In this document: piece by piece, positions 1-64,000 of the stretch
Layout: each line of letters opens with the position of its first letter
How positions within the stretch are numbered: the first letter of the stretch is position 1
Origin: Pseudolabrys sp.
GTDB lineage: Bacteria; Pseudomonadota; Alphaproteobacteria; Rhizobiales; Xanthobacteraceae
DNA: 64,000 nt
Direction: 5' to 3'
NCBI GenBank assembly: GCA_026125895.1
Contig: JAHCKG010000004.1
Location: 62,001 to 126,000 of the forward strand
Translations under genes and position numbers: made by a program
Notes under the pieces: model-generated
Database searches by the model: none
The model's input: the letters and a program-made list of their open reading frames with translations, nothing else
Told to the model about the DNA's origin: nothing

Positions 1-136
1 CGAGCCGGCGATCGAACGAGCGCTCCACCGCTTGGCGGTACACTGACGACAGAACGATCCCGGTAATGAGCAGGATTACCACCGCCCAGACGGTCGCCGA
101 GACGAACAGGCGCAGCGCGAGCGAGTTGAAGCGCAT
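1..136 (-). CDS. Sensor histidine kinase, N-terminal fragment (cut by window edge)
   Basis: The minus strand opens with ATG at 136 and stays open to the window edge, giving 45 residues that begin MRFNSLALRLFVSA. Residues of about 9-31 form one strongly hydrophobic membrane segment, followed by a basic/acidic stretch (YRQAVERSFDRRL), as at the N terminus of a membrane sensor kinase. The start lies 5 bp after the stop of the OmpR-family response regulator, so the two form a two-component operon. The catalytic part is outside the window, so the kinase call is inferred from position and topology. The signal sensed is unknown. Confidence 0.75.
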   Translation of the reverse strand, partial: MRFNSLALRLFVSATVWAVVILLITGIVLSSVYRQAVERSFDRRL

Positions 137-141
137 CGGGA

Positions 142-822
142 TCAGCTCGGCGCGGCGAGCATGTAGCCGAGCCCGCGCACGGTCTGGATGATATCGACGC
201 CGAGCTTCCGCCGGATGCGGCCGACGAACACCTCGATGGTGTTGGAGTCGCGATCGAAATCCTGGTCGTAAAGATGTTCGACCAGTTCAGTGCGCGATAC
301 GACGCGGCCATTGTGGTGCATCAAATAAGCCAGCAGCCGGTATTCGTGGCTCGTCAGCTTGACCGGATTGCCGCTGACCGACACGCGCCCGGTGCGCGAA
401 TCGAGCCGCACCGGCCCGCACTCGAATTCGCTCTTGGCGTGGCCGACGGCGCGGCGCAGCAGTGCGCGCAAACGCGCCAGCACCTCCTCGAGATGAAACG
501 GCTTGGCGACGTAATCATCGGCGCCGGCGTCGAAGCCTTGCACCTTGTCGCTCCAGCGGTCGCGCGCGGTCAGCATCAGCACCGGCATGGTGCGGCCGTT
601 GCGCCGCCAGGACTCGAGCACCGAGATGCCGTCCATCTTCGGCAGTCCAATATCGAGGATCACCGCGTCATAGGGCTCGGTATCGCCGAGGTGGTGGCCT
701 TCCTCGCCGTCGAAGGCGCGGTCGACCACGTAACCGGCATCCGTGAGCGCGGTGGTGAGCTGGCGATTGAGATCGGGGTCGTCCTCGACGACGAGCAGGC
801 GCAAAGCATTCGTCTCCGGCAA
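142..822 (-). CDS. OmpR/PhoB-family response regulator
   Basis: A 226-residue DNA-binding response regulator. The receiver domain (about residues 7-120) shows the acidic pair ED at 13-14, the phosphoacceptor Asp57 in VILDIGLP, Thr85 and the conserved Lys107 in AKPF. A winged-helix effector domain (about 128-222) follows, ending IIQTVRGLGYML, typical of OmpR/PhoB proteins. It is phosphorylated by a partner kinase, almost certainly the gene starting 5 bp downstream. The PepSY-like gene lies upstream on the same strand, and a PepSY protein next to a PhoP/QseB-like pair is a common arrangement. The regulon cannot be read from the sequence. Confidence 0.95.
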   Translation of the reverse strand: MPETNALRLLVVEDDPDLNRQLTTALTDAGYVVDRAFDGEEGHHLGDTEPYDAVILDIGLPKMDGISVLESWRRNGRTMPVLMLTARDRWSDKVQGFDAGADDYVAKPFHLEEVLARLRALLRRAVGHAKSEFECGPVRLDSRTGRVSVSGNPVKLTSHEYRLLAYLMHHNGRVVSRTELVEHLYDQDFDRDSNTIEVFVGRIRRKLGVDIIQTVRGLGYMLAAPS

Positions 823-900
823 GAATCTGACTGACGCGATCTTACAGGAAATCGCGCAGGCGGCATCTCGCGAAGAAATCGGCCTTTTTCAGGGTCTTTC

Positions 901-1251
901 TCAAGGCTTCGGCGTTGCGGAATGGGCGGCCAGCGGCCGGCCGTCCGCGGCATCGATCTTGGCACGGATTACCTTGCCGCTGCGGGCCAGCACCGTCAGC
1001 TCGTAGACCAAACGGCCGTCGCGGCGGCACAGGCTGGCGCGCACCACCTCGCCGTGATGGCCGCGGCCGCGCATTGCCCGAATCGCTTCGGCGAGCGGTA
1101 TCGCCTCGCGCGAGGCGATCGCCTCGCGCTGCTCGGCTTTGTTGAGGCAGGTCCGTGGCGCCCGGTCGGCAGCATGTGACACGGTCGCGGCTGCGGACAA
1201 GGCGCAGAAGGCGAGGACGATTGATGCGCTGGTTATGCGGAGGACCGGCAT
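901..1251 (-). CDS. Secreted PepSY-like protein
   Basis: A 116-residue protein with an N-terminal Sec signal peptide (hydrophobic core about residues 6-24, probable cleavage after SHA), so it is periplasmic. The mature part has two cysteines and a C-terminal half with the pattern VYELTVLARSGKVIRAKIDAA, which resembles a PepSY module. PepSY modules are thought to act in protease inhibition or local sensing. It lies 78 bp upstream of the response regulator on the same strand and is probably co-transcribed, perhaps as an accessory sensor or target. The family call rests on pattern recognition only. Confidence 0.7.
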   Translation of the reverse strand: MPVLRITSASIVLAFCALSAAATVSHAADRAPRTCLNKAEQREAIASREAIPLAEAIRAMRGRGHHGEVVRASLCRRDGRLVYELTVLARSGKVIRAKIDAADGRPLAAHSATPKP

Positions 1252-1303
1252 GGCGGGACCCTAGCGGCGCGCCGGTGAACGCTGGCTGAACAGGGAACCC
1301 CGT

Positions 1304-1984
1304 TCAGCTTTCGAAGTCGTCGAAGACGGCGAAGTCGTCAAGCGGCGCCCGAGGCGAGCGCCACTGGTTGATCGGCGCGGCCGGATCTTCGTACCCGAGC
1401 GCCATGCCGGAATAGATCATCAGATGATCGGGAAGATCGAGGAACGCTCGCACCGTCTTATGGAACGACACCCAGGCCTGCTGGGGACAAGTGTGTAGGT
1501 CATGGCCGCGGGCCAGCAGGGCCACCGTCTGAAGATAGCCGCCGATGTCGGCCCATTGCGCGGCGCCGTGCTCCTTCTCGCGGGCGAAGAACAGCGCCAC
1601 CGGCGCACCGAAGAATTCATAGTTGCGGGCGTATTGCTTGTAGCGCGCCGGCTTGTCCTCGCGCGGCACGCCGATCGACTGATACAGCAGTTCGCCGACG
1701 GTGAAGCTGCGCGCGCGATAGGGGTCGGCCATCGGCTGCGGATAGATGACGTATTCAACGCCCTCGCCTTTCGGCAGTTCGCTCGCCATGCGCGGCCGCA
1801 ACAACGCCTTGAGATCTTCGACGCGCTTGCCGGCCAAGGCATAAACGCGCCACGGCTGCATATTGCCCGCCGACGGCGCCCGCGCTGCACGCGCGACGAT
1901 GTCGCGAACGACTTGCTCGGGTACGGGCTTATTGAGAAAGGCGCGGCAGGAGTAGCGCGACGAGACGGCGTCGAAGATGTCCAT
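1304..1984 (-). CDS. Nitroreductase-family FMN oxidoreductase
   Basis: A 226-residue flavoprotein of the nitroreductase superfamily. The N-terminal SSRYSCRAF and APSAGNMQPW stretches match the FMN phosphate-binding and ring-contact motifs of the family. The C-terminal SGMALGYEDP is the usual second signature. Such enzymes use NAD(P)H to reduce nitro-aromatics, quinones or related substrates; the physiological substrate is unknown. I chose the ATG at 1984 (MDIFDAV) because it matches the family N terminus; the ATG ten codons upstream adds a non-conserved leader. The gene sits at the edge of the decayed phage-head cluster, just beyond the deletion scar. Confidence 0.9.
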   Translation of the reverse strand: MDIFDAVSSRYSCRAFLNKPVPEQVVRDIVARAARAPSAGNMQPWRVYALAGKRVEDLKALLRPRMASELPKGEGVEYVIYPQPMADPYRARSFTVGELLYQSIGVPREDKPARYKQYARNYEFFGAPVALFFAREKEHGAAQWADIGGYLQTVALLARGHDLHTCPQQAWVSFHKTVRAFLDLPDHLMIYSGMALGYEDPAAPINQWRSPRAPLDDFAVFDDFES

Positions 1985-2015
1985 GAGGCAATGCTCCGCG
2001 ATTTGCGCGGGCACC

Positions 2016-2095
2016 TTACTTCCTCGTCAAAATCCTCGCCACCTTCTCAAGACTGCGGCCGCCGAAATAGGCGGTGAGCACGATCATGCCCACTG
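2016..2095 (-). pseudogene. 3' remnant of an unidentified membrane-protein gene at a deletion scar
   Basis: In a frame different from the head-closure gene, about 26 codons end at TAA (2016-2018). They encode a hydrophobic segment followed by a basic tail (GGRSLEKVARIL then TRK). This looks like the extreme C terminus of a membrane protein whose 5' part is missing. The join with head-closure sequence lies near 2095. It marks one border of the deletion that removed the tail genes of the cluster. The identity of the parent gene is not recognised. Confidence 0.4.
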
Positions 2096-2187
2096 CGCGT
2101 GACGCCGCCGGCGCCGTCCGGCGTTTCGATCGGCGCCTGCAACAGCAAGCGGCGATCGAGCGCTCCGATATCGAAGGGCGCGCTCAT
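2047..2187 (-). pseudogene. Phage/GTA head-closure (head-tail adaptor) gene, truncated
   Basis: The ATG at 2187 overlaps the stop of the head-tail connector (ATGA). The first ~31 residues (DIGALDRRLLLQAPIETPDG, then AGGVTR) match the N terminus of the SPP1 gp16/HK97 gp10-like head-closure family, normally about 105-115 residues. After GGVTR the frame runs into unrelated sequence and stops after another 15 codons, so the beta-barrel adaptor domain is lost. In gene-transfer-agent clusters this is gene 7, and tail genes normally follow. None is present here; a nitroreductase gene follows instead. It is therefore almost certainly non-functional. Confidence 0.75.
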
Positions 2188-2750
2188 AGCGACAGCACCC
2201 GGTACGGCGCGAGCAAAGCCGCCACCGTCGCCGGCAGCACCGTGACGCTGGCCGTCGTGGTGAGGCCGCGGTTCTCGTACCAATGCGCGACGAGCAATCG
2301 CACCGTCTGGCGCAGCGGCTCCGGCACGTCGCTCGCCGCATCGCCATAACCCACGGTGACGTCGAGCGCGATGCCGGCGGCGCTGCGGTCTGGCTGCGCC
2401 ACCGCCCAGGGCGCGAAGACAATCGCGTTGCCCGCGGTATCGACGGCGAAGCTTTGCAGATCGAGCGCCGCGGCGTTGCCGTCCTTGTCGGTGACGCGCA
2501 CCGCGGTCAGCGCCCGTAGCGGCGCCGGCGTCACGCTGAGCCGGCCGTCCGCCGGCCAGGCATCGCGCGTCAGCCGCCAGCTCTGCGTGATCAGCGCGCG
2601 CCGCGTCTGCGCCTCGACATGGAGGCGCGCCGCGGCGATCAGGCTGGCGATGACGTCGTCGTCGTCGCTGTGCTCGACACGCAGGAAGGCCTTGGCCTCG
2701 GCGAGCGACAAGGGCTCGGCCGCAGGCGCGGTGAGAAGGATGGAGGGCAT
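2184..2750 (-). CDS. Phage/GTA head-tail connector protein (phiE125 gp8/HK97 gp6-like)
   Basis: A 188-residue protein whose N-terminal PLSLAEAKAFLRVEHSDDDD is diagnostic of the phage head-tail connector family that forms the ring below the portal. The C-terminal part (VPEPLRQTVRLLVAHWYENR) is the usual helical end. It is intact and translationally coupled to the truncated head-closure gene by an ATGA overlap. In RcGTA-type clusters this is gene 6, directly after the capsid gene; here a 2.1-kb plus-strand block separates the two. Expression is uncertain because its neighbours are broken. Confidence 0.88.
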   Translation of the reverse strand: MPSILLTAPAAEPLSLAEAKAFLRVEHSDDDDVIASLIAAARLHVEAQTRRALITQSWRLTRDAWPADGRLSVTPAPLRALTAVRVTDKDGNAAALDLQSFAVDTAGNAIVFAPWAVAQPDRSAAGIALDVTVGYGDAASDVPEPLRQTVRLLVAHWYENRGLTTTASVTVLPATVAALLAPYRVLSL

Positions 2751-2766
2751 GGGTTCTCCCTACTCA

Positions 2767-2870
2767 GTCGTCGTCCGCGCGAAGGCGGGGACCCATATGC
2801 CGTGCCCTATCGTGAGCACACGGCGTATGGGTCCCGGCTCACCTCGCTTCGCTCGGTGTCCGGGACGACG
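2767..2870. repeat. Palindromic intergenic repeat (REP-like)
   Basis: An imperfect inverted repeat about 100 bp long. The left arm (cgtcgtccgcgcgaaggcgg, ggacccatatgccgtg) pairs with the right arm (cacggcgtatgggtcccggc ... gtccgggacgacg). Its form resembles palindromic repeats I recall between genes in Bradyrhizobium-like genomes. It sits at the connector-side border of the plus-strand insertion block and directly upstream of the S1 protease start. It could fold into a long hairpin in RNA. Confidence 0.75.
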
Positions 2871-2902
2871 TGGTTGTTGACAATCGGTCCGCGCCAAGGC
2901 TC

Positions 2903-3685
2903 ATGCCTGTCCGCATGCGCCTTGCCGCCACAGTCTTTTTCGTCACGCTGGCCGTCACGCCGGCCCATGCCGTCAGCGGCCAGGCGCCGCCGGCGTCAGG
3001 CTTTGCCGCGCGGCCGATCGTCATGCTGATCGACAACCGGGGCGACCTGTGCACCGCCACGGCAGTGGCGCGCGACCTCGTGCTGACGGCCGCGCATTGC
3101 GTCGTCATTCCGGCGACCTATCGCGTGCGCGTGTTCCAGAACGCCGCCATGGTCGAGGTCGACAAGATCCGGCGGCATCCCGGATTCAACATGGCGAATT
3201 ACAAGGCGAGCCGCGCCACCGCCGACGTGGCGCTGGTCAAGCTCAAAGGTCCCCTGCCCGACATCGTGATGCCGGCCGCGCTCGCCGCGCCGCGCCGCGT
3301 CGAGGTCGGCGAGACGCTGACCATCGCCGGGTTCGGCGTGACGCAAGCCGGTACCGCGCATGGCCTCGGCCAGCCGCGCATGGCAAGCCTCGTTGTCACC
3401 GGCAAGCCCGGCAGCCTGCAGATCCGCCTGCAGGATCCCGAGACGAAGAACGAGCGCCCCGGCCTCGGCGGCTGCACTGGCGATTCCGGCGCGCCGGCCT
3501 TCGACGGCGCCGGCACGAGCGACAGCGGCAATGACACTGGCAAGATCATCGGTGTCGTCTCCTGGTCCACCGCGCCGAAGAGCGAGGAAGGCTGCGGCGG
3601 CCTCACCGGCCTCACGCCGCTGCTCAACTACCGCGACTGGATCGTGACCACCGCCGCCGCGCTCGGCTCGCCGCTCGCGCCGTAA
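2903..3685 (+). CDS. Secreted S1-family (trypsin-like) serine protease
   Basis: A 260-residue secreted protease. A signal peptide (about residues 1-23, cleavage after AHA) precedes a chymotrypsin-fold domain with the complete triad: His65 in LTAAHC, Asp107 in TADVALV and Ser194 in GDSGAPAF. Cysteines flank these motifs as in the family. It should act in the periplasm or outside the cell; the substrate is unknown. I chose the ATG at 2903, which has an AAGG a few bases upstream; ATG 2915 would give a shorter signal peptide. It lies on the strand opposite to the head genes and is the first gene of the repeat-bounded block. The downstream tandem repeat begins at its stop codon. Confidence 0.88.
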   Translation: MPVRMRLAATVFFVTLAVTPAHAVSGQAPPASGFAARPIVMLIDNRGDLCTATAVARDLVLTAAHCVVIPATYRVRVFQNAAMVEVDKIRRHPGFNMANYKASRATADVALVKLKGPLPDIVMPAALAAPRRVEVGETLTIAGFGVTQAGTAHGLGQPRMASLVVTGKPGSLQIRLQDPETKNERPGLGGCTGDSGAPAFDGAGTSDSGNDTGKIIGVVSWSTAPKSEEGCGGLTGLTPLLNYRDWIVTTAAALGSPLAP

Positions 3686-3803
3686 GGAGCAATTCCAGGA
3701 AAAGTGACGTGCGGTTTTCCGTCCGGAATTGCGACCAATCAAAAAGGAGCAATTCCAGGAAAAGTGACGTCCGGTTTTCCGTCCGGAATTGCGACCAACA
3801 AGA
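3684..3803. repeat. Two tandem copies of a 60-bp rhizobial palindromic repeat
   Basis: Two nearly identical head-to-tail units, 3684-3743 and 3744-3803, differ clearly only at 3711/3771 (g/c) and at their last bases. Each contains outer inverted arms ggagcaattcc and ggaattgc around a ccggaaaac-like inner hairpin. This looks like an interspersed element widespread in rhizobial genomes (recalled, not searched). The first copy overlaps the protease stop codon. The array stays open in the frame of the following membrane-protein gene, so a false N-terminal extension can be predicted there. Confidence 0.85.
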
Positions 3804-3871
3804 AAGACACTTCGCCGCAGTCCGGCGGCGCGGCGAAACCGCTAGGGTCCGCGCTCATCCAGCGAGCGCTC

Positions 3872-4480
3872 ATGCTGTTCCCGACCGACCTGTCATCCTT
3901 TCTCGACCTGATCCGCCAGCACGGCGAAGCGGCCTACAGCTTCATGTTCGCCTATGCCGCTTCGCACAGCCTGCTGTTCGGGCTGTTCGGCGGCTATGCC
4001 GCGCATGCCGGCGCGCTCAACACTGGCAAGCTCATCGGCGTGTTCTGGTTCGGCAGCTTCGCCGGCGACGTCATCCGCTTCTATCTCGGCCGCCGCTATG
4101 GCGCGCGGCTGTTCAAGTCGTGGCCGCGCATCGAGCGACTCGTCACCATCGCCGCGCGCCTCACCGACAAGCACGCCGTGTTGATGATCCTGTTCCACCG
4201 TTATCCGCACGGCATCCGCGGCGCCGCCGCCTTCGCCTACGGCCTGTCGAACCTGACCTGGCCGACCTTCCTGTTCTTCAATTTCATCGCCGCCGGGCTA
4301 TGGGCCGTCGCGGTGGTCGCCGCCGGCTACGCCTTCGGCCAGGTGTCGGAGACGGTGATGAACGACGCCTCCTCCGGCCTCGGCCTCGGCATGCTCGTCA
4401 TCTTCATCGGCCTGTCGTGGTTCCTGAGCAAGAAGCTCGAGCAGACCATCGAGCGCGACTCCGAATTAACCCGGCGTTAA
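3872..4480 (+). CDS. VTT/DedA-type membrane protein
   Basis: A 202-residue integral membrane protein with about five hydrophobic segments. The stretch FGGYAAHAGALNTGKLIGVF followed by GSFAGDVIRFYLGRRYG is the G-x-x-x-G plus F/Y-x-x-R pattern of the VTT (DedA/SNARE-associated) domain. The segment RYPHGIRGAAAFAYGLS is the second family signature. DedA/VTT proteins are implicated in lipid flipping, notably of undecaprenyl phosphate, and in envelope homeostasis. I placed the start at ATG 3872 because the upstream codons are translated repeat sequence. Its TAA stop forms the right half of a CtrA-type box that precedes the next gene. Confidence 0.82.
   Translation: MLFPTDLSSFLDLIRQHGEAAYSFMFAYAASHSLLFGLFGGYAAHAGALNTGKLIGVFWFGSFAGDVIRFYLGRRYGARLFKSWPRIERLVTIAARLTDKHAVLMILFHRYPHGIRGAAAFAYGLSNLTWPTFLFFNFIAAGLWAVAVVAAGYAFGQVSETVMNDASSGLGLGMLVIFIGLSWFLSKKLEQTIERDSELTRR
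4466..4480 (+). promoter_or_regulatory. CtrA-type binding box upstream of the mini flagellar-rod gene
   Basis: TTAA (4466-4469), a 7-bp spacer and TTAA (4477-4480) match the full CtrA consensus TTAA-N7-TTAA. The box lies 50 bp upstream of the ATG at 4530, and a further half site (TTAA) is at 4501-4504. CtrA is the cell-cycle and motility regulator of this class. Binding is inferred from the match alone. Confidence 0.6.
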
Positions 4481-4529
4481 CCGCGCCCGCCAACGCCAGG
4501 TTAACGCCGCCGGCCCTAACGTTCCGCGC

Positions 4530-4745
4530 ATGAGTTCGGTCGGTGCAGCTTCCATTTCCGGCATGATGGCCGCGGCGGCGCAGTTTCAGGCCTCCGCGAT
4601 GCGCATCGCCAATTCGGCCGACGGCGGCGCCATGGCCGAACAGCTCGCGCAGATGGTCACCTCGCAGGCCTCTTTCGCCGCCAACGCGCAGACGCTCAAG
4701 GCGCAGACCGACATGGTCGGCCAGCTCGTCGATATCCTGGCTTAG
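4530..4745 (+). CDS. Miniature flagellar-rod/hook-like protein (71 residues)
   Basis: The N-terminal SISGMMAAAAQFQASAMRIA resembles the N-terminal D0 helix of flagellar rod and hook proteins. The C-terminal QMVTSQASFAANAQTLKAQT followed by DMVGQLVDILA resembles their C-terminal D0 helix (usual pattern: Y/F-xAN-x3-I-x-T-x-D-x-M-x-x-x-L-D). The two are joined by only about 15 residues, whereas FlgB/C/E/F/G proteins have 100 or more between them. It may be a small axial-like adaptor or a derived protein with another role. A CtrA box lies 50 bp upstream and no other flagellar gene is in the window. The similarity is by eye. Confidence 0.65.
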   Translation: MSSVGAASISGMMAAAAQFQASAMRIANSADGGAMAEQLAQMVTSQASFAANAQTLKAQTDMVGQLVDILA

Positions 4746-4754
4746 TCTTTCTTT

Positions 4755-4903
4755 CACCTCTCCCCGCAATGCGGGAGAGGTCGACATTCGAGCGTCAGCG
4801 AGAATGTCGGGTGAGGGGCAAGACACAGCGCTTCCGATCGCCCCTCACCCGTCTCGCAGCTAGTGCTGCTCGCCACCCTCTCCCCGCTTCGCGGGGCGAG
4901 GGA
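4755..4903. repeat. Composite palindromic repeat (BIME-like)
   Basis: About 150 bp built from inverted modules: cctctccccgcaatgcgggagagg, then cgacattcgagcgtcagcg with its partner agaatgtcg, then gaggggc pairing with gcccctc, and a second ctctccccgcttcgcggggcgag hairpin. This composite type is familiar from rhizobial genomes. It forms the capsid-side border of the plus-strand insertion block and follows the capsid stop codon on the minus strand, where its hairpins may stop transcription. Confidence 0.75.
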
Positions 4904-4909
4904 AAGAAG

Positions 4910-6175
4910 TTACGACGCCGCGAATTTCATCACCTTGATGGCGTCGAAGTCCTGGATGCCGCCGCCGACGCGCTTGGTGGTGTAGAACAGCACGTAGGGC
5001 TTGGCCGAATACGGATCGCGCAGCACGCTCACGCCGGCGCGATCGACGATCAGATAGCCGCGGGCAAAATCGCCGAAGGCGACCGACAGCGAGTTCGCCG
5101 CGATGTCCGGCATGTCTTCGGCTTCGACCACCGGGAAGGTCATCAGCGAAGCGCGGCCGCCCGCCATGGCCGGCGGCTGCCACAGATACTGCCCGCTCGT
5201 GTCCTTGAATTTCCGCACGCTGCTCTGCGTCTTGCGGTTCATGACAAAGTGGGCGTTCTGCCGGTAGCCGGCCTTGAGCGCATAAATGAGGTCGATCAGC
5301 GCATCGGCCGGGTTCGAGCCGGCAAAGGCGCCGGTGGCGCCGGAGGCGATATAGCCGACATTGCCCCAGCTCCAGGAGGCGTTCGCCACCGCAGTATAGC
5401 TGAGGAAGCCCTTCGGCTTGTTCGTGCCGTCGCCCGTCACGAAAGCGGTGCCCTCCTGCGCCGCGAACACGGCCTCGACTTCCTGCGCCAGCCACTCGTC
5501 GATGTTCACCGCCGAGTCCTCGAGCAAGGTCGCGGTCTCGGCCGGCATGGCGTAGAGCTCCATCGCCGGGAACGACAGCTGGTCGAGCGTCGGCGACGCC
5601 GTCTGCGTGCGCGGATCGGTCCCGCCAACCCAGCCGACCGCGGGGCCGGCCGTCATGAACGGCTTCTTGTAGACGTTGGCGGAGATGGTGCGCGCGCCGG
5701 CGATCGAACGGATCGGCGAGATGGCGGTCAGCCTTTTGCCGATCTCGGTCTCGATCTCCACCGGCACGGTGTAGCCGCCGTCGGCATTGGAGCCGATCGA
5801 CAGCGCCTTCGCTTCCAGCGCCGCGAGGCCGGCGGCATCGCCGCCGCGCATATAAGCGTCGAACGCCTGCTTGTGCTCCAGCGCCGCCGCGCTGCGCGGC
5901 GACTTGTCGCCGCCGAGCGCCGGCCGCGCCGACTTCAGCGTCATTTCGTCGAGACGGCGCGCCTGGGCGTCGATGGCGGCGTCGATGCGGGCGAGCTTGT
6001 CGTCGATCAGGCCGTCGCCGGCGCGCTTCTGTTCGAGCGCCAGGCGCTGGTCGTTGGTTTCCTTGAAGGCTTCGAAGGCGCGCATCATCTCGGTATGCGT
6101 CACCACCGCGTCGAGCGGGATGCCCGACTTGGTTTCGTAAGGCTTGGTCTCAAGCGTCGTCGTCTCGGTATCCAT
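4910..6175 (-). CDS. HK97-type major capsid protein
   Basis: A 421-residue HK97 gp5-fold coat protein. An acidic, coiled-coil-prone N-terminal scaffold-like region (about residues 1-105) precedes the shell domain. Diagnostic stretches are GGYTVPVEIETEIGKRL, PRTQTASPTLDQLSFPAMEL, EGTAFVTGDGTNKPKGFLSY and the C-terminal KRVGGGIQDFDAIKVMKF. The start at 6175 has an AGGAGAAG ribosome site. In related clusters the capsid gene directly follows the prohead protease; here a toxin pair and a plus-strand methyltransferase intervene. The gene is intact although its packaging partners are broken. Confidence 0.95.
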   Translation of the reverse strand: MDTETTTLETKPYETKSGIPLDAVVTHTEMMRAFEAFKETNDQRLALEQKRAGDGLIDDKLARIDAAIDAQARRLDEMTLKSARPALGGDKSPRSAAALEHKQAFDAYMRGGDAAGLAALEAKALSIGSNADGGYTVPVEIETEIGKRLTAISPIRSIAGARTISANVYKKPFMTAGPAVGWVGGTDPRTQTASPTLDQLSFPAMELYAMPAETATLLEDSAVNIDEWLAQEVEAVFAAQEGTAFVTGDGTNKPKGFLSYTAVANASWSWGNVGYIASGATGAFAGSNPADALIDLIYALKAGYRQNAHFVMNRKTQSSVRKFKDTSGQYLWQPPAMAGGRASLMTFPVVEAEDMPDIAANSLSVAFGDFARGYLIVDRAGVSVLRDPYSAKPYVLFYTTKRVGGGIQDFDAIKVMKFAAS

Positions 6176-6271
6176 GGAGCTTCTCCTGTTGAAGGGTTGT
6201 GGCTGGTCAGCGGGCGAATTCGCGCTATCCTCACGCGACGGCCGGGCGACCGGCGAAGCGGGGGAAGACGC

Positions 6272-7108
6272 GTGACAGACGAAATCCGTTCGGCGATCGA
6301 CTTCTACGAGCGCCATCCGATCTCGGCCGAAATCATCAAGGCCAAGCTGCTCGACGCGCGCGGCACGCTCGAGAACGTCGCGCCCGACGAGCTCTTCGCG
6401 CACGATCAGGATCACTATGGCAGCCTCGCCGCCAACGACGCCCTGGCGCAGCGCGCCGGCATCGCGCAAGGCAGCCGCGTCGCCGATTTCTGCGCCGGTC
6501 TCGGCGGCCCGGCGCGCTATCTCGCGCACCGGTACGGCGCCGATGTCACCGGCATCGAATTGACGCCGGCGCGCGTGCGCGGCGCGGCCGAGCTGACGCA
6601 GCTCGCCGGCCTCGCCGATCGCGTGCGCGTTATCGAAGGCAATGTCATAGCCGTGCCGCTCGACGGCGGCAGCGTCGATGCCGTCATCAGCCAGGAAGCC
6701 TTCCTGCATGTGCCGGACAAGGCGAAGACTCTGGCCGAGGCTCACCGCATTCTCAAAAACGGCGGCCGCCTCGCCTTCACCGACTGGGTCGCGCACCGGC
6801 CGCTGTCGCAGGCCGACGCCGCGCTGATGTGGGCCGGCATGGCCGCCACCAATCTTTACGACATCCCCGCTTATACGAAGCTGATCGAAGCCGCCGGCTT
6901 CACCGTCACCAGCGTCGATGATCTCACCGCCGATTGGGCCGAGATCCTCAAAGCGCGCCTCGCGATGTATCAGAAGCTGCGCGGCGAAACCCGCGCCGCC
7001 GGCACGGCGTCAGGCCACGATGCGTTCTATGAAAGCTATGTCCGCTTCGTCGAACTGGTCAGCGAAGGCACGCTCGGCGGCGCGCGGTTTGCGGGGGTGA
7101 AGGCTTGA
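6272..7108 (+). CDS. Class I SAM-dependent methyltransferase
   Basis: A 278-residue methyltransferase with a Rossmann domain. Motif I is VADFCAGLGGPARYLAHRYG, the acidic end of beta-2 is GIELTP, and the post-motif region is DAVISQEAFLHVPDKAKTL. A helical lid and C-terminal segment follow. The layout resembles ubiquinone/sarcosine-type small-molecule methyltransferases; the acceptor is unknown. The start is GTG 6272, just after ggaagacgc; codons upstream belong to the capsid leader region. It lies on the plus strand, divergent from the capsid gene, between it and the toxin pair, so it is not part of the phage operon. Confidence 0.85.
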   Translation: MTDEIRSAIDFYERHPISAEIIKAKLLDARGTLENVAPDELFAHDQDHYGSLAANDALAQRAGIAQGSRVADFCAGLGGPARYLAHRYGADVTGIELTPARVRGAAELTQLAGLADRVRVIEGNVIAVPLDGGSVDAVISQEAFLHVPDKAKTLAEAHRILKNGGRLAFTDWVAHRPLSQADAALMWAGMAATNLYDIPAYTKLIEAAGFTVTSVDDLTADWAEILKARLAMYQKLRGETRAAGTASGHDAFYESYVRFVELVSEGTLGGARFAGVKA

Positions 7109-7167
7109 TGGCTTAGGTCGGCGATGCCGATCATGGCTTCAAGCTCGGCCTGGGTCTCTTTCGCGGT

Positions 7168-7538
7168 TTAGCTCAGACGACACGTGCCTTCGTCCAGCGC
7201 AGTCAATGTCTGATGTGCGTAGGCCGCCTGCGGAAACTCCCTATTGTCCCATAGTCTTTGAAGGGCCTGACGTGCCGCAACCGGTGACACCGCCAGCGCC
7301 CTCTGAGCGGCATTAAGGCGCACTTGAGGATTCGGGTGATCGAACAACGTCACCAGGGCCGAACGTTGATCGCCGGCTCGACCGGCCAGCTCGTCTTTGA
7401 TCCGCACGCCTCATCAAAAAGCCGATTGGATCTTGCGGTGTCGCCGTGTCGCTCGGCCTCGTACTGTTCAAGAGCTAGCGCGGTGAAGCGATCGACCAAC
7501 TGTGAGACTGTCAAAGACTGCAAACTGATGCGGTTCAT
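7168..7538 (-). pseudogene. DUF2019-type putative immunity gene, frameshifted
   Basis: The first frame starts at ATG 7538, overlapping the toxin stop (ATGA), and gives SLTVSQLVDRFTALALEQY through ARSNRLFDEA. The second frame continues from about 7407 with RIKDELAGRAGDQRSAL, then HPNPQVRLNAAQRALAVSP and a C-terminal helix. Together they make one DUF2019-like helical-repeat protein of about 120 residues. The join needs a one-base correction near 7407, so the gene is frameshifted (or carries a sequencing error). DUF2019 proteins are small rhizobial proteins of unknown function; an immunity role is inferred from the overlap with the toxin gene. Confidence 0.72.
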
Positions 7539-8275
7539 GGCTTGAGAACTCCGAGGTCCCTCAATGCTTGCAGGCCGACCGCTCGCCTCACTTCCCAGCT
7601 TCGACCTGAATGATACTCTCGCGGCGAAAGCTCGCCGAATTCCGGATTCTTCGTCTGATACCATCCATTGACCTGTTGGTGCATCAGCCGCGGCACGTGC
7701 ACCAGATTGTTGGGATCGTCGATCACCTCCTGAGGAAACCCGTCCTGCTCGGCCTGCGCCTGCTCGACGATATGATGAATATCATATCCAGGCGCTGGCG
7801 TCGAAGCCCCTCGCTGCAGATCTTCGAGCGATTTCGGCGGGTCGTTATAAGCGGCGATGTCCGCCGAATAGACCTGGATCCATTTCGCCGCTCTGGCGAA
7901 GAATTCGACGGTCTTCCCAGTCTGCTGGATCTGCCGCGCGACGTCTCTCAGCACGGAAGTTCGTTCGCGCGAGGTCGGCGGCCTCTGGCCCGAATTTCCT
8001 GGTTTATCCGAGCCCCGCTCTTTGCCCGGCTTGGGATCACCCGCGCCGCCGCCTTCAGCCGTCCATTTCCCGCCGTCGGGATTGCCCTTCGGCACCCGCG
8101 GCTGATCCGGCTTAAAGCCAGCTTTCCAGGCGACCTGCAGCGCTTGGCCATGCCGCCGCATCGCGCGCTCGAGCCGCACTTCCGCAGCCAGGCATTTCAG
8201 CTCGCTCAGCGAACAGACGATCGCATTCAGCGTCAGCCGGCGCTGCCATTCGCTCTCGATGACATCGGCGCGCAT
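7535..8275 (-). CDS. Putative HNH-type nuclease toxin with GNPDGGKWT linker
   Basis: A 246-residue protein. The N-terminal ~65 residues are helical and followed by KPDQPRVPKGNPDGGKWT, a linker I recall from many rhizobial toxin-like proteins, then a Gly/Pro/Lys-rich stretch. The C-terminal domain carries GYDIHHIVEQ, DDPNNLVHVPRLMHQQVNGW and HSGRSWEVRR, the His-His/Asn/His pattern of the HNH/GHH toxin nuclease group. The ATG at 8275 is 4 bp after the prohead protease stop. The DUF2019 gene overlaps its end. I infer a DNase or RNase effector carried as cargo; no secretion signal is visible. Confidence 0.7.
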   Translation of the reverse strand: MRADVIESEWQRRLTLNAIVCSLSELKCLAAEVRLERAMRRHGQALQVAWKAGFKPDQPRVPKGNPDGGKWTAEGGGAGDPKPGKERGSDKPGNSGQRPPTSRERTSVLRDVARQIQQTGKTVEFFARAAKWIQVYSADIAAYNDPPKSLEDLQRGASTPAPGYDIHHIVEQAQAEQDGFPQEVIDDPNNLVHVPRLMHQQVNGWYQTKNPEFGELSPREYHSGRSWEVRRAVGLQALRDLGVLKP

Positions 8276-8279
8276 CGCG

Positions 8280-8906
8280 TCACCCCACCCGCCGCCGTCG
8301 CAGGCGTTCGACGCGCAGCGGCGCAAGCGGCCGTGAAGACGCAAGCGGCGCCGCGCCTTCGCCGCCCACCACCTCGCGCCACTCCTTCTCCGCGCGCGTG
8401 CGCGCGAATGACGGCCGCCGGGAGGCAGCGTCCTTCACCGCATGCACGCGCGCGCCCGCCAGCAGCGGGAACGTGACGATCGAGATTTCCCAGAGATCCA
8501 CGGCAAGAAGTGAACGCACGCGCGTCTTCGGATCGATGCGGCCCGTCACGGTGCGGAAGCCGATCGACAGGCCGTCGATGGCGCCGGAGCGGATCAGCGC
8601 CAGCAGCTCGCGGCCGCGCGCCACTTCGGGAATGAGCCGGCCGCGCGCGTAGAGGCCGCGATGGTCCTCGCGCAGTTCGAGCCAGACGCCGACCGGCTCG
8701 GCCGGGTCGTGCTGGAACAGCATCGGGATGCGATGGACGCTCTTCTGCCGCAAAGTCTGCGCGAAGGCGCCGCGCACCACCATGTCGCGCGCCTGGTCGA
8801 TGGCGCCGAACAGCGAGGCGTAGCCTTCCATCGTGCCGTCGTCGTGGATGCGCGTCTTCGGCGCGAACACGGAGGCGATGGTGGGGTCGGAGTTGAGTGC
8901 AAGCAT
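8280..8906 (-). CDS. HK97-family prohead protease
   Basis: A 208-residue maturation protease of the U35/HK97 gp4 family. It cleaves the capsid scaffold and itself inside the prohead. Signatures are DDGTMEGYASLFGAIDQ, the catalytic His in MLFQHDPAEPVG, the region AIDGLSIGF (catalytic Ser) and LWEISIVTFPLL. The C-terminal ~40 residues are basic and low in complexity. In RcGTA-type clusters it lies between portal and capsid as gene 4. Here it is intact and 4 bp upstream of the toxin gene, so both are probably on one transcript. Confidence 0.92.
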   Translation of the reverse strand: MLALNSDPTIASVFAPKTRIHDDGTMEGYASLFGAIDQARDMVVRGAFAQTLRQKSVHRIPMLFQHDPAEPVGVWLELREDHRGLYARGRLIPEVARGRELLALIRSGAIDGLSIGFRTVTGRIDPKTRVRSLLAVDLWEISIVTFPLLAGARVHAVKDAASRRPSFARTRAEKEWREVVGGEGAAPLASSRPLAPLRVERLRRRRVG

Positions 8907-8939
8907 CGAGCGCTCCAGACATGCGTGTCCCGGGGGTGA

Positions 8940-9125
8940 CTACTTCCGTCCGCGCCGCGCCTTCATCTTCGTCGCCCGCTGCGGCGGCGCGCTTCTGCGC
9001 TTGGCGGCGCGGTCGAGATGGTCGAGGAATTCGCGAAACACCGTGAGATGGTCGCGGCGGCTCGGCACCGCTCTGTTCCTGGTGTCGCCCTTGATCGAGC
9101 GCACCACGTCATGCATCGTATCCAT
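8940..9125 (-). CDS. Small basic hypothetical protein in the head cluster
   Basis: A 61-residue very basic protein beginning MDTMHDVVRSIKGDTRNRA, with RDHLTVFREFLDHLDRAAKR in the centre and a Lys/Arg-rich tail. Its ATG overlaps the stop of the preceding gene (TGATG), indicating translational coupling. It ends 33 bp before the prohead protease. Position and coupling support a real gene. I do not recognise a family; related clusters also carry one or two tiny genes here. Confidence 0.6.
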   Translation of the reverse strand: MDTMHDVVRSIKGDTRNRAVPSRRDHLTVFREFLDHLDRAAKRRSAPPQRATKMKARRGRK

Positions 9126-9325
9126 CAGTCCCCTCCGATACGGTCGCGGTTGAAGCGTTCGTTGAAGCGCGCGAGTTCGCGCACGAAGTCGTCGAAGCGG
9201 CGGTGGGCGGCGGTGAGCTCGCGCAAGGCGAAGCCGGCGAGCGCGCTCACCGACAGCGCCCACAGCAGCAGCGCCACGTGAGCGAGATCGCCGCGCGCGG
9301 AAAACATGTCGATGATGTCGGGCAT
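9125..9325 (-). CDS. Small membrane protein, GTA gene 3.5 position
   Basis: A 66-residue protein: a short N terminus (MPDIIDMFSARGD), one hydrophobic membrane helix (about residues 16-35, VALLLWALSVSALAGFAL), then a charged helix (RRFDDFVRELARFNERFNRD). The gene lies between the portal and protease genes, where RcGTA-like clusters carry gene 3.5. It overlaps the next small gene by TGATG. The start is the ATG at 9325; upstream codons are non-coding in character. The function is unknown. Confidence 0.65.
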   Translation of the reverse strand: MPDIIDMFSARGDLAHVALLLWALSVSALAGFALRELTAAHRRFDDFVRELARFNERFNRDRIGGD

Positions 9326-9469
9326 GGTGCCTGCTTGCCCCGGTCGCGCTACGGCATGAAATGCCGCTGCGCAGAACCGGGGCCGTCCCGGATTCGTTTT
9401 TTTGGCGGTCCCGGTTCTGCGGCGCATCGCCGACGCGCTGCGCCGCGCCCGGGACAAGCCCCGCAACGC

Positions 9470-9500
9470 AAAACCCGCCGCGGTCGCCCGCGACGGGTTT
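9470..9500 (-). terminator. Intrinsic terminator after the DUF4142 gene
   Basis: Read on the minus strand, AAACCCGTCGCGG and CCGCGGCGGGTTT form a GC-rich stem of about 12 bp with a GCGA-like loop, ending in TTTT. It lies about 50 bp after the stop of the DUF4142 gene and 145 bp before the next head gene, so it should separate the two. Confidence 0.7.
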
Positions 9501-9550
9501 GATCATGCGGCGCTATGAGCGGCGGATCGCTCAGCGATGAGGCGCCGGTG

Positions 9551-10180
9551 TCAGCGCGTCTTGCTGCTGCTGCCGGTGGTCGCCGCCGGCTTGTCGAGAT
9601 ACTGCGCCATCTTCAGATGCTTCTGCAGCACCGGCACGGTCTCCTTGGCGAGATCGGCGAGCGGGCCGGTCTTCTTGGCTTCCGCCTGGTACTTGGCGAT
9701 GTCCTTCTTGTGGTCCATCACCATGTGCTTGGCGAACTCACGGTCGAACTTGGCTCCCGACAATTTGCTCAGCTTGTCGTAATCGGCCTTCTGCTTGGCG
9801 CTCATGCCGTCCGGCGCCGACGCGCCCATCTCGGCCGAAGCCGCCTCGAGCTTCTTCAAGTGATCGCCGTGATCTTTCGCCAGCGTTTCGCCGAAAGTCT
9901 TGACGCCGTCGCTCTGGCCTTTCTCTTGCGCCAGTTCGCCCATCTTCACCTCGGTCATGTCGCCCTGCATCGCCTCCTTGAGGAACGCCTGGTCGGCCTT
10001 GGAGGCCTTGCCGGTCGCACTCTTGCCGGCGGTACTCTTGCCGGACATATCATTTGACGTCGCCTGCGCCCGCGCCGCCGTCCCCTTGTTGCCGTTCGAA
10101 CTGGTCTGCGCCTGCGCGGCGCCGGCGGCGAGCGCGAATGCGGCGGCAACGCCGATCGCGAGCATCGGTTTGCTGTTCAT
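9551..10180 (-). CDS. Secreted DUF4142-domain protein
   Basis: A 209-residue exported protein. The signal peptide (about 1-24, cleavage after AQA) is followed by a Ser/Thr/Gly/Lys-rich low-complexity linker (about 25-60), then a DUF4142 four-helix-type domain. The domain shows KADQAFLKEAMQGDMTEVKM, KTFGETLAKDHGDHLKKLEA and DREFAKHMVMDHKKDIAKYQ, with paired histidines like ferritin-like bundles. DUF4142 proteins are periplasmic and often stress-linked. I placed the start at ATG 10180 (MNSKPML). It lies between the portal remnant and gene 3.5 and is not a phage structural gene, so it is probably cargo. Confidence 0.82.
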   Translation of the reverse strand: MNSKPMLAIGVAAAFALAAGAAQAQTSSNGNKGTAARAQATSNDMSGKSTAGKSATGKASKADQAFLKEAMQGDMTEVKMGELAQEKGQSDGVKTFGETLAKDHGDHLKKLEAASAEMGASAPDGMSAKQKADYDKLSKLSGAKFDREFAKHMVMDHKKDIAKYQAEAKKTGPLADLAKETVPVLQKHLKMAQYLDKPAATTGSSSKTR

Positions 10181-10285
10181 TGGGTACCTCGTTCCATAAA
10201 GTTGTTCCGCTCCGCGCGACCTTGTGCGCGCAAAGCTCATGAAGAGAACGGCGCCGCGGCGACGCCGTTCCTGTTCCGCACCGCT

Positions 10286-11468
10286 TTAGGACATTAAAAC
10301 GTCGCCACCTTCGATCGCACCGTAGCCGGTCGCCCCGCGCTTCTCGTTGACGCTGAGGAACGGCGCCCTGGTGACGCGTTCCCACAGCGCGGCGCGGTCG
10401 GCGCCGAGCGCCTCGATGCGGTCGGCGTCGGCGACAAGCGTCAGCTTCGCTGCGCCGAAGCCGGGCGACAGCCACTGCGCCAGCGCGGCGCCGATGCGGT
10501 TCGCCAGCGGCAGCACGCTCTGGCGATAGAACGCGCGATTGGCCTCGGCGTAATTGGCGTAGGTGTTGTCGCCCGGAATGGCGAGCAGCATCGGCGGCAC
10601 GCCGAAGGCGAGCGCGATCTCGCGCGCCGCCGAATGCTTGGCCTCCATGAAGTCCATGTCCTTGGGCGACAGCGACATCGCCTTCCAGTCGAGCCCGCCT
10701 TCGAGCACCATTGGCCGCGCCTTCATAGCGCTCGGCCAGTTGCGTCTTGAGCCGTTCGTACTGCGCGTCGGTCAGCATCGAGCCGTCGGCGCCGGCATAG
10801 ACCAGCGCGCCGGACGGCCGCGCCGCGTTGTCGAGCAGCGCCTTGTTCCAGCTCGCCGCCGCATTATGCGTGTCGACGGCGGTCGCCGCCGCCTCGAGCG
10901 GACTGAGTCCGTAATAGTCGTCGAGCGGATTGAACAAGGTCAGATGCAGGATCGGCGGCACGGCGCCGTCGTTGGCCCTCTCCTGCACGAAGCGCACGGT
11001 CTGCCCGGCCACGGTGTAATCGAACGCCGCCGGCCAGCCGTCCGGCCCCGGCACCACCTTCATGCGGTCGGGCCGCAGGGCGTGGAGCTCGCGCGGCGGC
11101 CCCTCGCCGCCGGCCTTCACCGCCTCGGCATAGGCGTTGCCGGACAACATCAGATGCGCGGCAATGGCTTCGAGCAGGCCCGGCCCGTCCTGCCGCGGAT
11201 TGGGCCGCGCCAGGAGATCGAGCAGTGGATGCGCGTCAAGTTCTTCGGCGCCGTCGAAGAGCACGAACGCCGTGCTGCCGACCGACTCTGCGGTCAACCG
11301 CACCGCGCGGTGCACGATGGCGTTGCGGGGGTAGCCCTCGCGGGCGAGCGCGGCGTAGTCGCGCGGCGTCCAGCGGGCGCGGCCGCCGCTCTCGAGCGCG
11401 ATCAGCCGGCCAATGCGCGTCGCCTTCTGTTCGGCGGGGCGCAGCAGTCTCTTCAAGGTGTCGAGCAT
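10286..11468 (-). pseudogene. Phage/GTA portal protein gene, frameshifted
   Basis: An HK97-type portal. From ATG 11468 the frame encodes ARWTPRDYAALAREGYPRNA, then RPNPRQDGPGLLEAIAAHLM, LSGNAYAEAV and AASWNKALLDNAARPSGAL, up to LAERYEGAANG. At about 10715-10725 the correct frame moves to the one encoding RPMVLEGGLDWKAMSLSPKD, EIALAFGVPPMLL and ANRAFYRQSVLPLANRIG, ending at the TAA at 10286. The sequence at the join looks like a small deletion between GGCGCG-type repeats. Without repair the protein loses its clip and crown regions. A T-run terminator abuts the ATG, so expression is also doubtful. Confidence 0.88.
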
Positions 11469-11469
11469 G

Positions 11470-11496
11470 AAAAAAGCCCGCCGGTGACGGCGGGCT
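11470..11496 (-). terminator. Intrinsic terminator abutting the portal start codon
   Basis: On the minus strand, GCCCGCCG-TCAC-CGGCGGGC is an 8-bp GC-only stem followed directly by TTTTTT, and the portal ATG begins one base later. It should end transcripts coming from the upstream secreted-protein gene and leaves no room for a portal promoter or ribosome site between hairpin and start. Confidence 0.8.
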
Positions 11497-11565
11497 CCTC
11501 TGGTTGGTATCGCTGATGACCGTCATCGCCCCGCTGGCGCGGAGCGTGACAGGCCGGGAACGATT

Positions 11566-12330
11566 TTAGTTCGCCGCGTAGCGCGAGGCGTGCGGATTGA
11601 CGATGGCGTAGCCCGCGATCGAGCGGACATGACGGCGGGTCTTGCCGCCGCCGGAATTGCCGTCGTGGACCATCCACTCGTTGCCGCTGACCTGGCTGAT
11701 CAGCACGAAGACGTGGCCCGAGCGCGCCGCCACCATGCCGGGGGCCGGCGTGGTGCGCGGGAATTTGCGCGCCCAGTTGGCGGCAAGATTCAGATCCTTG
11801 CGGATCTCGCCGAACACATAGAGCGACGCTTCGCAGCCGCAGAAGCGGTGCGGGCATCCGCTCGGCCGGCCGCCGAGGATCACGCCGTTGCCGTTGGCAT
11901 CGGCGATCTGCGCGCGCGCGGCGCGCCGGTTGGTCGCCGGCGTCGGCAGATCCGTCGGCGTTTCCGCCGCGGTCGCCGTTGCCTGCGCGGCCAGCGCATT
12001 GTCCGTGCATCCGCGGGCATTGCAGGACACCTGGCCCTGGGACTGCGCCCGGGCCTGAGCCTGCCGCGGGCGATGCGCGCGCCGTGCAGTCGTCTCCTGC
12101 GCCTGGCGGCTCGCCCGGCGCTCGGCACCGCGCGAATTATGCGCGGCAGCATTATTGGTCATCGGATTATCTGAACAACCGCGCGCGTCGCACGTTACCT
12201 GTGCGTGTGCGGTTGATCGATGCTTCGGTCGGGCGTCGGCGCTCGTCGCCGCCGCCGTGATCGACGCGATCGTCATGATCGCGAGTACAGCTCGTTTCAA
12301 TATTCTGGTCACCTGTCTTGAAGGCGGCAT
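11566..12330 (-). CDS. Secreted hypothetical protein with paired Cys-x3-Cys motifs
   Basis: About 254 residues. An N-terminal signal peptide (RILKRAVLAIMTIASITAAA, cleavage near ADA) precedes a Gln/Arg/Ala-rich region with two copies of a Cys-[DN]-Ala-Arg-Gly-Cys-[ST]-Asp-Asn motif about 65 residues apart. The C-terminal globular domain contains RPSGCPHRFCGCEASLYVFG, LNLAANWARKFPRT, VSGNEWMVHDGNSGGGKTRR and a HVRSIAGYAIVNP ending. I recall homologous C-terminal domains as uncharacterised exported rhizobial proteins. The start is uncertain: 12372, 12330 or GTG 12312. It lies between terL and portal and is followed by a strong terminator, so it is an independent unit. Confidence 0.72.
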   Translation of the reverse strand: MPPSRQVTRILKRAVLAIMTIASITAAATSADARPKHRSTAHAQVTCDARGCSDNPMTNNAAAHNSRGAERRASRQAQETTARRAHRPRQAQARAQSQGQVSCNARGCTDNALAAQATATAAETPTDLPTPATNRRAARAQIADANGNGVILGGRPSGCPHRFCGCEASLYVFGEIRKDLNLAANWARKFPRTTPAPGMVAARSGHVFVLISQVSGNEWMVHDGNSGGGKTRRHVRSIAGYAIVNPHASRYAAN

Positions 12331-12372
12331 TAACGCCGCAGATGGCAGGAGCGGCATTCGAGAATGCCGCAA

Positions 12373-12731
12373 GCACGAAGTTGTTCCCGTACCACCGTTT
12401 CAATGTGACCAAAGAATGACAACCGGAAGCATGCCTTATGCTTAAGCCATGCACGTTAACGTTTGTGTCGGCAGATTTGCATACGGAATAAACAAGTCGC
12501 GAAAAGTCTCGATTTTACGGGCCATTTCAGTCGGCCCCACGACACATCGTTGCCGAGATCGACTCATTCGCGACACAAATCTTGCGCCCCGCGCCATGGT
12601 CCGTTTGACGCAGCCATGCATGAATCGTGTGCCGGAACAGGTCATACAGCCGAAATTGTTTGATTCCGCCCGGCCGCATCGGGTTGTATTGCACGCACTC
12701 GACACCAATCGAGGGTTATCGGGCTCGCGTT
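12373..12731. other. Intergenic stretch without a recognisable gene
   Basis: About 360 bp between the secreted-protein gene and the first DUF6968 paralogue. It is less GC-rich than its neighbours. Open frames here are short and overlap without coding character; a 27-codon minus frame starting MARKIETFRDLF stops early. It probably holds the promoter of the secreted-protein gene. I see no RNA gene or repeat. Confidence 0.5.
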
Positions 12732-13067
12732 TTATAAATAAGTTGTGTCCTCGCCCGCGAGCCGATCGCGCATATTCGGCATCACCGGGAAGCCGTACCC
12801 GTTGCCGGGCTTGTCCCAAAACAGCGTGCCCGCGCCATGAGCCGCGCTGACGTGGAGCTCCGTGCCGATCATCTGCAGCGCCAGGATCAGCGCCTGCATG
12901 GCGTCGACACCAAACGTCGATTTCCGCGACACGCCGTCCGGCCAGCCGATCGTCGTGTCGCACTTCCAGGCGCCATTAGCTTGCCGCTCCGGCGCGAACA
13001 ACGCGACCGGCACATCGACAACCGCACCGTCGGTCTTCATCCTCAGCGTTCGCGTGGCGATCGGCAT
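12732..13067 (-). CDS. DUF6968-like protein, copy 2
   Basis: A 111-residue protein clearly paralogous to the gene just upstream. Shared features in order are a TRTL beta-strand start, F/YAPER, a W-x-C/R-x4-GWP(D/E)G segment, G(V)DA-x-QA, an L-x-MIG-x-EL stretch, and the C-terminal WDKPGNGYGFP-x5-RD. I recall this as the DUF6968 family, small alphaproteobacterial proteins of unknown function. The gene lies 11 bp after copy 1 and probably shares its transcript. It has no signal peptide, so it is likely cytosolic. It is part of the cargo between terL and portal. Confidence 0.7.
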   Translation of the reverse strand: MPIATRTLRMKTDGAVVDVPVALFAPERQANGAWKCDTTIGWPDGVSRKSTFGVDAMQALILALQMIGTELHVSAAHGAGTLFWDKPGNGYGFPVMPNMRDRLAGEDTTYL

Positions 13068-13078
13068 GGGCGCACCAG

Positions 13079-13414
13079 CTATAAATATTTCGCGTCATCC
13101 CCGATCAAAAGATCACGAAGGGTCGGCACCAGTGGAAAGCCGTAGCCATTGCCGGGCTTGTCCCAGACCAGGCCACCCGATTTGTGGTAACTGCTTGAGT
13201 AGAGTTCGGCTCCAATCATACCAAGCGTTACTGTCACCGCCTGTATGGCGTCGACGCCATAACCTGCAAACACATGCGGGCCTTCGGGCCAACCGACGTC
13301 GTAGCGGCATCGCCAGACGCTCGCCTTCTCACGCTCCGGCGCGTAAATCGAGATCGGAATTTCGATGCTGCGTTCGCCATCACGCAACGTCAGCGTTCTT
13401 GTGCCAATGATCAT
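13079..13414 (-). CDS. DUF6968-like protein, copy 1
   Basis: A 111-residue protein (MIIGTRTLTLRDGERSIEI, APEREKASVWRCRYDVGWPE, VWDKPGNGYGFPLVPTLRD). It aligns over its full length with copy 2, roughly 40-45% identical by eye, so the two arose by tandem duplication. The ATG overlaps the TGA that ends the read-through frame of the damaged terL gene (ATGA). The overlap may be a coincidence of the terL 3' frameshift. The function is unknown; small size and duplication are reminiscent of immunity-type families, but that is only a guess. Confidence 0.7.
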   Translation of the reverse strand: MIIGTRTLTLRDGERSIEIPISIYAPEREKASVWRCRYDVGWPEGPHVFAGYGVDAIQAVTVTLGMIGAELYSSSYHKSGGLVWDKPGNGYGFPLVPTLRDLLIGDDAKYL

Positions 13415-13540
13415 CGAACCTTCAAAAGTTCAGCGGAGGAATCTGCCTCCGTTGCAAACAGTTCGAATAGCGCAAATTCGCCTGACCATAGCTGGTCGGC
13501 ATGCGCACGGCTCGGCTTAAAAACAACTTCTGCCGATGCC

Positions 13541-14403
13541 CTACAGCACCCTGATCCGCGGCTCGGGCCTTGCGGCAAAGTCAGCGCCGCCACCGCCCGG
13601 ACCAGCGCGTCGAGGCGGTCAGGCGAGCGGCCGGACGACAGACCATCGACGCCGAAATCGCACATCTCATCCTCGAGCGCCGGGAACGTGCCGGCATGCC
13701 TGACGCGGCCCTGCTCGTACAACTGCGACACCGGCTCGGCGCGATGATAATTGCCCCGCGTCGCCACCGTGGTCGGACCGGTGATCAGCTTCTTGAGAAG
13801 CGCGATCGGCCGCGGCGTTGTGGTGATCACCTGCCGCGGCCGCGCGCCAAGGCGCAGTCCGAACTGCAGCATGTCAAAGGTTGCTTCGGCATGACGCCAC
13901 TTGGCGAGCTCGTCGCACCACGCGGCCGAAAATTGCGGACCGCGCAGGCCTTCATAATTCTCCGCCGAGAGGATCTCGGCGATCGCTCTGTTCTTCCATT
14001 CGAGACGGCGGCGGGTCGGAAACCATTTCGCCTGCTCATCGCTGCGGTGAATGGACAGAAGCCCCGACACGCCCTCGACCATCACGGACCGCACGCCGTG
14101 CTCAGTCTCGCCGACCAGCGCGATGCGGGCGCGGCGGCCGTCAAGGGCCACACGCCTCACCCACTCCGCGCCCGCGCGGGTCTTGCCGGCACCGCGGCCG
14201 CCGAGGATGAGCCAGGTCGTCCAAGGCTTTCCATTGGCGGCAACAGCGGGCGGTCTCTGGTGGTTGTGTGCGAATAGATCGAAATCGCAGTTGAAGCTAC
14301 GAGACTAATTTGCCCGTAGCGCCGCCAGAACTTCCGCGGCGATGGGCGGTTCGCTCTTCGCTAAGGTTTCTAATGCGTCGAGCAAGTTCGTTTCGGAACT
14401 CAT
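13541..14403 (-). pseudogene. Terminase large subunit (terL), multiply disrupted
   Basis: The reading frame from ATG 14403 (MSSETNLLDALETLAKSEPP) overlaps the end of terS. It meets an amber TAG at 14305-14307 (codon 33) and resumes in the same frame with DFDLFAHNHQRPP, Walker A GGRGAGKT, Walker B AAWCDELAKW and the coupling motif TTTPRP. Then LITGPTTVATRG joins directly to YHRAEPVSQLYEQGRVRHAG, SGRSPDRLDALVRAVAAL and the end. About 130-170 codons, including nuclease-domain residues, are missing in frame. Near the 3' end a one-base shift separates it from the natural terminus PRIRVL-TAG (13541-13543); the unshifted frame runs on to 13411. DNA packaging by this gene is impossible. Confidence 0.85.
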
Positions 14404-14914
14404 CGACGTCGCGGGGCACGGGGTCAATGGCGTCGTCATCGGATGGCGTCTCGTTACCGGCATTTGTCAGGAGAGAGATGTCGCGCAGAACGCGCGACAC
14501 GCTGGCCAAAGTACGAGCGCCGTGCTCGGCCTCCAGTGGATCGCTCAGCCGCAACACCGCGACGATGCGCTCGATGCCATCCAGTTCGCGTTCGGCAACG
14601 ACCAGCATGCGGTGCGCCAGGCCGACCCGCTGCCGCGCCACGGTCGCCGCATCGATGGCCACCGGTGGCAGCGGCGCTGCAGGAGCGTCTTGCGTTTCGG
14701 CGGGAGCGTGCAAAGCCTCGCGGACGGCGCCGGCGAAACTGAAGGTCGGCCGCGCGCGGCGGCTCCGCCAGCCCAGTTCGCGGGCGCGATCGTAGAGATT
14801 GGACCGCGCCAGACCGACCATCGCGGCGACGTCGCCGACCGGCGCATTGGTCTGTTCGTAGAGACGCCTGGCCTCGGCCAGCACATCGGGCGGAATGATT
14901 TTCTTGGCGGTCAT
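14297..14914 (-). CDS. Putative terminase small subunit / DNA-recognition protein
   Basis: A 205-residue protein directly upstream of and overlapping terL. The N-terminal PPDVLAEARRLYEQTNAPVG followed by DVAAMVGLARSNLYDRAREL forms a helix-turn-helix like those of small terminases and transposase-type DNA binders. The middle is Ala/Pro-rich, and a C-terminal helical region (ARQRVGLAHRMLVVAERELD) could oligomerise. In GTA clusters this is the position of gene 1, which marks DNA for packaging by TerL. It is intact, starts 15 bp after an intrinsic terminator and has a GGGGGAGGGG ribosome-site region. The role is inferred mainly from position. Confidence 0.72.
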   Translation of the reverse strand: MTAKKIIPPDVLAEARRLYEQTNAPVGDVAAMVGLARSNLYDRARELGWRSRRARPTFSFAGAVREALHAPAETQDAPAAPLPPVAIDAATVARQRVGLAHRMLVVAERELDGIERIVAVLRLSDPLEAEHGARTLASVSRVLRDISLLTNAGNETPSDDDAIDPVPRDVDEFRNELARRIRNLSEERTAHRRGSSGGATGKLVS

Positions 14915-14928
14915 AGCCCCTCCCCCAA

Positions 14929-14959
14929 TAAAAAACGCACCGGCAAAAACCGGCGCGTT
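14929..14959 (-). terminator. Intrinsic terminator upstream of terS
   Basis: On the minus strand, AACGCGCCGG, a TTTTT loop and GCCGGTGCGTT pair over about 10 bp and end in TTTTTT. It lies between the small membrane-protein gene (stop at 15001) and terS (ATG 14914), insulating the head cluster from upstream transcription. Confidence 0.8.
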
Positions 14960-15000
14960 CTGATGTGCGCATGAGTGCCGCCCGCTTCGCGGGCTCCGCG

Positions 15001-15153
15001 TCAGGCGGCGAAAAAGTAGAGATAGACGATGGCGAACAGCGCCGCGACGCCGAACAGGCTCAGCCCCAGCACCATTCGGACATTGTGGCCGGTCGCGCCG
15101 GCGCGCGCCTCGGTAGCGGTTTCGACGATGCGTCCGTTTTCCCTCACAGCCAT
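15001..15153 (-). CDS. Small membrane protein (50 residues)
   Basis: Starts at ATG 15153 with a strong GGAGGAG ribosome site 6 bp upstream. It encodes MAVRENGRIVETATEARAGA, then TGHNVRMVLG and a single C-terminal membrane helix ending YLYFFAA. I recall similar 50-residue proteins in Bradyrhizobium-like genomes, usually unannotated. The N-terminal half should be cytosolic. It may be transcribed from the TTGACA-N17-TATGTT element about 260 bp upstream and is followed by an intrinsic terminator. The function is unknown. Confidence 0.75.
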   Translation of the reverse strand: MAVRENGRIVETATEARAGATGHNVRMVLGLSLFGVAALFAIVYLYFFAA

Positions 15154-15400
15154 GCTGCTCCTCCGTCTCTTGACCTGCGTGCGCCCCGCCGCATGGTGAC
15201 GGCAGTTCCGCAAGGTCAACGCGAAGGCAGCGGCGGCCGTTCCATCAACGGGCCGGCGCCAGGCCGCAGCGCCACGCCACGTGGCGCGGCCGCTCAATCA
15301 GTTCGCGCGATATGTCTTTTGATGATCACATGTCGCGCTATGCTGCGCGGCGCCAGCGAGGGGAACGGATCGCGTCCGGCGGCTCGTCGCCGCCCCGCTC

Positions 15401-15467
15401 ACAATTGTGGAGCATGCCCAAAACATAGCGGACCAGCGTCACGCTGTCAAGCATAATTTCCTAGGCT
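15401..15467 (-). promoter_or_regulatory. Repeated promoter-like element, copy A
   Basis: On the minus strand there is a perfect -35 TTGACA (15450-15445), a 17-bp spacer and TATGTT (15427-15422) as a -10. The spacer carries the palindrome AGCGTGACGCT next to the -35. A second palindrome, CACAATTGTG, lies just past the expected start site. A near copy is at 24593-24657 and includes 26 identical consecutive bases. Promoter geometry plus operator-like palindromes suggest a repressible promoter. Immediately downstream only a 25-codon frame starting MLHNCERGG is open. Confidence 0.6.
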
Positions 15468-15609
15468 TTTTAGCTTTCCTATCGAAGGCAAAAATACCCG
15501 GCGATTGAAGCGGTTAGCGGCGCCGGCCGCCGCGGACGCGCCGCCGCCCGGCAAAAATTTCTGAAAAATGTCGAAAAATTTTTTTTGCAGGCCGCCGTCG
15601 CAGCGGCGC

Positions 15610-15735
15610 CTACTGCACGTGGTCGCTGCGGCAGGCGCGCGGACCGTCGTCCCAGATCCAGCCGCATTTGGTGCAGCCGCCGAGCGACAGGCCGAGCACA
15701 ACCAGGCACGTCATGGCGAAAAACCGGTGCATCAT
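15610..15735 (-). CDS. Small lipoprotein (41 residues)
   Basis: ATG 15735 to TAG 15610 encodes MMHRFFAMTCLVVLGLSLGG followed by CTKCGWIWDDG and a C-terminal RACRSDHVQ. The charged N terminus, hydrophobic core and lipobox LGGC make it a lipoprotein with a mature part of about 21 residues containing three cysteines. Such tiny lipoproteins occur widely in rhizobia and are usually missed because of size. Its position in a short gap upstream of a divergent PilZ gene is consistent with an independent gene. The function is unknown. Confidence 0.65.
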   Translation of the reverse strand: MMHRFFAMTCLVVLGLSLGGCTKCGWIWDDGPRACRSDHVQ

Positions 15736-15912
15736 GGCGGCAGCCTAGCCGAAACCGCGGCCACGGGCCAGCGGGCGCCGGTTGCGGCCCGGCGGCTGCC
15801 CGCGCCGCGGCCGCCGCAGCGGCCCGCGAACTTGCTTCAAATACGCTGGAACCGCTTAAAGCCCCTTCAGTAAACGGCCGCTAAGCTTGCCTCATTCCCC
15901 CTGGGCAGGCTG

Positions 15913-16185
15913 ATGCTGCGAACGAAACTCAAAGAACGACGCAAGGCGCCGCGCCGCGCGATCAACCGCGTCGCGCAATTCCACACCGGACCCGGCGCGC
16001 TGCCGCGCTCGTGCATGATCACCGACATCTCCGACAACGGCGCCCGCCTCTATTGCGATAGCGCCATGCCGGACACCTTCCTGCTGTCGCTGTCGGGTGA
16101 AGGCGTCGATGCGCGGCGCGAGTGCCGCGTCGTGTGGCGCCTCGGCGGCGAACTCGGCGTCGAGTTCGTCGGCGCGCACGTCTAG
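15913..16185 (+). CDS. Single-domain PilZ protein
   Basis: A 90-residue PilZ protein. The c-di-GMP-binding signatures are present: ERRKAPRR (R-x3-R type) near residue 8 and DISDNGARL (D-x-S-x2-G) at about 38-46. The C-terminal beta-barrel strands are CRVVWRLGGELGVEF. It binds cyclic di-GMP and probably acts as a small adaptor in motility, polysaccharide or surface control; the partner is unknown. It ends 64 bp before the permease gene on the same strand. Confidence 0.88.
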   Translation: MLRTKLKERRKAPRRAINRVAQFHTGPGALPRSCMITDISDNGARLYCDSAMPDTFLLSLSGEGVDARRECRVVWRLGGELGVEFVGAHV

Positions 16186-16249
16186 CGCTGCGCGCGGGTT
16201 ATTGACCTCGCGCAAGTCGGGGGCCAGCGGCGCCGGTATCCTGCGCCGC

Positions 16250-17470
16250 ATGTCGATCACCGCGCCCCACCCTAAACTGCGCCGCCGCCTCGGCCTGCCG
16301 CTGCTCACTTTGTACGGCATCGGCATCACCATCGGCGCCGGCATCTATGTGCTGATCGGCGCCGTTGCCGGCCATGCCGGGCGCGCCGCGCCGTGGTCCT
16401 TCGTCATCGCCGGCCTCGCCATGGCCTTCACCGTCGGCTCCTATGCCGAGCTTGCGACGCGCTATCCGGTGTCGGCCGGCGAAGCCGCCTATATGCGCGC
16501 CGCCTTCAATTCGCGCGTCGTCTCGACGCTCACCGGCCTCATCACCATCCTGATCGGCGTCGTCTCCTCGGCCACCGTGGCGCTCGGCGCCGCCGGCTAC
16601 ATCGCCCAGTTCGTCGGCTGGCCGCAGGGTGTCATCGCCACCGCGGTGCTCATCGCGCTCGGCGGCGTCGCGGCGTGGGGCATTCTGGAATCGGTGCTGC
16701 TCGCCGGCCTGTTCACGCTGATCGAAGCGGGCGGCCTTGTCGCCATCATCGCCGCCGCGCTCCATGGCGGCGTGCCGTTCCTCGATGCGCTGATCGAACT
16801 GCCGCCGCCGACATGGCACGCCTGGTCCGGCGTCTATTACGCCAGCCTGCTCGCCTTCTTCGCCTTCATCGGTTTCGAGGATCTCGCCAACGTCGTCGAG
16901 GAAGCCAAGGCGCCGGAGCGCGACATCCCGCGCGCGATGATGCTCACGCTGGCGATCTCAACCGCGCTTTATCTCGCGGTCGCCGCCATCGCCGTCACCG
17001 CGGTGCCGCCGGCCGAGCTTGCGGCATCGCCGGCGCCGCTCAGCCTGGTGTTTCGCGCGGTCGCCGGCTTCAGCCCCGTCACCATCAGCCTCATCGCCAT
17101 CGTCGCCACGCTCAATACCATCCTAGCGCAGATGACGATGGCGGCGCGCGTCGTCTACGGCATGTCGCGCCAGGGCGATCTGCCGCGCGTCGCCGGCCAT
17201 GTGCATGCACGGACCTCGACGCCGCTTCTCGCCACGGCGCTCATCGTCGCCGCCACCATCGCGCTGGTTTTGCTGGTGCCTTTCGAGCGGCTGGCGGAAG
17301 GCACGTCGATCGCCACCTTGCTGGTGTTCGCCGCGGTAAACCTGTCGCTGCTGCGCGTGCGCCATCGCCGCATCCGCGCCGCGGGTCCGCATGTGCGCGT
17401 GCCGCTATGGATGCCGGCGGCGGGGCTGCTCACATGCGCGGCGATGATTGGGGCCGTGCTGTTCGGCTAA
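16250..17470 (+). CDS. APC-family amino acid permease
   Basis: A 406-residue transporter with about 11-12 hydrophobic segments. The first contains the family unwound-helix signature GIGITIGAGIYVLIG. GFEDLANVVEEAKAPERDIPRA is the typical TM6-7 loop of APC (amino acid-polyamine-organocation) carriers, and RVVYGMSRQGDLPR the TM8-9 region. It should be a proton-coupled importer or exchanger for an amino acid or amine in the inner membrane; the substrate cannot be deduced. The ATG at 16250 (MSITAPHPKL) gives the family N terminus; the longer upstream frame overlaps the PilZ gene. Confidence 0.9.
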   Translation: MSITAPHPKLRRRLGLPLLTLYGIGITIGAGIYVLIGAVAGHAGRAAPWSFVIAGLAMAFTVGSYAELATRYPVSAGEAAYMRAAFNSRVVSTLTGLITILIGVVSSATVALGAAGYIAQFVGWPQGVIATAVLIALGGVAAWGILESVLLAGLFTLIEAGGLVAIIAAALHGGVPFLDALIELPPPTWHAWSGVYYASLLAFFAFIGFEDLANVVEEAKAPERDIPRAMMLTLAISTALYLAVAAIAVTAVPPAELAASPAPLSLVFRAVAGFSPVTISLIAIVATLNTILAQMTMAARVVYGMSRQGDLPRVAGHVHARTSTPLLATALIVAATIALVLLVPFERLAEGTSIATLLVFAAVNLSLLRVRHRRIRAAGPHVRVPLWMPAAGLLTCAAMIGAVLFG

Positions 17471-17483
17471 CGCGCGCGGCGCG

Positions 17484-17729
17484 TCACGCGTCGGTGCGGT
17501 GCGGTTTGAGGTCGAAGCCGATCTCGAATACGGTGCGATCGGTGGTGTCGACCACCGTCATCGTCCAGCCGGACAGATCCTGAATGCCGGGATCGCACAT
17601 CGCCGCCTTGAGATCGCGCACCTGCTGCACGGCGTGAGAACGCACCGCCGACAGGCCGCTGAGGTCCTGTCCCGTGTCGTCGGAGAACCGGCGCTGGCCA
17701 TCCGAAAAATGAAAGAAGTAACGGGGCAC
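17484..17729 (-). CDS. DUF6894-family small protein
   Basis: An 81-residue protein starting MPRYFFHFSDGQRRFSDDTG, then DLSGLSAVRSHAVQQVRDL and WTMTVVDTTDRTVFEIGFDL. The MPRYFFH start and the DxxG...A centre are the hallmark of DUF6894, a very common rhizobial family of small cytosolic proteins, often in many paralogues. No function is established. It is convergent with the permease gene, 13 bp away. Confidence 0.85.
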   Translation of the reverse strand: MPRYFFHFSDGQRRFSDDTGQDLSGLSAVRSHAVQQVRDLKAAMCDPGIQDLSGWTMTVVDTTDRTVFEIGFDLKPHRTDA

Positions 17730-17951
17730 GGGACACTCTCGATCATGAAGATGGCGCCGGCGCAGCAGCAGCCGGTTGCGCCCCCACAGGCAGAGCCGGC
17801 CGTCAGCATCGACGACAGTAGACTACCTCGCGTCTAGAATGACCAGATGTCGGAACCATGACCGCGCGCCAAATGTCGCAACACGTTTTGCGTGCGCGTG
17901 GCGCGCCTTCGCATCAACTCGCGATGCGGTGGCCATCGGTATCCTGGCAAT

Positions 17952-18365
17952 CTATGCGTTCAGATGCGCCGTGCCGGTATCGAAGCGCTGCCGCGCCGCC
18001 TGAATCTCGGGGCGGTTGCGCCGCGCCCACAGGCCGAGCTCCTTCACCGGCTCGAGCAGCGAGCGGCCGAGATCCGTCAGCTCGTAATCGACGCGCGGCG
18101 GGATGGTCGGAAATACCGTGCGCGAGACCAGACCGTCGCGCTCGAGGCCGCGCAAGGTCAGCGTCAGCATCCGCTGCGAGATCGAGCCGAGCGCGCGCCG
18201 CAGTTCGTTGAAGCGCTTGGGGCCGTCGCCGAGCGTGGAGACAACCAAGACCGTCCACTTATCACCGACCCTGGCGAGTACCTCGCTGACGGCGCGGCAG
18301 TCCTCGGCCACATGCAGGTTACCCGGTATCGCGTTTGTGCCTTCTTGAGCCTTCAGGGCAGTCAT
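17952..18365 (-). CDS. HxlR-family transcriptional regulator
   Basis: A 137-residue winged-helix regulator. CRAVSEVLARVGDKWTVLVV, GPKRFNELRRALGSISQRML and GLVSRTVFPTIPPRVDYELT with LTDLGRSLLEPV are the HxlR core. It probably binds as a dimer to the 52-bp gap it shares with the divergent FMN reductase gene. HxlR proteins often sense quinones, aldehydes or electrophiles and control an adjacent oxidoreductase. Only one cysteine (residue 23) precedes the HTH, near where redox-sensing HxlR members carry theirs. Confidence 0.92.
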   Translation of the reverse strand: MTALKAQEGTNAIPGNLHVAEDCRAVSEVLARVGDKWTVLVVSTLGDGPKRFNELRRALGSISQRMLTLTLRGLERDGLVSRTVFPTIPPRVDYELTDLGRSLLEPVKELGLWARRNRPEIQAARQRFDTGTAHLNA

Positions 18366-18417
18366 CTATTTATCCTCGGTCACAATTCGGTACTTAGGCT
18401 AAGAAATAGAGGTTGCC

Positions 18418-18972
18418 ATGCCAAAACTCAAGCTCGGCGTCATCGTCGGCTCAAATCGCAAGGAATCGATCAATCGGAAGCTCGCTTTGGCCCTGGCCAA
18501 GCTCGGAAACGAGGCTTTCGAGGCCAAACTGATCCAGATCGACGACCTGCCGATGTACAATCAGGATCAGGAGCAGCCGGTTCCGGCGCCGGTGGCCCGG
18601 TTCAAGGCCGATGTCGAAGGCTCCGACGCCCTGCTCTTCGTCACGCCCGAACACAGCCGGTCCATCCCCGCCGTCCTCAAGAACGCCATCGACTGGGGCG
18701 CACGGCCGTGGGGCAAGACCTCCTGGCCGAACAAGCCGGCCGCCGTCACTGGCACGTCCGGCGGCGTCATTTCGACGGCCGTCGTACAACAGCACCTCCG
18801 CGCCGTGCTGGGCGACCAGGGCCTGCATCTGATGGGCGGGGAAGCCTATATTTTGTTCAAACCCGATCTGATCGGCAACGACAACACGGTGTCGGACAAC
18901 AGCGTGCGTGACTTCCTCAAGTCCTTCATCGACAAATTCGCGGTCTTCGCCGGCAAGCTCGCAGCAGCCTGA
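18418..18972 (+). CDS. NADPH-dependent FMN reductase family (flavodoxin-fold)
   Basis: A 184-residue flavodoxin-like enzyme. GVIVGSNRKESINRKLA binds the FMN phosphate, VTPEHSRSIPAVLKNAIDWG is the isoalloxazine-contacting segment (the usual form is PEYNxSxPxxLKNAIDW), and GTSGGVIST is the third signature. It reduces flavins, quinones or azo/chromate compounds with NADPH. The gene is divergent from the hxlR-type regulator, which probably controls it. Note PEHSRS where most members have PEYNRS. Confidence 0.93.
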   Translation: MPKLKLGVIVGSNRKESINRKLALALAKLGNEAFEAKLIQIDDLPMYNQDQEQPVPAPVARFKADVEGSDALLFVTPEHSRSIPAVLKNAIDWGARPWGKTSWPNKPAAVTGTSGGVISTAVVQQHLRAVLGDQGLHLMGGEAYILFKPDLIGNDNTVSDNSVRDFLKSFIDKFAVFAGKLAAA

Positions 18973-19188
18973 CCGCGGCGTGGGTCGCAGCCTGATTCGC
19001 ATGCTGCGGCCCACCGACGATTCGCTGCACTGCTGCTCGTTCAATCGGGCCCAAATTACGGCGGCTTCCGGTTGTTTCTAAACATTTAAAGCATGTGCAT
19101 AACTTGCCCCTGCCGTTACGCGCGCCGCGCTCCTCAAGATAAATTATGCCTGTGGGCCAATGATTTGCCCCGCGGGAGGCCCAGCGCC

Positions 19189-22100
19189 GTGACTGATCAG
19201 CCGATGGCTTTTGGGGCCATCTCGAGGACGCCTGCCGCGCGACTCCAGAACCGTCTGCCGCTGCTCGCCCGCCTCACCGGCGGCGCGACGCTGCGCGCCT
19301 GGGCGCAGCCGGTGACGTTTCTCGGCCTCGGCATGCTGGTCGTCATCTACGCGATGCTCGCCTTCCTGATCGTCAGCGACCGAACGGAGGCGACGGCGAA
19401 CGCCGTAAAGAACGGCCGCAATCTCGTTCGCATCATCGATCAGGCTTACGCAAATATTCTGCAAGGCACGGATTCGACCTTGATGATTATCCGCCGCGCT
19501 TATGCGCAGGCGCCGACATCGCTCGATCTCGAGACATTGTTCAACAACCCGCCGGAGCAGGCTGGCCTCGAGCGCCGCTACGTCGTCGCCGATGCCCAAG
19601 GCCGCGTGATTGCGTCGACGCTGGCGGCGGCCGATGGCGGCGACTTCGTCGGCAAGAGCTACCCCGACATCGAGAGTTTTCAGCGGCACAAGAATGCGAG
19701 CGACGACGAGTTGCTGATCAGCCCGCCGCGCAGACTGCACGCCGCGGCGCCGCTCGATATTTTTCTCACGCGGCGACTGACAGCGGCCGACGGCAGCTTT
19801 GCCGGCATAGTCGCCGCGGTCCTCGACACCGGCGGGCTGACACGCGTCGGCGCCCAAATCGATCTCGGTCCGCAAGGCACGTTTGGCCTGATTGGGACCG
19901 ACGGCGTGGTTCGCGCGCGCGCCGTGGAGAGCAAGGTCGATCCCGGCACCATCGGGAGGAAATTCGCGCCGAGCACCGGCGTCATCGCCCATGTGCTGCA
20001 CGCGCCGAACGGCCATTTCTGGAATACGCCAGGGATGTTCGACGAGGTCAGCCGCCTGGTCACCTACCAGGTGATCGGCGACTACCCGGTGATCGCCACC
20101 GTCACGACGGCGGAAGCGGAGATCTTCCGGCACGCCAACAAGCAGGCGCGCGTCTATTGGCTGATCGCCCTCCTCGGCACGGCCGTAGTCCTGATCGGTA
20201 TCAAGTGGGGCGTTGCGCGCGAACAGAAACTCAATGCCGCCGCGTCGAATATCCTCGCCGCCAAAGACAACCTCCGCAACAGCGAGGAACGTTATCGCCT
20301 TGTCGAAGATGCCGTGAACGAAGGTATCTGGGATTGGAACATCGAGACCGACGCCTGCTACCGCTCGCCGAACTGGCGGCGCATTCTCGGCTACAGCAAA
20401 GCCGATGCGCCGGCGACGATGGCGGCATTGACGGCCTTGATCCATCCGAACGACCGCGCGGCGGTCGAGGCCGCCTTGCAGGCGCATCTCGCGCATCAGA
20501 CGCCCTACACCGTCGAATTTAGGCTCAAGGCCCAGGACGGCGAGTATCGCTGGGTGCAAAGCCGCGGCAAGGCGCGGCGCGATGCCGACGGCCGGCCGAC
20601 GCGCATGCTCGGCACGCTGGCCGACATCACCGAACGCAAGCGGGCCGAGGCCTCGCTGCGGGAAAATCACGCCAATCTGGCGCGCGCGGAAATGACGGCG
20701 CAGCTTGGCCACTTCCGATACGTCAAGGCGACCGATGAATACACCTGGTCGGACGGCGTCTTCCGCATCGTCGGCAAATCGCCCGCCTCTTATACGCCGT
20801 CGTTTCAATCGGCGCCGGACTTCCTCGTCACCGAGGACCGCCCGCTCCTGCGGCGGCAGCGCGAGCACATCCTCTCGGGCGGCGCACCCCACCCGTTGAC
20901 CCTGCGCCTCATCCGTGAGGACGGCCAGATGATCTATATCGAGTCCTGGCTGGAGGCGACGCGCGGCAGCGACGGCAGCATCACGGGCATGTTCGGCTCG
21001 ATCCAGGACGTGACCGCGCGCAAGCTCGCCGAGCTCGACCTGAAGGAAAGCCGCGACAACCTCGCCCGCGCCGAACGGCTCGCGCTGCTCGGCCACTTCA
21101 AGAGCGGTTTGCAATCGGACTCGCTCGTATGGTCCGACGGCGTCTATGCGATCTTCGGCTTCTCGCCGGAATCCTACGCGCCGAACGAACGCGCCTTCGT
21201 GCAGATGGTGCTGCCGGAGGACCGGCCCATCCTCAAGCGCGCGGTCGATGAGGTCATCGCGGGCGGCCAGATCCCCAACCTCGTCATCCGCGTCCGCCGC
21301 TCCGACGGCGCGATCATCGATCTCGAATTGTGGATCCAGGCGGTTCGCGGCAATGACGGCGCCATCACCGGCCTGTTCGGCACCATGCAGGACGTGAGTT
21401 TGCGCCGCCGTACCGAGGAACTCCTGGCGCGCGACAACCAGGAGCTGGAAGCCCGCGTCAGCGAGCGCACCAACGAGCTGGCGCACGAAATGCGCCGCCG
21501 CGAGGAAGCGCAGATGACGCTCGGCCAGATGCAGAAGATGGAAGCGGTCGGCCAGCTCACCGCCGGCGTCGCTCACGATTTCAACAATCTGCTGTCGGTC
21601 ATCGGCGGCAGCCTCGAATTCGTCGATCGCTCGGCGGCGCGCGGGCTGACCGCCGATCCGGAATTGCTCGACGCCGCGCTGCGCGCCACGCGGCGCGGCC
21701 GCGAACTGGTGCGGCGGCTGCTCGCCTTCTCGCGGCAGACGCCGCTGCGCGCCGAGCCGACGCCGATCGACCAGATGGTGCTCGACACGCTGCGGCTCCT
21801 GCAACGCACGCTCGGCCACAGCGTCGATATCGTCACGCAGCTCAATGCCAAGGGCGCGGTGGTGTCGGTCGATCGCAACCAGCTTGCCAACGCGCTGCTC
21901 AACCTGGCGCTCAATGCGCGCGACGCCATGCCCGAAGGCGGTCAGATGACGATCGCCACCGAGTGCCGGCCCTGCGATCCGGCGCTGGCCTCATCGTCGC
22001 GCTGGGCGACCGGCGAGGAAGTGCGCATCGTCATCAGCGACACCGGCGCCGGCATGAGCGAGGAGGTGCGCCGCCGCGCCACCGAACCGTTCTTCACCAC

Positions 22101-22662
22101 CAAGGCCGACGGTCTCGGCTCGGGGCTGGGCCTGAGCATGGTGCAGGGCTTCGTCGAGCAGTCCGGCGGCCTGATGTCGATCGACAGCGCGCCCGAGCAA
22201 GGCACCGCGGTGACCATCCGCCTGCCGCGCATCGCGGCCTCAAGCGCGCAGACCGAGCCCGGCGATCCGGCCCTGAGCAATGCCGCGCCGGCGCGCGAGA
22301 AGACCGTGCTGCTGGTCGAGGACGACGCCGACGTGCGCATCGTCATCACCGCGCAGCTGCGCCATCTCGGCTATCGCGTGCAGACCGCCGCCAACGGCAT
22401 GGAGGCGATCGACCTGATCGCCTCGCCGGCGCATATCGACGTCGTGCTCACCGATATCGTGCTGCCCGGCGGCCTCGACGGCGTATCGCTGGTCAAAGAG
22501 GCGATGGCGGCGCGGCCGCGCATCGCCGTGCTGTGCATGTCCGGCTACGAGCCGTCGCAGAAACACCGCAAGTGGCTCGGCCTGCAGAACATCGGCTTCC
22601 TCGAGAAGCCGTTCCACACGCAAAGTCTGGCCCAGGCGCTCGAGGCGGCGCTGGTCAATTAG
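19189..22662 (+). CDS. Hybrid sensor histidine kinase with Cache-like sensor and three PAS domains
   Basis: A 1157-residue hybrid kinase. In order: a membrane helix (about 42-64), a periplasmic Cache-type sensor (about 65-315), a second membrane helix (about 321-342), three PAS/PAC units (about 375-495, 510-640 and 645-775), a coiled coil, HisKA with the phospho-acceptor His near 796 in AGVAHDFNNLL, an HATPase domain (NLALNARDAMPEGG, DTGAGM, GLGSGLGLSMV) and a C-terminal receiver (VLLVEDDAD from about 1039, VVLTDIVLPGG). The HDFNNLL form is the HWE/HisKA_4-like type common in alphaproteobacteria. I chose GTG 19189 because GGGAGG lies 9 bp upstream. No separate response regulator is adjacent. 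Confidence 0.9.
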   Translation: MTDQPMAFGAISRTPAARLQNRLPLLARLTGGATLRAWAQPVTFLGLGMLVVIYAMLAFLIVSDRTEATANAVKNGRNLVRIIDQAYANILQGTDSTLMIIRRAYAQAPTSLDLETLFNNPPEQAGLERRYVVADAQGRVIASTLAAADGGDFVGKSYPDIESFQRHKNASDDELLISPPRRLHAAAPLDIFLTRRLTAADGSFAGIVAAVLDTGGLTRVGAQIDLGPQGTFGLIGTDGVVRARAVESKVDPGTIGRKFAPSTGVIAHVLHAPNGHFWNTPGMFDEVSRLVTYQVIGDYPVIATVTTAEAEIFRHANKQARVYWLIALLGTAVVLIGIKWGVAREQKLNAAASNILAAKDNLRNSEERYRLVEDAVNEGIWDWNIETDACYRSPNWRRILGYSKADAPATMAALTALIHPNDRAAVEAALQAHLAHQTPYTVEFRLKAQDGEYRWVQSRGKARRDADGRPTRMLGTLADITERKRAEASLRENHANLARAEMTAQLGHFRYVKATDEYTWSDGVFRIVGKSPASYTPSFQSAPDFLVTEDRPLLRRQREHILSGGAPHPLTLRLIREDGQMIYIESWLEATRGSDGSITGMFGSIQDVTARKLAELDLKESRDNLARAERLALLGHFKSGLQSDSLVWSDGVYAIFGFSPESYAPNERAFVQMVLPEDRPILKRAVDEVIAGGQIPNLVIRVRRSDGAIIDLELWIQAVRGNDGAITGLFGTMQDVSLRRRTEELLARDNQELEARVSERTNELAHEMRRREEAQMTLGQMQKMEAVGQLTAGVAHDFNNLLSVIGGSLEFVDRSAARGLTADPELLDAALRATRRGRELVRRLLAFSRQTPLRAEPTPIDQMVLDTLRLLQRTLGHSVDIVTQLNAKGAVVSVDRNQLANALLNLALNARDAMPEGGQMTIATECRPCDPALASSSRWATGEEVRIVISDTGAGMSEEVRRRATEPFFTTKADGLGSGLGLSMVQGFVEQSGGLMSIDSAPEQGTAVTIRLPRIAASSAQTEPGDPALSNAAPAREKTVLLVEDDADVRIVITAQLRHLGYRVQTAANGMEAIDLIASPAHIDVVLTDIVLPGGLDGVSLVKEAMAARPRIAVLCMSGYEPSQKHRKWLGLQNIGFLEKPFHTQSLAQALEAALVN

Positions 22663-22720
22663 AGCGTTTTCGAGCGAAGTGGATACCGGTTCGCGTGAAG
22701 AAAACGCGTCAAAACAAAGA
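22662..22720. repeat. Rhizobial interspersed repeat (gagcgttttc type)
   Basis: The block gagcgttttcgagcgaagtg, gataccggttcgcgtg, aagaaaacgcgtcaaaacaa has inverted arms gcgttttc/gaaaacgc and a central accggt palindrome. I recall it as one of the most frequent intergenic repeats in rhizobial genomes. It starts at the last base of the kinase stop codon and reaches to within 4 bp of the convergent MFS gene end, so it may serve as a two-sided terminator. Confidence 0.8.
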
Positions 22721-22723
22721 CCT

Positions 22724-24247
22724 TTAATGCTCGATGGCCGCCGGCGGCGTGCCGGGGCCGCGCAGCGGCCGCTCCTCGAGAATGTTGAGGAAGACGAGGC
22801 CGAGCACCAGCACCAGCGCGCAGGCGATGAACACCAGGCGGAAGGCGTGCGCGAGCTGCGGCGCTGAGGCCGAGCGCGCCAGCATCTCCATCTCCATGCC
22901 GGCCGAGCCGCCGAGGCCGCCGAGCACGATGGCGCCGAGAATCGCCACCACCAGCGACGAGAACAGCGCGCGGAAGAAGTTGGCGGCGCCGGTGGCGACG
23001 CCCATCTGCGCGCGCTCGACCGCGTTCTGCATGCACACCGTCGAGATCGGAAACACCGTGCCGATGCTCAGGCCGACGACGGTCTGCAGCAGGATCACCA
23101 CCGGCAACGGCAGGCCGGCCGGCGCGATCGCCAGCGGGATCAGCGCCGCGATGCCGAACGAGGTGCCGGCCATCGGGATGCGCTTGTAGCGCTCGACGCG
23201 CATCAGCGCGCGGCCCGTCAGTGTGGCGCCGACCACCACCGCGGTCATCATCGGGATGAGGCCGAGGCCGGATTGCGTCGCCGACAGATGCAGCACCACT
23301 TCGAAATACAAGGGCACGAAGATCGTCATGCCGATCAACGTCGCCATGTTGCAGGCGCCGGCGAGCGCCGCGGCGCGCACCACCTTGTTGCCGAGCACCG
23401 CGAGCGGCAGGAACGGCTCGGTCGCCGTGCGCAGCCGCCAGGCGAAGGCGAGCCACAGCAGCAGCGACAGGGCGAACAGCCCGACGATCGCGCCCGACAG
23501 CCACGGATAAAGCCGCCCGCCCCACGACAGGCCGAGCAGCAGCGCCACCGAAGCCGCCATCATCAGCACCGCGCCGACGACGTCGAGCTTATGCTCGCGC
23601 TTGTGGAACGGCACCAGCTTCAAGACGCGCCAGCACATGGCGAGTGCGGCGGCGCCGAGCGGCAGGTTGATCCAGAAGATCAGCGACCAGTCGAGATGCT
23701 CGGTGAGGAAGCCGCCGAGCACCGGGCCGCCGACCGAGGCGAGCGCGAACACCGCGCCGATATAGCCCTGATAGCGGCCGCGTTCGCGCGGTGAGACGAG
23801 ATCGGCGATGATGGTCTGCGCCAGCGCGATGAGGCCGCCGCCGCCGAGGCCCTGCACGCCGCGCGCGATGATCAGCGCCATCATGCTGGGCGCCAGCGCG
23901 CAGGCGATCGAGCCTATGACGAACATGGCGATGGCGCCGAGCATCACCATGCGGCGGCCGTGAATGTCGGACAGCTTGCCGAGCAGCGGCGTCGTCGCCG
24001 TGCCGGTGAGCAGATACACCGTCACCACCCAGGGCAGATCGTCGAGATTGCCGAAATGCCGGCCGATGGTCGGCAGCGCGGTGGCGACGATGGTCTGGTC
24101 GAGCGCGCCGAGGAACATGGCGAGCGCGATGCCGAGCACGATCTGCATGATCACGGCATGCGGCAGCGCGGCAGGCGCGGCGGCCGGCGCGGCGGTGGCG
24201 GCGCTCGCCTGCGGTTCCGGCGGGAGGGAGGGGTCGCGGTTCGTCAT
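22724..24247 (-). CDS. DHA2-family MFS multidrug efflux transporter (EmrB/QacA type)
   Basis: A 507-residue carrier with about 14 hydrophobic segments. The motif D1-like FLGALDQTIVATALPTIGRH, motif A GKLSDIHGRRMVMLG, RGVQGLGGGGLIALAQTIIA and motif C GPVLGGFLTEHLDW place it in the 14-TM drug:H+ antiporter-2 family. It exports hydrophobic compounds using the proton gradient. The N terminus has a 25-residue Ala/Pro-rich cytosolic lead. No membrane-fusion partner (EmrA) is adjacent, so it may act alone in the inner membrane. Confidence 0.92.
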   Translation of the reverse strand: MTNRDPSLPPEPQASAATAAPAAAPAALPHAVIMQIVLGIALAMFLGALDQTIVATALPTIGRHFGNLDDLPWVVTVYLLTGTATTPLLGKLSDIHGRRMVMLGAIAMFVIGSIACALAPSMMALIIARGVQGLGGGGLIALAQTIIADLVSPRERGRYQGYIGAVFALASVGGPVLGGFLTEHLDWSLIFWINLPLGAAALAMCWRVLKLVPFHKREHKLDVVGAVLMMAASVALLLGLSWGGRLYPWLSGAIVGLFALSLLLWLAFAWRLRTATEPFLPLAVLGNKVVRAAALAGACNMATLIGMTIFVPLYFEVVLHLSATQSGLGLIPMMTAVVVGATLTGRALMRVERYKRIPMAGTSFGIAALIPLAIAPAGLPLPVVILLQTVVGLSIGTVFPISTVCMQNAVERAQMGVATGAANFFRALFSSLVVAILGAIVLGGLGGSAGMEMEMLARSASAPQLAHAFRLVFIACALVLVLGLVFLNILEERPLRGPGTPPAAIEH

Positions 24248-24336
24248 GAGCCGCCGGACATGCCTTGCCGGCGCGGCTCACGCAAGCTTCTTGCGCGCGC
24301 GGGTGCTATGCCGGGCGGCGCCCGGGCGCGGCCGCC

Positions 24337-24519
24337 TCACCGCGGCAGCCGCTGCGATTCACGAAGCGAATCCGCCAGCTCCTCGCTGTGGAAGGCCTCG
24401 ATATCGGCGGCAACGTCCGGATAGGACGCCTGCATGAACTTGGCCTGCTTGTCGCGGTACCGCTGATAGGCGCCGAGCCGGCGGTTGAGACGTTCAAGCG
24501 CGCGACACCGGGCGTCCAT
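24337..24519 (-). CDS. Small hypothetical protein downstream of the repeated promoter element
   Basis: A 60-residue charged, helical protein (MDARCRALERLNRRLGAYQR, YRDKQAKFMQASYPDVAADI, EAFHSEELADSLRESQRLPR). The frame remains open upstream for about 25 codons with coding-like composition, but no ATG, GTG or TTG was seen there before a TAA, so the 5' end may be altered. Promoter element copy B lies about 75-120 bp upstream on the same strand. I recognise no family. It could be a 3' remnant of a longer gene. Confidence 0.45.
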   Translation of the reverse strand: MDARCRALERLNRRLGAYQRYRDKQAKFMQASYPDVAADIEAFHSEELADSLRESQRLPR

Positions 24520-24592
24520 CGTCTGCCATAGCTCGACCTTCGCCCGCGCCGCGTCGTGATGAGCGGAAGCGGCCGCGCAAGCCTCGCTGGCT

Positions 24593-24657
24593 TAATTGTG
24601 GAGGATGCCGGAAGACTAGCGGACCAGCGTCACGCTGTCAAGGATTATAATCTAGGC
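24593..24657 (-). promoter_or_regulatory. Repeated promoter-like element, copy B
   Basis: Minus strand: TTGACA (24641-24636), 17-bp spacer, TAGTCT (24618-24613). It shares with copy A (15401-15467) the AGCGTGACGCT palindrome, the CTCCACAATT stretch after the start site and GCCTAG upstream of the -35. Between the copies the -10 and the second palindrome differ (TAGTCT, CACAATTAAG). It points away from the neighbouring antitoxin gene and toward the 60-residue gene at 24337-24519. Confidence 0.55.
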
Positions 24658-24745
24658 ATCACTGGCGCCGTCTCAGCTGATCTCGCCTCCTGCACCATCC
24701 GAAACGTGGTATTGTGATTTCGCCTGGACGACAGGGAGACCCGCC

Positions 24746-24940
24746 ATGAGCATCGCCGATCTCGTATATGAGCAGGTCAAGACTCTGCCCGAGGCACTGG
24801 CTCGCGAGGTGCTCGACTTCGTCACCTTCCTACGCGAACGACGCGAGCGCGGCGAAACGCAGGATCTGATGGCTGCTCAATCGGCCTCACTGGCTCCCCT
24901 CTGGGACAACACCGAGGACAAAGTCTGGGACGATGCCTGA
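24746..24940 (+). CDS. DUF2281/AbrB-associated antitoxin-like protein
   Basis: A 64-residue protein: MSIADLVYEQVKTLPEALAR, EVLDFVTFLRERRERGETQD and a C terminus with WDNTEDKVWDDA. The N-terminal VYEQVKTLPEALAREVLDFV helix-turn pattern followed by an acidic W-x-x-x-E-D-x-x-WDD tail is typical of DUF2281 proteins, which pair with MazF/PemK or VapC toxins. The acidic tail would wrap the toxin. Its end overlaps the ATG of the damaged toxin gene by 8 bp. GGGAGACC provides a ribosome site. Confidence 0.8.
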   Translation: MSIADLVYEQVKTLPEALAREVLDFVTFLRERRERGETQDLMAAQSASLAPLWDNTEDKVWDDA

Positions 24941-25281
24941 GCGCGGCGACCTGCTGCTGATCCCGTTCCTTCACCGACTTGTCAGCCACCAAGCGCCGAC
25001 CGGTTCTGGCGCTCACGGCGTCTGATGGATGGGGCGATTTTATCGCTCTGCCGGTGACGTCGAGGCCGCAGATCGACCACGCGGTTTCGCTGACGGCCGC
25101 CGACCTCATCAGTGGTTCTCTGCCGGTTGCCAGCTGGATTCGAACCGATCGCATCGTGACGTTGAACAGCAGTCTTGTCGTCCGAACTATCGGACAAGTC
25201 TCCGAGCGCTCCGTCACCGCCGCCGTGGCCCTGCTTGTGAATTTTATTCAGCCAGTCGAAAAGACAAATCAACAAAACTAG
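24933..25281 (+). pseudogene. MazF/PemK-like toxin gene, frameshifted
   Basis: From ATG 24933 the frame encodes MPERGDLLLIPF, the MazF/PemK N terminus. Near 24966-24970 the frame changes, and the family sequence continues two bases away as FTDLSATKRRPVLALTASDG, FIALPVTSRPQ, SWIRTDRIVTLNSSLVVRTI and a C-terminal helix to 25281. The expected text is IPFPFTDLSATKRRP, so a dinucleotide appears lost from a short CCGTTC-type repeat. The toxin should be an mRNA interferase-fold protein but cannot be made as sequenced. The adjacent antitoxin is intact. Confidence 0.78.
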
Positions 25282-25310
25282 TTGCGAAGCAACCTGCCAT
25301 TAGCGACCGC

Positions 25311-26199
25311 TCATTTCTTGAATATATTATCTCGATGAAAACGCAGATAATTCGGGCTTGGCCGGAATATATCGTTATCTGGCAAAATCAAAGCCCCATC
25401 TTGATTGATCATTTGGCGCGCCTGAGTAGGAACGCTATGTGACACTAATATTCTATAGTCATCTCGAATCGAGATCATCCCTCGATCAAACAGCCAATGA
25501 AAAGTCTGAGACAAAGCAATTCCATTTCTGATGGCGTCGGGGCCGTTTTGCGACACCGGCCGAATGTGTGCGGCCTCGACCTCCGGCCTCCCCCCGCCAT
25601 TTATGAGTTGCAAGCCGGTTACAGCACATCGGTTTCCATACGCGGTCCTGACGGCCGTCCGAAACGCACGATCCCTAAAGGGTCGCGCAACGGTCATCTC
25701 CAACGATGGGGCGCTCGAATGGAACTTGCGGCTCTGAAAAACCAAGCTCATAGCCCAAATGACTCTCGTAACTTGGCGGAGTTATTTCCGCGGCAAATCC
25801 GGTGCGCAAAATGAGATCAAACTCAGCTTCTGAAACTAGCCTTACCGCGCGCCCGAAAGCCCCTTTGTTGACCGAGCCATCATCTTTACGAAGACCGTTC
25901 TCGAAAAACGAAACACCATCCGTGAAGGGGACGGGCTTATCAAAGTCGAGGTAGTCGGAAAGATGCGCATAAAAATGATCTGGCCGATGTCGATCTGGAC
26001 TAACGTCAACCACCCTTGCCATCGCAAAGTACGACATCCGGCCGACGCCGACCTCTGACCGGCGAGGCTCGTAATAAATGATGCCATCCCCCAACGAAGC
26101 CGGCACCTGATTCAAATAGGTCCGAGGAAAATGATAACGGTCTTCCCGATCGTCGTCATATCCGGAACCGGTCTTTATCGTGAAGATAGGTTTCGCCAC
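25311..26199 (-). pseudogene. HNH endonuclease gene, frameshifted
   Basis: The 5' frame from ATG 26199 encodes MAKPIFTIKTGSGYDDDRED, FPRTYLNQVPASLGDGIIYY and so on to VPFERPIV. The 3' frame then gives EMTVARPFRDRAFRTAVRTA, YGNRCAVTGLQLINGGGRPE, VEAAHIRPVSQNGPDAIRNG and SQTFHWLFDRG. The C-terminal part is a typical HNH nuclease with the Cys-x-x-T-G, EAAHI and NG-x-x-L residues. An extra G in a GTTGGAG run at about 25702-25706 explains the shift. Joined, the protein has about 295 residues and resembles stand-alone restriction-like HNH enzymes. As sequenced it lacks the nuclease domain. Confidence 0.8.
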
Positions 26200-26253
26200 T
26201 GCAGGTCTCGCCGATTGGCCGCTGGTCGAATCTAGTAGATTTGGCCTCCGACC

Positions 26254-26643
26254 TTAGGCCACCACCTCCACATCCGTCGCGCCGAAATCCGTTCCCTTGA
26301 ACAACAGCGGCTCGGCTTCCGCTTTCGCCAGCGCATAAGACGCGCAATCGCCGAAGTTAAGCCCGGCCCTGTGGCGGCCTTTGCCGTAGCGGATGAAAGC
26401 GTCGCGGGCGATGTCGGCGTGGTGGTCGGTGAAGGGAACGATGGTGACGGAGAAAGCGTCGAGCAGGCGATCGAAGCGCGACAATCCGGCCACGTCGAAG
26501 CGCCCGGCCATCACCATGCCCGCCTCAAACTTGCTGACCGCCGACAGCAGTCGGAGCGGCGCCGCCTCGATGGCGCGCTCGAAGGCCTCGCGCTCCGGCT
26601 CGTCCAACAGGATGGCGATGAGGGCCGAGGTGTCGATCACCAT
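26254..26643 (-). CDS. vapC: VapC-family PIN-domain ribonuclease toxin
   Basis: A 129-residue PIN-domain RNase with the full acidic site: Asp4 in MVIDTSALIAIL, Glu40 in SKFEAGMV, Asp99 in NFGDCASYALA and Asp119 in FKGTDFGATD. It should cleave tRNA or rRNA when freed from its antitoxin. The gene starts one base inside the antitoxin stop codon (overlap at 26643), the usual VapBC coupling. Both genes are intact, unlike the neighbouring toxin-type genes. Confidence 0.93.
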   Translation of the reverse strand: MVIDTSALIAILLDEPEREAFERAIEAAPLRLLSAVSKFEAGMVMAGRFDVAGLSRFDRLLDAFSVTIVPFTDHHADIARDAFIRYGKGRHRAGLNFGDCASYALAKAEAEPLLFKGTDFGATDVEVVA

Positions 26644-26906
26644 CAGTCGAAATGACCCTGCTCGTTGTAGCCGATGATCTCATCCGGCGTGCGGTCGTCG
26701 AGCACGGGCAGTTTCTTGACCTCGTCGACGATTTCCTGAACCCGCCGGCGGGTCAACTCGATATCGGCTTGCTTCGGCTTTCGCCGCTCGCGCTCGACTT
26801 CACGACGCAGCACCTCGGTCAGCGCCTCAGTGATGCCCTGCCCGCGCCGCCGCGCGAGTTCGCGGACAAGGTCCACGGTCTCTGGATTCTTAATGCTCAG
26901 GCCCAT
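26643..26906 (-). CDS. vapB: VapB-family antitoxin
   Basis: An 87-residue protein: MGLSIKNPETVDLVRELARR, GQGITEALTEVLRREVERER and an acidic C terminus with DDRTPDEIIGYNEQGHFD. The N-terminal SIKNPE-x3-L-x2-LA is the ribbon-helix-helix DNA-binding start of the PSK/VapB (Rv0623-like) family, and the C terminus binds VapC. It should repress its own promoter, where an AAGGTA/TACCTT palindrome overlaps the -35. It overlaps vapC by one base. Confidence 0.92.
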   Translation of the reverse strand: MGLSIKNPETVDLVRELARRRGQGITEALTEVLRREVERERRKPKQADIELTRRRVQEIVDEVKKLPVLDDRTPDEIIGYNEQGHFD

Positions 26907-26926
26907 GACAAGACCTCAATTTCTAG

Positions 26927-26955
26927 ATTATAGCTTGAAAGGTATATTCTACCTT
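26927..26955 (-). promoter_or_regulatory. vapBC promoter with operator palindrome
   Basis: On the minus strand a -10 TATAAT (26932-26927) follows a weak -35 AAGGTA (26955-26950) at 17 bp. A perfect inverted repeat AAGGTA-N5-TACCTT (26939-26955) covers the -35 and part of the spacer. The vapB ATG is at 26906. This is the expected layout for autoregulation by a VapBC complex. The region is strikingly AT-rich for this genome. Confidence 0.65.
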
Positions 26956-26997
26956 ATAGGTCTTACATTATTGATATTCAAGACAATTTATCGGCAC

Positions 26998-27522
26998 CTA
27001 TTTCCGCTTCGTCCCTCGTGACCCCTTCGGCCACTTCATCGGCCACTTCACGATGTAGTCGACCAGATCCCGGTCCGGCACGTTGACTTCGCTGTCCGAC
27101 ACCTTGCCGCGCACCGAGATGCCGGCGTCGTGCACCGTCTGCGGCGTGCCGGAGATCAAGGGATGCCACCACGGCAGGTCCTCGCTCGCCGCCACCAGCA
27201 CATAGCCGCAGGTCGGCGGCAGCCAGGTCAGCCGGCGGATGTTGCGCCACGACAGGCGCACGCAGTCGTGCACCTTCTTCTGCCGGTTCGGGTAGTCGGT
27301 GCAGCGGCAGCTGTCGCCGTCGAGCAGCTTGCAGCCGACGTCCGTATAGACCGTCTCGCCGGTGTCCTCGTCGGTCAGCTTGTTGAGGCAGCAGCGGCCG
27401 CAGCCGTCGCACAGGCTCTCCCACTCCTTGGCGGTCATCTCGGAGAGCTTCTTGGTGCGCCAGAACGGCGGCTTGGGTTCGGGCATGGCCGCGGGTTTGG
27501 GTTCGGTTTTGGAGACAGGCAT
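26998..27522 (-). CDS. UPF0260/YkgJ-type cysteine-cluster protein (YcgN-like)
   Basis: A 174-residue protein with the CDGCGRCC cluster at about residues 39-46, [14 protein letters not shown] and HDCVRLSW downstream, and [26 protein letters not shown]. These are the hallmarks of the UPF0260 (E. coli YcgN) family, presumed to bind a metal or an Fe-S cluster. The biochemical role is unproven. The C terminus is basic. It is a conserved housekeeping-type gene and marks the end of the accessory island. Confidence 0.92.
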
Positions 27523-27784
27523 CGCCAGGATCGGCCTTTCGAGTCGCTTGGCCCCTTATACCCCCCACCCCGGCCCTGCCGCACAAGGGGGCGGGAGAAG
27601 AAGGCCCAATTTCTCCCCAATTGCCGTTCACCGTTCCGTCAATAAACACCCGGCCGCATTAGCGAAAACCGCCCCGATCGACTAGATTAGGGGGCGCTTT
27701 TGACCTGTGCGGCCGGAGCCTCCGGCCGGCGGGGCGAGCGCGCGGGCCCGAACTGAACCGTAAATAGTTGAACGATAAGGCGAA

Positions 27785-30058
27785 ATGGCCTTGGACGAGC
27801 TGCCTCCCGAGACCCGGCGCCAGTGGCTGAAGCGCATCCTCCTCGGCTTCGACGCCTGGGTGGATTTCAGCGTCTTCCGCTCGGCCGCCGGCCTGCGCGA
27901 GAACTACGAGCGCTTCTCCACCTTCATGGACCGCTTCCACGTCGCCGGCTGGAAGCGCTGGGCGGCCGAATTCGCCTCGGAGGGCGCCACTTTGGGCCTG
28001 GCCGGCGGCGTGCTGCTGCTGGGGCTGGCGACCTCGGCCTTCCAGATGACGCAGGACGGCGACTGGCTCAAGAAGTCCGAACTCGCCGTGACGTTTCTCG
28101 ACCGCTACGGCAACGAGATCGGCACCCGCGGCATCCGCCACAACGATTCCATCCCGCTCGACCAGTTTCCCGATCACCTGATCAAGGCGGTGCTGGCGAC
28201 CGAGGACCGCCGCTTCTACGAGCATTTCGGCATCGACGTGCCGGGCACCATGCGCGCGCTGGTCACCAACGCGCAGGCCGGCGGCGTGCGCCAGGGCGGC
28301 TCGTCGCTGACGCAGCAATTGGCCAAGAACCTGTTCCTGTCGAACGAGCGCACCATCGATCGCAAGATCAAGGAAGCGTTCCTGGCGATGTGGCTGGAGT
28401 CGCGGCTCACCAAGAACGAGATTTTGAAGCTGTATCTCGACCGCGCCTATATGGGCGGCGGCGCCTTCGGCGTCGACGCGGCGGCGCAGTATTACTTCAA
28501 CAAGTCGGCGCGCGACGTCAATCTGGCGGAAGCGGCGATGCTGGCCGGCCTGTTCAAGGCTCCGTCGAAATACTCGCCGGCCAACAACCTGCCGGCGGCG
28601 CGCGCCCGCGCCAACGTTGTGCTGGATAATCTCGTCGACACCGGCTTCATGACCGAAGGTCAGGTGTTCGGCGCCCGCCGCCACCCCGCCACCCCCGTCG
28701 ACCGCCGCGCCGACCGGGCGCCGAATTACTATCTCGATTACGCCTTCGACGAGATGAAGAAGCTCGTCGATACGCTGCCTAAGTCGATGACCGAGCGCGT
28801 ATTCGTCGTGCGCACCTCGCTCGACACCGGCATTCAGAACGTCGCCGACAACGCCGTCGAGACCATGCTGCGCCAATACGGCCAAGAGTATCACGCCGGC
28901 CAGGCGAACACGGTCATCATGGATGTCGACGGCGCGGTGCGTGCGATGGTCGGCGGCCGCGATTACGGCGCCAGCCAGTTCAACCGCGCGACGGACGCGA
29001 TGCGCCAGCCCGGCTCATCCTTCAAGCCTTACGTTTATGCGACGGCACTGGAGCACGGCTTCAAGCCGGAATCGATCGTCGTCGACGCGCCGATCTGTCT
29101 CGGCAACTGGTGCCCGCACAACTATGGCGGCGGTTATCGCGGCTCGATGACGCTGATCAGCGCCCTCACGCATTCGATCAACACCATCGCCGTGCGCCTG
29201 TCCGTCGCTATCGGCGACGGCAACCCGAAGCTCGGCCGTTCGCGCATCGTCAAGACGGCACGTGACATGGGCATCACTACGCCGCTGCCGGATACGCCGT
29301 CGCTGCCGATCGGCGCCGACGCGGTGACCATGATCGAGCATGTCGGCGCCTATGCGACCTTCCCCAATCTCGGCATGGCGGTGAAGCCGCATGCCATTCT
29401 CGAAGTGCGCACCGGCGACGGCAAATTGATCTGGCGCTACGACCGCGACGGACCCAAGCCGCGCCGTGCCCTCCCGGCCAACGTCGCCGCCGGCATGATC
29501 AGGATGATGAACAGCGTCGTCGAAAGCGGCACCGCACGGCGCGCCCGCCTCGAGGGCATTGCCGCGGCCGGCAAGACCGGGACGACCAACGATTATCGCG
29601 ATGCCTGGTTCATGGGTTATACCGGCAACTTCGTCTGCGGAGTCTGGTACGGCAACGACGATTACACCTCGACCAACCGCATGACCGGCGGTTCGCTGCC
29701 GGCGATGACGTGGCACGCCATCATGGAATATGCCCATCAGGGCATCGAGCTGAAGCAACTTCCGGGCGTCCCGGTTCCGGAGCGCGCCCGCGAGGTCGCC
29801 GCCCGATCGAACAAACCCGACGAGAAAGCCGCACCGCGGCGGCCGACGCTGCTGTCAAAGCGCGGCGCGGAAGCGCTGGTGCATGTCGAAAAGCTGCTCG
29901 ACGAAGCCGGCCGGGCCATGGCGCCGCTTCGCCCGACCGTCTCGAACGATGCGAAAAAGCCGGCAAAGCTGTCCCAGACGGATTCCTCCGGCGTACCGGA
30001 AAACGGCGATGCGCTGGCCGCCGCGCTGGAGGGCCACGCCTTCGGATCCAGCAACTGA
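27785..30058 (+). CDS. mrcA: Bifunctional penicillin-binding protein 1A (glycosyltransferase/transpeptidase)
   Basis: A 757-residue class A PBP. After a ~70-residue cytosolic lead and one membrane helix (about 75-95), the GT51 domain has the catalytic Glu motif ATEDRRFYEHFGID and GGSSLTQQLAKNLFL. The transpeptidase has the SxxK serine in PGSSFKPY, the SxN motif in SINTIAV and KTGTTNDYRDAWFMGY. A basic, low-complexity C-terminal tail (about 665-757) follows. It polymerises and cross-links peptidoglycan at the inner membrane. The long N-terminal lead before the helix is a feature I recall in rhizobial PBP1A proteins. It is divergent from the UPF0260 gene. Confidence 0.93.
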   Translation: MALDELPPETRRQWLKRILLGFDAWVDFSVFRSAAGLRENYERFSTFMDRFHVAGWKRWAAEFASEGATLGLAGGVLLLGLATSAFQMTQDGDWLKKSELAVTFLDRYGNEIGTRGIRHNDSIPLDQFPDHLIKAVLATEDRRFYEHFGIDVPGTMRALVTNAQAGGVRQGGSSLTQQLAKNLFLSNERTIDRKIKEAFLAMWLESRLTKNEILKLYLDRAYMGGGAFGVDAAAQYYFNKSARDVNLAEAAMLAGLFKAPSKYSPANNLPAARARANVVLDNLVDTGFMTEGQVFGARRHPATPVDRRADRAPNYYLDYAFDEMKKLVDTLPKSMTERVFVVRTSLDTGIQNVADNAVETMLRQYGQEYHAGQANTVIMDVDGAVRAMVGGRDYGASQFNRATDAMRQPGSSFKPYVYATALEHGFKPESIVVDAPICLGNWCPHNYGGGYRGSMTLISALTHSINTIAVRLSVAIGDGNPKLGRSRIVKTARDMGITTPLPDTPSLPIGADAVTMIEHVGAYATFPNLGMAVKPHAILEVRTGDGKLIWRYDRDGPKPRRALPANVAAGMIRMMNSVVESGTARRARLEGIAAAGKTGTTNDYRDAWFMGYTGNFVCGVWYGNDDYTSTNRMTGGSLPAMTWHAIMEYAHQGIELKQLPGVPVPERAREVAARSNKPDEKAAPRRPTLLSKRGAEALVHVEKLLDEAGRAMAPLRPTVSNDAKKPAKLSQTDSSGVPENGDALAAALEGHAFGSSN

Positions 30059-30147
30059 ATAACGGCCGCGCCATAGCCCGCGCCGTCGGCACGGCGTAGT
30101 CTGCGGCCGATGCGACTCAGGTCTCCCTCCCCGCCAGCGGATCGATC

Positions 30148-30726
30148 GTGCGGCTTCTGACGTCAACGCTCTTTGCTCTCCTGATCGCCGCCGCCGTCGG
30201 CTTGGGACTCACTTATTTTGCGCTGACGCGCGGCGCCGCCTTCGGCGCACTCACGATCGGCAGTTGGACCGCGTGGCCGAAAACCGGCACGGCCGATGCA
30301 GACCCTTATGCGCGGGCCACCATCGCCCGCACAGGACAATTGCCGGTTGCTCTCGGCGATGGCGTGTCGTTCACCGCTCAGTCGGACGATGACGACAAGC
30401 CCCTCGATGGCCGTTGCGACGTCGTACTGTTCGGCGTGACGCCGGCCGCCCGCTTCTGGACGCTGACGCTCTACAACCGTGATGGCGGACTGGTTGCCAA
30501 TTCGGTCCAGCGCTTCGGTTTCACCAGCCAGGAAATCGTCCGCCGCGCCGACGGCAGCTTCGAGATCACCGTGTCGCCACGCGCCCATGCGGGAAACTGG
30601 CTGCCGACGGCAGGCGTCGAGCGCTACGCGCTGGTGCTGAGGCTCTATGACACCGCAGTCGGTGTCGCCACCAAGGCCGGCCGCGAGGTGCCGATGCCGA
30701 GCATCGAAACCAGGAGCTGCCCGTGA
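30148..30726 (+). CDS. DUF1214-domain membrane-anchored protein
   Basis: A 192-residue protein starting at GTG 30148. One N-terminal membrane helix (about 5-27) anchors it, and the periplasmic part carries the DUF1214 signatures WTAWPKTGTADADPYARA, FWTLTLYNRDGGLVAN and the NWLPT region (GNWLPTAGVERYALVLRLYD). DUF1214 is normally fused to DUF1254; here the partner is a separate gene that overlaps by 4 bp (GTGA). The pair should act together. The function is unknown. Confidence 0.88.
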   Translation: MRLLTSTLFALLIAAAVGLGLTYFALTRGAAFGALTIGSWTAWPKTGTADADPYARATIARTGQLPVALGDGVSFTAQSDDDDKPLDGRCDVVLFGVTPAARFWTLTLYNRDGGLVANSVQRFGFTSQEIVRRADGSFEITVSPRAHAGNWLPTAGVERYALVLRLYDTAVGVATKAGREVPMPSIETRSCP

Positions 30727-31292
30727 TCCGCTGGATGCTCCTTCTGTTCGGCGGCGCGCTGCTCGGCGGCGTCGTCCATCTCGGCACTATCATCCTGCTG
30801 CCGCGCACGGCGACCCAGGATGCCTATGCGCGCCTCGTCGACAAGGCGCCCGTGAACACGGTGACGCCGCTGCCGGAGCCGACGCCGGCCAGCGCCGTCA
30901 TGCCGTACATGGATCCGGCCTTCGCCGGCGGCATCTGCCGTTACGATCTGACGAAGGGCCCGATCAAGCTCAGCGTGCCGGTCAGCCTCGCCTATACGTC
31001 GGTGTCGTTCTACACGCGCTACGACGTCGCCTATTACGCCATCAACGATCGCGCGGCCGGGCGCCGCGTCATCGAACTCGATCTGATGACGGCGGAACAG
31101 AAGAGTCAGATGCCCGAAGACGAGGACGTCACCGCGGCGGACCGTCTGATCGTGGAATCGCCGACCGTAACCGGACTGATCGCGATCCGGGCGCTGGCGC
31201 CGGAGCCCGGTCTCTTGCCCATGGCGCAGGCGACGATCGCCAATGCGCGTTGCACGCCGCAGGCGATGCCGGCGTCCGCCGCGGTGCGCTGA
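30723..31292 (+). CDS. DUF1254-domain membrane-anchored protein
   Basis: A 189-residue protein starting at GTG 30723 inside the preceding stop codon. It has an N-terminal membrane helix (about 4-26), then DAYARLVDKAPVNTVTPLPE, MDPAFAGGICRYDLTKGPIK and VSFYTRYDVAYYAINDRAAG, as in short DUF1254 proteins of rhizobia. With the DUF1214 gene it forms a two-gene operon. Its TGA directly touches the stop codon of the convergent lipoprotein gene, leaving no intergenic base. Confidence 0.85.
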   Translation: MIRWMLLLFGGALLGGVVHLGTIILLPRTATQDAYARLVDKAPVNTVTPLPEPTPASAVMPYMDPAFAGGICRYDLTKGPIKLSVPVSLAYTSVSFYTRYDVAYYAINDRAAGRRVIELDLMTAEQKSQMPEDEDVTAADRLIVESPTVTGLIAIRALAPEPGLLPMAQATIANARCTPQAMPASAAVR

Positions 31293-32045
31293 TCAGCGCT
31301 GATAGGCGAGGCTCGGTCCACGCCGGTAGCTCGGCGCGGTGCGGGTCTGGAAGAAGCCGACCTCGGTGCCGAGTTTGTTGAGCATTTGCTCGGCGGTCAC
31401 GGCGTCCTGCGACGGCGACGAGATCACGAGCCGCTCCAGCGCGTAACGATAGCCGGCAACGCGGCGCTCGAGGCTGGTGCGCACCAGGCCGATGACCCGG
31501 TCGTTCTCACGAATGCGGTTGAGCGTATTGGCCCGCTCCGCCTCGCTCACACCCCGCACGAATGCGAGGCTCTTCTTGCGCTTGATATCCATGTCGACGA
31601 CGCGGCCGGCGGTCGAGAAGAACTGCGGCAGCCTTTCGCTGTCATTGCGGATGTCGTCGATCAGCACGTTGTAGCGTGAGGACGGCGAGCGCACGCGCTC
31701 GGAGAACAAGCCCTTCGCCATCATGTGATCGTAATAGGCGGCCGGGTTGGCGGACTCTTTGAGGATCCACGGCGTCATGCCGTACTCGCTCAGCACCGAA
31801 TGCGTCTTCTGCCGGTTGTAGGGCGGCTCGAGCAGTGGATAGCCGAGATCGCGCAATTGCCGCTCGTCATCGGTGAGTTCGAAGCTGGAGGTGCGGGCCT
31901 CGTCGCGGCCGACCCAGTCGTGGATGTCGTCGCGCACCAGAGACGGATTGACTTCGCCGAAGTCGCCGTTGACGCCGCAGCCGGCGAGCGACAGCGCAAG
32001 ACAGAGGGCCGGGAAAAGCGGCAGCGGCCGCGGCGAAGCTCGCAT
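31293..32045 (-). CDS. Conserved rhizobial lipoprotein
   Basis: A 250-residue lipoprotein. The signal peptide ends in the lipobox LAGC (Cys23). The mature part has WVGRDEARTSSFELTDDERQ, RDLGYPLLEPPYNRQ, SERVRSPSSRYNVLIDDIRN and a helical C terminus (ERRVAGYRYALERLVISSPS). I recall this as an uncharacterised envelope lipoprotein conserved in Hyphomicrobiales. The many charged helices suggest a periplasmic scaffold or adaptor. It is convergent with and abuts the DUF1254 gene. The function is unknown. Confidence 0.8.
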   Translation of the reverse strand: MRASPRPLPLFPALCLALSLAGCGVNGDFGEVNPSLVRDDIHDWVGRDEARTSSFELTDDERQLRDLGYPLLEPPYNRQKTHSVLSEYGMTPWILKESANPAAYYDHMMAKGLFSERVRSPSSRYNVLIDDIRNDSERLPQFFSTAGRVVDMDIKRKKSLAFVRGVSEAERANTLNRIRENDRVIGLVRTSLERRVAGYRYALERLVISSPSQDAVTAEQMLNKLGTEVGFFQTRTAPSYRRGPSLAYQR

Positions 32046-32065
32046 CGTCTGTTCGTTTCTGTTCG

Positions 32066-32251
32066 TCAGCGGCCGAGACGACGGCGGCGGCGGCGGCCCG
32101 GACTGCTTCCGGTGTCGGGCTCCTGCCCGTCCGGTCCGCGGTCGATACGGATCACCGGAAGTATGATCACCGTCGCAGGTTCCGTGCTCGCGTCGATATA
32201 GCGGCCGCGCTCGTGACCGGCGCCCTCGGGAAAACGGATGACTTCGCCCAT
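32066..32251 (-). CDS. Small hypothetical protein (MGEVIRFP type)
   Basis: A 61-residue protein starting MGEVIRFPEGAGHERGRYID, then TEPATVIILPVIRIDRGPDG and a C terminus of seven Arg/Gly-rich residues. It ends 20 bp upstream of the lipoprotein start on the same strand, so the two are probably co-transcribed. MGEVIRFP starts are familiar from small rhizobial proteins. The codon pattern looks coding. The function is unknown. Confidence 0.6.
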   Translation of the reverse strand: MGEVIRFPEGAGHERGRYIDASTEPATVIILPVIRIDRGPDGQEPDTGSSPGRRRRRRLGR

Positions 32252-32391
32252 TTCAGTCCCCTTTCCGTCCCGGCTTCACGGTATTGCCTACGGCATGAAC
32301 ACGCTGCTGCTACTCACTTCCTCGCTTGACGAACGGTACACGCCACTCACGGACCTGCCGGGTCGGTTCTTCGATTAAAGGGGTTGCAAGG

Positions 32392-32406
32392 TTAACGCTC
32401 TGCTAA
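32392..32406 (+). promoter_or_regulatory. Near-consensus CtrA-type box upstream of the DUF2336 gene
   Basis: TTAA (32392-32395), a 7-bp spacer and CTAA (32403-32406) differ from the CtrA consensus TTAA-N7-TTAA at one base. It lies 49 bp upstream of the ATG at 32455, a plausible promoter distance. DUF2336 genes have been linked to cell-cycle control in this class as far as I recall; binding is inferred. Confidence 0.4.
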
Positions 32407-32454
32407 CGCGGCCCCCCTAAAGTGGATGGCGCGCGTCAGTACGACTTGAGTAGC

Positions 32455-33375
32455 ATGAGCAACCAGCCTCCCATTTCGCCGATCGACAGCCTCGTCGACC
32501 TCGCCTGCCGCGATGGTGTCGATGTACGGCCGACGCTGCTGCGCGTGATCACCGACCTTTACGTGCAGAAGCCGGCGCACAGCGACAATGAGACGAAGCA
32601 GTATGTCGAACTCGCGCTCGGCCTGATCGACGCGGTCGACGATGCGACCCGCGCCGTCGTCGCGGCAACCTTGTCGCACTACCCGGGAGCGCCGGACGCC
32701 GTGCTGGGCAAGCTCAACGCTGCCGGATCGGCGTCCCGCGCCAGCCTCGCATTGCCGCCGGTGGCGTTCGGCGAGGACATCCGGCCGCAACCGCCCGCAT
32801 CCGAACCCGCCGCTGAAGCGTCCGACGACCTCATCGAAGTGTTCTTCAGCGCCGATCGCGACGCCCGCCGACTCATCCTGCTCAATCTCGATGTCGTCGC
32901 TGACGGCGACCCGCGCTTGACCGTATCGGCAGATGTCGTCGGACAACTCGAGGCCGCCGCGCTCAAGCGCCATCAGGCCGATTTCGCGCGCTTGCTGGCT
33001 CAAGTCCTGCGCATCCGCCGCGAGCTCGCCGATCGCATCGCTCAGGACCCGTCCGGCGAGCCGATCGTCATTGCCGCCAAGGCGATGGGCATCCAGGCCG
33101 CCGTGCTGCAACGCATTTTGCTATGCCTGAACCCGGCGATCGGCATGTCGGTCGAGCGTGTGTTCGATCTCGCCGTCCTCTACGACGAAATATCGGCTGC
33201 GGCCGCGAGCCATATGGTGTCGATCTGGCGTGAGCTGGCGCCGGCGATTGTCGCACGGTCACGTCACGAGCCGGTCTATCAGGACGACGCCCGTACCGTG
33301 CGCCGGCCCGTCGCTCGCGAGGCGCGCCGCGGCGATGCCCGCGACACCGGCGCGGCGCAGAAAGCCGCGCGCTAG
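32455..33375 (+). CDS. DUF2336-family protein
   Basis: A 306-residue cytosolic helical-repeat protein. SPIDSLVDLACRDGVDVRPT, LLRVITDLYVQKPAHSDNET, QYVELALGLIDAVDDATRAV and HYPGAPDAVLGKL are the N-terminal DUF2336 signatures. HEAT-like helices continue to about residue 275, and the C-terminal ~30 residues are Arg/Ala-rich. The family is found in alphaproteobacteria and has no firm biochemical role. The start is ATG 32455 (MSNQPPIS). A CtrA-like box lies upstream. Confidence 0.88.
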   Translation: MSNQPPISPIDSLVDLACRDGVDVRPTLLRVITDLYVQKPAHSDNETKQYVELALGLIDAVDDATRAVVAATLSHYPGAPDAVLGKLNAAGSASRASLALPPVAFGEDIRPQPPASEPAAEASDDLIEVFFSADRDARRLILLNLDVVADGDPRLTVSADVVGQLEAAALKRHQADFARLLAQVLRIRRELADRIAQDPSGEPIVIAAKAMGIQAAVLQRILLCLNPAIGMSVERVFDLAVLYDEISAAAASHMVSIWRELAPAIVARSRHEPVYQDDARTVRRPVAREARRGDARDTGAAQKAAR

Positions 33376-33377
33376 CG

Positions 33378-33728
33378 TCAGGCGACGATCCGGTCGAGGA
33401 AATGCCGGCCGGTCCGCTCCTCGCACTCGACAATCCAGAGATCCGGATCGAAGCGGATCTCCTTCTGCAATCGGGCTTCGATATCCCCTTCAGGCACCGG
33501 GCCGTCTCGGCCGGCGACAATGGTGAAACTGCGGTCCACCGGCCTGTCGTCGTCGAAGCTCGCCTGCGGCGCCGGACCGTAAAGCACCGCCGTGCCGTCC
33601 AGCCGATTGACGATGATGAAAATGGCGCCGGCTTCCTCGGCGCCGCGCTTGCGTACCGCCGCGAAGGCACCTTCGACATTGCAGCGGCGCACATAGGCCG
33701 CGACCCAGATGCTCGATTTCAGCCGCAT
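33378..33728 (-). CDS. DUF1491-family protein
   Basis: A 116-residue protein: MRLKSSIWVAAYVRRCNVEG, AFAAVRKRGAEEAGAIFIIV, NRLDGTAVLYGPAPQ and the C-terminal DPDLWIVECEERTGRHFLD. The LKS-x-IWV-x-AY-x-RR start and the DPDLW(I/V)VE end define DUF1491, a small conserved alphaproteobacterial family of unknown function. It is convergent with the DUF2336 gene (2 bp apart). In many genomes I recall it beside a peptidoglycan-binding protein and a sensor kinase, as here. Confidence 0.9.
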   Translation of the reverse strand: MRLKSSIWVAAYVRRCNVEGAFAAVRKRGAEEAGAIFIIVNRLDGTAVLYGPAPQASFDDDRPVDRSFTIVAGRDGPVPEGDIEARLQKEIRFDPDLWIVECEERTGRHFLDRIVA

Positions 33729-33778
33729 CGTGAAGTCCTACCACGAAGCGGCCGTTCTCGGTCAATCGGCGCCCGCGA

Positions 33779-34567
33779 CTATTCGAGCGGTCGCCCGGCC
33801 ATGACGGACAACTCGCGCACGAAGCGATCCGAGATTTGTCCGGTTACGGGCATGCGGCGGTCACGCTCGAATTTCTCGATCGCCGCGCGCGTGGCGGCAT
33901 CGATGGTACCCGTGGGCTTGATCTGGCCGTAACCGAAATCGGAAAGCGCGCGCTGGATGGCCTGCACGCGAGGCGATGGCGCCAGCAGTTCGGCGATCTG
34001 GTCGCGACGGGCCGGCGGCGGCACTGGAGCAACGGCCGGCAGCTTCGCTGCCGTCATCGCGCGCAGCAGTTCTTCCGGCGCATTTGGATCGACCCTGACC
34101 CCGGCGGCTTGTCCGAACTCGCGCGCGCCGGAATCCGTTTTCGCGCCCCAGATGCCGTCGGCCGTGCCATCGTAGTATCCGCGTCGCGTCAGCTCGCGCT
34201 GGATTTCGGCAATGACCTGCACTCGATTGAGCGGCTGGCTTGCCGGCGGCGCGGGAGCGACCGAAGGCGTAACCACCGGCGCAGCACTCGTCGCCGGCAC
34301 CGCCGGCTGCGGCAGCGCTGCGGCCGGCGCCGGCGGCACCATCGGCTTCTGCGTCGCAGTGATCGCTGCGGGCCGCGTGGCGAAAATCGGCGCCGGATGC
34401 GGGCCCTTCTGCATGTACAGCGCGTTGACGAAGATCGTCACTACGGCCACACCGCCGAGCAATCCGGCAACGCACTCCCGCGGATAGGCGGCGATGAAGC
34501 CGCCGAACCCGTGGGCTTCGCTGTCGTCGATGGCGATCGCGGCGGCTTTGGACTTACGCTTAGGCAC
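33779..34567 (-). CDS. Membrane-anchored protein with two peptidoglycan-binding domains
   Basis: A 262-residue protein. A basic cytosolic start (MPKRKSKAAAIAIDDSEAHG) and one membrane helix (about 30-50) are followed by an Ala/Pro-rich linker (about 60-115). Then come two PG_binding_1 modules: VIAEIQRELTRRGYYDGTAD/GIWGAKT (about 118-150) and VQAIQRALSDFGYGQIKPTG with FERDRRMPVTGQISD (about 200-250). It probably tethers the inner membrane to the wall or senses it. Its start overlaps the 3' end of the PAS kinase gene by 8 bp, so the two are co-translated. Confidence 0.88.
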   Translation of the reverse strand: MPKRKSKAAAIAIDDSEAHGFGGFIAAYPRECVAGLLGGVAVVTIFVNALYMQKGPHPAPIFATRPAAITATQKPMVPPAPAAALPQPAVPATSAAPVVTPSVAPAPPASQPLNRVQVIAEIQRELTRRGYYDGTADGIWGAKTDSGAREFGQAAGVRVDPNAPEELLRAMTAAKLPAVAPVPPPARRDQIAELLAPSPRVQAIQRALSDFGYGQIKPTGTIDAATRAAIEKFERDRRMPVTGQISDRFVRELSVMAGRPLE

Positions 34568-36377
34568 TTTTCTTCACCAGCACTTTGGCAGCCGCGGCAA
34601 GGTCCCCGGCCCGCTCCGTCACCAACCGAATCGGATCGGCCGGCGCCTTATGATTCTCGCAGTCGATCGGCAGGCTCACGGTCACTCGCGTGCCTTCGCC
34701 CAACCGGCTGCGGATATCGATATCGCCATAATGGAGTTTGACCAACCCCTTGACGATCGACAGGCCAAGGCCGGTGCCGTCATGGCGGCGGTCATAGGTG
34801 CCGCGCGCCTGGAAGAACGCTTCGCCGAGCCGCGGCAAGTCGGCTTCGCCGATGCCGACACCGGTATCCTCGACGGCGACGTCGATCTTGTTGCCGTTGC
34901 GCTGCGCGCTCACGGTCACCCGCCCGCCGCGCGGTGTGAACTTGATGGCGTTCGACATCAGGTTGATCAGGATCTGGTTGAAGGCCCGGCGGTCGCCGAC
35001 GATCTCCGGCAGTTCGTCCTGGATGCGGGTCTTGAGTTCGACTGCGGCGTCGCGTGCCTTGAGCGCCAGAAGGTCGCAGCAGCCGGTGATGGCCGGCGCG
35101 GGCGCAAACGGTTCCGGCGTGATCTCGAAATTGCCGGTTTCCATTTTCGACATGTCGAGGATGCCGTTGACGACCGACAAGAGGTGGTGACCGGACTCGT
35201 TGATCAGCCGCGCATATTCCAGGCGACGCTCCGGCTGCACCACCAGGTTTTCCTTGGTCAGCATCTCGGAAAAGCCGATGATCGCGTTGAGCGGCGTGCG
35301 CAGTTCATGGCTCATGGTGGCGAGGAAGCGGCTCTTCGACAGGCTGGCGCGCTCCTGCTCGAGGCGTGCGGATTCGATGGCCTGCTCGTGCGCCTTACGT
35401 TCGCTGATATCGCGCAGCACGGCGACGACCTCGCTGTCCTGCGTCGCGGCCCCGGCGCTGGCGTCATTGAGCGGCCGGCAGCGCATTTCGACCCACAGGA
35501 AGCGGCCGCCATGAGTATTGTCGTCACCCCGGCGAATACGGAATTCGACGGAGCGATCTTCGCCATGCGACGAGGCATCGGCCAGTGCGGTCAGGAACGC
35601 CGGGCGATCGGCGACGTGAACATGGTCGAAGAGACCGTGGCCGGTCAGCGCCGGCGGCTTGACGCCGAACAGGGATTCCGCGGCCGGCGATACGAACAGC
35701 ACCGCGCCATTCTTGCCATGACGGGTGATGACGTCTGTCATGTTGCGCGCCAGCAGACGATAGCGGTCTTCTTCGGCGTACAGCAGCCAGACGCTGGTGC
35801 GCGCCAGCGATTCCGCACCGAGAGCGAGCCCGGTGGCATAGAGCGCGGCCGACACCACGCCGAGCGCGGCGAGCGCGCCATGTTCGTGGAGCGTCGAATC
35901 CGGCGGCATCAGCAGGCCCCAGGCGCTCGCGATCAGCAACGCGCCGGCAGCCAGCAGGGCAAAGAGCGACGCTAGCGCCACGACACGGCGCGACGCAGAG
36001 AGCGACGCTTCGAGCGGAACGACCACGAGCCAGATCGCGGCAAAGGAAGCGATGCCGCCGGTACCGAGCGCGACGGCCAAAACAAGTCCGGTCAGCGCCA
36101 GTGAGGACAGCAGGTGCGCCGCTTCATAACGGCCGGTACGCGACAGAAAATAGGCGATCAGGATCGGCGCCACGAGCCAGGCAAAGACGCTGACCTCGAG
36201 AATGCTCGGCACGCCGCGTATGGCGACGAACACCGGAAAGCTGGCAAGCGCCGCGAAGCTGCCGATCAGCCGCGGCGCGATGAAGGCGCGATGGCGGGCC
36301 GCCGTCAGCGCATCCTGCCGGGCGGCCGGATGCACCAACGCATCGACATATTGCCATAGTGGTGTGAGGAAACTCAC
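34560..36377 (-). CDS. Membrane PAS-domain sensor histidine kinase
   Basis: A 605-residue kinase. Six or so N-terminal membrane helices (about 30-200) are followed by a PAS domain (YRLLARNMTDVITRHGKNGA, VEFRIRRGDDNTHGG, DISERKAHEQAI). The HisKA segment has the phospho-acceptor FLATMSHELRTPLNAIIGFS, and the ATPase domain has LINLMSNAIKFTPRGG, DTGVGIG and GTGLGLSIVKGLV. It resembles the DivJ/PleC-type cell-cycle kinases of the class, with a membrane-embedded sensor. No cognate regulator is adjacent. It overlaps the peptidoglycan-binding gene downstream. The start is ATG 36377. Confidence 0.9.
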   Translation of the reverse strand: MSFLTPLWQYVDALVHPAARQDALTAARHRAFIAPRLIGSFAALASFPVFVAIRGVPSILEVSVFAWLVAPILIAYFLSRTGRYEAAHLLSSLALTGLVLAVALGTGGIASFAAIWLVVVPLEASLSASRRVVALASLFALLAAGALLIASAWGLLMPPDSTLHEHGALAALGVVSAALYATGLALGAESLARTSVWLLYAEEDRYRLLARNMTDVITRHGKNGAVLFVSPAAESLFGVKPPALTGHGLFDHVHVADRPAFLTALADASSHGEDRSVEFRIRRGDDNTHGGRFLWVEMRCRPLNDASAGAATQDSEVVAVLRDISERKAHEQAIESARLEQERASLSKSRFLATMSHELRTPLNAIIGFSEMLTKENLVVQPERRLEYARLINESGHHLLSVVNGILDMSKMETGNFEITPEPFAPAPAITGCCDLLALKARDAAVELKTRIQDELPEIVGDRRAFNQILINLMSNAIKFTPRGGRVTVSAQRNGNKIDVAVEDTGVGIGEADLPRLGEAFFQARGTYDRRHDGTGLGLSIVKGLVKLHYGDIDIRSRLGEGTRVTVSLPIDCENHKAPADPIRLVTERAGDLAAAAKVLVKKSA

Positions 36378-36812
36378 CGTCCCATTATCACGCCAGACAG
36401 ACGCGCCCCTTATTCAGGGCGAACCTTAGAGGCCGGTCACTTAAGCGAACGCTAAGGGGGAGCGGTCGCGGCGCCCGCGCGAGCGGGAAACAAGGCCAAT
36501 TGTGGCCGTCATTTGCCGGGCATGGTGAAATTTTTCTTGCCAGATTACGCGGGGCGCCGCACCGCGCGTCAATCGTTACCGCAGTGGTAACCATGGCGGA
36601 ATGTCTGCCCGCTGCGGTAACGACGAAGCCAAGGGTTGATCGTTACAATTTTAGTCAAATCTGGAAATCTAAAAATCTCATCGAATTTGCGTCAAAGTCG
36701 TCTCAAGTTTGGGCCAAATGCGCGCTTCATTGCGAACGACAGGTTCAAGCCTGTCTGCTAGATTTGAATACAAGGCGGCGAAAAAGCCGTCGGGGACGAT
36801 AATGGGTGGGTC
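36378..36812. other. Divergent regulatory region without a gene
   Basis: 435 bp between the divergent kinase and DUF5330 genes. No coding frame with genuine codon character is visible. It contains a 12-bp perfect inverted repeat (36573-36584 with 36612-36623) around a TGGTAACCA palindrome and an AT-richer stretch (36636-36700). It probably holds promoters for both genes. A CDS on either strand here is unlikely. Confidence 0.55.
36573..36623. promoter_or_regulatory. GGTAAC-box cluster in a 12-bp inverted repeat
   Basis: The left arm tcgttaccgcag and right arm ctgcggtaacga are perfect reverse complements separated by 27 bp. A palindrome tggtaacca lies in the gap at 36585-36593. This gives three GGTAAC hexamers (two on one strand, one inverted) within 51 bp, plus a partial gttac at about 36639. 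It looks like a cooperative operator or a stable hairpin. No known regulator is assigned. Confidence 0.5.
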
Positions 36813-37274
36813 ATGTTCTTTCTGCTTCGAATGGCCTTCTGGCTGACGGTTGTATGCGTGCTTCTGCCGGGTAGCGGCGAGAAGGCAGCCTCGCCGGATG
36901 CGCAGATCAATGCGGTGCAAGCGGCGACGCTGGCGAGCGCCGCGGTGACGGACGTGCGCGGCTTCTGCGATCGGAATCCGGACGCCTGCGTGGTCGGCGG
37001 CAAAGTCGCGACCGCCATCGGTCATCGTGCCGAGGCCGGCGCCCGCACCATCTTCGAATTCGTCAGCACCAAGCTCACTGACGGCAATGCGACACCGGCC
37101 GAGGAGCCGGCGCGCACGACCAATGTTTCGGCGACCGGTTCGCTGGGCGCGCCCACCGTCAACAAGGATCTCGCCAAGGGCACCCTGACACCGGCCGATC
37201 TCAAGCCGGCGTGGCATGCGCCGGTGCCGCTGCCGCCGCGGCGCGAGGCCCGCTCGGCCCGCTCGTCGGTCTAG
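36813..37274 (+). CDS. DUF5330-family protein
   Basis: A 153-residue protein: MFFLLRMAFWLTVVCVLLPG (signal anchor), then QINAVQAATLASAAVTDVRG, FCDRNPDACVVGGKVATAIG and HRAEAGARTIFEFVS. The FC-x-RNPDAC-x-VG core is the DUF5330 hallmark, a small periplasmic or membrane protein conserved in Hyphomicrobiales. The C-terminal ~65 residues are Pro/Ala-rich. I recall it next to sufE and the DUF6456 gene in this order. The function is unknown. Confidence 0.88.
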   Translation: MFFLLRMAFWLTVVCVLLPGSGEKAASPDAQINAVQAATLASAAVTDVRGFCDRNPDACVVGGKVATAIGHRAEAGARTIFEFVSTKLTDGNATPAEEPARTTNVSATGSLGAPTVNKDLAKGTLTPADLKPAWHAPVPLPPRREARSARSSV

Positions 37275-37421
37275 AATCCCGAAAAGCCAGTTGTTCTGCC
37301 GACAAACGCCCGCGGAAACGCGGGCGTTTGGCGTTTGGCGATTGGCCGCCAAAACCTATATACCGGGCGCAGGCAGCCGCGCGTCGTGTGCGCGGCCAAG
37401 TGAGGCATGTGTTCGCAGGCG

Positions 37422-37850
37422 ATGACCGGAATCGACGACATCACCGAAAACTTCACGCTCCTCGACGAGTGGGACGACCGCTATCGCTATGTGATCGAGC
37501 TCGGCCGCGAATTGCCGGCCATGGCGGAGGCCGACCACACCGAAGCCAACAAGGTGCAGGGCTGCGCCAGCCAGGTCTGGCTCAAATCGCACCTCGACCC
37601 GAACGGACCGGGCGGCCCCGTTCTGACGTTCGAAGGCGACAGCGATGCTCACATCGTTCGGGGACTCGTTGCCATCCTGATCGCGCTTTATTCGGGCAAG
37701 ACCGCGCGTGAGATCCTGGCCACCGACGCGCTGGCGCTTTTCGATCGCCTCGGCTTGCGGGAAAACCTGACGCCGCAGCGCTCGAACGGCCTGCGCTCGA
37801 TGGTCGAACGCATCCGCACCGAAGCCTCGGCCGCACAAGCTACGGTCTGA
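37422..37850 (+). CDS. sufE: SufE-family sulfur acceptor protein
   Basis: About 142 residues (147 if the upstream ATG at 37407 is used). SufE accepts sulfane sulfur from the cysteine desulfurase SufS and passes it to the Suf scaffold for Fe-S cluster assembly. The active cysteine is in VQGCASQVWL (Cys53 counted from 37407). WDDRYRYVIELGRELPAM, LIALYSGKTAREILATDALA and LTPQRSNGLRSMVERIR are the other family blocks. It is a stand-alone sufE, with no suf operon in the window, which is common in rhizobia. Confidence 0.93.
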   Translation: MTGIDDITENFTLLDEWDDRYRYVIELGRELPAMAEADHTEANKVQGCASQVWLKSHLDPNGPGGPVLTFEGDSDAHIVRGLVAILIALYSGKTAREILATDALALFDRLGLRENLTPQRSNGLRSMVERIRTEASAAQATV

Positions 37851-37856
37851 TTTCAG

Positions 37857-38486
37857 TCATTCGACATGAAAGCCGGCATCGTCGGCCAGCCTGGTGCGCA
37901 GCCGCGGATGAGGCTTTCCGCGCGCCTCGGCGAGGTAGCCATAATGCCGGGCGAGGCGGTCGAGCGCGAGTTGCAACACCACCTTGGCGGAGCGGGCCGG
38001 CCAGCCGCGCGCCTGTTCGATGTCCTCGAGCCTTTTCAGAAAGCAGCACAGATCGAGGAGCAGCCCGGAGAATTCAGGACCGACCGCCTCGAGCGCGGCA
38101 TTGACGCGCTGACGCGCGGCGAGCGCCGCATCGGTGACGTCGGCCAAGCCCTTCGACGGACCGCGCCGATCGGACGCGACGGCGCCCGACCAATCCGCTG
38201 TGGTTCTCGGCATCAGCTGGCCGCGGGTGAAGTCGGCGCGGAGGTGCTCGCCGGCCTGCAACTGGTGCGGAGCGATCAGCGCGCGGCCGTCGCGGCCGCG
38301 GCGCCGGGCGAGCCAGCCGAGCGGACTCTCGGCTTCGTCGACGGTGACCCGGCGCGCGCCGGCGCCGGTCTCAACGGTGCGTTCCCCGAGAGCCAAATGC
38401 CGAGCCCGCAACGGGCCAACGTCAGGTCGCGCGACGGCCGCAATCGTGGCCTTGGCGCTACGGGACTTTCCGGTGTGATCGGGCAT
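37857..38486 (-). CDS. DUF6456-domain protein
   Basis: A 209-residue protein. The C-terminal domain (LVAS-type in many members; here DRRGPSKGLADVTDAALAAR, QRVNAALEAVGPEFSGLLLD, LCCFLKRLEDIEQARGWPAR and SAKVVLQLALDRLARHYG) matches DUF6456, a helical family conserved in Hyphomicrobiales and thought to be DNA-linked. The N-terminal ~60 residues are basic and variable; ESPLGWLARRRGRDGRALI precedes the domain. The start is ATG 38486. It is convergent with sufE (6 bp). Confidence 0.82.
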   Translation of the reverse strand: MPDHTGKSRSAKATIAAVARPDVGPLRARHLALGERTVETGAGARRVTVDEAESPLGWLARRRGRDGRALIAPHQLQAGEHLRADFTRGQLMPRTTADWSGAVASDRRGPSKGLADVTDAALAARQRVNAALEAVGPEFSGLLLDLCCFLKRLEDIEQARGWPARSAKVVLQLALDRLARHYGYLAEARGKPHPRLRTRLADDAGFHVE

Positions 38487-38646
38487 GGGGACCTCTCTGG
38501 GACCTAAAACCCATAGCAAGGCCAATTCCCATAAACAAGGACTAATTTCAAAAATAGGCCATAAATTCCGCAACGGGATCATAACGGCCAGACGCAGCCG
38601 CGCCGGCCACCCGGTGCAGCCGCCCCCCGGTTTGCGGGATTTAAAA

Positions 38647-39066
38647 TTACTTGGAGCGGCGTCGGCGTTGCTGGCCGAGGCCCATGTCTTTGGCCAGTTG
38701 CGAGCGGGCCGCCGCGTAATTCGGCGCGACCATGGGATAGTCGGGACCGAGATTCCACTTCTCGCGATATTGCTCCGGCGTCATGTTGTATTGCGTGCGC
38801 AAGTGACGCTTGAGCGACTTGAATTTCTTGCCGTCTTCAAGACAGACAATGTATTCGGGCGTGATGGATTTCTTCACCGCGACGGCCGGTTTCAGAGGCT
38901 CGCTCGGTGTCTCGCCGCCTTTGCCGGAGACGTTGCTCAGCGCGGAATGGACTTGGTTGATCAACGCTGGAATGTCGGCGGCCGCCACGCTGTTGTTGCT
39001 GACATATGCCGAGACGATCGACGCTGTCAGTTCGATGAAACTCGTCGAAGCGCTGGTATCGCTCAT
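38647..39066 (-). CDS. mucR: MucR/Ros-family zinc-finger transcriptional regulator
   Basis: A 139-residue regulator. The N-terminal oligomerisation part ([36 protein letters not shown]) precedes the prokaryotic C2H2-like finger [20 protein letters not shown] and the family tail [20 protein letters not shown]. Only one finger Cys is present, as in zinc-free or variant Ros proteins. MucR silences AT-rich promoters and controls exopolysaccharide, motility and, with CtrA, cell-cycle genes. The start is ATG 39066. The upstream 280 bp are AT-rich and probably autoregulated. Confidence 0.93.
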
Positions 39067-39348
39067 CGCCCGTTCCTCACCCCGCCTGTAATAGGCCGCC
39101 CCGCCGCCCGTGGGCCCCATCCCTGACCGGACGGGCTGGCGTGCCGTCAGGCAGCAGATCGAACAAATGCGTTTCGCCCTATATTTAGAGAATACTAGCG
39201 TTACTTAAGTGGTGCAAGACGAGCGGTCATCACTTGCTGATGTCGCCAAGTTTATTGCGCGATGTTATTGAATATGCGGGAGTATTATACAGGGCGCCCG
39301 CGGGTTGGCGCCGACCTCACGGCAGCCGGCCTCCCAGGTTGCGACGGC

Positions 39349-40368
39349 TTAATTGCTCTTTTCGAGGTGCGCGCGCAGCTCGTTGATCGAGGCGAAACGC
39401 AATGTGCCCTGGGGCAGCTCGGCCTCGATCGAGCCGTCGACATAGAGCGTGTACGCCATGCCGTCGACCACCCCCGACTTGAGGATGGCAACAGTCCGCG
39501 GCTCCTCGTGCGGCGGTTCTTCCGGCTCGGCTTCCTCGACCGGGGGCTGAACGGGAGCAGCATCTTTCGGCCTGGCGGAGGCCGGCCACATGGCATCGAA
39601 CGAGCCCGGCTCGGCGCCGACCCGCGCCGTCGGCCGGAGCGGCTCCAATTCCGCCGGCTCGGCGATCGGCGGTCCCTCCTGCTCAAGCGCAGCCGGTTCC
39701 GTCTCGCTTTCGTCGGGGGAGCGCGCCTCGGAGCGGAACGGCGGAAAGTTGAAGGGCGGCTCGGCTTCGTGTTCCGCTTTTGGCTCGGTATCGGGCGGCT
39801 CGTGGGAGGGCTCCAGATCGTCGTCCGATGGAGGCTCCTTGCCCAATTCAGGGTTAGGCAGCAGCGGCGACGGCACCGCGGCCACGTCCGCGGGTTCTCG
39901 CAGCGGCCGCTTCGGCAGTGGCGGCATGACGAAGGGCTTTGCGGCCGGAGCCATTGGCGGTGGCGGTGGCGGCGCCTCGACCTTGGTATCGGCAGGCGCC
40001 GGCGGCGGTTCCTCCAGCGGTGCCGGCTCGGCGGGGACGACTTCCGGACGGGGCGGCGCCTTGGGCTTCGGCGGGAACGGCACCCGCGCCACGCCGGGCT
40101 GCGCGGCCGCCCGCAACGGCGTCTGCATCTCCGCCTCGACCCGGCCGAGGCGCACCGATCCCGGCCGCGCCAGCGTCTCGGCCAGTTGCTGCACGCGGGA
40201 CACGACGACGCCGAGGGCAAGCACGATCAGGCCGCCGGTGAGCAGCACGGCCCCGGCGATGATCAGCGTATTGCCAAAGCTGAATTCGTTGATCGGAATG
40301 CCATAACCGATCGCAGCCGCGCCCATCGCAAAGGCGACGGCACCGACGCAGTAAAGCAGAATCGGCAT
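39349..40368 (-). CDS. Membrane protein with proline-rich linker and conserved C-terminal module
   Basis: A 339-residue protein. Two membrane helices (about 3-24 and 32-55) are followed by ~230 residues rich in Pro, Glu and Ala (PFPPKPKAPPRPEVVPAEPA and similar). A folded C-terminal module of about 45 residues follows: AILKSGVVDGMAYTLYVDGS and IEAELPQGTLRFASINELRA. I recall this pattern as an uncharacterised rhizobial membrane protein in which the C-terminal module is the most conserved part. The linker could span the periplasm or reach into the cytosol. The function is unknown. Confidence 0.75.
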   Translation of the reverse strand: MPILLYCVGAVAFAMGAAAIGYGIPINEFSFGNTLIIAGAVLLTGGLIVLALGVVVSRVQQLAETLARPGSVRLGRVEAEMQTPLRAAAQPGVARVPFPPKPKAPPRPEVVPAEPAPLEEPPPAPADTKVEAPPPPPPMAPAAKPFVMPPLPKRPLREPADVAAVPSPLLPNPELGKEPPSDDDLEPSHEPPDTEPKAEHEAEPPFNFPPFRSEARSPDESETEPAALEQEGPPIAEPAELEPLRPTARVGAEPGSFDAMWPASARPKDAAPVQPPVEEAEPEEPPHEEPRTVAILKSGVVDGMAYTLYVDGSIEAELPQGTLRFASINELRAHLEKSN

Positions 40369-40706
40369 GGTCGATTCGATCCTCGAAAAGTCGCGGCTTT
40401 GGCGCGAAAAGCCGCCGCTGTCTCCGTGAAATCCACCCGGCGCCAGGCCGTTCGGAAGCTAAGCCATTATTCCAACGATGAATTCTCGCCCTTTTGCTGT
40501 CGCGGGGCAAGAGGGCCGCCAAACTTTGTTCGATCCGTAGGGAGTGCGGCACATCGCACCCGGCGCAAATGCACGTTGCCCGACCCGTTGCCCCCGGAAC
40601 CCGCACGGCCTAATTAACGGTCCTGAGGAACTCGAAGCGCAGGCGCTGGTTTCCTCATGAGCCGGAACTGTACCGCGCTCTCTTGTTGTGGACCGAGGAG
40701 GATCTG
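40369..40706. other. Intergenic region upstream of sodB
   Basis: 338 bp between the divergent membrane-protein gene and the superoxide dismutase gene. No credible coding frame or RNA gene is seen. It presumably holds both promoters. A GAGGAGG ribosome site for sodB is at its right end. Confidence 0.45.
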
Positions 40707-41309
40707 ATGTCGTTCAAGCTGCCCGAGCTGCCTTATGCCTATGACGCGCTCGCGCCCTACATGTCGCGTGAAACGCTCGAATATCACCACGACAAGCACC
40801 ACAAGGCGTATGTCGACAACGGCAACAAGCTGCTCGAGGGCTCGGGGCTCGAGGGCAAGTCGCTCGAGGAGATCGTGAAGGGTTCGCACGGCAAGAACGC
40901 CGGCCTCTTCAACAACGCCGGCCAGCACTATAACCACATCCACTTCTGGCAGTGGATGAAGCCGAACGGCGGAGGCGACAAGATCCCGGGCAAGCTCAAG
41001 GCCGCCATCGACTCCGATCTCGGCGGCGTCGAGAAGATGAAGGCCGATTTCGCCCAGGCGGGCGCCACACAGTTCGGTTCGGGCTGGTGCTGGATCGAAG
41101 TGAAGGGCGGCAAGCTCGCCATCTCCAAGACGCCGAACGGCGAGAACCCGCTGGTCAACGGCGCGTCGCCGATCCTCGGCTGCGACGTCTGGGAGCACTC
41201 CTACTACATCGATTACCGCAATCGCCGTCCCGACTATCTCAAGGCGTTCGTCGATCACCTTGTGAACTGGGAACACGTCGAGCAGATGTATCTCGCGGCC
41301 ACCAAGTAA
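40707..41309 (+). CDS. sodB: Superoxide dismutase, Fe/Mn family
   Basis: A 200-residue enzyme converting superoxide to oxygen and hydrogen peroxide. Metal ligands are visible: His27 in LEYHHDKHHKAYV, the His in AGQHYNHIHFWQW, and Asp and His in DVWEHSYYIDYRNRRPDYL. The AGLFNNAGQHYNHIHFW form, with GQ before the second ligand, and the FGSGWCWIEV segment are typical of rhizobial SodB/SodM, which can use Fe or Mn. It is cytosolic. The start is ATG 40707 behind GAGGAGG. It is a single-gene unit ended by an intrinsic terminator. Confidence 0.95.
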   Translation: MSFKLPELPYAYDALAPYMSRETLEYHHDKHHKAYVDNGNKLLEGSGLEGKSLEEIVKGSHGKNAGLFNNAGQHYNHIHFWQWMKPNGGGDKIPGKLKAAIDSDLGGVEKMKADFAQAGATQFGSGWCWIEVKGGKLAISKTPNGENPLVNGASPILGCDVWEHSYYIDYRNRRPDYLKAFVDHLVNWEHVEQMYLAATK

Positions 41310-41328
41310 GGCGCGACACGTGATAGAA

Positions 41329-41361
41329 AGGGCGGCGCCACACAGCGCCGCCTTTTTTCTT
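41329..41361 (+). terminator. Intrinsic terminator after sodB
   Basis: GGCGGCG and CGCCGCC pair around a short CCACACAG loop and are followed by TTTTTTCTT. The stem is about 7-8 GC pairs. It lies 20 bp after the sodB stop codon and before the amine oxidase start. Confidence 0.9.
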
Positions 41362-41393
41362 TGCGACCTTCCCCTCCATTGCCGACCAACCGC

Positions 41394-42644
41394 ATGATCA
41401 AGAACAGCGTCGAGGTGGCCGTTATCGGCGGCGGCGCGGCCGGCATCGCCGCCGCGCGCAAGCTGGCCGCGCATCGCATCGACTGTCTGATCGTCGAGGC
41501 GCGGTCCCGTCTCGGCGGCCGCGCCTTCACCGTGCGCGAGCCGTCCGGCTTCGCGCTCGACCTCGGCTGCGGCTGGCTGCATTCGGCCGATTGCAATCCC
41601 TGGGCCGCGGTAGCCACGGCGCAAGGTCGGCAGTTCAGCAAGGCGACGCCGCCCTGGGGCCGCGCCACCATGACTAAGGTAATGCCACTCGAGACGCAGC
41701 GGGCCTTTCGCGCCGCGATGGCCGACTTGTTCGAACGCGTAGCCCAGGCCGCCGCCACCGGCCGCGACCGGGCGATCTCCGAACTCGTGCCCGCCGACGG
41801 CCGCTGGACCGGCATGCTCAACGCGGTGATGACCTACATCGCCGGTGCCGAACTCGACCGCATGTCCACCATCGATCTCGACCGCTACGAGGACACCGAA
41901 CTGAATTGGCGTCTGGTCGATGGCTACGGCGCCATGATCGCGGCATCGGCCGACGGCCTCGCGACCGCGCTCGATTGTCCGGTGACGCGCATCGACCACA
42001 GCGGCAAGCGCATCCGGATCGAGACGCCGCGGGGCGTCATCGAAGCCGATCGCGTCATCGTCACGCTGCCGACCAGCATCATCGGCGACAATGAAGGCCT
42101 GTTCTTCCCTGCCCTGCCCGCCAAGACCGAAGCCGCACGCGGCCTGCCGCTCGGCCTCGACGACAAGCTGTTCATCGCCCTCGACGGCGCCGAGGAGTTC
42201 GAGGCCGAGAGCCGCGTCTTCGGCCGCACCGACCGCGCCGCCACCGGTAATTATCACTTCCGGCCGTTCGGCCGGCCGCTGATCGAGTGCTACTTCGCCG
42301 GCCGCTGGGCGCACGAACTGGAAGCCGGCGGCGACAAGGCTTTCTTCGATTTCGCCGTATCGGAGCTGACGGGTTTGTTCGGCGCCGACTTCGCGCGCCG
42401 GCTCAAGCCGCTGTGCCTGCATCAGTGGGGCGCCGACCCCTACGCCCGCGGCTCGTACTCCTACGCCATTCCCGGCGCCGCCGATCAGCGCGCCGTGCTC
42501 GCCGCGCCCGTCGATGACCGATTGTTCTTCGCCGGCGAAGCCTGCTCGCGCCACGACTTTTCCACTGCGCACGGCGCTTTCATCACCGGCAGCGAAGCCG
42601 CTGACCATATCCTTGCGGCGCGGCGGATAAATCCGTCACCCTGA
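41394..42644 (+). CDS. FAD-dependent amine oxidase / flavin monooxygenase-like protein
   Basis: A 416-residue flavoprotein of the amine oxidase (MAO/PAO-like) superfamily. The FAD dinucleotide fold is VAVIGGGAAGIAAARKLA, followed by VEARSRLGGRAFTV. The C-terminal FAD signature is RLFFAGEACSRHDFSTAHGA then FITGSEAA. The substrate domain contains DLGCGWLHSADCNPW. It oxidises an amine or related substrate with oxygen; no substrate can be assigned. The ATG at 41394 starts just ahead of the nucleotide-binding strand. The stop codon lies inside a palindromic repeat. Confidence 0.9.
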   Translation: MIKNSVEVAVIGGGAAGIAAARKLAAHRIDCLIVEARSRLGGRAFTVREPSGFALDLGCGWLHSADCNPWAAVATAQGRQFSKATPPWGRATMTKVMPLETQRAFRAAMADLFERVAQAAATGRDRAISELVPADGRWTGMLNAVMTYIAGAELDRMSTIDLDRYEDTELNWRLVDGYGAMIAASADGLATALDCPVTRIDHSGKRIRIETPRGVIEADRVIVTLPTSIIGDNEGLFFPALPAKTEAARGLPLGLDDKLFIALDGAEEFEAESRVFGRTDRAATGNYHFRPFGRPLIECYFAGRWAHELEAGGDKAFFDFAVSELTGLFGADFARRLKPLCLHQWGADPYARGSYSYAIPGAADQRAVLAAPVDDRLFFAGEACSRHDFSTAHGAFITGSEAADHILAARRINPSP

Positions 42645-42751
42645 GGCGGCCTTGCGCAGCAAGGCCCTCGAAGGGCGACGGGCAATGACTCCCGGGCCGT
42701 CTATCCTTCGAGGCTCGCGTGTTGCACACGCTCGCGCCTCAGGACGACGGG
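42634..42751. repeat. Palindromic intergenic repeat overlapping a stop codon
   Basis: The element starts with gtcaccctgaggcg and ends with cgcctcaggacgacggg; inner modules are gccttgcgcagcaaggc and ccttcgaggctcgcg/cgctcgcgcctc. It is the cctgaggcg / cctcgaagg type I recall as extremely frequent in Bradyrhizobium-like genomes. The stop codon of the amine oxidase lies within its left arm, so the last two or three residues of that protein are encoded by the repeat. Confidence 0.8.
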
Positions 42752-42864
42752 TTTATGTTGCGGTAGGACGATGGCCCGAGTCGCGCCGGAAATCGTGACT
42801 TCCCCCACCTTCCGCATTGTGGTTTGCACGGGGCCTTGAACAGAAGTCTCTCGCGGAGGAAGCG

Positions 42865-43524
42865 ATGCCGTCCATTTTTGTTTTCGATGCTTATGGCACC
42901 TTGTTCGATGTGCACGCCTGCATCGCGCGCTTCGAAAAGGAAGCCGGCCCCGATATCGCGCGCATGTCGGAGCTCTGGCGCACCAAGCAGCTCGAATATT
43001 CGTGGACGCTCACCATGGCCGGCCACTACACCGATTTCTGGACGCTGACCGAGCGCGCGCTCGACTATTCGCTGGCCCGCGTGCCCAGCATTCCGAAGTC
43101 GCTCAAACCGCGATTGCTGAATTCATATTTCGAGCTCGATGCTTTTCCTGACGCCCGTGCGACGCTCAAGGCGCTGAAGGCGGCCGGCCACAAGACCGGC
43201 ATCCTGTCGAACGGCTCGCCGAACATGCTCGACGGCTGCGTCGATGGCGCCAAGGTGCGCGGCGAACTCGACGCCGTGCTGTCGGTCGACGTGCTCAAGA
43301 TGTTCAAGCCGCGGCCCGAGGTCTATGCGCTGGTCACCGACGAATTCCGCTGCAAGCCCGCCGACGTCACCTTCGTGTCGTCAAACCGCTGGGACGTGAT
43401 GGCCAGCGTCTCGGTCGGCTTCCGCGGCCTGTGGATCAACCGCGCCGGCATGCCGGACGAGTATGCGGATTTTGCGCCGCAGAAAGTCCTGGGCAGCCTG
43501 ACGGAATTGACGGCGCTGGCCTGA
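42865..43524 (+). CDS. Haloacid dehalogenase, type II (HAD superfamily)
   Basis: A 219-residue HAD hydrolase of the L-2-haloacid dehalogenase group. Motif I is VFDAYGTLFDV with the nucleophile Asp8, motif II LSNGSPNML, motif III FKPRPEVY and motif IV VSSNRWDVMAS. Arg and Trp residues of the DAYGTLFD...ELWRTKQLEYSWT stretch match substrate contacts of true dehalogenases. It should hydrolyse 2-haloalkanoic acids to 2-hydroxy acids. The start is ATG 42865 behind GCGGAGGAAGC. It stands alone between repeat and ABC genes. Confidence 0.92.
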   Translation: MPSIFVFDAYGTLFDVHACIARFEKEAGPDIARMSELWRTKQLEYSWTLTMAGHYTDFWTLTERALDYSLARVPSIPKSLKPRLLNSYFELDAFPDARATLKALKAAGHKTGILSNGSPNMLDGCVDGAKVRGELDAVLSVDVLKMFKPRPEVYALVTDEFRCKPADVTFVSSNRWDVMASVSVGFRGLWINRAGMPDEYADFAPQKVLGSLTELTALA

Positions 43525-43611
43525 GAACCTTTTTCTACGCAAAGGGCTGGCGGGAGCATTTCCGCCGCCCTATATCGGCGGAACAATTCTTCCTCGCCGC
43601 GCGATTCATTC

Positions 43612-44561
<950 letters not shown>

Positions 44562-44565
<4 letters not shown>

Positions 44566-45323
44566 ACGTCCACGCGATCCTGGCGATCTACAAATTCGAG
44601 ATGGCGCGCACCTTCCGGACCATCTGGCAGAGCATCGTCTCGCCGGTCATCTCGACCTCGCTGTATTTCGTGGTGTTCGGCGCCGCGATCGGCTCGCGCA
44701 TCACCGAGATCGAAGGCGTCGCCTACGGCGCCTTCATCGTGCCGGGCCTCATCATGCTGACACTGCTGACGCAGAGCACGATGAACGCCTCGTTCGGCAT
44801 CTACTTCCCGCGCTTCACCGGCACCATTTACGAAATCCTGTCGGCGCCGGTGTCGGCCTTCGAAATCGCCTGCGGCTATGTCGGCGCGGCCGCGACCAAG
44901 TCCATCATCCTCGGCCTGATCATTCTCGCCACGTCGTGGCTGTTCGTCCCGATCCAGATCGCGCATCCGGTCTGGATGATCGGCTTCCTGGTGCTGACCG
45001 CCATCACGTTCAGCCTGCTCGGCTTCATCATCGGCATCTGGGCCGACGGTTTCGAGCAACTCCAGATCGTGCCGATGCTGATCATCATGCCGCTGACGTT
45101 CCTCGGCGGCACGTTCTACTCGACGCATGTGCTGCCGCCGCTCTGGCAGAAGATCGCGCTCGCCAATCCGGTGGTCTATCTCGTCAGCGGTTTCCGCTGG
45201 AGCTTCTTCGAGATTTCCGACGTCGCGCCGGCGATCAGCCTCGGCATGGCGCTCGTCTTCATGGTGGTCTGCCTCGCCATCATCGCCTGGATTTTCCGCA
45301 CCGGTTACCGTCTGAAAAAGTAG
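44562..45323 (+). CDS. ABC-2 type exporter permease
   Basis: A 253-residue integral membrane protein with six hydrophobic segments. [20 protein letters not shown] followed by [17 protein letters not shown] is the ABC-2 (NodJ/DrrB-like) signature, and [20 protein letters not shown] with [12 protein letters not shown] is the C-terminal signature. Two copies with the ATPase dimer would form the exporter. It overlaps the ATPase gene by 4 bp. The family also includes nodulation-factor exporters, but no nod gene is nearby. Confidence 0.92.
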
Positions 45324-45467
45324 CGCCGGCGCGCCACTTTTCCGCTGCGGCGGCGCGCACTGTCGCGTCGCCGCGACGATGGAACTCTAACCTCTCCCCA
45401 GCATTGTCCTGCGCACTTGTGCCCGAGGCCACCCGCCGCGGCGTTCCACAATGGGAGAGAGAGTTTC

Positions 45468-47009
45468 GTGAATCGTCGGCAGTTCCTGACGACGACGGCC
45501 GTCGCGGCGACCACAGCCGTGTTGCCGTTGCGGCACGCGGGTATCGGCGCATCGCAGCCGGCCGCCGCCGCCGTCCCGCAACGTCCGCCCGTGCCGTTCG
45601 ACCCGGCGAATGTCCGGCAGATGGCCAAGGAACTGGCGCAGAAGCCGTTCCAGGCGCCCGATCAGAAGCTGCCGGGCAACCTCAAGGACATCGACTACGA
45701 CCAGTACCGGAAAATCCGCTTCAAGCCGGAGCGGGCCGTTTGGCGTGACGAGAAGCTGCCGTTCCAGTTGCAGCTGTTCCACCGCGGCTTCTTCTACTCG
45801 AGCCGCGTCGATCTGTTCGAGGTCGCGGGCGGCAAAGCCAGCGCCATCGTCTATTCGCCCGACCTGTACACCTTCGATGACATCAAGGCGCCGGACCCGG
45901 GCAATGATCTCGGCTTTGCCGGTTTCCGCATCCATGCGCCGATCAACCGGCCGGACTACTACGACGAGGTCGGCGTCTTCCTCGGCGCCAGCTATTTCCG
46001 GGCCGTCGCCAAGGGCGAAACCTATGGCCTGTCGGCGCGCGGCCTCGCCATCAACACCGCCGATCCGAAGGGTGAGGAATTTCCCGCGTTCCGGACATTC
46101 TGGATCGAGAAGCCGCAGCCGGGAGCCAGTTCGATCGTCGTGCACGCGCTGCTCGACTCCAAGAGCGCCGCGGCTGCCTACCGCTTCACCATCCGCCCCG
46201 GCGGGACCACCATCTACGACGTCGAGATGGCGGTCTACCCGCGCGCGGACATCACCGAGCCGGGCATCGCGCCGATGACGAGCATGTTCTTCTTCGACGC
46301 CAACGATCGCGCCGGCATCGACGACTTCCGCCCGGCGGTGCACGATTCCGACGGTCTGGCCATCCATAACGGCCGCGGCGAAGTGCTGTGGCGGGTGCTG
46401 ACCAATCCCAAGGACCTGCAGATCTCCAGCTTCTACGACAACAACCCGCGCAACTTCGGTCTGCTGCAGCGCCAGCGCGACTTCGCCGCCTATCAGGACC
46501 TGGAGTCGCATTTCGAGACGCGGCCGAGCTTGCGCGTCGAGCCGATCGGCGACTGGGGCTCCGGTGAGGTGCGCCTGATCGAGATCCCGACGCGCGAGGA
46601 AGTTCACGACAACATCGTCGCCTACTGGCGGCCCAAGGACCCGCTCAAGTCCAAGGGCGAATACAACTACACCTATCGCCTGCACTGGGGCGAAGGGAAA
46701 GGCGGCGAAGGCCTCGCCCGCTTCATGAAGACGATGAGCGGCGCCGCCGGCGACAAGGACCGGCTGTTCGTCTGCGACATCGCCGGCCCCAAACTCAAGG
46801 ACGTGAAGCCTGAAGCGGTGCGCGCCGACGTCACCGCCAATGTCGGCAAGATCAAGAATATCGTCAGCCAGCCAAATCCGCAGACCGGCGGCTGGCGGCT
46901 GTCGTTCAATCTCGAGCCTGCCAACGAAACGGTCGTCGAATTGCGCGCACGCCTCATGCAGAACGACGAGCCGCTGTCGGAGGCCTGGGTTTACCGATGG
47001 ACGCCGTAG
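45468..47009 (+). CDS. opgG: Periplasmic glucan biosynthesis protein, OpgG/OpgD family
   Basis: A 513-residue exported protein needed for osmoregulated periplasmic glucan backbone and branching. It starts at GTG 45468 behind GGGAGAGAG with NRRQFLTTTA, a twin-arginine-like signal (two Arg before a hydrophobic h-region). The mature part has QFLFDPxN-like DYDQYRKIRFKPERAVW, FQLQLFHRGFFYSSRVDLF, FAGFRIHAPIN, EVLWRVLTNPKDLQISSFYD and GDWGSGEVRLIEIPT. The Tat-type leader is a feature of OpgD, while pairing with opgH is a feature of opgG; I keep the joint family call. It overlaps opgH by 13 bp. Confidence 0.9.
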   Translation: MNRRQFLTTTAVAATTAVLPLRHAGIGASQPAAAAVPQRPPVPFDPANVRQMAKELAQKPFQAPDQKLPGNLKDIDYDQYRKIRFKPERAVWRDEKLPFQLQLFHRGFFYSSRVDLFEVAGGKASAIVYSPDLYTFDDIKAPDPGNDLGFAGFRIHAPINRPDYYDEVGVFLGASYFRAVAKGETYGLSARGLAINTADPKGEEFPAFRTFWIEKPQPGASSIVVHALLDSKSAAAAYRFTIRPGGTTIYDVEMAVYPRADITEPGIAPMTSMFFFDANDRAGIDDFRPAVHDSDGLAIHNGRGEVLWRVLTNPKDLQISSFYDNNPRNFGLLQRQRDFAAYQDLESHFETRPSLRVEPIGDWGSGEVRLIEIPTREEVHDNIVAYWRPKDPLKSKGEYNYTYRLHWGEGKGGEGLARFMKTMSGAAGDKDRLFVCDIAGPKLKDVKPEAVRADVTANVGKIKNIVSQPNPQTGGWRLSFNLEPANETVVELRARLMQNDEPLSEAWVYRWTP

Positions 47010-49150
47010 CGCACAGCCGCGCTAGGGCGGAGAGACGGCAGGCCGCGCAGCGCGACCTTCCTGCGTTTTTGCCCGCCTTCCTGCCGCCGGAAGCGCCGAT
47101 TGACATGCCGGGGCAGCCGCTGCACGGCGCCGGGCGACCGCCCTCGCCGGACAGCCTTCGGCCGCGCGGCCTTGCCTGGCGGCGCGCTTTCGTCGTGCTC
47201 GCCACGATCGCGATGACGGCCTTCGCAGCCGAGCAGATGTACCTCGTGCTGTCGGTGTCGTCGCTGACGCTGCTCGAGACGGCGATTCTCGTGCTGTTCG
47301 TGATCCTGTTCGCCTGGATCGCATTTTCCTTCGCCAATGCCGCCATCGGCTTCGTCCTGACTTTGTCGGGACACGACCGCACCTTGGGCATCGATCCGGA
47401 AGCGCCGCTGCCCGACCTGCACAATCGTCACGCGCTGCTGGTGCCGACCTATAACGAGGAGCCGGGCCGGCTGTTCGCGCGGCTGCAGGCGACTTACGAG
47501 TCGGTAGCGGACACCGGGCGTCTCGACCATTTCGACGTCTTCGTCCTCAGCGACACCACCGATCCGGAGACGTGGCTCAACGAGGAGAAGCAGTATCTGG
47601 CGCTGGTCGCGCGCACAGGCAGCAAGCGACTGTTCTATCGCCATCGGCGCAACAACGTCGCGCGCAAGGCCGGCAACATCAGCGACTGGGTGACACGCTT
47701 CGGCGGTCACTACGACAGCATGATCATCCTCGATGCCGACAGCCTGATGACCGGCGACGCCGTCGTGCGCATGGCGGCGGCGATCGAGCAGCATCCCGAT
47801 GTCGCGCTGGTGCAGACGTTGCCGATCATCGTCAACGGCGGCACGATCTTCGCGCGGTTGCAGCAGTTCGCCGGACGCCTGTACGGCCCGATGCTGGCGC
47901 GCGGCATCGCCTGGTGGTTCGGCACAGAAAGCAACTATTGGGGCCACAACGCCGCGATCCGCGTCAAGGCTTTTGCCGCCCATGCCGGTCTTCCCGAGCT
48001 TTCCGGCCGCAAGCCCTTCGGCGGCCATATCCTGTCCCACGACTTCGTCGAGGCGGCGCTGATGCGGCGCGCCGGCTGGGCGGTCATGATGGCGCCGAGC
48101 CTGCGCGGCAGTTACGAAGAGACGCCGCCGTCGATTACGGAATTCGCGGCAAGAGATCGGCGCTGGTGCCAGGGCAATCTTCAACATCTGAAAGTCCTGC
48201 CGGCGCGCGGCCTGCATTTCATTTCGCGGCTGCATTTTCTCATTGGCATCGGCGCCTATATCACCGCGCCGCTGTGGTTCATCTTCCTGATCATCGGCAT
48301 CCTGATCTCGCTGCAGGCGCACTTCATCCGCCCCGAGTATTTCTCCAAGGGCTTCACGCTGTTTCCGTTGTGGCCGGCAGAAGATCCAATCCGTGCCGCT
48401 TACGTCTTCGGCGCCACCATGGCGATGCTGATCTCGCCGAAACTGCTGGCGCTGGTCGCCGCGTTGCTGAAAGACGGCGAACGTCGCGGATTCGGCGGCG
48501 GCTTGCGCATGATCGCGAGCACGGTTGTCGAGATATTGCTTTCGGCATTGATCGCGCCGTCGATGATGGTGTTTCAGTCGCAGGCGGTCGCCAGCGTGCT
48601 GCTCGGCCATGACTCCGGCTGGAACGTGCAGCGGCGCGACGACGGCTCCCTGCCCTTGTCGGAACTCATGCGCCGCTACGGCCCGCTGACACTGGTCGGA
48701 CTGATCCTCGCAGCCGCCGCGTATGCCGTGTCGTTCTCGCTGTTTCTCTGGATGACGCCGGTCACCATCGGCCTGTCGCTGGCCATGCCGCTTGCGGCCC
48801 TGACCGCGAAGCGCGGCTTCAACGTGCTGCTGGTGGCGCCGGAAGGCCGCATCCCGCCGGCGGTTCTCACGCGCGCCAACGAGCTCGGCAACGATCTGGT
48901 CACCGCCGACAAGCCACTCGAGCGCGCGCTGCACGACGCCGACCTGACGCAGGCGCATCTAAGCCAACTCGAACCGGCGGCGGGGCACGCGCCGGGGGAC
49001 ATCGATACGGTGCTGGTCATCGCGCGCGCCCGGCTCGCCGAGCTCGGCAGTCTCGATCAGGCCCTGACGAAACTCAGTGCCCCCGAAAAGCGCGCCGTGC
49101 TCTCCGATCCCGAGGCGTTCCGCGAACTCGCCGCACTGGCGCGCCCGTAA
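46997..49150 (+). CDS. opgH: Glucans biosynthesis glucosyltransferase OpgH
   Basis: A 717-residue inner-membrane glycosyltransferase making the linear glucan chain from UDP-glucose. GT2 motifs are RHALLVPTYNEEPGRLFARL, LSDTTDPETW, LDADSLMTGDAVVRM, and the terminal QRRW-type DRRWCQGNLQHLK. Membrane helices flank the catalytic domain (two near residues 60-120, about six after 400). The ATG at 46997 lies inside the last codons of opgG, so synthesis is coupled. The two genes are the whole osmoregulated glucan operon seen here. Confidence 0.93.
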   Translation: MDAVAHSRARAERRQAAQRDLPAFLPAFLPPEAPIDMPGQPLHGAGRPPSPDSLRPRGLAWRRAFVVLATIAMTAFAAEQMYLVLSVSSLTLLETAILVLFVILFAWIAFSFANAAIGFVLTLSGHDRTLGIDPEAPLPDLHNRHALLVPTYNEEPGRLFARLQATYESVADTGRLDHFDVFVLSDTTDPETWLNEEKQYLALVARTGSKRLFYRHRRNNVARKAGNISDWVTRFGGHYDSMIILDADSLMTGDAVVRMAAAIEQHPDVALVQTLPIIVNGGTIFARLQQFAGRLYGPMLARGIAWWFGTESNYWGHNAAIRVKAFAAHAGLPELSGRKPFGGHILSHDFVEAALMRRAGWAVMMAPSLRGSYEETPPSITEFAARDRRWCQGNLQHLKVLPARGLHFISRLHFLIGIGAYITAPLWFIFLIIGILISLQAHFIRPEYFSKGFTLFPLWPAEDPIRAAYVFGATMAMLISPKLLALVAALLKDGERRGFGGGLRMIASTVVEILLSALIAPSMMVFQSQAVASVLLGHDSGWNVQRRDDGSLPLSELMRRYGPLTLVGLILAAAAYAVSFSLFLWMTPVTIGLSLAMPLAALTAKRGFNVLLVAPEGRIPPAVLTRANELGNDLVTADKPLERALHDADLTQAHLSQLEPAAGHAPGDIDTVLVIARARLAELGSLDQALTKLSAPEKRAVLSDPEAFRELAALARP

Positions 49151-49153
49151 CGC

Positions 49154-50086
49154 TCAATATTTCGACGGCACGTACAATTCCGGCGGCAACGTCTTGCGCT
49201 CGTAATTCGGGTCGAAGACCCGGTCCGGCAATTCGATGTCCTGGTGCGGCACCGGCTCGTACGGGATCTGCTGCAACAGGTGGTCGATACAATTGAGGCG
49301 CGCCCGCTTCTTGTCGTTGCCTTCGACGATGTACCAAGGCGCCTCCGGGATGTTCGTGCGCGTGAACATTTCCTCCTTGGCGCGGGTATAGTCTTCCCAG
49401 CGGACCCGCGATTGGAGGTCCATCGGCGACAGCTTCCACTGCTTGAGCGGATCGTGGATGCGCATGAGAAAGCGCATCTGCTGCTCCTCGTCGGTGATCG
49501 AGAACCAGTACTTGATCAGCGTGATGCCTGAGCGCACCAGCATGCGCTCGAACTCCGGGACGTCCTTGAAGAACTGTTCGACCTGATCGGCCGTCGCGAA
49601 GCCCATGACGCGCTCGACCCCGGCGCGGTTGTACCAGGAGCGGTCGAACAGCACGATTTCGCCGCCGGCCGGCAGATGCGGCACATAACGCTGGAAATAC
49701 CACTGCGATTTCTCGCGATCGTTCGGCGCCGGCAACGCCACGGCGCGGCAGACCCGCGGGTTGAGCCGCTGCGTGATGCGCTTGATGACGCCGCCCTTGC
49801 CGGCGGAGTCGCGGCCCTCGAAGACGACAACGATCCTCCGCTTGGTGTGAACCACCCAGTCCTGAAGCTTGATCAACTCGGCCTGCAGCCGCAGCAGGTT
49901 CCGGAAATACTCCGGCCGCCCGATCGTCGGCGGATGGGTGCGCCGGTAGATCTTGCGCAGCTCTTCCGAGAGCGCAGGCTCGGACAGTTCGAGCTCATAG
50001 TCCTCGTCCAGCGTGTCGGCGAGCTCGGCTTCGAGCCAATCGGCGCCGTTGAGGGGAGCGGCGTTGAAAGCGTCTTTGTCGGTCAT
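49154..50086 (-). CDS. ppk2: Polyphosphate kinase 2
   Basis: A 310-residue PPK2 family enzyme that transfers phosphate between polyphosphate and (d)NDPs. The Walker A is EGRDSAGKGGVIKRI, and the lid/Walker B region is FDRSWYNRAGVERVMGF. RRTHPPTIGRPEYFRNLLRL is the N-terminal family block, and DPLKQWKLSPMDLQSRVRWE with TNIPEAPWYIVEGNDKKRAR are C-terminal blocks. The length fits single-domain class I PPK2, which favours GTP/ATP formation. It is convergent with opgH (3 bp). Confidence 0.95.
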   Translation of the reverse strand: MTDKDAFNAAPLNGADWLEAELADTLDEDYELELSEPALSEELRKIYRRTHPPTIGRPEYFRNLLRLQAELIKLQDWVVHTKRRIVVVFEGRDSAGKGGVIKRITQRLNPRVCRAVALPAPNDREKSQWYFQRYVPHLPAGGEIVLFDRSWYNRAGVERVMGFATADQVEQFFKDVPEFERMLVRSGITLIKYWFSITDEEQQMRFLMRIHDPLKQWKLSPMDLQSRVRWEDYTRAKEEMFTRTNIPEAPWYIVEGNDKKRARLNCIDHLLQQIPYEPVPHQDIELPDRVFDPNYERKTLPPELYVPSKY

Positions 50087-50195
50087 GGTCCGGTCGTTCT
50101 GGATGTTTCAAACAACCGAGAATGACCGGCCTTCACAACGGTTTCATGACCGGCAGCAGCCTTGGTGTCGCAGGCGGCAAAACGCCGCCCGTTTC

Positions 50196-51581
50196 TCAGG
50201 GCTGCGCCAGCGCGTGGATGATCCGCGCCCAGGAGCGGATACCCTTGTGGAAACACTTCAGATCGAACTTCTCGTTCGGCGAGTGCACGCGGTCGTCGTC
50301 CAACGCAAAGCCGACCATCAGCGAGTCCATGCCGAGCACGTTCTTGAAGTCGGAGACGATCGGGATCGACCCGCCGGCGCCGACGGTGACCGCCTTGCGG
50401 CCCCACTCCTGCGCCAGCACTTCCCGCGCCCTATTTAGCGCCGGGTTGTCGAACGACAATTGCAGCGCCGAGCCGGCGCCGAAGTTGCCGAACTCGACTT
50501 TGCAATCGTCCGGCACGCGATCGCGGACGAACTTGCGGAACGCTTCCTTGATCTTGACCGGGTCCTGTCGCCCGACCAGGCGGAACGACACCTTGGCAGA
50601 CGCTTCTCCCGGAATAACGGTCTTGGCGCCCTCGCCGGTATAGCCCCCGATGATGCCGTTGATCTCGGCGGTCGGCCGCGTCGTGATCTGCTCGATCAGC
50701 AGGCGGCCCTTCTCGCCCGCCGAGTGCTTGAGCCCGATCGGCCCGAGGAAGGACTCTTCGGTGAGGCCGAGCGCCGCCAGGTCGGCCTTGATGTCCGGAG
50801 GCAGATCGTCGACGCCGTCGTAGAAGCCGGGAATGGTGACGCGGCCATTATCGTCCCACATTGCGCCGAGCACCTTGGCGAGCAACCGGATAGGATTCTG
50901 CGCTGCGCCGCCGAACTGACCCGAGTGCAGATCACGGTCGGCGCAGGTGATCTTCACCTCCTCATAGACGAGGCCGCGCAACGAGGTCGTGATCGCCGGC
51001 GTGTCGCCGTCCCACATCGCCGTGTCGCAGACCAGCGCCAGGTCGAGCTTGAATTCAGCGGCATTGTCGCGGACGAAATCCGGAAGGTTCCGCGAGCCGC
51101 ATTCCTCCTCGCCCTCGATCATGGCCGTGATGTTGAGCGGCAGCTTGCCGGTGACTGTTTTGTAGGCGCGGCAGGCTTCGACAAAGGTCATGAACTGGCC
51201 CTTGTCGTCGCAGGCGCCTCGGGCAACGATGATCTTGCGCCCGTCCGGCAGGGTCTCGATGCGCGGCTCGAACGGCGGCGTCTTCCAGAGATTGAGCGGA
51301 TCGACCGGCTGTACGTCATAATGCCCGTAAAACAGCACGCGTGGCCCCGCGGCGCCGTTCGACTTGCCGACCACCACCGGGTGACCGGCGGTCGGGCGCA
51401 CCGTTGCGTCGAAGCCGATGGATTTCAGGTCGGCAGCAACGTGTTCGGCGGCAGCCCGACATTGCTCCTTGAAGGCCGGGTCGGTCGAAATGGAAGGAAT
51501 TCGCAGCAGCGCAAACAGTCGATCGACACTCTTGTCGAGATCCTGGTCGATGCGGGCAAGAACGGCGTCCAAGTTGCTCAT
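50196..51581 (-). CDS. M20-family metallopeptidase (dipeptidase type)
   Basis: A 461-residue zinc peptidase. Metal ligands are in LFYGHYDVQPVDP, GACDDKGQFMTF (bridging Asp) and MIEGEEECGSRNL (catalytic and ligand Glu), plus LVCDTAMWDGD. The dimerisation domain starts near ADRDLHSGQFGGAAQNP. The layout matches the CNDP-like/PepV dipeptidase subfamily that cleaves non-specific dipeptides or N-acyl amino acids in the cytosol. The start is ATG 51581 (MSNLDAVL). The upstream 420 bp hold no evident gene. Confidence 0.93.
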   Translation of the reverse strand: MSNLDAVLARIDQDLDKSVDRLFALLRIPSISTDPAFKEQCRAAAEHVAADLKSIGFDATVRPTAGHPVVVGKSNGAAGPRVLFYGHYDVQPVDPLNLWKTPPFEPRIETLPDGRKIIVARGACDDKGQFMTFVEACRAYKTVTGKLPLNITAMIEGEEECGSRNLPDFVRDNAAEFKLDLALVCDTAMWDGDTPAITTSLRGLVYEEVKITCADRDLHSGQFGGAAQNPIRLLAKVLGAMWDDNGRVTIPGFYDGVDDLPPDIKADLAALGLTEESFLGPIGLKHSAGEKGRLLIEQITTRPTAEINGIIGGYTGEGAKTVIPGEASAKVSFRLVGRQDPVKIKEAFRKFVRDRVPDDCKVEFGNFGAGSALQLSFDNPALNRAREVLAQEWGRKAVTVGAGGSIPIVSDFKNVLGMDSLMVGFALDDDRVHSPNEKFDLKCFHKGIRSWARIIHALAQP

Positions 51582-52003
51582 CGGCTCCAATCCTTTTAGT
51601 CGAATTCCAGTCAAACGTGGCCAGCCGCGCCGCAACCGGGCGCAGGATGTCGCGCGTTTGCATCGCGACATTCAGATACTCTTAAGTCAAGTCGGTCAAG
51701 ACGGCGCAATATCTGCCGAATGCGGCACAAATACTCTTCCATAGCCGCATTCATTCGCATATCTGCCCGGCTGCAATACGCTGGACGACTGGAAAGCATT
51801 GTCCGCATAAGGCATATCGTGGGCTGGCTCGAATGTGATGGTCGTCACAGCAGCCTGGTCGTCCGTACCGTACCGATTGCGGGACATCACTGAACGTCAG
51901 ACTATTTTGCGCGGCACGCCTTGCATCACGCTTGTCAACATCGCCCAAAACCGTTCAATATGTTTTGCAACCTCGCGGTCTGTATCGAGGATGTGAGGGG
52001 AAC
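51582..52003. other. Intergenic stretch without a recognisable gene
   Basis: About 420 bp between the divergent peptidase and DUF2267-type genes. Short frames on both strands overlap each other and show no family similarity. The last 40 bp hold a ribosome site (AGGGGAAC) for the downstream gene. I see no RNA gene, repeat or clear promoter consensus. Confidence 0.45.
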
Positions 52004-52366
52004 ATGAACGAACTCGTCGCCCGTTTCGTCGCTAACGTCGGCATCGATCAGCCGACCGCGGAAAAAGCTCTCGGTATCATTCTAGACTTCCTGCAAAAGG
52101 AAGGCCCGGCCGACAAGGTCCAGGCTCTGATCGACAGTCTGCCCGACGGGCAAGCGCTGCTGCAGGCGGCCCAGGAATCCGGCGGCGGCATGTTCTCCAT
52201 GGGCGGGCTGATGGGCGCCGGCAGCCGCATGATGGCGGCCGGACTGACGATGGGCCAGGTTCAGGCCGTGACCAAGGAAACGATCGCCTTCGCTCGCGAG
52301 AAGGTCGGCGAAGACACGATTGGCGAGATCGTCGGCTCGATCCCCGGCCTCAGTCAATTCGTCTAA
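52004..52366 (+). CDS. DUF2267-like small protein
   Basis: A 120-residue protein: MNELVARFVANVGIDQPTAE, KALGIILDFLQKEGPADKVQ, a Gly/Met-rich centre (GGGMFSMGGLMGAGSRMM) and a C-terminal helix VTKETIAFAREKVGEDTIGE ending IPGLSQFV. The paired helical half-domains with an IxxxIPGLxQF end match the alphaproteobacterial DUF2267-like group. No function is established. It precedes the DUF4332 gene and folate operon on the same strand. Confidence 0.75.
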   Translation: MNELVARFVANVGIDQPTAEKALGIILDFLQKEGPADKVQALIDSLPDGQALLQAAQESGGGMFSMGGLMGAGSRMMAAGLTMGQVQAVTKETIAFAREKVGEDTIGEIVGSIPGLSQFV

Positions 52367-52416
52367 CGCTCCACCCACGATAACCCGCACATTCCAAGAT
52401 CGGTCCGGAGCGACGG

Positions 52417-52827
52417 ATGTCCTATCCCATCACCGACCTGCAGGGGATCGACGGCGACGCCGTCGCCGCCCTTCGATCGGCGGGGATCCGCTCGACCGGA
52501 ACGCTGCTCGAGAAGGCGCGAACCGTCAAAGGCCGCAAACTGCTCGCCGAGAAGACCCGGTTCGACGAGAAGCAGTTACTTTGCTGGGCCAATGGCGCCG
52601 ACCGCATGCGGGTGAAGGGCGTCAGCAAGGAATATGCCCTGCTGCTGCACTATGCCGGCGTCGATACGGTGAAAGAGCTTTCCTACCGGAACCCGAAGAA
52701 CCTCGCCGCTGCGCTCGCCCTGGCCAACAAGGAGCACCGGGTGGTCCGCATCCCTCCGTCCGAAAAACTGGTCGAGCGCTGGATCGAGCACGCCAAGGAA
52801 CTGCCGCTCAAGATTTCGTATCGCTGA
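52417..52827 (+). CDS. DUF4332-family helix-hairpin-helix protein
   Basis: A 136-residue protein with two helix-hairpin-helix-like units: GIDGDAVAALRSAGIRSTGT / LLEKARTVKGRKLLAEKTRF and RVKGVSKEYALLLHYAGVDT / VKELSYRNPKNLAAALALAN. The C-terminal PPSEKLVERWIEHAKELPLK is the usual DUF4332 ending. The fold suggests nucleic-acid or protein contact. The function is unknown. I recall it just upstream of folP in other rhizobia, as here (51 bp). Confidence 0.85.
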   Translation: MSYPITDLQGIDGDAVAALRSAGIRSTGTLLEKARTVKGRKLLAEKTRFDEKQLLCWANGADRMRVKGVSKEYALLLHYAGVDTVKELSYRNPKNLAAALALANKEHRVVRIPPSEKLVERWIEHAKELPLKISYR

Positions 52828-52878
52828 GGCGCCGCGCGCCATTGTTCTGCGCCTTGACAGGCTCCATCCCGGCGCGCC

Positions 52879-53757
52879 ATGCCAAAGCCGATGGAGCCGG
52901 CCCGCACCACCGCAACGCCCCCTGACGCCCCGCCGCCCGCGGCGCAACCGCTTGCGGCGCTGCTCAAGCGCGGCCGCCCGCTGGTCATGGGCATCCTCAA
53001 CGTCACACCGGATTCCTTCTCCGACGGCGGTCAATTCCTCGACCCAAAGCGCGCCATCGGCCATGCCGAAGAGATGGCGGCGCAAGGTGCCGATATCCTC
53101 GACATCGGCGCGGAATCGACGCGGCCTTACGGCGGCATGCGGCCGGTGACCGCGGAGGACGAACTGGAGCGTCTCAAGCCGGTCTTGCCCGCGGTCGTCA
53201 AACTCGGCCTGCCGGTGTCGATCGACTCGCTCAAGTCGGAAGTCGCGGCCTGGGCGCTGGACAACGGCGCGACCATCGCCAACGACGTCTGGGGTTTGCA
53301 GCGCGATGCGCACATGGCCGAAGTGGTGGCCGCCCGCAGCGTTCCGGTGATCGTCATGCACAACCGCGACGAAGCCGACCCGCGCATCGATATCGTCGCC
53401 GACGTCGAAGCGTTCTTCGCGCGTTCGATCGCCATCGCCTCCGAAGCCGGCATCGCGCGCGAGAACATCGTGCTCGATCCCGGCATCGGCTTCGGCAAGA
53501 CGCCGGAGCAGAGCATCGTTTGTTTGGCGCACACGGCGACGTTCAAGGCATTCGGCCTGCCGCTGCTGGTCGGCGCTTCGCGCAAACGCTTCATCAATTC
53601 GGTCAGCGAGGCGCCGCCGGACCAGCGCATCGGCGGCTCGCTCGCCAGTCATCTGTACGCTGTACGTCACGGCGCGGCCATCGTGCGCGTCCATGACGTC
53701 GCCGAAACCGTGCAGGCGTTGCGCGTCATCGCCGCCATCGAGAAGGCCGCACCATGA
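52879..53757 (+). CDS. folP: Dihydropteroate synthase
   Basis: A 292-residue enzyme joining p-aminobenzoate to dihydropterin pyrophosphate in folate synthesis. The two DHPS signatures are present: VMGILNVTPDSFSDGGQFLD and GADILDIGAESTRPYG. Loop motifs DVWGLQRD, DPGIGFGKTPEQ and VGASRKRFI follow. The N-terminal ~30 residues are an Ala/Pro-rich lead, so the ATG at 52891 may be an alternative start. It overlaps folB by 4 bp (ATGA). Confidence 0.95.
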   Translation: MPKPMEPARTTATPPDAPPPAAQPLAALLKRGRPLVMGILNVTPDSFSDGGQFLDPKRAIGHAEEMAAQGADILDIGAESTRPYGGMRPVTAEDELERLKPVLPAVVKLGLPVSIDSLKSEVAAWALDNGATIANDVWGLQRDAHMAEVVAARSVPVIVMHNRDEADPRIDIVADVEAFFARSIAIASEAGIARENIVLDPGIGFGKTPEQSIVCLAHTATFKAFGLPLLVGASRKRFINSVSEAPPDQRIGGSLASHLYAVRHGAAIVRVHDVAETVQALRVIAAIEKAAP

Positions 53758-54131
53758 CCGACCGGATTTTCATTCGCGGACTGGCGCTGCACGCCTATCA
53801 CGGCGTCATGCCGCATGAGGGCAAGGTCGGCCAGACCTTCACACTCGATCTCGATCTCGACCTCGATCTGTCCGACGCCGCGCGGTCCGACAAGGTCAAG
53901 GACACCGTGTCCTATGCCGACGTCGCGCAATGCGTCGAAAAGGCCTTCACCGGCCAGCGTTTCCGCCTCATTGAAGCCGCGGGCGGCGCCGTCGCCGATG
54001 CCGTGCTCGCCGCTTTCCCGCGCGTGCTCGCTGTGGCGGTGACCATCCATAAGCCGCATGCGCCGATTGCCGCGACCTTCAGCGATGTCGGCGTCACCCT
54101 CACCCGCGGCCGCGGCAAGGCCCGGTCGTGA
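53754..54131 (+). CDS. folB: Dihydroneopterin aldolase
   Basis: A 125-residue aldolase converting dihydroneopterin to 6-hydroxymethyl-dihydropterin and glycolaldehyde. DRIFIRGLALHAYHGVMPHE with the conserved Tyr/His, GKVGQTFTLDLDLDLDLSDA, DTVSYADVAQCVEKAF and the C-terminal IHKPHAPIAATFSDVGVTLT are the family blocks, including the catalytic Lys in IHKP. It is the middle gene of folP-folB-folK, overlapping both neighbours by 4 bp. Confidence 0.95.
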   Translation: MTDRIFIRGLALHAYHGVMPHEGKVGQTFTLDLDLDLDLSDAARSDKVKDTVSYADVAQCVEKAFTGQRFRLIEAAGGAVADAVLAAFPRVLAVAVTIHKPHAPIAATFSDVGVTLTRGRGKARS

Positions 54132-54637
54132 CCGCCGAGGCGGCGCCGGTGCGCGCCTATCTCGCCCTCGGCGGCAATGTCGGCGACAGCCGCGCCACGC
54201 TCGACCGCGCCGTGCTCGCCATATCGGATGCCAAGGGCATTCAATTGTTCGCCCGCTCCTCGGATTACAAGACGCCGCCCTGGGGCGTCACCGACCAGCC
54301 GCCTTTCGTCAATCTGTGCCTGGCCATCGATACGACGTTACCGCCGCGTGACCTGCTGGCGCGCATTCAGGAGATCGAACGCAGTCTCGGCCGCGACCGC
54401 GCCCATGAGCAGCGCTGGGGCCCACGCACGGTCGATATCGACATCCTGGCCTATGGCGACGTCACGCTCGACGAACCGGGCCTGATCCTGCCGCATCCGC
54501 GCCTGTTTGAGCGCGCCTTCGTGCTGATGCCGCTGACCGAGATCGCCGGCGACGCCACCATCGCCGGGCGGACGCCGCGCGAGGCGCTGGCGAGGCTCGA
54601 CACCACCGGCATCGAGCGCCTACAACCCCGGCGCTGA
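54128..54637 (+). CDS. folK: 6-hydroxymethyl-7,8-dihydropterin pyrophosphokinase
   Basis: A 169-residue HPPK transferring pyrophosphate from ATP to 6-hydroxymethyl-dihydropterin. Motifs are LALGGNVGDSRATLDRAV, PPWGVTDQPPFVNLCLAIDT, and the signature DRAHEQRWGPRTVDIDILAY with DEPGLILPHPRLFERAFVLM. The start is GTG 54128, overlapping the folB stop. It completes the folate operon; the following mutase gene starts 61 bp later and may share the transcript. Confidence 0.95.
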   Translation: MTAEAAPVRAYLALGGNVGDSRATLDRAVLAISDAKGIQLFARSSDYKTPPWGVTDQPPFVNLCLAIDTTLPPRDLLARIQEIERSLGRDRAHEQRWGPRTVDIDILAYGDVTLDEPGLILPHPRLFERAFVLMPLTEIAGDATIAGRTPREALARLDTTGIERLQPRR

Positions 54638-54698
54638 CAGGCACGCCGCTTGCTTTATCGCAATGGCGAGCGCCGGGCTTCTATGGCAGTTTGGGTTC

Positions 54699-56549
54699 AT
54701 GAGTCATCTCTCTTTCGCCGCCGAATTTCCGCCCACCGACACCGCCGAATGGCGCAAGCTGGTTGATGCCGCGCTCAAGGGCGCTGATTTCGAGAAGCGC
54801 CTGGTCAGCCGCAGCTATGACGGGCTGCGTATCGAGCCGCTCTACCCGCGCGCGAGCCACGCCCGGCCGGTCGCCGGCCGGGCCGGCGGCGAGCCGTGGC
54901 AGGTGGCGCAGCGGGTCGATCATCCCGATCCGGCCGAAGCGAATAAACAAGCCCTTACCGACCTCGAGAACGGCGCCACCGGCCTCACGCTGGTGTTTGC
55001 CGGCGCCATCGGCGGCTACGGCTACGGCCTCGACGGCGCCGAGGCGACGATCGCGCGCGCGCTCGACAACGTCTGGCTCGATGCCGTCGCCATCGAAACC
55101 GATTTCAGCGCGCAGCAGAAAGAGGCCGGGCTCAACCTCGCCAAGGCGGTGAAGGCGCGCGGCATCGATCCGGCCAAAACGCAAATTCGCTTCGCCCACG
55201 ATCCGCTCGGGCTGATGGCGCGCAATGGCGCGGCGCCGCGGCCCTGGGCCGAGACCGCCAAGCTGCTCGCCGGCTTTGCCGCCGATCTCGCCGGGCAGGG
55301 CTTCAAGGGCCCGTTCGCCGTGGCCGACGGCCGCGCCGTTCACGCCGCCGGCGGTTCGGAAGCGCAGGAGCTCGCCTTCGCGCTGGGCAATGCGGTCGCC
55401 TATCTGCGCATGTTCGCCGATAGCGGCGTGCCGCTGGAGCGCGCGCGCGACCTGATCTTCTTCCGCCTCGCCGCCGACGCCGACGAGTTCATGACCATCG
55501 CCAAATTCCGCGCGATGCGGAAATTGTGGGCGCACGTCGAGGAGGCGAGCGGCCTCGATCCGCAGCCGGCGTTCGTTTCGGCCGAGACGGCATGGCGCAT
55601 GATGACGCAGCGCGATCCGTACGTGAACATGCTGCGCACGACGATCGCCATTACGGCCGCCGGTCTCGGCGGCGCCGACAGCGTCAGCGCGCTGGCGTTC
55701 ACCGCCGCGCTCGGCCTGCCCGATGCCTTTGCCCGGCGCGTCGCGCGCAATCAGCAACTGATGCTGCTCGAGGAGTCGAACCTCTACCGCGTCGCCGATC
55801 CGGCCGCCGGTGCCGGCGGCATCGAGGCGCTGACGGCGCAGCTTGCGCAAGCGGCGTGGTCGCTGTTTCAGGATATCGAGAAGGCTGGCGGCGCGGCCGA
55901 CGCCATCGCGCAAGGCGTCATCCAGAAGAAGGTCGCCGAGACCCGCAAGGCGCGGCAAGCCAATGTCGCGCGCCGCAAGGACCCGCTCACCGGCGCCAGC
56001 GAATTCCCGCATCTCGGCGAAGCCACCGTAAAGGTGCTCGACGTGCCGCGCGTCAAGGTCGCGGCGCTGCCGGCTGCGATCAGTTTCGATAGCCTGAGCG
56101 CGATGCGGCTTGCCGAACCGTTCGAGGCGCTGCGCGACAAGTCTGACGATCTCGCCCGCAAGTCGGGCGCTCGGCCGAAGGTGTTCCTCGCCACGCTCGG
56201 CAAGCTGTCGGAATTCACGGCGCGCGCTACCTACGCCCGGAATTTCTACGAGGCCGGCGGCATCGAAGCGCTCGCCGGCGACGGCTACAAGGATCGCGCC
56301 GCGATGCTCGCGGCCTTCAAGGCGTCGGGAACGAAGCTCGCCTGCCTCTGTTCTTCCGACAAGGTCTACGAGGCCGAAGCGGTCGACGCCGCCAGGGAAC
56401 TCATTGCCGCCGGCGCCACGGTGCATCTTGCCGGCCGGCCCGGCGAGCTCGAGGCGGCGCTCAAGGACGCGGGCGTCAAAACCTTCATCTACGTCGGCTG
56501 CGACGTGCTTTCGACCTTGCAGGCCGCGCATGATAGTGTGGGGGCATGA
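54699..56549 (+). CDS. mutA: Methylmalonyl-CoA mutase, small (beta) subunit
   Basis: A 616-residue subunit of the heterodimeric mutase that interconverts (R)-methylmalonyl-CoA and succinyl-CoA. It shares the MutB-type barrel ([60 protein letters not shown]). It has a degenerate C-terminal B12-like domain lacking the D-x-H-x-x-G cobalamin motif, as expected for the non-catalytic subunit. The start is ATG 54699 ([13 protein letters not shown]). It overlaps mutB by 4 bp. The presence of a small subunit fits the heterodimeric type. Confidence 0.93.
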
Positions 56550-58702
56550 TGAGCAAAGTCCCGAACTTCGCCAGCATCGACTTCGCCGAGCCGAAGCTCG
56601 CCGCGACCAACGATAACGCCGAGCCGTGGATGACGCCGGAAGGCATCGCCGTGAAGCCGGTCTATGGCGAGAGCGACGTCGCCGGCCTCGACTTCCTCGA
56701 CACCTATCCGGGCAAGGCGCCGTTCCTGCGCGGCCCTTATCCGGCGATGTACGCGGCGCAGCCCTGGACCATCCGCCAATACGCCGGCTTCTCGACGGCG
56801 GAGGACTCCAACGCCTTCTACCGGCGCAACCTCGCCGCCGGCCAGAAGGGCCTGTCGATCGCCTTCGATCTCGCCACCCATCGCGGCTACGATAGCGATC
56901 ACCCGCGCGTTGCCGGCGATGTCGGCATGGCGGGCGTCGCCATCGACTCGATCTACGATATGCGCACGCTCTTCTCGGGCATCCCGCTCGACCAGATGAG
57001 CGTGTCGATGACCATGAACGGCGCGGTGCTGCCGGTGCTGGCGCTGTACATCGTCGCCGCCGAAGAACAGGGCGTGCCGCACAACAAATTGTCGGGCACG
57101 ATCCAGAACGACATTCTCAAAGAATTCATGGTGCGCAACACCTATATCTACCCGCCGGGTCCGTCGTTGCGCATCATCTCCGACATCTTCGCCTATACGT
57201 CGGCGGAGATGCCGAAGTTCAATTCGATCTCGGTGTCCGGCTATCACATGCAGGAAGCCGGCGCGACGCAGGACCTCGAGCTCGCTTACACGCTCGCCGA
57301 CGGCCTCGAATATGTCCGCGCCGGCATCAAGGCCGGCCTCACCATCGACCAGTTCGCGCCGCGCGTGTCGTTCTTCTGGGCGATCGGCATGAACTACTTC
57401 ATGGAGATCGCCAAGCTGCGCGCGGCGCGCATGATCTGGGCGAAGCTGATGAAGCCGTTCAAGCCGGAAGATGCGCGCTCGCTGTCGCTGCGTACGCATT
57501 CGCAGACTTCCGGATGGTCGCTGGCGGCGCAGGACGTGTTCAACAACGTCGCCCGCACCATGATCGAGGCGATGGCGGCCACTCAAGGCCACACCCAGTC
57601 GCTGCACACCAATTCGCTCGACGAGGCGCTGGCGCTGCCGACCGACTTCTCGGCGCGCATCGCCCGCAACACGCAGATCCTGTTGCAGCAGGAGAGCGGC
57701 ACCACGCGCATCGTCGATCCGTGGGGCGGCTCCTATTACATCGAGAAGCTGACCGCCGATCTCGCCGCCAAGGCCTGGGCACATATCGAGGAAGTCGAAA
57801 GCCTCGGCGGCATGGCCAAGGCTATCGAAGCCGGCATTCCGAAGCTGCGCATCGAGGAAGCCTCCGCCAAGACGCAGGCTCGCATCGACGCCGGCGTGCA
57901 GTCGGTCATCGGCGTCAACAAGTACCAGCCGGTCGAGGAAGACCCGATCGAGGTGCTCAAGGTCAACAATGCCGAGGTGCGGCAGAAGCAGCTCGACAAG
58001 CTCAAGCGGCTCAAGGCCGAACGCGATCCGGCCGCGCTCAAGGAGGCGCTCGATGCGCTGACCCGCGCTGCCAACGGCAACGGCAACCTCCTGGAACTGG
58101 CGGTCGAGGCCGCCCGCGCCAAGGCCACGGTCGGCGAGATTTCGGACGCCCTGGAAAAAGTCTTTGGCCGCCACGTCGCGTCGATCAAGTCCATTACCGG
58201 CGTCTACAAGCGGGAGGTCGGCATGACCCCGACGGTCGATAAGGTGCGCGAAGCGGTGGAAGCTTTCGAAGCCGCCGAGGGCCGCCGCCCTCGCCTGCTC
58301 GTCGCCAAGATCGGCCAGGACGGCCACGACCGAGGCCAGAAGGTGATCGCCTCGGCCTTCGCCGATCTCGGCTTCGACGTCGATATCGGACCCTTGTTCG
58401 CGACGCCGGATGAAGCCGCGCGTCAGGCGGTCGAGAACGACGTCCACATTCTCGGCGTGTCGTCGCTGGCCGCCGCGCATCTCACTTTGGTCCCGGAGCT
58501 AAAGAAGGCACTGGCCGCGCAAGGCCGCGAGGACATCATGATCGTGGTCGGCGGCGTCGTGCCGCCGCAGGATTACGATGCGCTGATGAAGTCGGGCTGC
58601 CAGGCCATCTTCCCGCCCGGCACGGTGATCTCGGAAGCGGCGCTGAAACTGCTCAAGACGCTGCACCATCGCCTCGGCCACGATCAGCAGGCGGCGGAGT
58701 AG
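56546..58702 (+). CDS. mutB: Methylmalonyl-CoA mutase, large (alpha) subunit
   Basis: A 718-residue adenosylcobalamin-dependent mutase. Substrate barrel blocks are [59 protein letters not shown] and [19 protein letters not shown]. The C-terminal Rossmann-like domain (about 590-710) carries the cobalt-ligating motif [13 protein letters not shown]. It converts methylmalonyl-CoA from propionate, odd-chain fatty acids or branched amino acids into succinyl-CoA. It overlaps mutA by 4 bp; the chaperone meaB is 4.1 kb downstream. Confidence 0.97.
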
Positions 58703-58720
58703 CACATAGCGAGGCTTCTG

Positions 58721-59497
58721 ATGGGCGTGCGCACCGCGTTTCTCGCTCTCCTCCTGCTGACCAGCCCCGCCCTCGCGGCCGACGAGCCGAAGCCCGTCAT
58801 GTCGGTGGACGACAAGACCATCGAGGCGAGCGTCGTCATCGCCCCGGCTTTGAAGGCCTATCCGCCGCTCTACGAGCGCCTTCTCGCCAGCGGCAAGCGC
58901 GAATACGACAAGGCGCGCGCCGGAGCGGCGGCGGAACGCAAGGCCACGCCCGAATTGTTCAGCGACGGCCGCAAGTTTTTTTACAAGCGCACCGACCGGC
59001 TCCGCAGCGCCGCCGGGCCCTATGTCAGCGTCGTTCGCAACGTCGATACCTATGAGGGCGGCGCTCACCCGAACCATGTCGTCGATACGCTGCTATGGGA
59101 AAGCCAGACCAAGCGCTTCATGAACATCAAGCCGTTCTTCAAGGAAATGGCCGATGACGGACCGACGCTCCAACGGCTTGCGCATCTCATCCGTGTCGCG
59201 CTGGCCGCCGACAAGAAGGCGCGCGACATCGAGGTCGGCGATCCCGATACAGATCAATGGCTATCGAGCGTCAAACCGAAGATCACCGACATTGGCGGCA
59301 TCGCGCTCGCGCCATCGACCGAAAGCGGCAGGAGCGCCGGCCTGATCGCCTACTTTTCCCCATATGCGGTCGGCCCCTATGTCGATGGCGAATTCGTCGT
59401 GTTCGTTCCCTACACGGCGTTCTCGCAAATGCTGTCGCCGCAGGGCGCGGCGCTGTTCGGCGGCGCGCGGCCGCAGGGCGACGACAAGAACGACTGA
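58721..59497 (+). CDS. Secreted DUF3298/DUF4163-type protein
   Basis: A 258-residue exported protein. The signal peptide ends about residue 19 (ALA). SVDDKTIEASVVIAPALKAY, then YVSVVRNVDTYEGGAHPNHV and FMNIKPFFKEMADDGPTLQR are the DUF4163/DUF3298 pattern, where YEGGAHP is the hallmark. Related proteins (RsiV-like) bind lysozyme or sense the wall; the function here is unknown. The C-terminal FSPYAVGPYVDGEFVVFVPY closes the DUF3298 domain. It lies 18 bp after mutB and is probably co-transcribed. Confidence 0.85.
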   Translation: MGVRTAFLALLLLTSPALAADEPKPVMSVDDKTIEASVVIAPALKAYPPLYERLLASGKREYDKARAGAAAERKATPELFSDGRKFFYKRTDRLRSAAGPYVSVVRNVDTYEGGAHPNHVVDTLLWESQTKRFMNIKPFFKEMADDGPTLQRLAHLIRVALAADKKARDIEVGDPDTDQWLSSVKPKITDIGGIALAPSTESGRSAGLIAYFSPYAVGPYVDGEFVVFVPYTAFSQMLSPQGAALFGGARPQGDDKND

Positions 59498-59678
59498 CCG
59501 CCGCGACGCGCGTCAGGCCGTCAAGCTCAAATCAGGAACATACGCCGGTTTTCCCGGCCGCTGCCGCGGTTGCATTGCGTCATGGGATCGCGCCGCTGCG
59601 ATTGACCTTGCATGCCGCGCGGACCTAACATCAGGTCATCATACAGCCGGCACAGACCGGCGAGAATGGGAGCGATGC

Positions 59679-60671
59679 ATGACCAAGCTGACACGACGCG
59701 ATTTCATGGCCGCGAGCGCGGTCGCGGGCGCCGGCCTCGTAGCCGGAGCCAAGCCGTCTTTCGCGCAGAATTATCCGAACCGTCCGATCCAGATGATCTG
59801 CCCCTGGGGCGCCGGTGGCGGCACCGATGCCACCGCGCGCATCGTCGCGGCGCTTCTCGAGAAGGACCTTGGCCAGCCGATCAACGTCGTCAACCGCACC
59901 GGCGGTTCCGGCGTCGTCGGCCACTCGGCGATCGCCACCGCGACGCCGGACGGCTACACGCTCGGCATCATCACGGTCGAAATCGCCATGATGCACTGGC
60001 AGGGCCTCACCCAGCTCACGCCTAAGGATTTCACGCCGCTCGCCCTGATGAACGAGGATCCGCCGGGCATCCAGGTCAAGGCCGACAGCGAGTACAAGAC
60101 AGTCAAGGACCTCGCCGAGGCCATCAAGAAGGCGCCTGCCGGCAAGTTCAAGGCCTCCGGCACCGGTCAGGGCGGCATCTGGCATCTGGCGCTCGTTGGC
60201 TGGCTACAGGCCATGGGCCTCCCGGCCAATCATGTCGCCTGGGTGCCATCGAACGGCGCCGCCCCGGCCATGCAGGACCTCGCCGCCGGCGGTATCGATA
60301 TGACCACCTGCTCCGTCCCCGAGGCCCGCGCCATGATCGACGCCGGCAAGGCCCGCAGCCTGGCGCTGATGGCGCCCGAGCGCTCCTCCGCCTTCAAGGA
60401 CATCCCGACGCTGAAGGAAGCGATGGGCGTCGATTTCACCACCGGCGCCTGGCGCGGCTTTGCCGGGCCGAAGGGCATGCCGGCGGACATGGCCGCAAAG
60501 CTCACCGCCTCGCTCAAGAAGATCTACGACTCCAAGGAGTACAAGGACTTCATGAGCTCGCGCGGCTTCGGCACGGTGTGGGCCGACGCCAAGGGCTATG
60601 CCGACTTCATGGACAAATCGGACAAGCAAATGGGTACGGCGATGAAGGCCGCCGGTCTCACCAAGTCCTGA
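59679..60671 (+). CDS. tctC: Tripartite tricarboxylate transporter substrate-binding protein (Bug/TctC)
   Basis: A 330-residue periplasmic binding protein. It starts MTKLTRRDFMAASAVAGAGL, a twin-arginine-type leader, cleaved near SFA. YPNRPIQMICPWGAGGGTDA is the Bug/TctC signature, followed by GSGVVGHSAIATATPDGYTL and GTGQGGIWHLALVGWLQAMG. It delivers a carboxylate to the TctAB membrane complex encoded next. Conserved water-bridge residues of citrate-binding TctC cannot be used to decide the ligand here. The gene is first in tctC-tctB-tctA. Confidence 0.93.
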   Translation: MTKLTRRDFMAASAVAGAGLVAGAKPSFAQNYPNRPIQMICPWGAGGGTDATARIVAALLEKDLGQPINVVNRTGGSGVVGHSAIATATPDGYTLGIITVEIAMMHWQGLTQLTPKDFTPLALMNEDPPGIQVKADSEYKTVKDLAEAIKKAPAGKFKASGTGQGGIWHLALVGWLQAMGLPANHVAWVPSNGAAPAMQDLAAGGIDMTTCSVPEARAMIDAGKARSLALMAPERSSAFKDIPTLKEAMGVDFTTGAWRGFAGPKGMPADMAAKLTASLKKIYDSKEYKDFMSSRGFGTVWADAKGYADFMDKSDKQMGTAMKAAGLTKS

Positions 60672-60788
60672 GGCACGAATGAACCGGCGCGCGGGGCCTG
60701 ACGGCTTCGCGCGCCGTTCCTCCCCGGCGGCACGGCAGCCCGGCCCCCTCGACCCGACCTTCCTCTCGTAAATTTTTCCGGAGCAGCA

Positions 60789-61262
60789 ATGCGCGCGAAT
60801 GACGCGATCAACGGCTTCATTCTCATCGTCCTGTCGGTCGCAATGATTGCCTACACGACAACCTTCCCGTCCTTCCCCGGCCAGGCCTACGGACCCGCTC
60901 TATTTCCCCGCGTTCTCGGCACGCTGGTAATCATCTGCGGCGCGCTTTTGATGTGGCGCGGCATCGCCGTGCGGCGCGCCGGCGGACCGCTCGTGGAGAT
61001 GGGAGCGTGGACCCGCCAGCCGTGGCGCGTCGGCTCGTTCTTCCTGATGCTGGTGCTGCTGCTCTGCTACATCCTGTTCGCCGAGACCATCGGCTTCATT
61101 CCGATGGCCTTCGTGACGCTCGGCGCGCTGTTCCTGTGGCTCGGCGTTCGTCCGATCACGGCGCTGATCACCACGGTGGTCGCGACGATGATGATCTACT
61201 GGTTCTTCGCCAGCCTGTTGCGCGTGCCGCTGCCGCGCGGCTGGCTCGATTCCATTCTCTGA
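60789..61262 (+). CDS. tctB: Tripartite tricarboxylate transporter small membrane subunit
   Basis: A 157-residue protein with four membrane helices. It starts MRANDAINGFILIVLSVAMI, then the signature FPSFPGQAYGPALFPRVLGT of the TctB family. The C-terminal pair of helices is SFFLMLVLLLCYILFAETIG and TTVVATMMIYWFFASLLRVP. It partners TctA in sodium- or proton-driven uptake. It is 117 bp after tctC and 7 bp before tctA. Confidence 0.93.
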   Translation: MRANDAINGFILIVLSVAMIAYTTTFPSFPGQAYGPALFPRVLGTLVIICGALLMWRGIAVRRAGGPLVEMGAWTRQPWRVGSFFLMLVLLLCYILFAETIGFIPMAFVTLGALFLWLGVRPITALITTVVATMMIYWFFASLLRVPLPRGWLDSIL

Positions 61263-61269
61263 GGCCGCC

Positions 61270-62784
61270 ATGGACGCATTGCTGACCGCTATCGGTCTCG
61301 TTTTTCAAATCAAGGTTCTCTGGGTCATCGTCGCCTCCGCGGCTTTCGGCATGTTCGTCGGCGCCATGCCGGGGCTCACCGCCACCATGGCGACGGCCTT
61401 GCTGGTGCCCGTCACTTTCTTCATGGACCCCGTGCCTGCGCTCGGCGCCATCGTCACCGCGACCGCGATGGCGATCTTCGCCGGCGACATTCCGGCGGCG
61501 CTTCTGCGCATCCCCGGCACGCCGGCTTCCGCGGCCTATACCGACGAAAGCTACGCGATGTCGAAGAAAGGCCAGATCGACCTCAATCTCGGGGTCAATC
61601 TCGTCTTCTCCGTGCTCGGCGGCCTGGTCGGCGTCCTCATCCTCATCGTGTGCGCGCCGGCGCTCGCCGAAGTCGCCATCAATTTCTCGTCGTTCGAATA
61701 TTTCTGGCTGGCGCTGCTCGGCCTGACCTGCGCCGTGTTCATGACCACGGAGGATCCGCTCAAGGGCATCACCTCGCTGGTGTTCGGCCTGCTCATCAAC
61801 TGCGTCGGCATCGACCCGACCGCGGGCTATCCGCGCTTCACCTTCGGCAGCGTCGAACTGTTGCAGGGCATCAGCTTCATTCCGGCGATGATCGGCATGT
61901 TCGCGCTGTCCGAGCTGCTGCGCGGCGTCGTCAGCGTCGATCAGCAGGGCGCCGTGCTGGCGCAGAAGATCGGCAACATCTTCACCGGCGTCGGCGAGGT
62001 GTTCAAGAAGTACTGGTTCAACTTCCTGCGCGGCTCCGCGCTCGGCGTCGCCATCGGCGCCCTGCCCGGCGCCGGCGCCGACATCGCGGCCTGGATTTCC
62101 TTCGCCGTCTCGAAAAAATTCTCGAAGACGCCGGAGAAATTCGGCACCGGCCATATCGAGGGCATCGTCGATTCGACGTCGGCCAACAACTCGGCGCTCG
62201 GCGGCGCCTGGATCCCGGCGCTGGTGTTCGGCATTCCAGGCGACTCGATCACCGCCATCGTCATCGGCGTGCTCTACATGAAGGGCATGAACCCGGGCCC
62301 CACCGTGTTCCTGCAGAATCCGCAGTTCATCTACGCCGTGTTCGTCATCTTTGTGCTGGCCAACATCCTGATGCTGCCGCTCGGCTGGGCGGCGATCAAA
62401 TCGGCCAAGCAGATCCTGCGCGTGCCGCGCAAGGTGCTGCTGCCGATCATCCTGATGTTCTGCGTGGTCGGCGCCTATGCCATGACCAACTCGCCTTACG
62501 GCATCATCATCATGTTCGTGTTCGGCATCGTCGGCTGGCTTATGGAGGAAAACGGCTTCCCTATCGCGCCGACGATCCTCGGCCTCGTGCTCGGCGAACT
62601 CTTGGAGCAGAGCTTCATGACTTCGATGATCAAGGCCGACGGCAACGCGCTGATGTTCTTCGAGCGGCCGATCGCCGCCATCCTCGGCGTCCTCACGGTG
62701 CTGATCTGGGGCACGATGATCTGGCGCGCGGTAACCGGCCGGCGGGCGACCGTGGCGCCGTCGGAGGCCGACGCGGGGGCGTGA
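61270..62784 (+). CDS. tctA: Tripartite tricarboxylate transporter large membrane subunit
   Basis: A 504-residue carrier with about 11-12 helices. GAMPGLTATMATALLVPVTF is the N-terminal TctA loop and GALPGAGADIAAWISFAVSK the repeated second loop (G-x-x-PG-x-G), reflecting the internal duplication of the family. GDIPAALLRIPGTPASAAYT is also diagnostic. It moves the ligand brought by TctC. The gene closes the tctCBA set and is 33 bp upstream of meaB. Confidence 0.95.
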   Translation: MDALLTAIGLVFQIKVLWVIVASAAFGMFVGAMPGLTATMATALLVPVTFFMDPVPALGAIVTATAMAIFAGDIPAALLRIPGTPASAAYTDESYAMSKKGQIDLNLGVNLVFSVLGGLVGVLILIVCAPALAEVAINFSSFEYFWLALLGLTCAVFMTTEDPLKGITSLVFGLLINCVGIDPTAGYPRFTFGSVELLQGISFIPAMIGMFALSELLRGVVSVDQQGAVLAQKIGNIFTGVGEVFKKYWFNFLRGSALGVAIGALPGAGADIAAWISFAVSKKFSKTPEKFGTGHIEGIVDSTSANNSALGGAWIPALVFGIPGDSITAIVIGVLYMKGMNPGPTVFLQNPQFIYAVFVIFVLANILMLPLGWAAIKSAKQILRVPRKVLLPIILMFCVVGAYAMTNSPYGIIIMFVFGIVGWLMEENGFPIAPTILGLVLGELLEQSFMTSMIKADGNALMFFERPIAAILGVLTVLIWGTMIWRAVTGRRATVAPSEADAGA

Positions 62785-62817
62785 CGGCGCAGCCGCCTTC
62801 GGCTAGTGAAGCGGGCC

Positions 62818-63804
62818 ATGTCCGCCCGCCGCCTCGACCCTGCTTTGCTTGCCGCCGGCATCCGCGCTGGCGACCGCGCCACGCTGGCGCGCGCCATCAC
62901 TCTGGTCGAGAGCACGCGCGCCGATCACCGCCAGACCGCACACCTTCTGGTGCAGGAGCTGTTGCCCGCGACCGGCAAGGCCATCCGGATCGGCATTACC
63001 GGCGCGCCGGGCGCCGGCAAGTCCAGCACCATCGACACGCTCGGCACCCATTTAACCTTGGACGGCCACAAGGTCGCGGTGCTGGCGGTCGATCCATCCT
63101 CCTCGCGCACCGGCGGCTCGATCCTCGGCGACAAGACGCGCATGGCGCGGCTCGCGCTCGACCCCAACGCCTTCATCCGCCCCTCGCCGTCGTCCGGAAC
63201 GCTCGGCGGCGTCGCCGCCAAGACGCGCGAGACCATGCTGCTGTGCGAGGCGGCCGGCTACGACGTCATCATCGTCGAGACCGTCGGGGTCGGCCAGTCG
63301 GAGACGGCGGTCGCCGACATGACCGACTTCTTTCTGGTTCTGATGGTCGCCGGCACCGGCGACGAACTGCAAGGCATCAAGAAGGGCATCGTCGAACTCG
63401 CCGACATGATCGCGGTCAACAAGGCCGACGGCGACAACATCGCCCGCGCCAATGTCGCCGCCGCCGATTTCCGCAGCGCGCTGCATATTCTCAGCCCACG
63501 CTCGCCGACCTGGATGGTGCCGGTCATGACCTACTCGGCGCTCACGGGCGCCGGCATCGGTGCGCTGTGGAAGCACATCGTCGACTATCGGACGAAGATG
63601 ACGGCGAGCGGCGAACTTGCCGCGCGGCGCCGCGACCAGCAGGTCAAATGGATGTGGACGCTCATCGAGGAGCGCCTCACCGCCCGCCTGCGCGGCGATC
63701 CGGCCGTGCGCAACAAGGTGCGCCAGGCCGAAAGCGCCGTCGCCGCCGGCACCCTGGCACCGACGCTTGCCGTCGATGAGATCGCCGGCCTGCTCGGCCT
63801 CTGA
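62818..63804 (+). CDS. meaB: MeaB/ArgK-type GTPase, methylmalonyl-CoA mutase chaperone
   Basis: A 328-residue G3E-type GTPase that protects and reactivates adenosylcobalamin mutases. The P-loop is GITGAPGAGKSSTIDTLG, followed by VLAVDPSSSRTGGSILGDKT, FIRPSPSSGTLGGVA, EAAGYDVIIVETVGVGQSE and NKADGDN (guanine specificity). The C-terminal dimer arm is QVKWMWTLIEERLTARL. The start is ATG 62818; GTG 62806 would add four residues. Its expected partner is MutAB, encoded upstream beyond the tct genes. Confidence 0.95.
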   Translation: MSARRLDPALLAAGIRAGDRATLARAITLVESTRADHRQTAHLLVQELLPATGKAIRIGITGAPGAGKSSTIDTLGTHLTLDGHKVAVLAVDPSSSRTGGSILGDKTRMARLALDPNAFIRPSPSSGTLGGVAAKTRETMLLCEAAGYDVIIVETVGVGQSETAVADMTDFFLVLMVAGTGDELQGIKKGIVELADMIAVNKADGDNIARANVAAADFRSALHILSPRSPTWMVPVMTYSALTGAGIGALWKHIVDYRTKMTASGELAARRRDQQVKWMWTLIEERLTARLRGDPAVRNKVRQAESAVAAGTLAPTLAVDEIAGLLGL

Positions 63805-63821
63805 GAACCGATAAACTGGCA

Positions 63822-63836
63822 TTAACCCCGGCTTAA
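63822..63836 (+). promoter_or_regulatory. Consensus CtrA box upstream of the right-edge gene
   Basis: TTAA (63822-63825), spacer CCCCGGC and TTAA (63833-63836) match the full CtrA consensus TTAA-N7-TTAA, each TTAA followed by CC. Another TTTAAACC follows at 63842-63849. It lies 18 bp after the meaB stop and 51 bp before the ATG at 63888. Binding is inferred from the match. Confidence 0.6.
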
Positions 63837-63887
63837 CCCTGTTTAAACCCCTGGAGCCTAGGGTCCACGGGCAGCCGGGATCAGTTC

Positions 63888-64000
63888 ATGCGGATCGGAA
63901 CTTTTGCCGCCGCCTTCAGAGGCGGCCTGATCAAATTCACCGTCGTCGGTCTCGCCGCTTTCGCCGTGAGCTTTGCGATTCTGCTGTCGATCGCAGCGAT
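63888..64000 (+). CDS. N-terminal fragment of a membrane or exported protein (cut by window edge)
   Basis: ATG 63888 opens a frame of 37 visible codons: MRIGTFAAAFRGGLIKFTVV, then a hydrophobic run GLAAFAVSFAILLSIAA. A basic N terminus plus a long hydrophobic stretch indicates a membrane anchor or signal peptide. A consensus CtrA box stands 51 bp upstream, so it may be a cell-cycle, chemotaxis or flagellar gene. Identity cannot be read from this fragment. Confidence 0.6.
   Translation, partial: MRIGTFAAAFRGGLIKFTVVGLAAFAVSFAILLSIAA

What the first reader, a model, noticed from the sequence alone, without database searches (positions are those of the whole stretch)
2047..14914. Decayed gene-transfer-agent-like head cluster interleaved with cargo genes
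Seen: on the minus strand, in GTA order, are terS, terL, portal, two tiny genes, prohead protease, HK97 capsid, connector and a stump of head closure, with no integrase, repressor, replication, lysis or tail gene. Known: RcGTA-type clusters keep exactly this order at one chromosomal site. Unusual: about ten non-structural genes sit in the gaps between head genes, some on the opposite strand, while terL, portal and head closure are broken. The capsid, protease and connector remain intact. This suggests a dead GTA locus that has become a landing site for accessory genes, with some head genes perhaps kept for another reason.
Basis: partly seen in the sequence, partly recalled or inferred. Interest (0 to 1): 0.75.

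Follow-up and report, generated by a model that had tools for sequence, protein, structure and literature searches.

The report
Decayed gene-transfer agent carrying tagged toxins
This bacterium keeps a broken set of genes for virus-like DNA-delivery particles, and the extra genes between them are mostly not debris: they include toxin-antidote pairs marked with a tag that elsewhere is fused to the particle's own head proteins, which hints that such particles may carry poisons as well as DNA.

Summary
Window 2047-14914 is an RcGTA-type head cluster (terS, terL, portal, two small genes, protease, capsid, adaptor, head-closure stump) with ten other genes between. The capsid's best solved match is RcGTA's; in a tree it groups with conserved alphaproteobacterial clusters, outside the phage and prophage rows labelled as such.

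The interpretation needs reversing. In 13 of 14 sister loci with the tail side available (genus of Pseudolabrys sp. Root1462) tail genes are present, and the opposite-strand trypsin gene sits in the same gap in all 14. Interleaving came first. Decay here is local: ~10.7 kb with tail and lysis genes deleted, terL broken, portal and one partner gene frameshifted.

The surprise is the interleaved genes: proteins with a shared ~20-residue tag (PDQPRVPAGxxxGGQWT) joined to varied toxin-like ends (AHH/HNH-like, CdiA-type RNase A, colicin E5, deaminase-like), with partner genes (DUF2019, DUF6968). In some GTA and phage clusters tag plus variable end is fused in frame to portal or protease. Best reading: polymorphic toxins that ride in GTA and phage heads. 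Packaging, toxicity and delivery are inferred, not shown; 51 of 74 tag matches in the order had no GTA context.

The parts
14297..14914 (-). terS (g1), open ORF
   Evidence: tblastn 62-65% to G033/G032 at the same position; no Pfam hit
13541..14334 (-). terL (g2) remnant: early stop and a net 471-nt in-frame internal deletion relative to G028; ATP-binding motif still readable (motif name recalled)
13422..13540 (-). 3' remnant of a tagged Cys-rich gene; its tag-bearing part is missing relative to G028 (L036 18212-18610)
   Evidence: blastn joins and frame reading
13079..13414 (-). DUF6968 protein, putative immunity partner of the tagged Cys-rich protein
   Evidence: PF22302 E 1.7e-29; follows tagged Cys-rich genes in L036, L049 (twice), L126, L148
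12732..13067 (-). second DUF6968 protein
   Evidence: PF22302 E 9.8e-29
11566..12372 (-). conserved secreted-looking protein between terL and portal, role unknown
   Evidence: hits in the same gap in several relatives; no Pfam hit
10286..11468 (-). portal (g3), frameshifted; two ORFs each hit Phage_portal
   Evidence: PF04860 on 10050-11468 and 10286-10726; one frame in relatives
9551..10180 (-). DUF4142 protein between portal and g3.5
   Evidence: PF13628 E 5.6e-34; also in G028 and G026
9125..9325 (-). small gene g3.5a of the GTA cluster
   Evidence: 89% to G028; in relatives
8940..9125 (-). small gene g3.5b
   Evidence: 68% to G028
8280..8906 (-). prohead protease (g4), open
   Evidence: PF04586 E 1.9e-38
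7535..8275 (-). tagged AHH/HNH-like protein (246 aa), open: helical N-terminus, tag about residues 53-72, C-terminal domain with invariant HH...N...H
   Evidence: alignments A2/A3, model, weak PF14412 E 0.24, tag profile E 3.5e-15
7168..7541 (-). DUF2019 (HEAT-like) putative immunity gene, frameshifted here
   Evidence: PF09450 E 6.9e-23 on the downstream part; frames compared
6272..7108 (+). class I methyltransferase gene on the opposite strand
   Evidence: PF08241 E 4.6e-18; start; same gap in L037 and L040 gene calls
4910..6175 (-). major capsid (g5), open; best solved match RcGTA capsid Rcc01687
   Evidence: PF05065 E 1.1e-87; 6tb9 E 3.2e-94; tree
4563..4745 (+). 60-aa conserved gene
   Evidence: gene call; 91% to G028
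3872..4480 (+). VTT/DedA-like membrane protein
   Evidence: PF09335 E 1.5e-10
2903..3685 (+). trypsin-like protease; same gap and strand in 14 of 14 relatives
   Evidence: PF00089 E 1.5e-22
2184..2750 (-). head-tail adaptor (g6), open
   Evidence: PF05135; only solved match RcGTA adaptor Rcc01688
2092..2187 (-). stump of head closure (g7), 32 of 109 residues, then the tail deletion
   Evidence: about 10.7 kb missing relative to G028
2016..2110 (-). 3' remnant of the 134-aa gene that lies beyond the lysozyme gene in relatives; far side of the deletion
   Evidence: blastn to L305, L306, L040

Best explanation
The locus is an orthologue of the RcGTA head-tail cluster, conserved at one site in this genus and recently killed in this strain by loss of tail and lysis genes plus damage to terL and portal. 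The genes between the head genes predate the decay. Some are polymorphic toxin-immunity modules: a short N-terminal region, a conserved tag (consensus PDQPRVPAGxxxGGQWT) and a variable C-terminal toxin-like domain, followed by a small partner gene. SHOWN by sequence: the shared tag, varied toxin-like ends, linked partner genes, enrichment in GTA clusters, and in-frame fusions of tag plus variable end to portal or prohead protease in GTA and phage clusters. INFERRED: the tag brings the toxin into the assembling head, fused or in trans; the particle delivers it with DNA; the partner protects the producer's kin; recipients without it are poisoned. In the window strain this no longer works: no tail, broken packaging genes, and a frameshifted DUF2019 beside an open toxin ORF, which suggests that the toxin is silent.
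For: GTA identity: (38-row clade, support 99/93; all nine rows labelled phage, prophage or viral contig fall outside). Inserts older than decay. Tag: 17 of 20 exact matches in the genus lie in the GTA cluster; 1 match to the reversed control in 60 genomes. Order sample: 23 of 74 profile matches have at least two GTA genes within 8 kb. Toxin domains on tagged ORFs, over Pfam cut-off: RNAse_A_bac in L129, L136 (outside GTA), L233 (GTA) and L281 (phage portal); Colicin_E5 E 5.9e-9 in L343. Deaminase-like E 7.7e-5, under cut-off. Partner: DUF2019 within 1.5 kb downstream of the AHH gene in 48 of 51 loci; the same pairing behind a secreted-looking Priestia toxin with a PT-TG domain (that DUF2019 match is under cut-off). 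Fusions in GTA clusters: portal-tag-HNH-like end in L232 (HNH by eye; best solved match RcGTA portal Rcc01684 E 3.2e-114); protease-tag-variable end in L233 and L260, and a partial protease copy-tag-RNAse_A_bac in L233; portal ending in the tag in L141 and L278, and portal-tag-domain in L137. Elsewhere: portal-tag-Colicin_E5 in L343; phage portal-tag-variable end in L215, L218, L220, L225, L239, L240, L281. T6SS is not linked: VipB in 5 of 45 tag-bearing genomes, 42 of 252 others.
Against: 51 of 74 tag matches in the order have no two GTA genes within 8 kb, several beside housekeeping genes; the tag is not GTA-exclusive. Tag at the portal end is rare: 2 of 31 portals. The AHH domain has only a sub-threshold Pfam hit, no Pfam family in the 20-member scan that names a nuclease and no significant Foldseek match. 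Four relatives with long loci (G004, G013, G006, G003) show no tag by the pattern used. Four of 24 AHH ranges read and L159 hold a stop, so the gene is often broken. The capsids near the tag in G341, G350, G431 and G445 fall outside the window's clade. Toxicity, neutralisation and presence in particles are untested. Related genomes are not independent, which the Fisher test (p 0.007) ignores.
Confidence: 0.6

Rival explanations
1. Dead GTA locus as landing site: after the GTA died, unrelated accessory genes inserted into its gaps.
For: terL, portal and head closure are broken and the tail is gone here; G032 also lost its tail, with other breakpoints.
Against: The same inserts lie in the same gaps of clusters with tails, and trypsin genes fill the same gap in a genus of another family (L133, L134, L155, L081).
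Confidence: 0.04
2. Neutral insertion hotspot: GTA clusters are tolerated sites where toxin-immunity or selfish modules settle; the tag serves another export route or none.
For: 51 of 74 tag matches in the order are outside GTA context; trypsin, VTT, methyltransferase and DUF4142 inserts carry no tag.
Against: In-frame fusions of the tag to portal and protease in separate lineages, tag in phage packaging regions, 17 of 20 matches in GTA loci in the genus, no T6SS link.
Confidence: 0.2
3. Tagged toxins act inside the producer or against competing phages (exclusion, abortive infection), not by delivery.
For: Prophages often carry defence genes (recalled); a toxin with an adjacent partner also fits toxin-antitoxin defence.
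Against: Fusion to structural head proteins through a common tag is not expected of purely cytoplasmic defence.
Confidence: 0.12
4. Remnant of an ordinary temperate prophage.
For: HK97-type head genes are shared with phages; the best phage-record capsid is 59% identical, though that 18-kb record itself has GTA gene order.
Against: Capsid tree, capsid match at E 1e-40 in 203 of 297 genomes of the order, conserved flank in relatives, no integrase match on the contig.
Confidence: 0.02

Closest known systems
RcGTA of Rhodobacter capsulatus (gene transfer agent, viriform)
   Same: Gene order; capsid, adaptor and (in L232) portal best matched in the PDB by Rcc01687, Rcc01688, Rcc01684; conserved chromosomal site
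   Different: The window copy lacks tail and lysis genes and intact terL/portal; clusters of this genus hold opposite-strand inserts and toxin-immunity modules that I do not know from RcGTA (recalled). RcGTA itself was not a row of the tree
MuF polymorphic toxins of temperate phages (Zhang 2012 PMC3482391 and Jamet 2017 PMC5576092, passages read)
   Same: Head-associated part next to terminase/portal genes, variable C-terminal toxin domains, predicted packaging in the head
   Different: No MuF family was listed for the tagged proteins scanned; a short tag instead; sits in GTAs too and is sometimes fused to portal or protease. 'Gene transfer agent' does not occur in the held text of either paper (the first is held in part)
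CdiA, T6SS and LXG-type polymorphic toxins
   Same: Shared toxin domains (RNAse_A_bac, Colicin_E5, AHH-like) and adjacent partner genes
   Different: Another trafficking part; no T6SS association in the order
T4 internal proteins with capsid-targeting sequences (recalled, no call)
   Same: A short peptide that sends a protein into a phage head
   Different: No sequence comparison was made; here the cargo looks like antibacterial toxins with partners

Membership tests
RcGTA-type gene transfer agent | Head genes g1-g7 in RcGTA order | tested here: met
   (g7 as stump)
RcGTA-type gene transfer agent | Capsid groups with GTAs, not phages | tested here: met
   38-row clade 99/93 without the nine phage, prophage or viral-contig rows labelled so; RcGTA itself not a row, but best PDB match
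RcGTA-type gene transfer agent | Tail genes g8-g15 present | tested here: not met
   absent in window, deleted relative to G028; no PF13550 match over cut-off in the 82%-complete genome. Met in 13 of 14 relatives, g15 often cut by the stretch held
RcGTA-type gene transfer agent | No integrase; conserved chromosomal site | tested here: met
   (none on contig C34); nitroreductase/response-regulator flank in G028, G026, G032
RcGTA-type gene transfer agent | Makes DNA-transferring particles | not testable with these tools
   not expected in the window strain
Polymorphic toxin system | Shared part joined to variable C-terminal toxin domains | tested here: met
   only RNAse_A_bac and Colicin_E5 are over cut-off
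Polymorphic toxin system | Adjacent small partner gene tied to the toxin type | tested here: met
   by position only: AHH with DUF2019 in 48 of 51; Cys-rich with DUF6968 in L036, L049, L126, L148; DUF2019 frameshifted in the window
Polymorphic toxin system | Toxicity and neutralisation | not testable with these tools
   needs expression
MuF phage toxins | MuF domain (PF04233/PF06152) | tested here: not met
   not among the Pfam hits of the tagged proteins scanned
Tox-AHH nuclease | HNH/EndoVII-type HH...N...H signature and fold | tested here: inconclusive
   invariant H167, H168, N190, H199; PF14412 E 0.24; no significant Foldseek hit

The most novel reading that the evidence does not exclude
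Gene transfer agents are armed: Hyphomicrobiales GTA heads carry polymorphic toxins, recruited by a short tag or fused to portal or protease, so that particles deliver DNA together with a toxin and only immune kin survive as recipients. Such a green-beard-like linkage could help explain how costly GTA production persists.
Probability: 0.45. Interest if true: 0.92.

Novelty: new variant of a known kind. Interest (0 to 1): 0.75.

Why it matters
How GTAs persist although producers lyse is open; Kogay et al. [quoted passage not shown] A toxin-immunity module tied to the GTA head would give a kin-restricted benefit and can be tested in cultured strains. Pseudolabrys sp. Root1462 (L157) has tag, open AHH gene, DUF2019 and a GTA cluster. 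Bauldia litoralis (L173) and Rhodopseudomonas infernalis HC1 (L193) have the same set, but the AHH range read holds a stop. Blastochloris sulfoviridis DSM 729 (L186) and Hyphomicrobium zavarzinii ATCC 27496 (L204) have AHH, DUF2019 and GTA genes, but the regular expression saw no tag. The tag also offers a way to find head-borne toxins, and DUF2019 and DUF6968 gain a likely function.

Tried and rejected
Landing-site-after-death was rejected by synteny; ordinary prophage by the capsid tree; T6SS delivery as a general explanation; assembly noise as the cause of the breaks by 11 unbroken flank genes. L208 first looked like a portal-toxin fusion, but its tag ORF is in another frame than the portal and is not counted; L274's tag ORFs hit no head family in the scans made. 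L271 (Mu-type portal plus tag) and L236 (portal plus tag, end unknown) are not used as toxin evidence. NCBIfam named no family for the tagged proteins above cut-off. Literature: ten searches; among the titles listed I saw none on GTA-borne polymorphic toxins, and one search found no paper with the tag's letters. I read only passages of PMC3482391, PMC5576092, PMC10883770 and PMC9836097. Subscription papers are mostly not held; Shakya 2017 was not held.

Caveats: the methyltransferase query was translated in a wrong frame, so its percentages are not used; the gene rests on Pfam and gene calls. Gene calls in relatives come from a home-made codon-usage caller. The tag alignment A1 holds 20 of the 22 distinct stretches; one variant (L043) and one near-copy (L079) were left out, so 'invariant' applies to the 20. 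dN/dS values are rough pairwise Nei-Gojobori figures.


Full report
OBSERVATION. The window is contig C34:62001-126000 of a 4.52-Mb, 50-contig genome (82% complete, 5% contaminated). Pfam and PHROGs confirm the head genes and their order on the minus strand. The ten other genes between 2.1 and 14.9 kb are listed under parts. No integrase match lies on the contig, and no PF13550 tail match over cut-off in the genome.

IDENTITY. The capsid's best solved relative is the RcGTA capsid Rcc01687 (E 3.2e-94); the adaptor's only one is Rcc01688. A capsid match is found in 21 of the 36 genomes of the genus searched (E 1e-10) and in 203 of 297 of the order (E 1e-40). In a 59-row tree the window lies in a 38-row clade (99/93) that leaves out the six phage records, two prophage copies and one viral contig labelled as such, but also 13 rows of other class members. 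RcGTA itself was not a row. Two phage-database records fall inside the clade; both show GTA gene order. The genus holds Pseudolabrys sp. Root1462: G026:C1 has the length of NZ_LMFS01000001.1.

SYNTENY. I compared 17 relatives' loci, 16 of the genus and one of another family. Of 14 genus loci with the tail side on the stretch held, 13 have g6-g14 and at least part of g15; only G032 lacks the tail, with breakpoints other than the window's. The trypsin gene on the opposite strand between capsid and adaptor is in 14 of 14; an AHH gene with DUF2019 is in 9 of 14. The other-family locus L052 is compact, but in a further genus and family L081, L133, L134 and L155 have two trypsin genes in the same gap, three of them (L081, L133, L155) with DUF6968. 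Interleaving is thus an old property of clusters that look complete.

DECAY HERE. Against G028 the window joins the 134-aa gene beyond the lysozyme gene to codon 32 of g7: about 10.7 kb are missing, with tail genes, a DUF2793-like gene (name recalled), glycosyl hydrolase 108 (PF05838 in the G032 copy) and small genes. terL has an early stop and a net 471-nt in-frame deletion; a further deletion took the tag-bearing part of a tagged Cys-rich gene, leaving its end and two DUF6968 genes. Portal and DUF2019 are frameshifted, while 11 flanking genes are not. Capsid dN/dS is 0.20-0.29 in four window pairs and 0.18-0.34 in five others; protease, adaptor and portal N-part give similar overlaps. Loss looks recent.

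THE TAG. The protein at 7535-8275 carries a motif that recurs in other proteins of relatives' GTA loci. Ten of 29 columns are invariant over 20 of 22 distinct examples. An exact DNA pattern found 22 matches in 60 genomes, against 1 for the reversed control; 17 of 20 in the genus and 1 of 2 in G054 lie in GTA clusters. A profile found 74 matches in 45 of 297 genomes of the order. I read the neighbourhoods of all 74: 23 (18 genomes) have at least two GTA genes within 8 kb, 51 have not; 16 of the 51 lie under 3 kb from an end of the stretch held, and one of these (G195) has terL alone beside it. GTA capsid is present in 38 of 45 tag-bearing genomes and in 165 of 252 others (Fisher p 0.007, genomes not independent); portal was found in 4 of the other 7 (the tag-less genomes were not rechecked so). 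In 142 genomes of the class 10, the own one included, have the tag; in G341, G350, G431 and G445 it lies within about 9 kb of a capsid match, whose capsids belong to another clade than the window's.

THE CARGO. C-terminal parts differ: AHH/HNH-like, RNAse_A_bac and Colicin_E5 (over cut-off), deaminase-like (under cut-off), Cys-rich, and several that by eye resemble PD-(D/E)xK, HNH with CxxC, and nucleotidyltransferase domains without Pfam support. In 51 loci from public genomes the AHH gene has DUF2019 within 1.5 kb downstream in 48; 27 have at least two GTA genes within 10.5 kb; a broad regular expression saw a tag in 31. Of 24 of these ranges read, 19 are open, 4 hold a stop and 1 is out of frame. 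A Priestia plasmid has a secreted-looking PT-TG toxin with a similar end, followed by a HEAT/DUF2019-like gene under cut-off. The AlphaFold model of the window protein has a long N-terminal helix, a low-confidence tag region and a confident C-terminal domain (mean pLDDT 81.7); Foldseek found no significant relative.

FUSIONS. A viral-contig scan confirmed 180 of 244 pattern stretches and kept 75 loci. L232, L233, L274 and L278 hold GTA clusters from terL to g15, L260 to g14 (g7 hit only in L278 of these five); L233 and L260 have three tagged ORFs each, L274 two. L232 joins GTA portal, tag and an HNH-like end in one frame. In L233 and L260 the full-length protease match is in one ORF with the tag; partial or second protease copies with further tags follow, one in L233 with RNAse_A_bac, which looks like cassette exchange. 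Portal ends in the tag in L141 and L278 and runs on into another domain in L137. L343 joins portal, tag and Colicin_E5 in a genome whose capsid lies outside the window's clade. Phage loci show portal-tag-variable end (L215, L218, L220, L225, L239, L240, L281); in L218 a DUF6968 hit follows directly. These are stop-to-stop readings, not checked against reads.

READING. A head-associated polymorphic toxin system in GTAs and related phages is the simplest account. It works like MuF toxins but is not a member, as no MuF domain was listed for the tagged proteins scanned. Packaging, toxicity, delivery and kin selection are inferences. The untagged inserts (trypsin, VTT, methyltransferase, DUF4142, secreted-looking protein) remain unexplained.

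Noticed in passing
L040 (G032) 5207-6114: G032 lost its GTA tail independently, with a break in the adaptor gene beside a g15 remnant, while keeping three tag matches.
   Followed up: partly
L037 (G004) 11.7-19.9 kb: In G004 terS and terL lie between the methyltransferase gene and the protease: a rearranged GTA cluster.
   Followed up: no
L035 / L002 (G000:C2:120001-140000): Second HK97-type capsid of the own genome, with divergent portal and adaptor and an integrase match at C2:134575: probably a prophage.
   Followed up: partly
L333 (MW091529.1), L334 (MW462191.1): Phage-database records whose capsids fall in the window's clade and whose head genes follow GTA order; at least the 18-kb one may be a GTA rather than a phage.
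   Followed up: partly
L188, L191, L194: AHH genes with a variant tag of the form WDExKHPRxP...GGRF, hinting that the tag family is wider.
   Followed up: no
L082 9241-9663, L124 6725-7141, L040 8948-9346: A 130-140-aa gene of similar sequence by eye follows tagged proteins with a GHH-type end, inside and outside GTA clusters: a possible further immunity family.
   Followed up: partly
L129 6281-7240: Three tandem, similar 77-aa genes follow a tagged RNase A-type protein: possible immunity array.
   Followed up: no
L233 4885-7100, L260 5823-7310, L274 8272-10976: Partial copies of protease or of the capsid end lie among the tagged ORFs of these GTA loci, like the traces of cassette exchange in CDI loci (comparison recalled).
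   Followed up: partly
window 24000-27000: G+C drops to 0.56-0.60 against about 0.65 around it; holds a PIN-domain-like and small antitoxin-like pair by eye.
   Followed up: no
window 2903-4745: Trypsin-like, VTT and 60-aa genes on the plus strand inside the GTA head cluster are conserved but carry no tag; their role is unexplained.
   Followed up: partly
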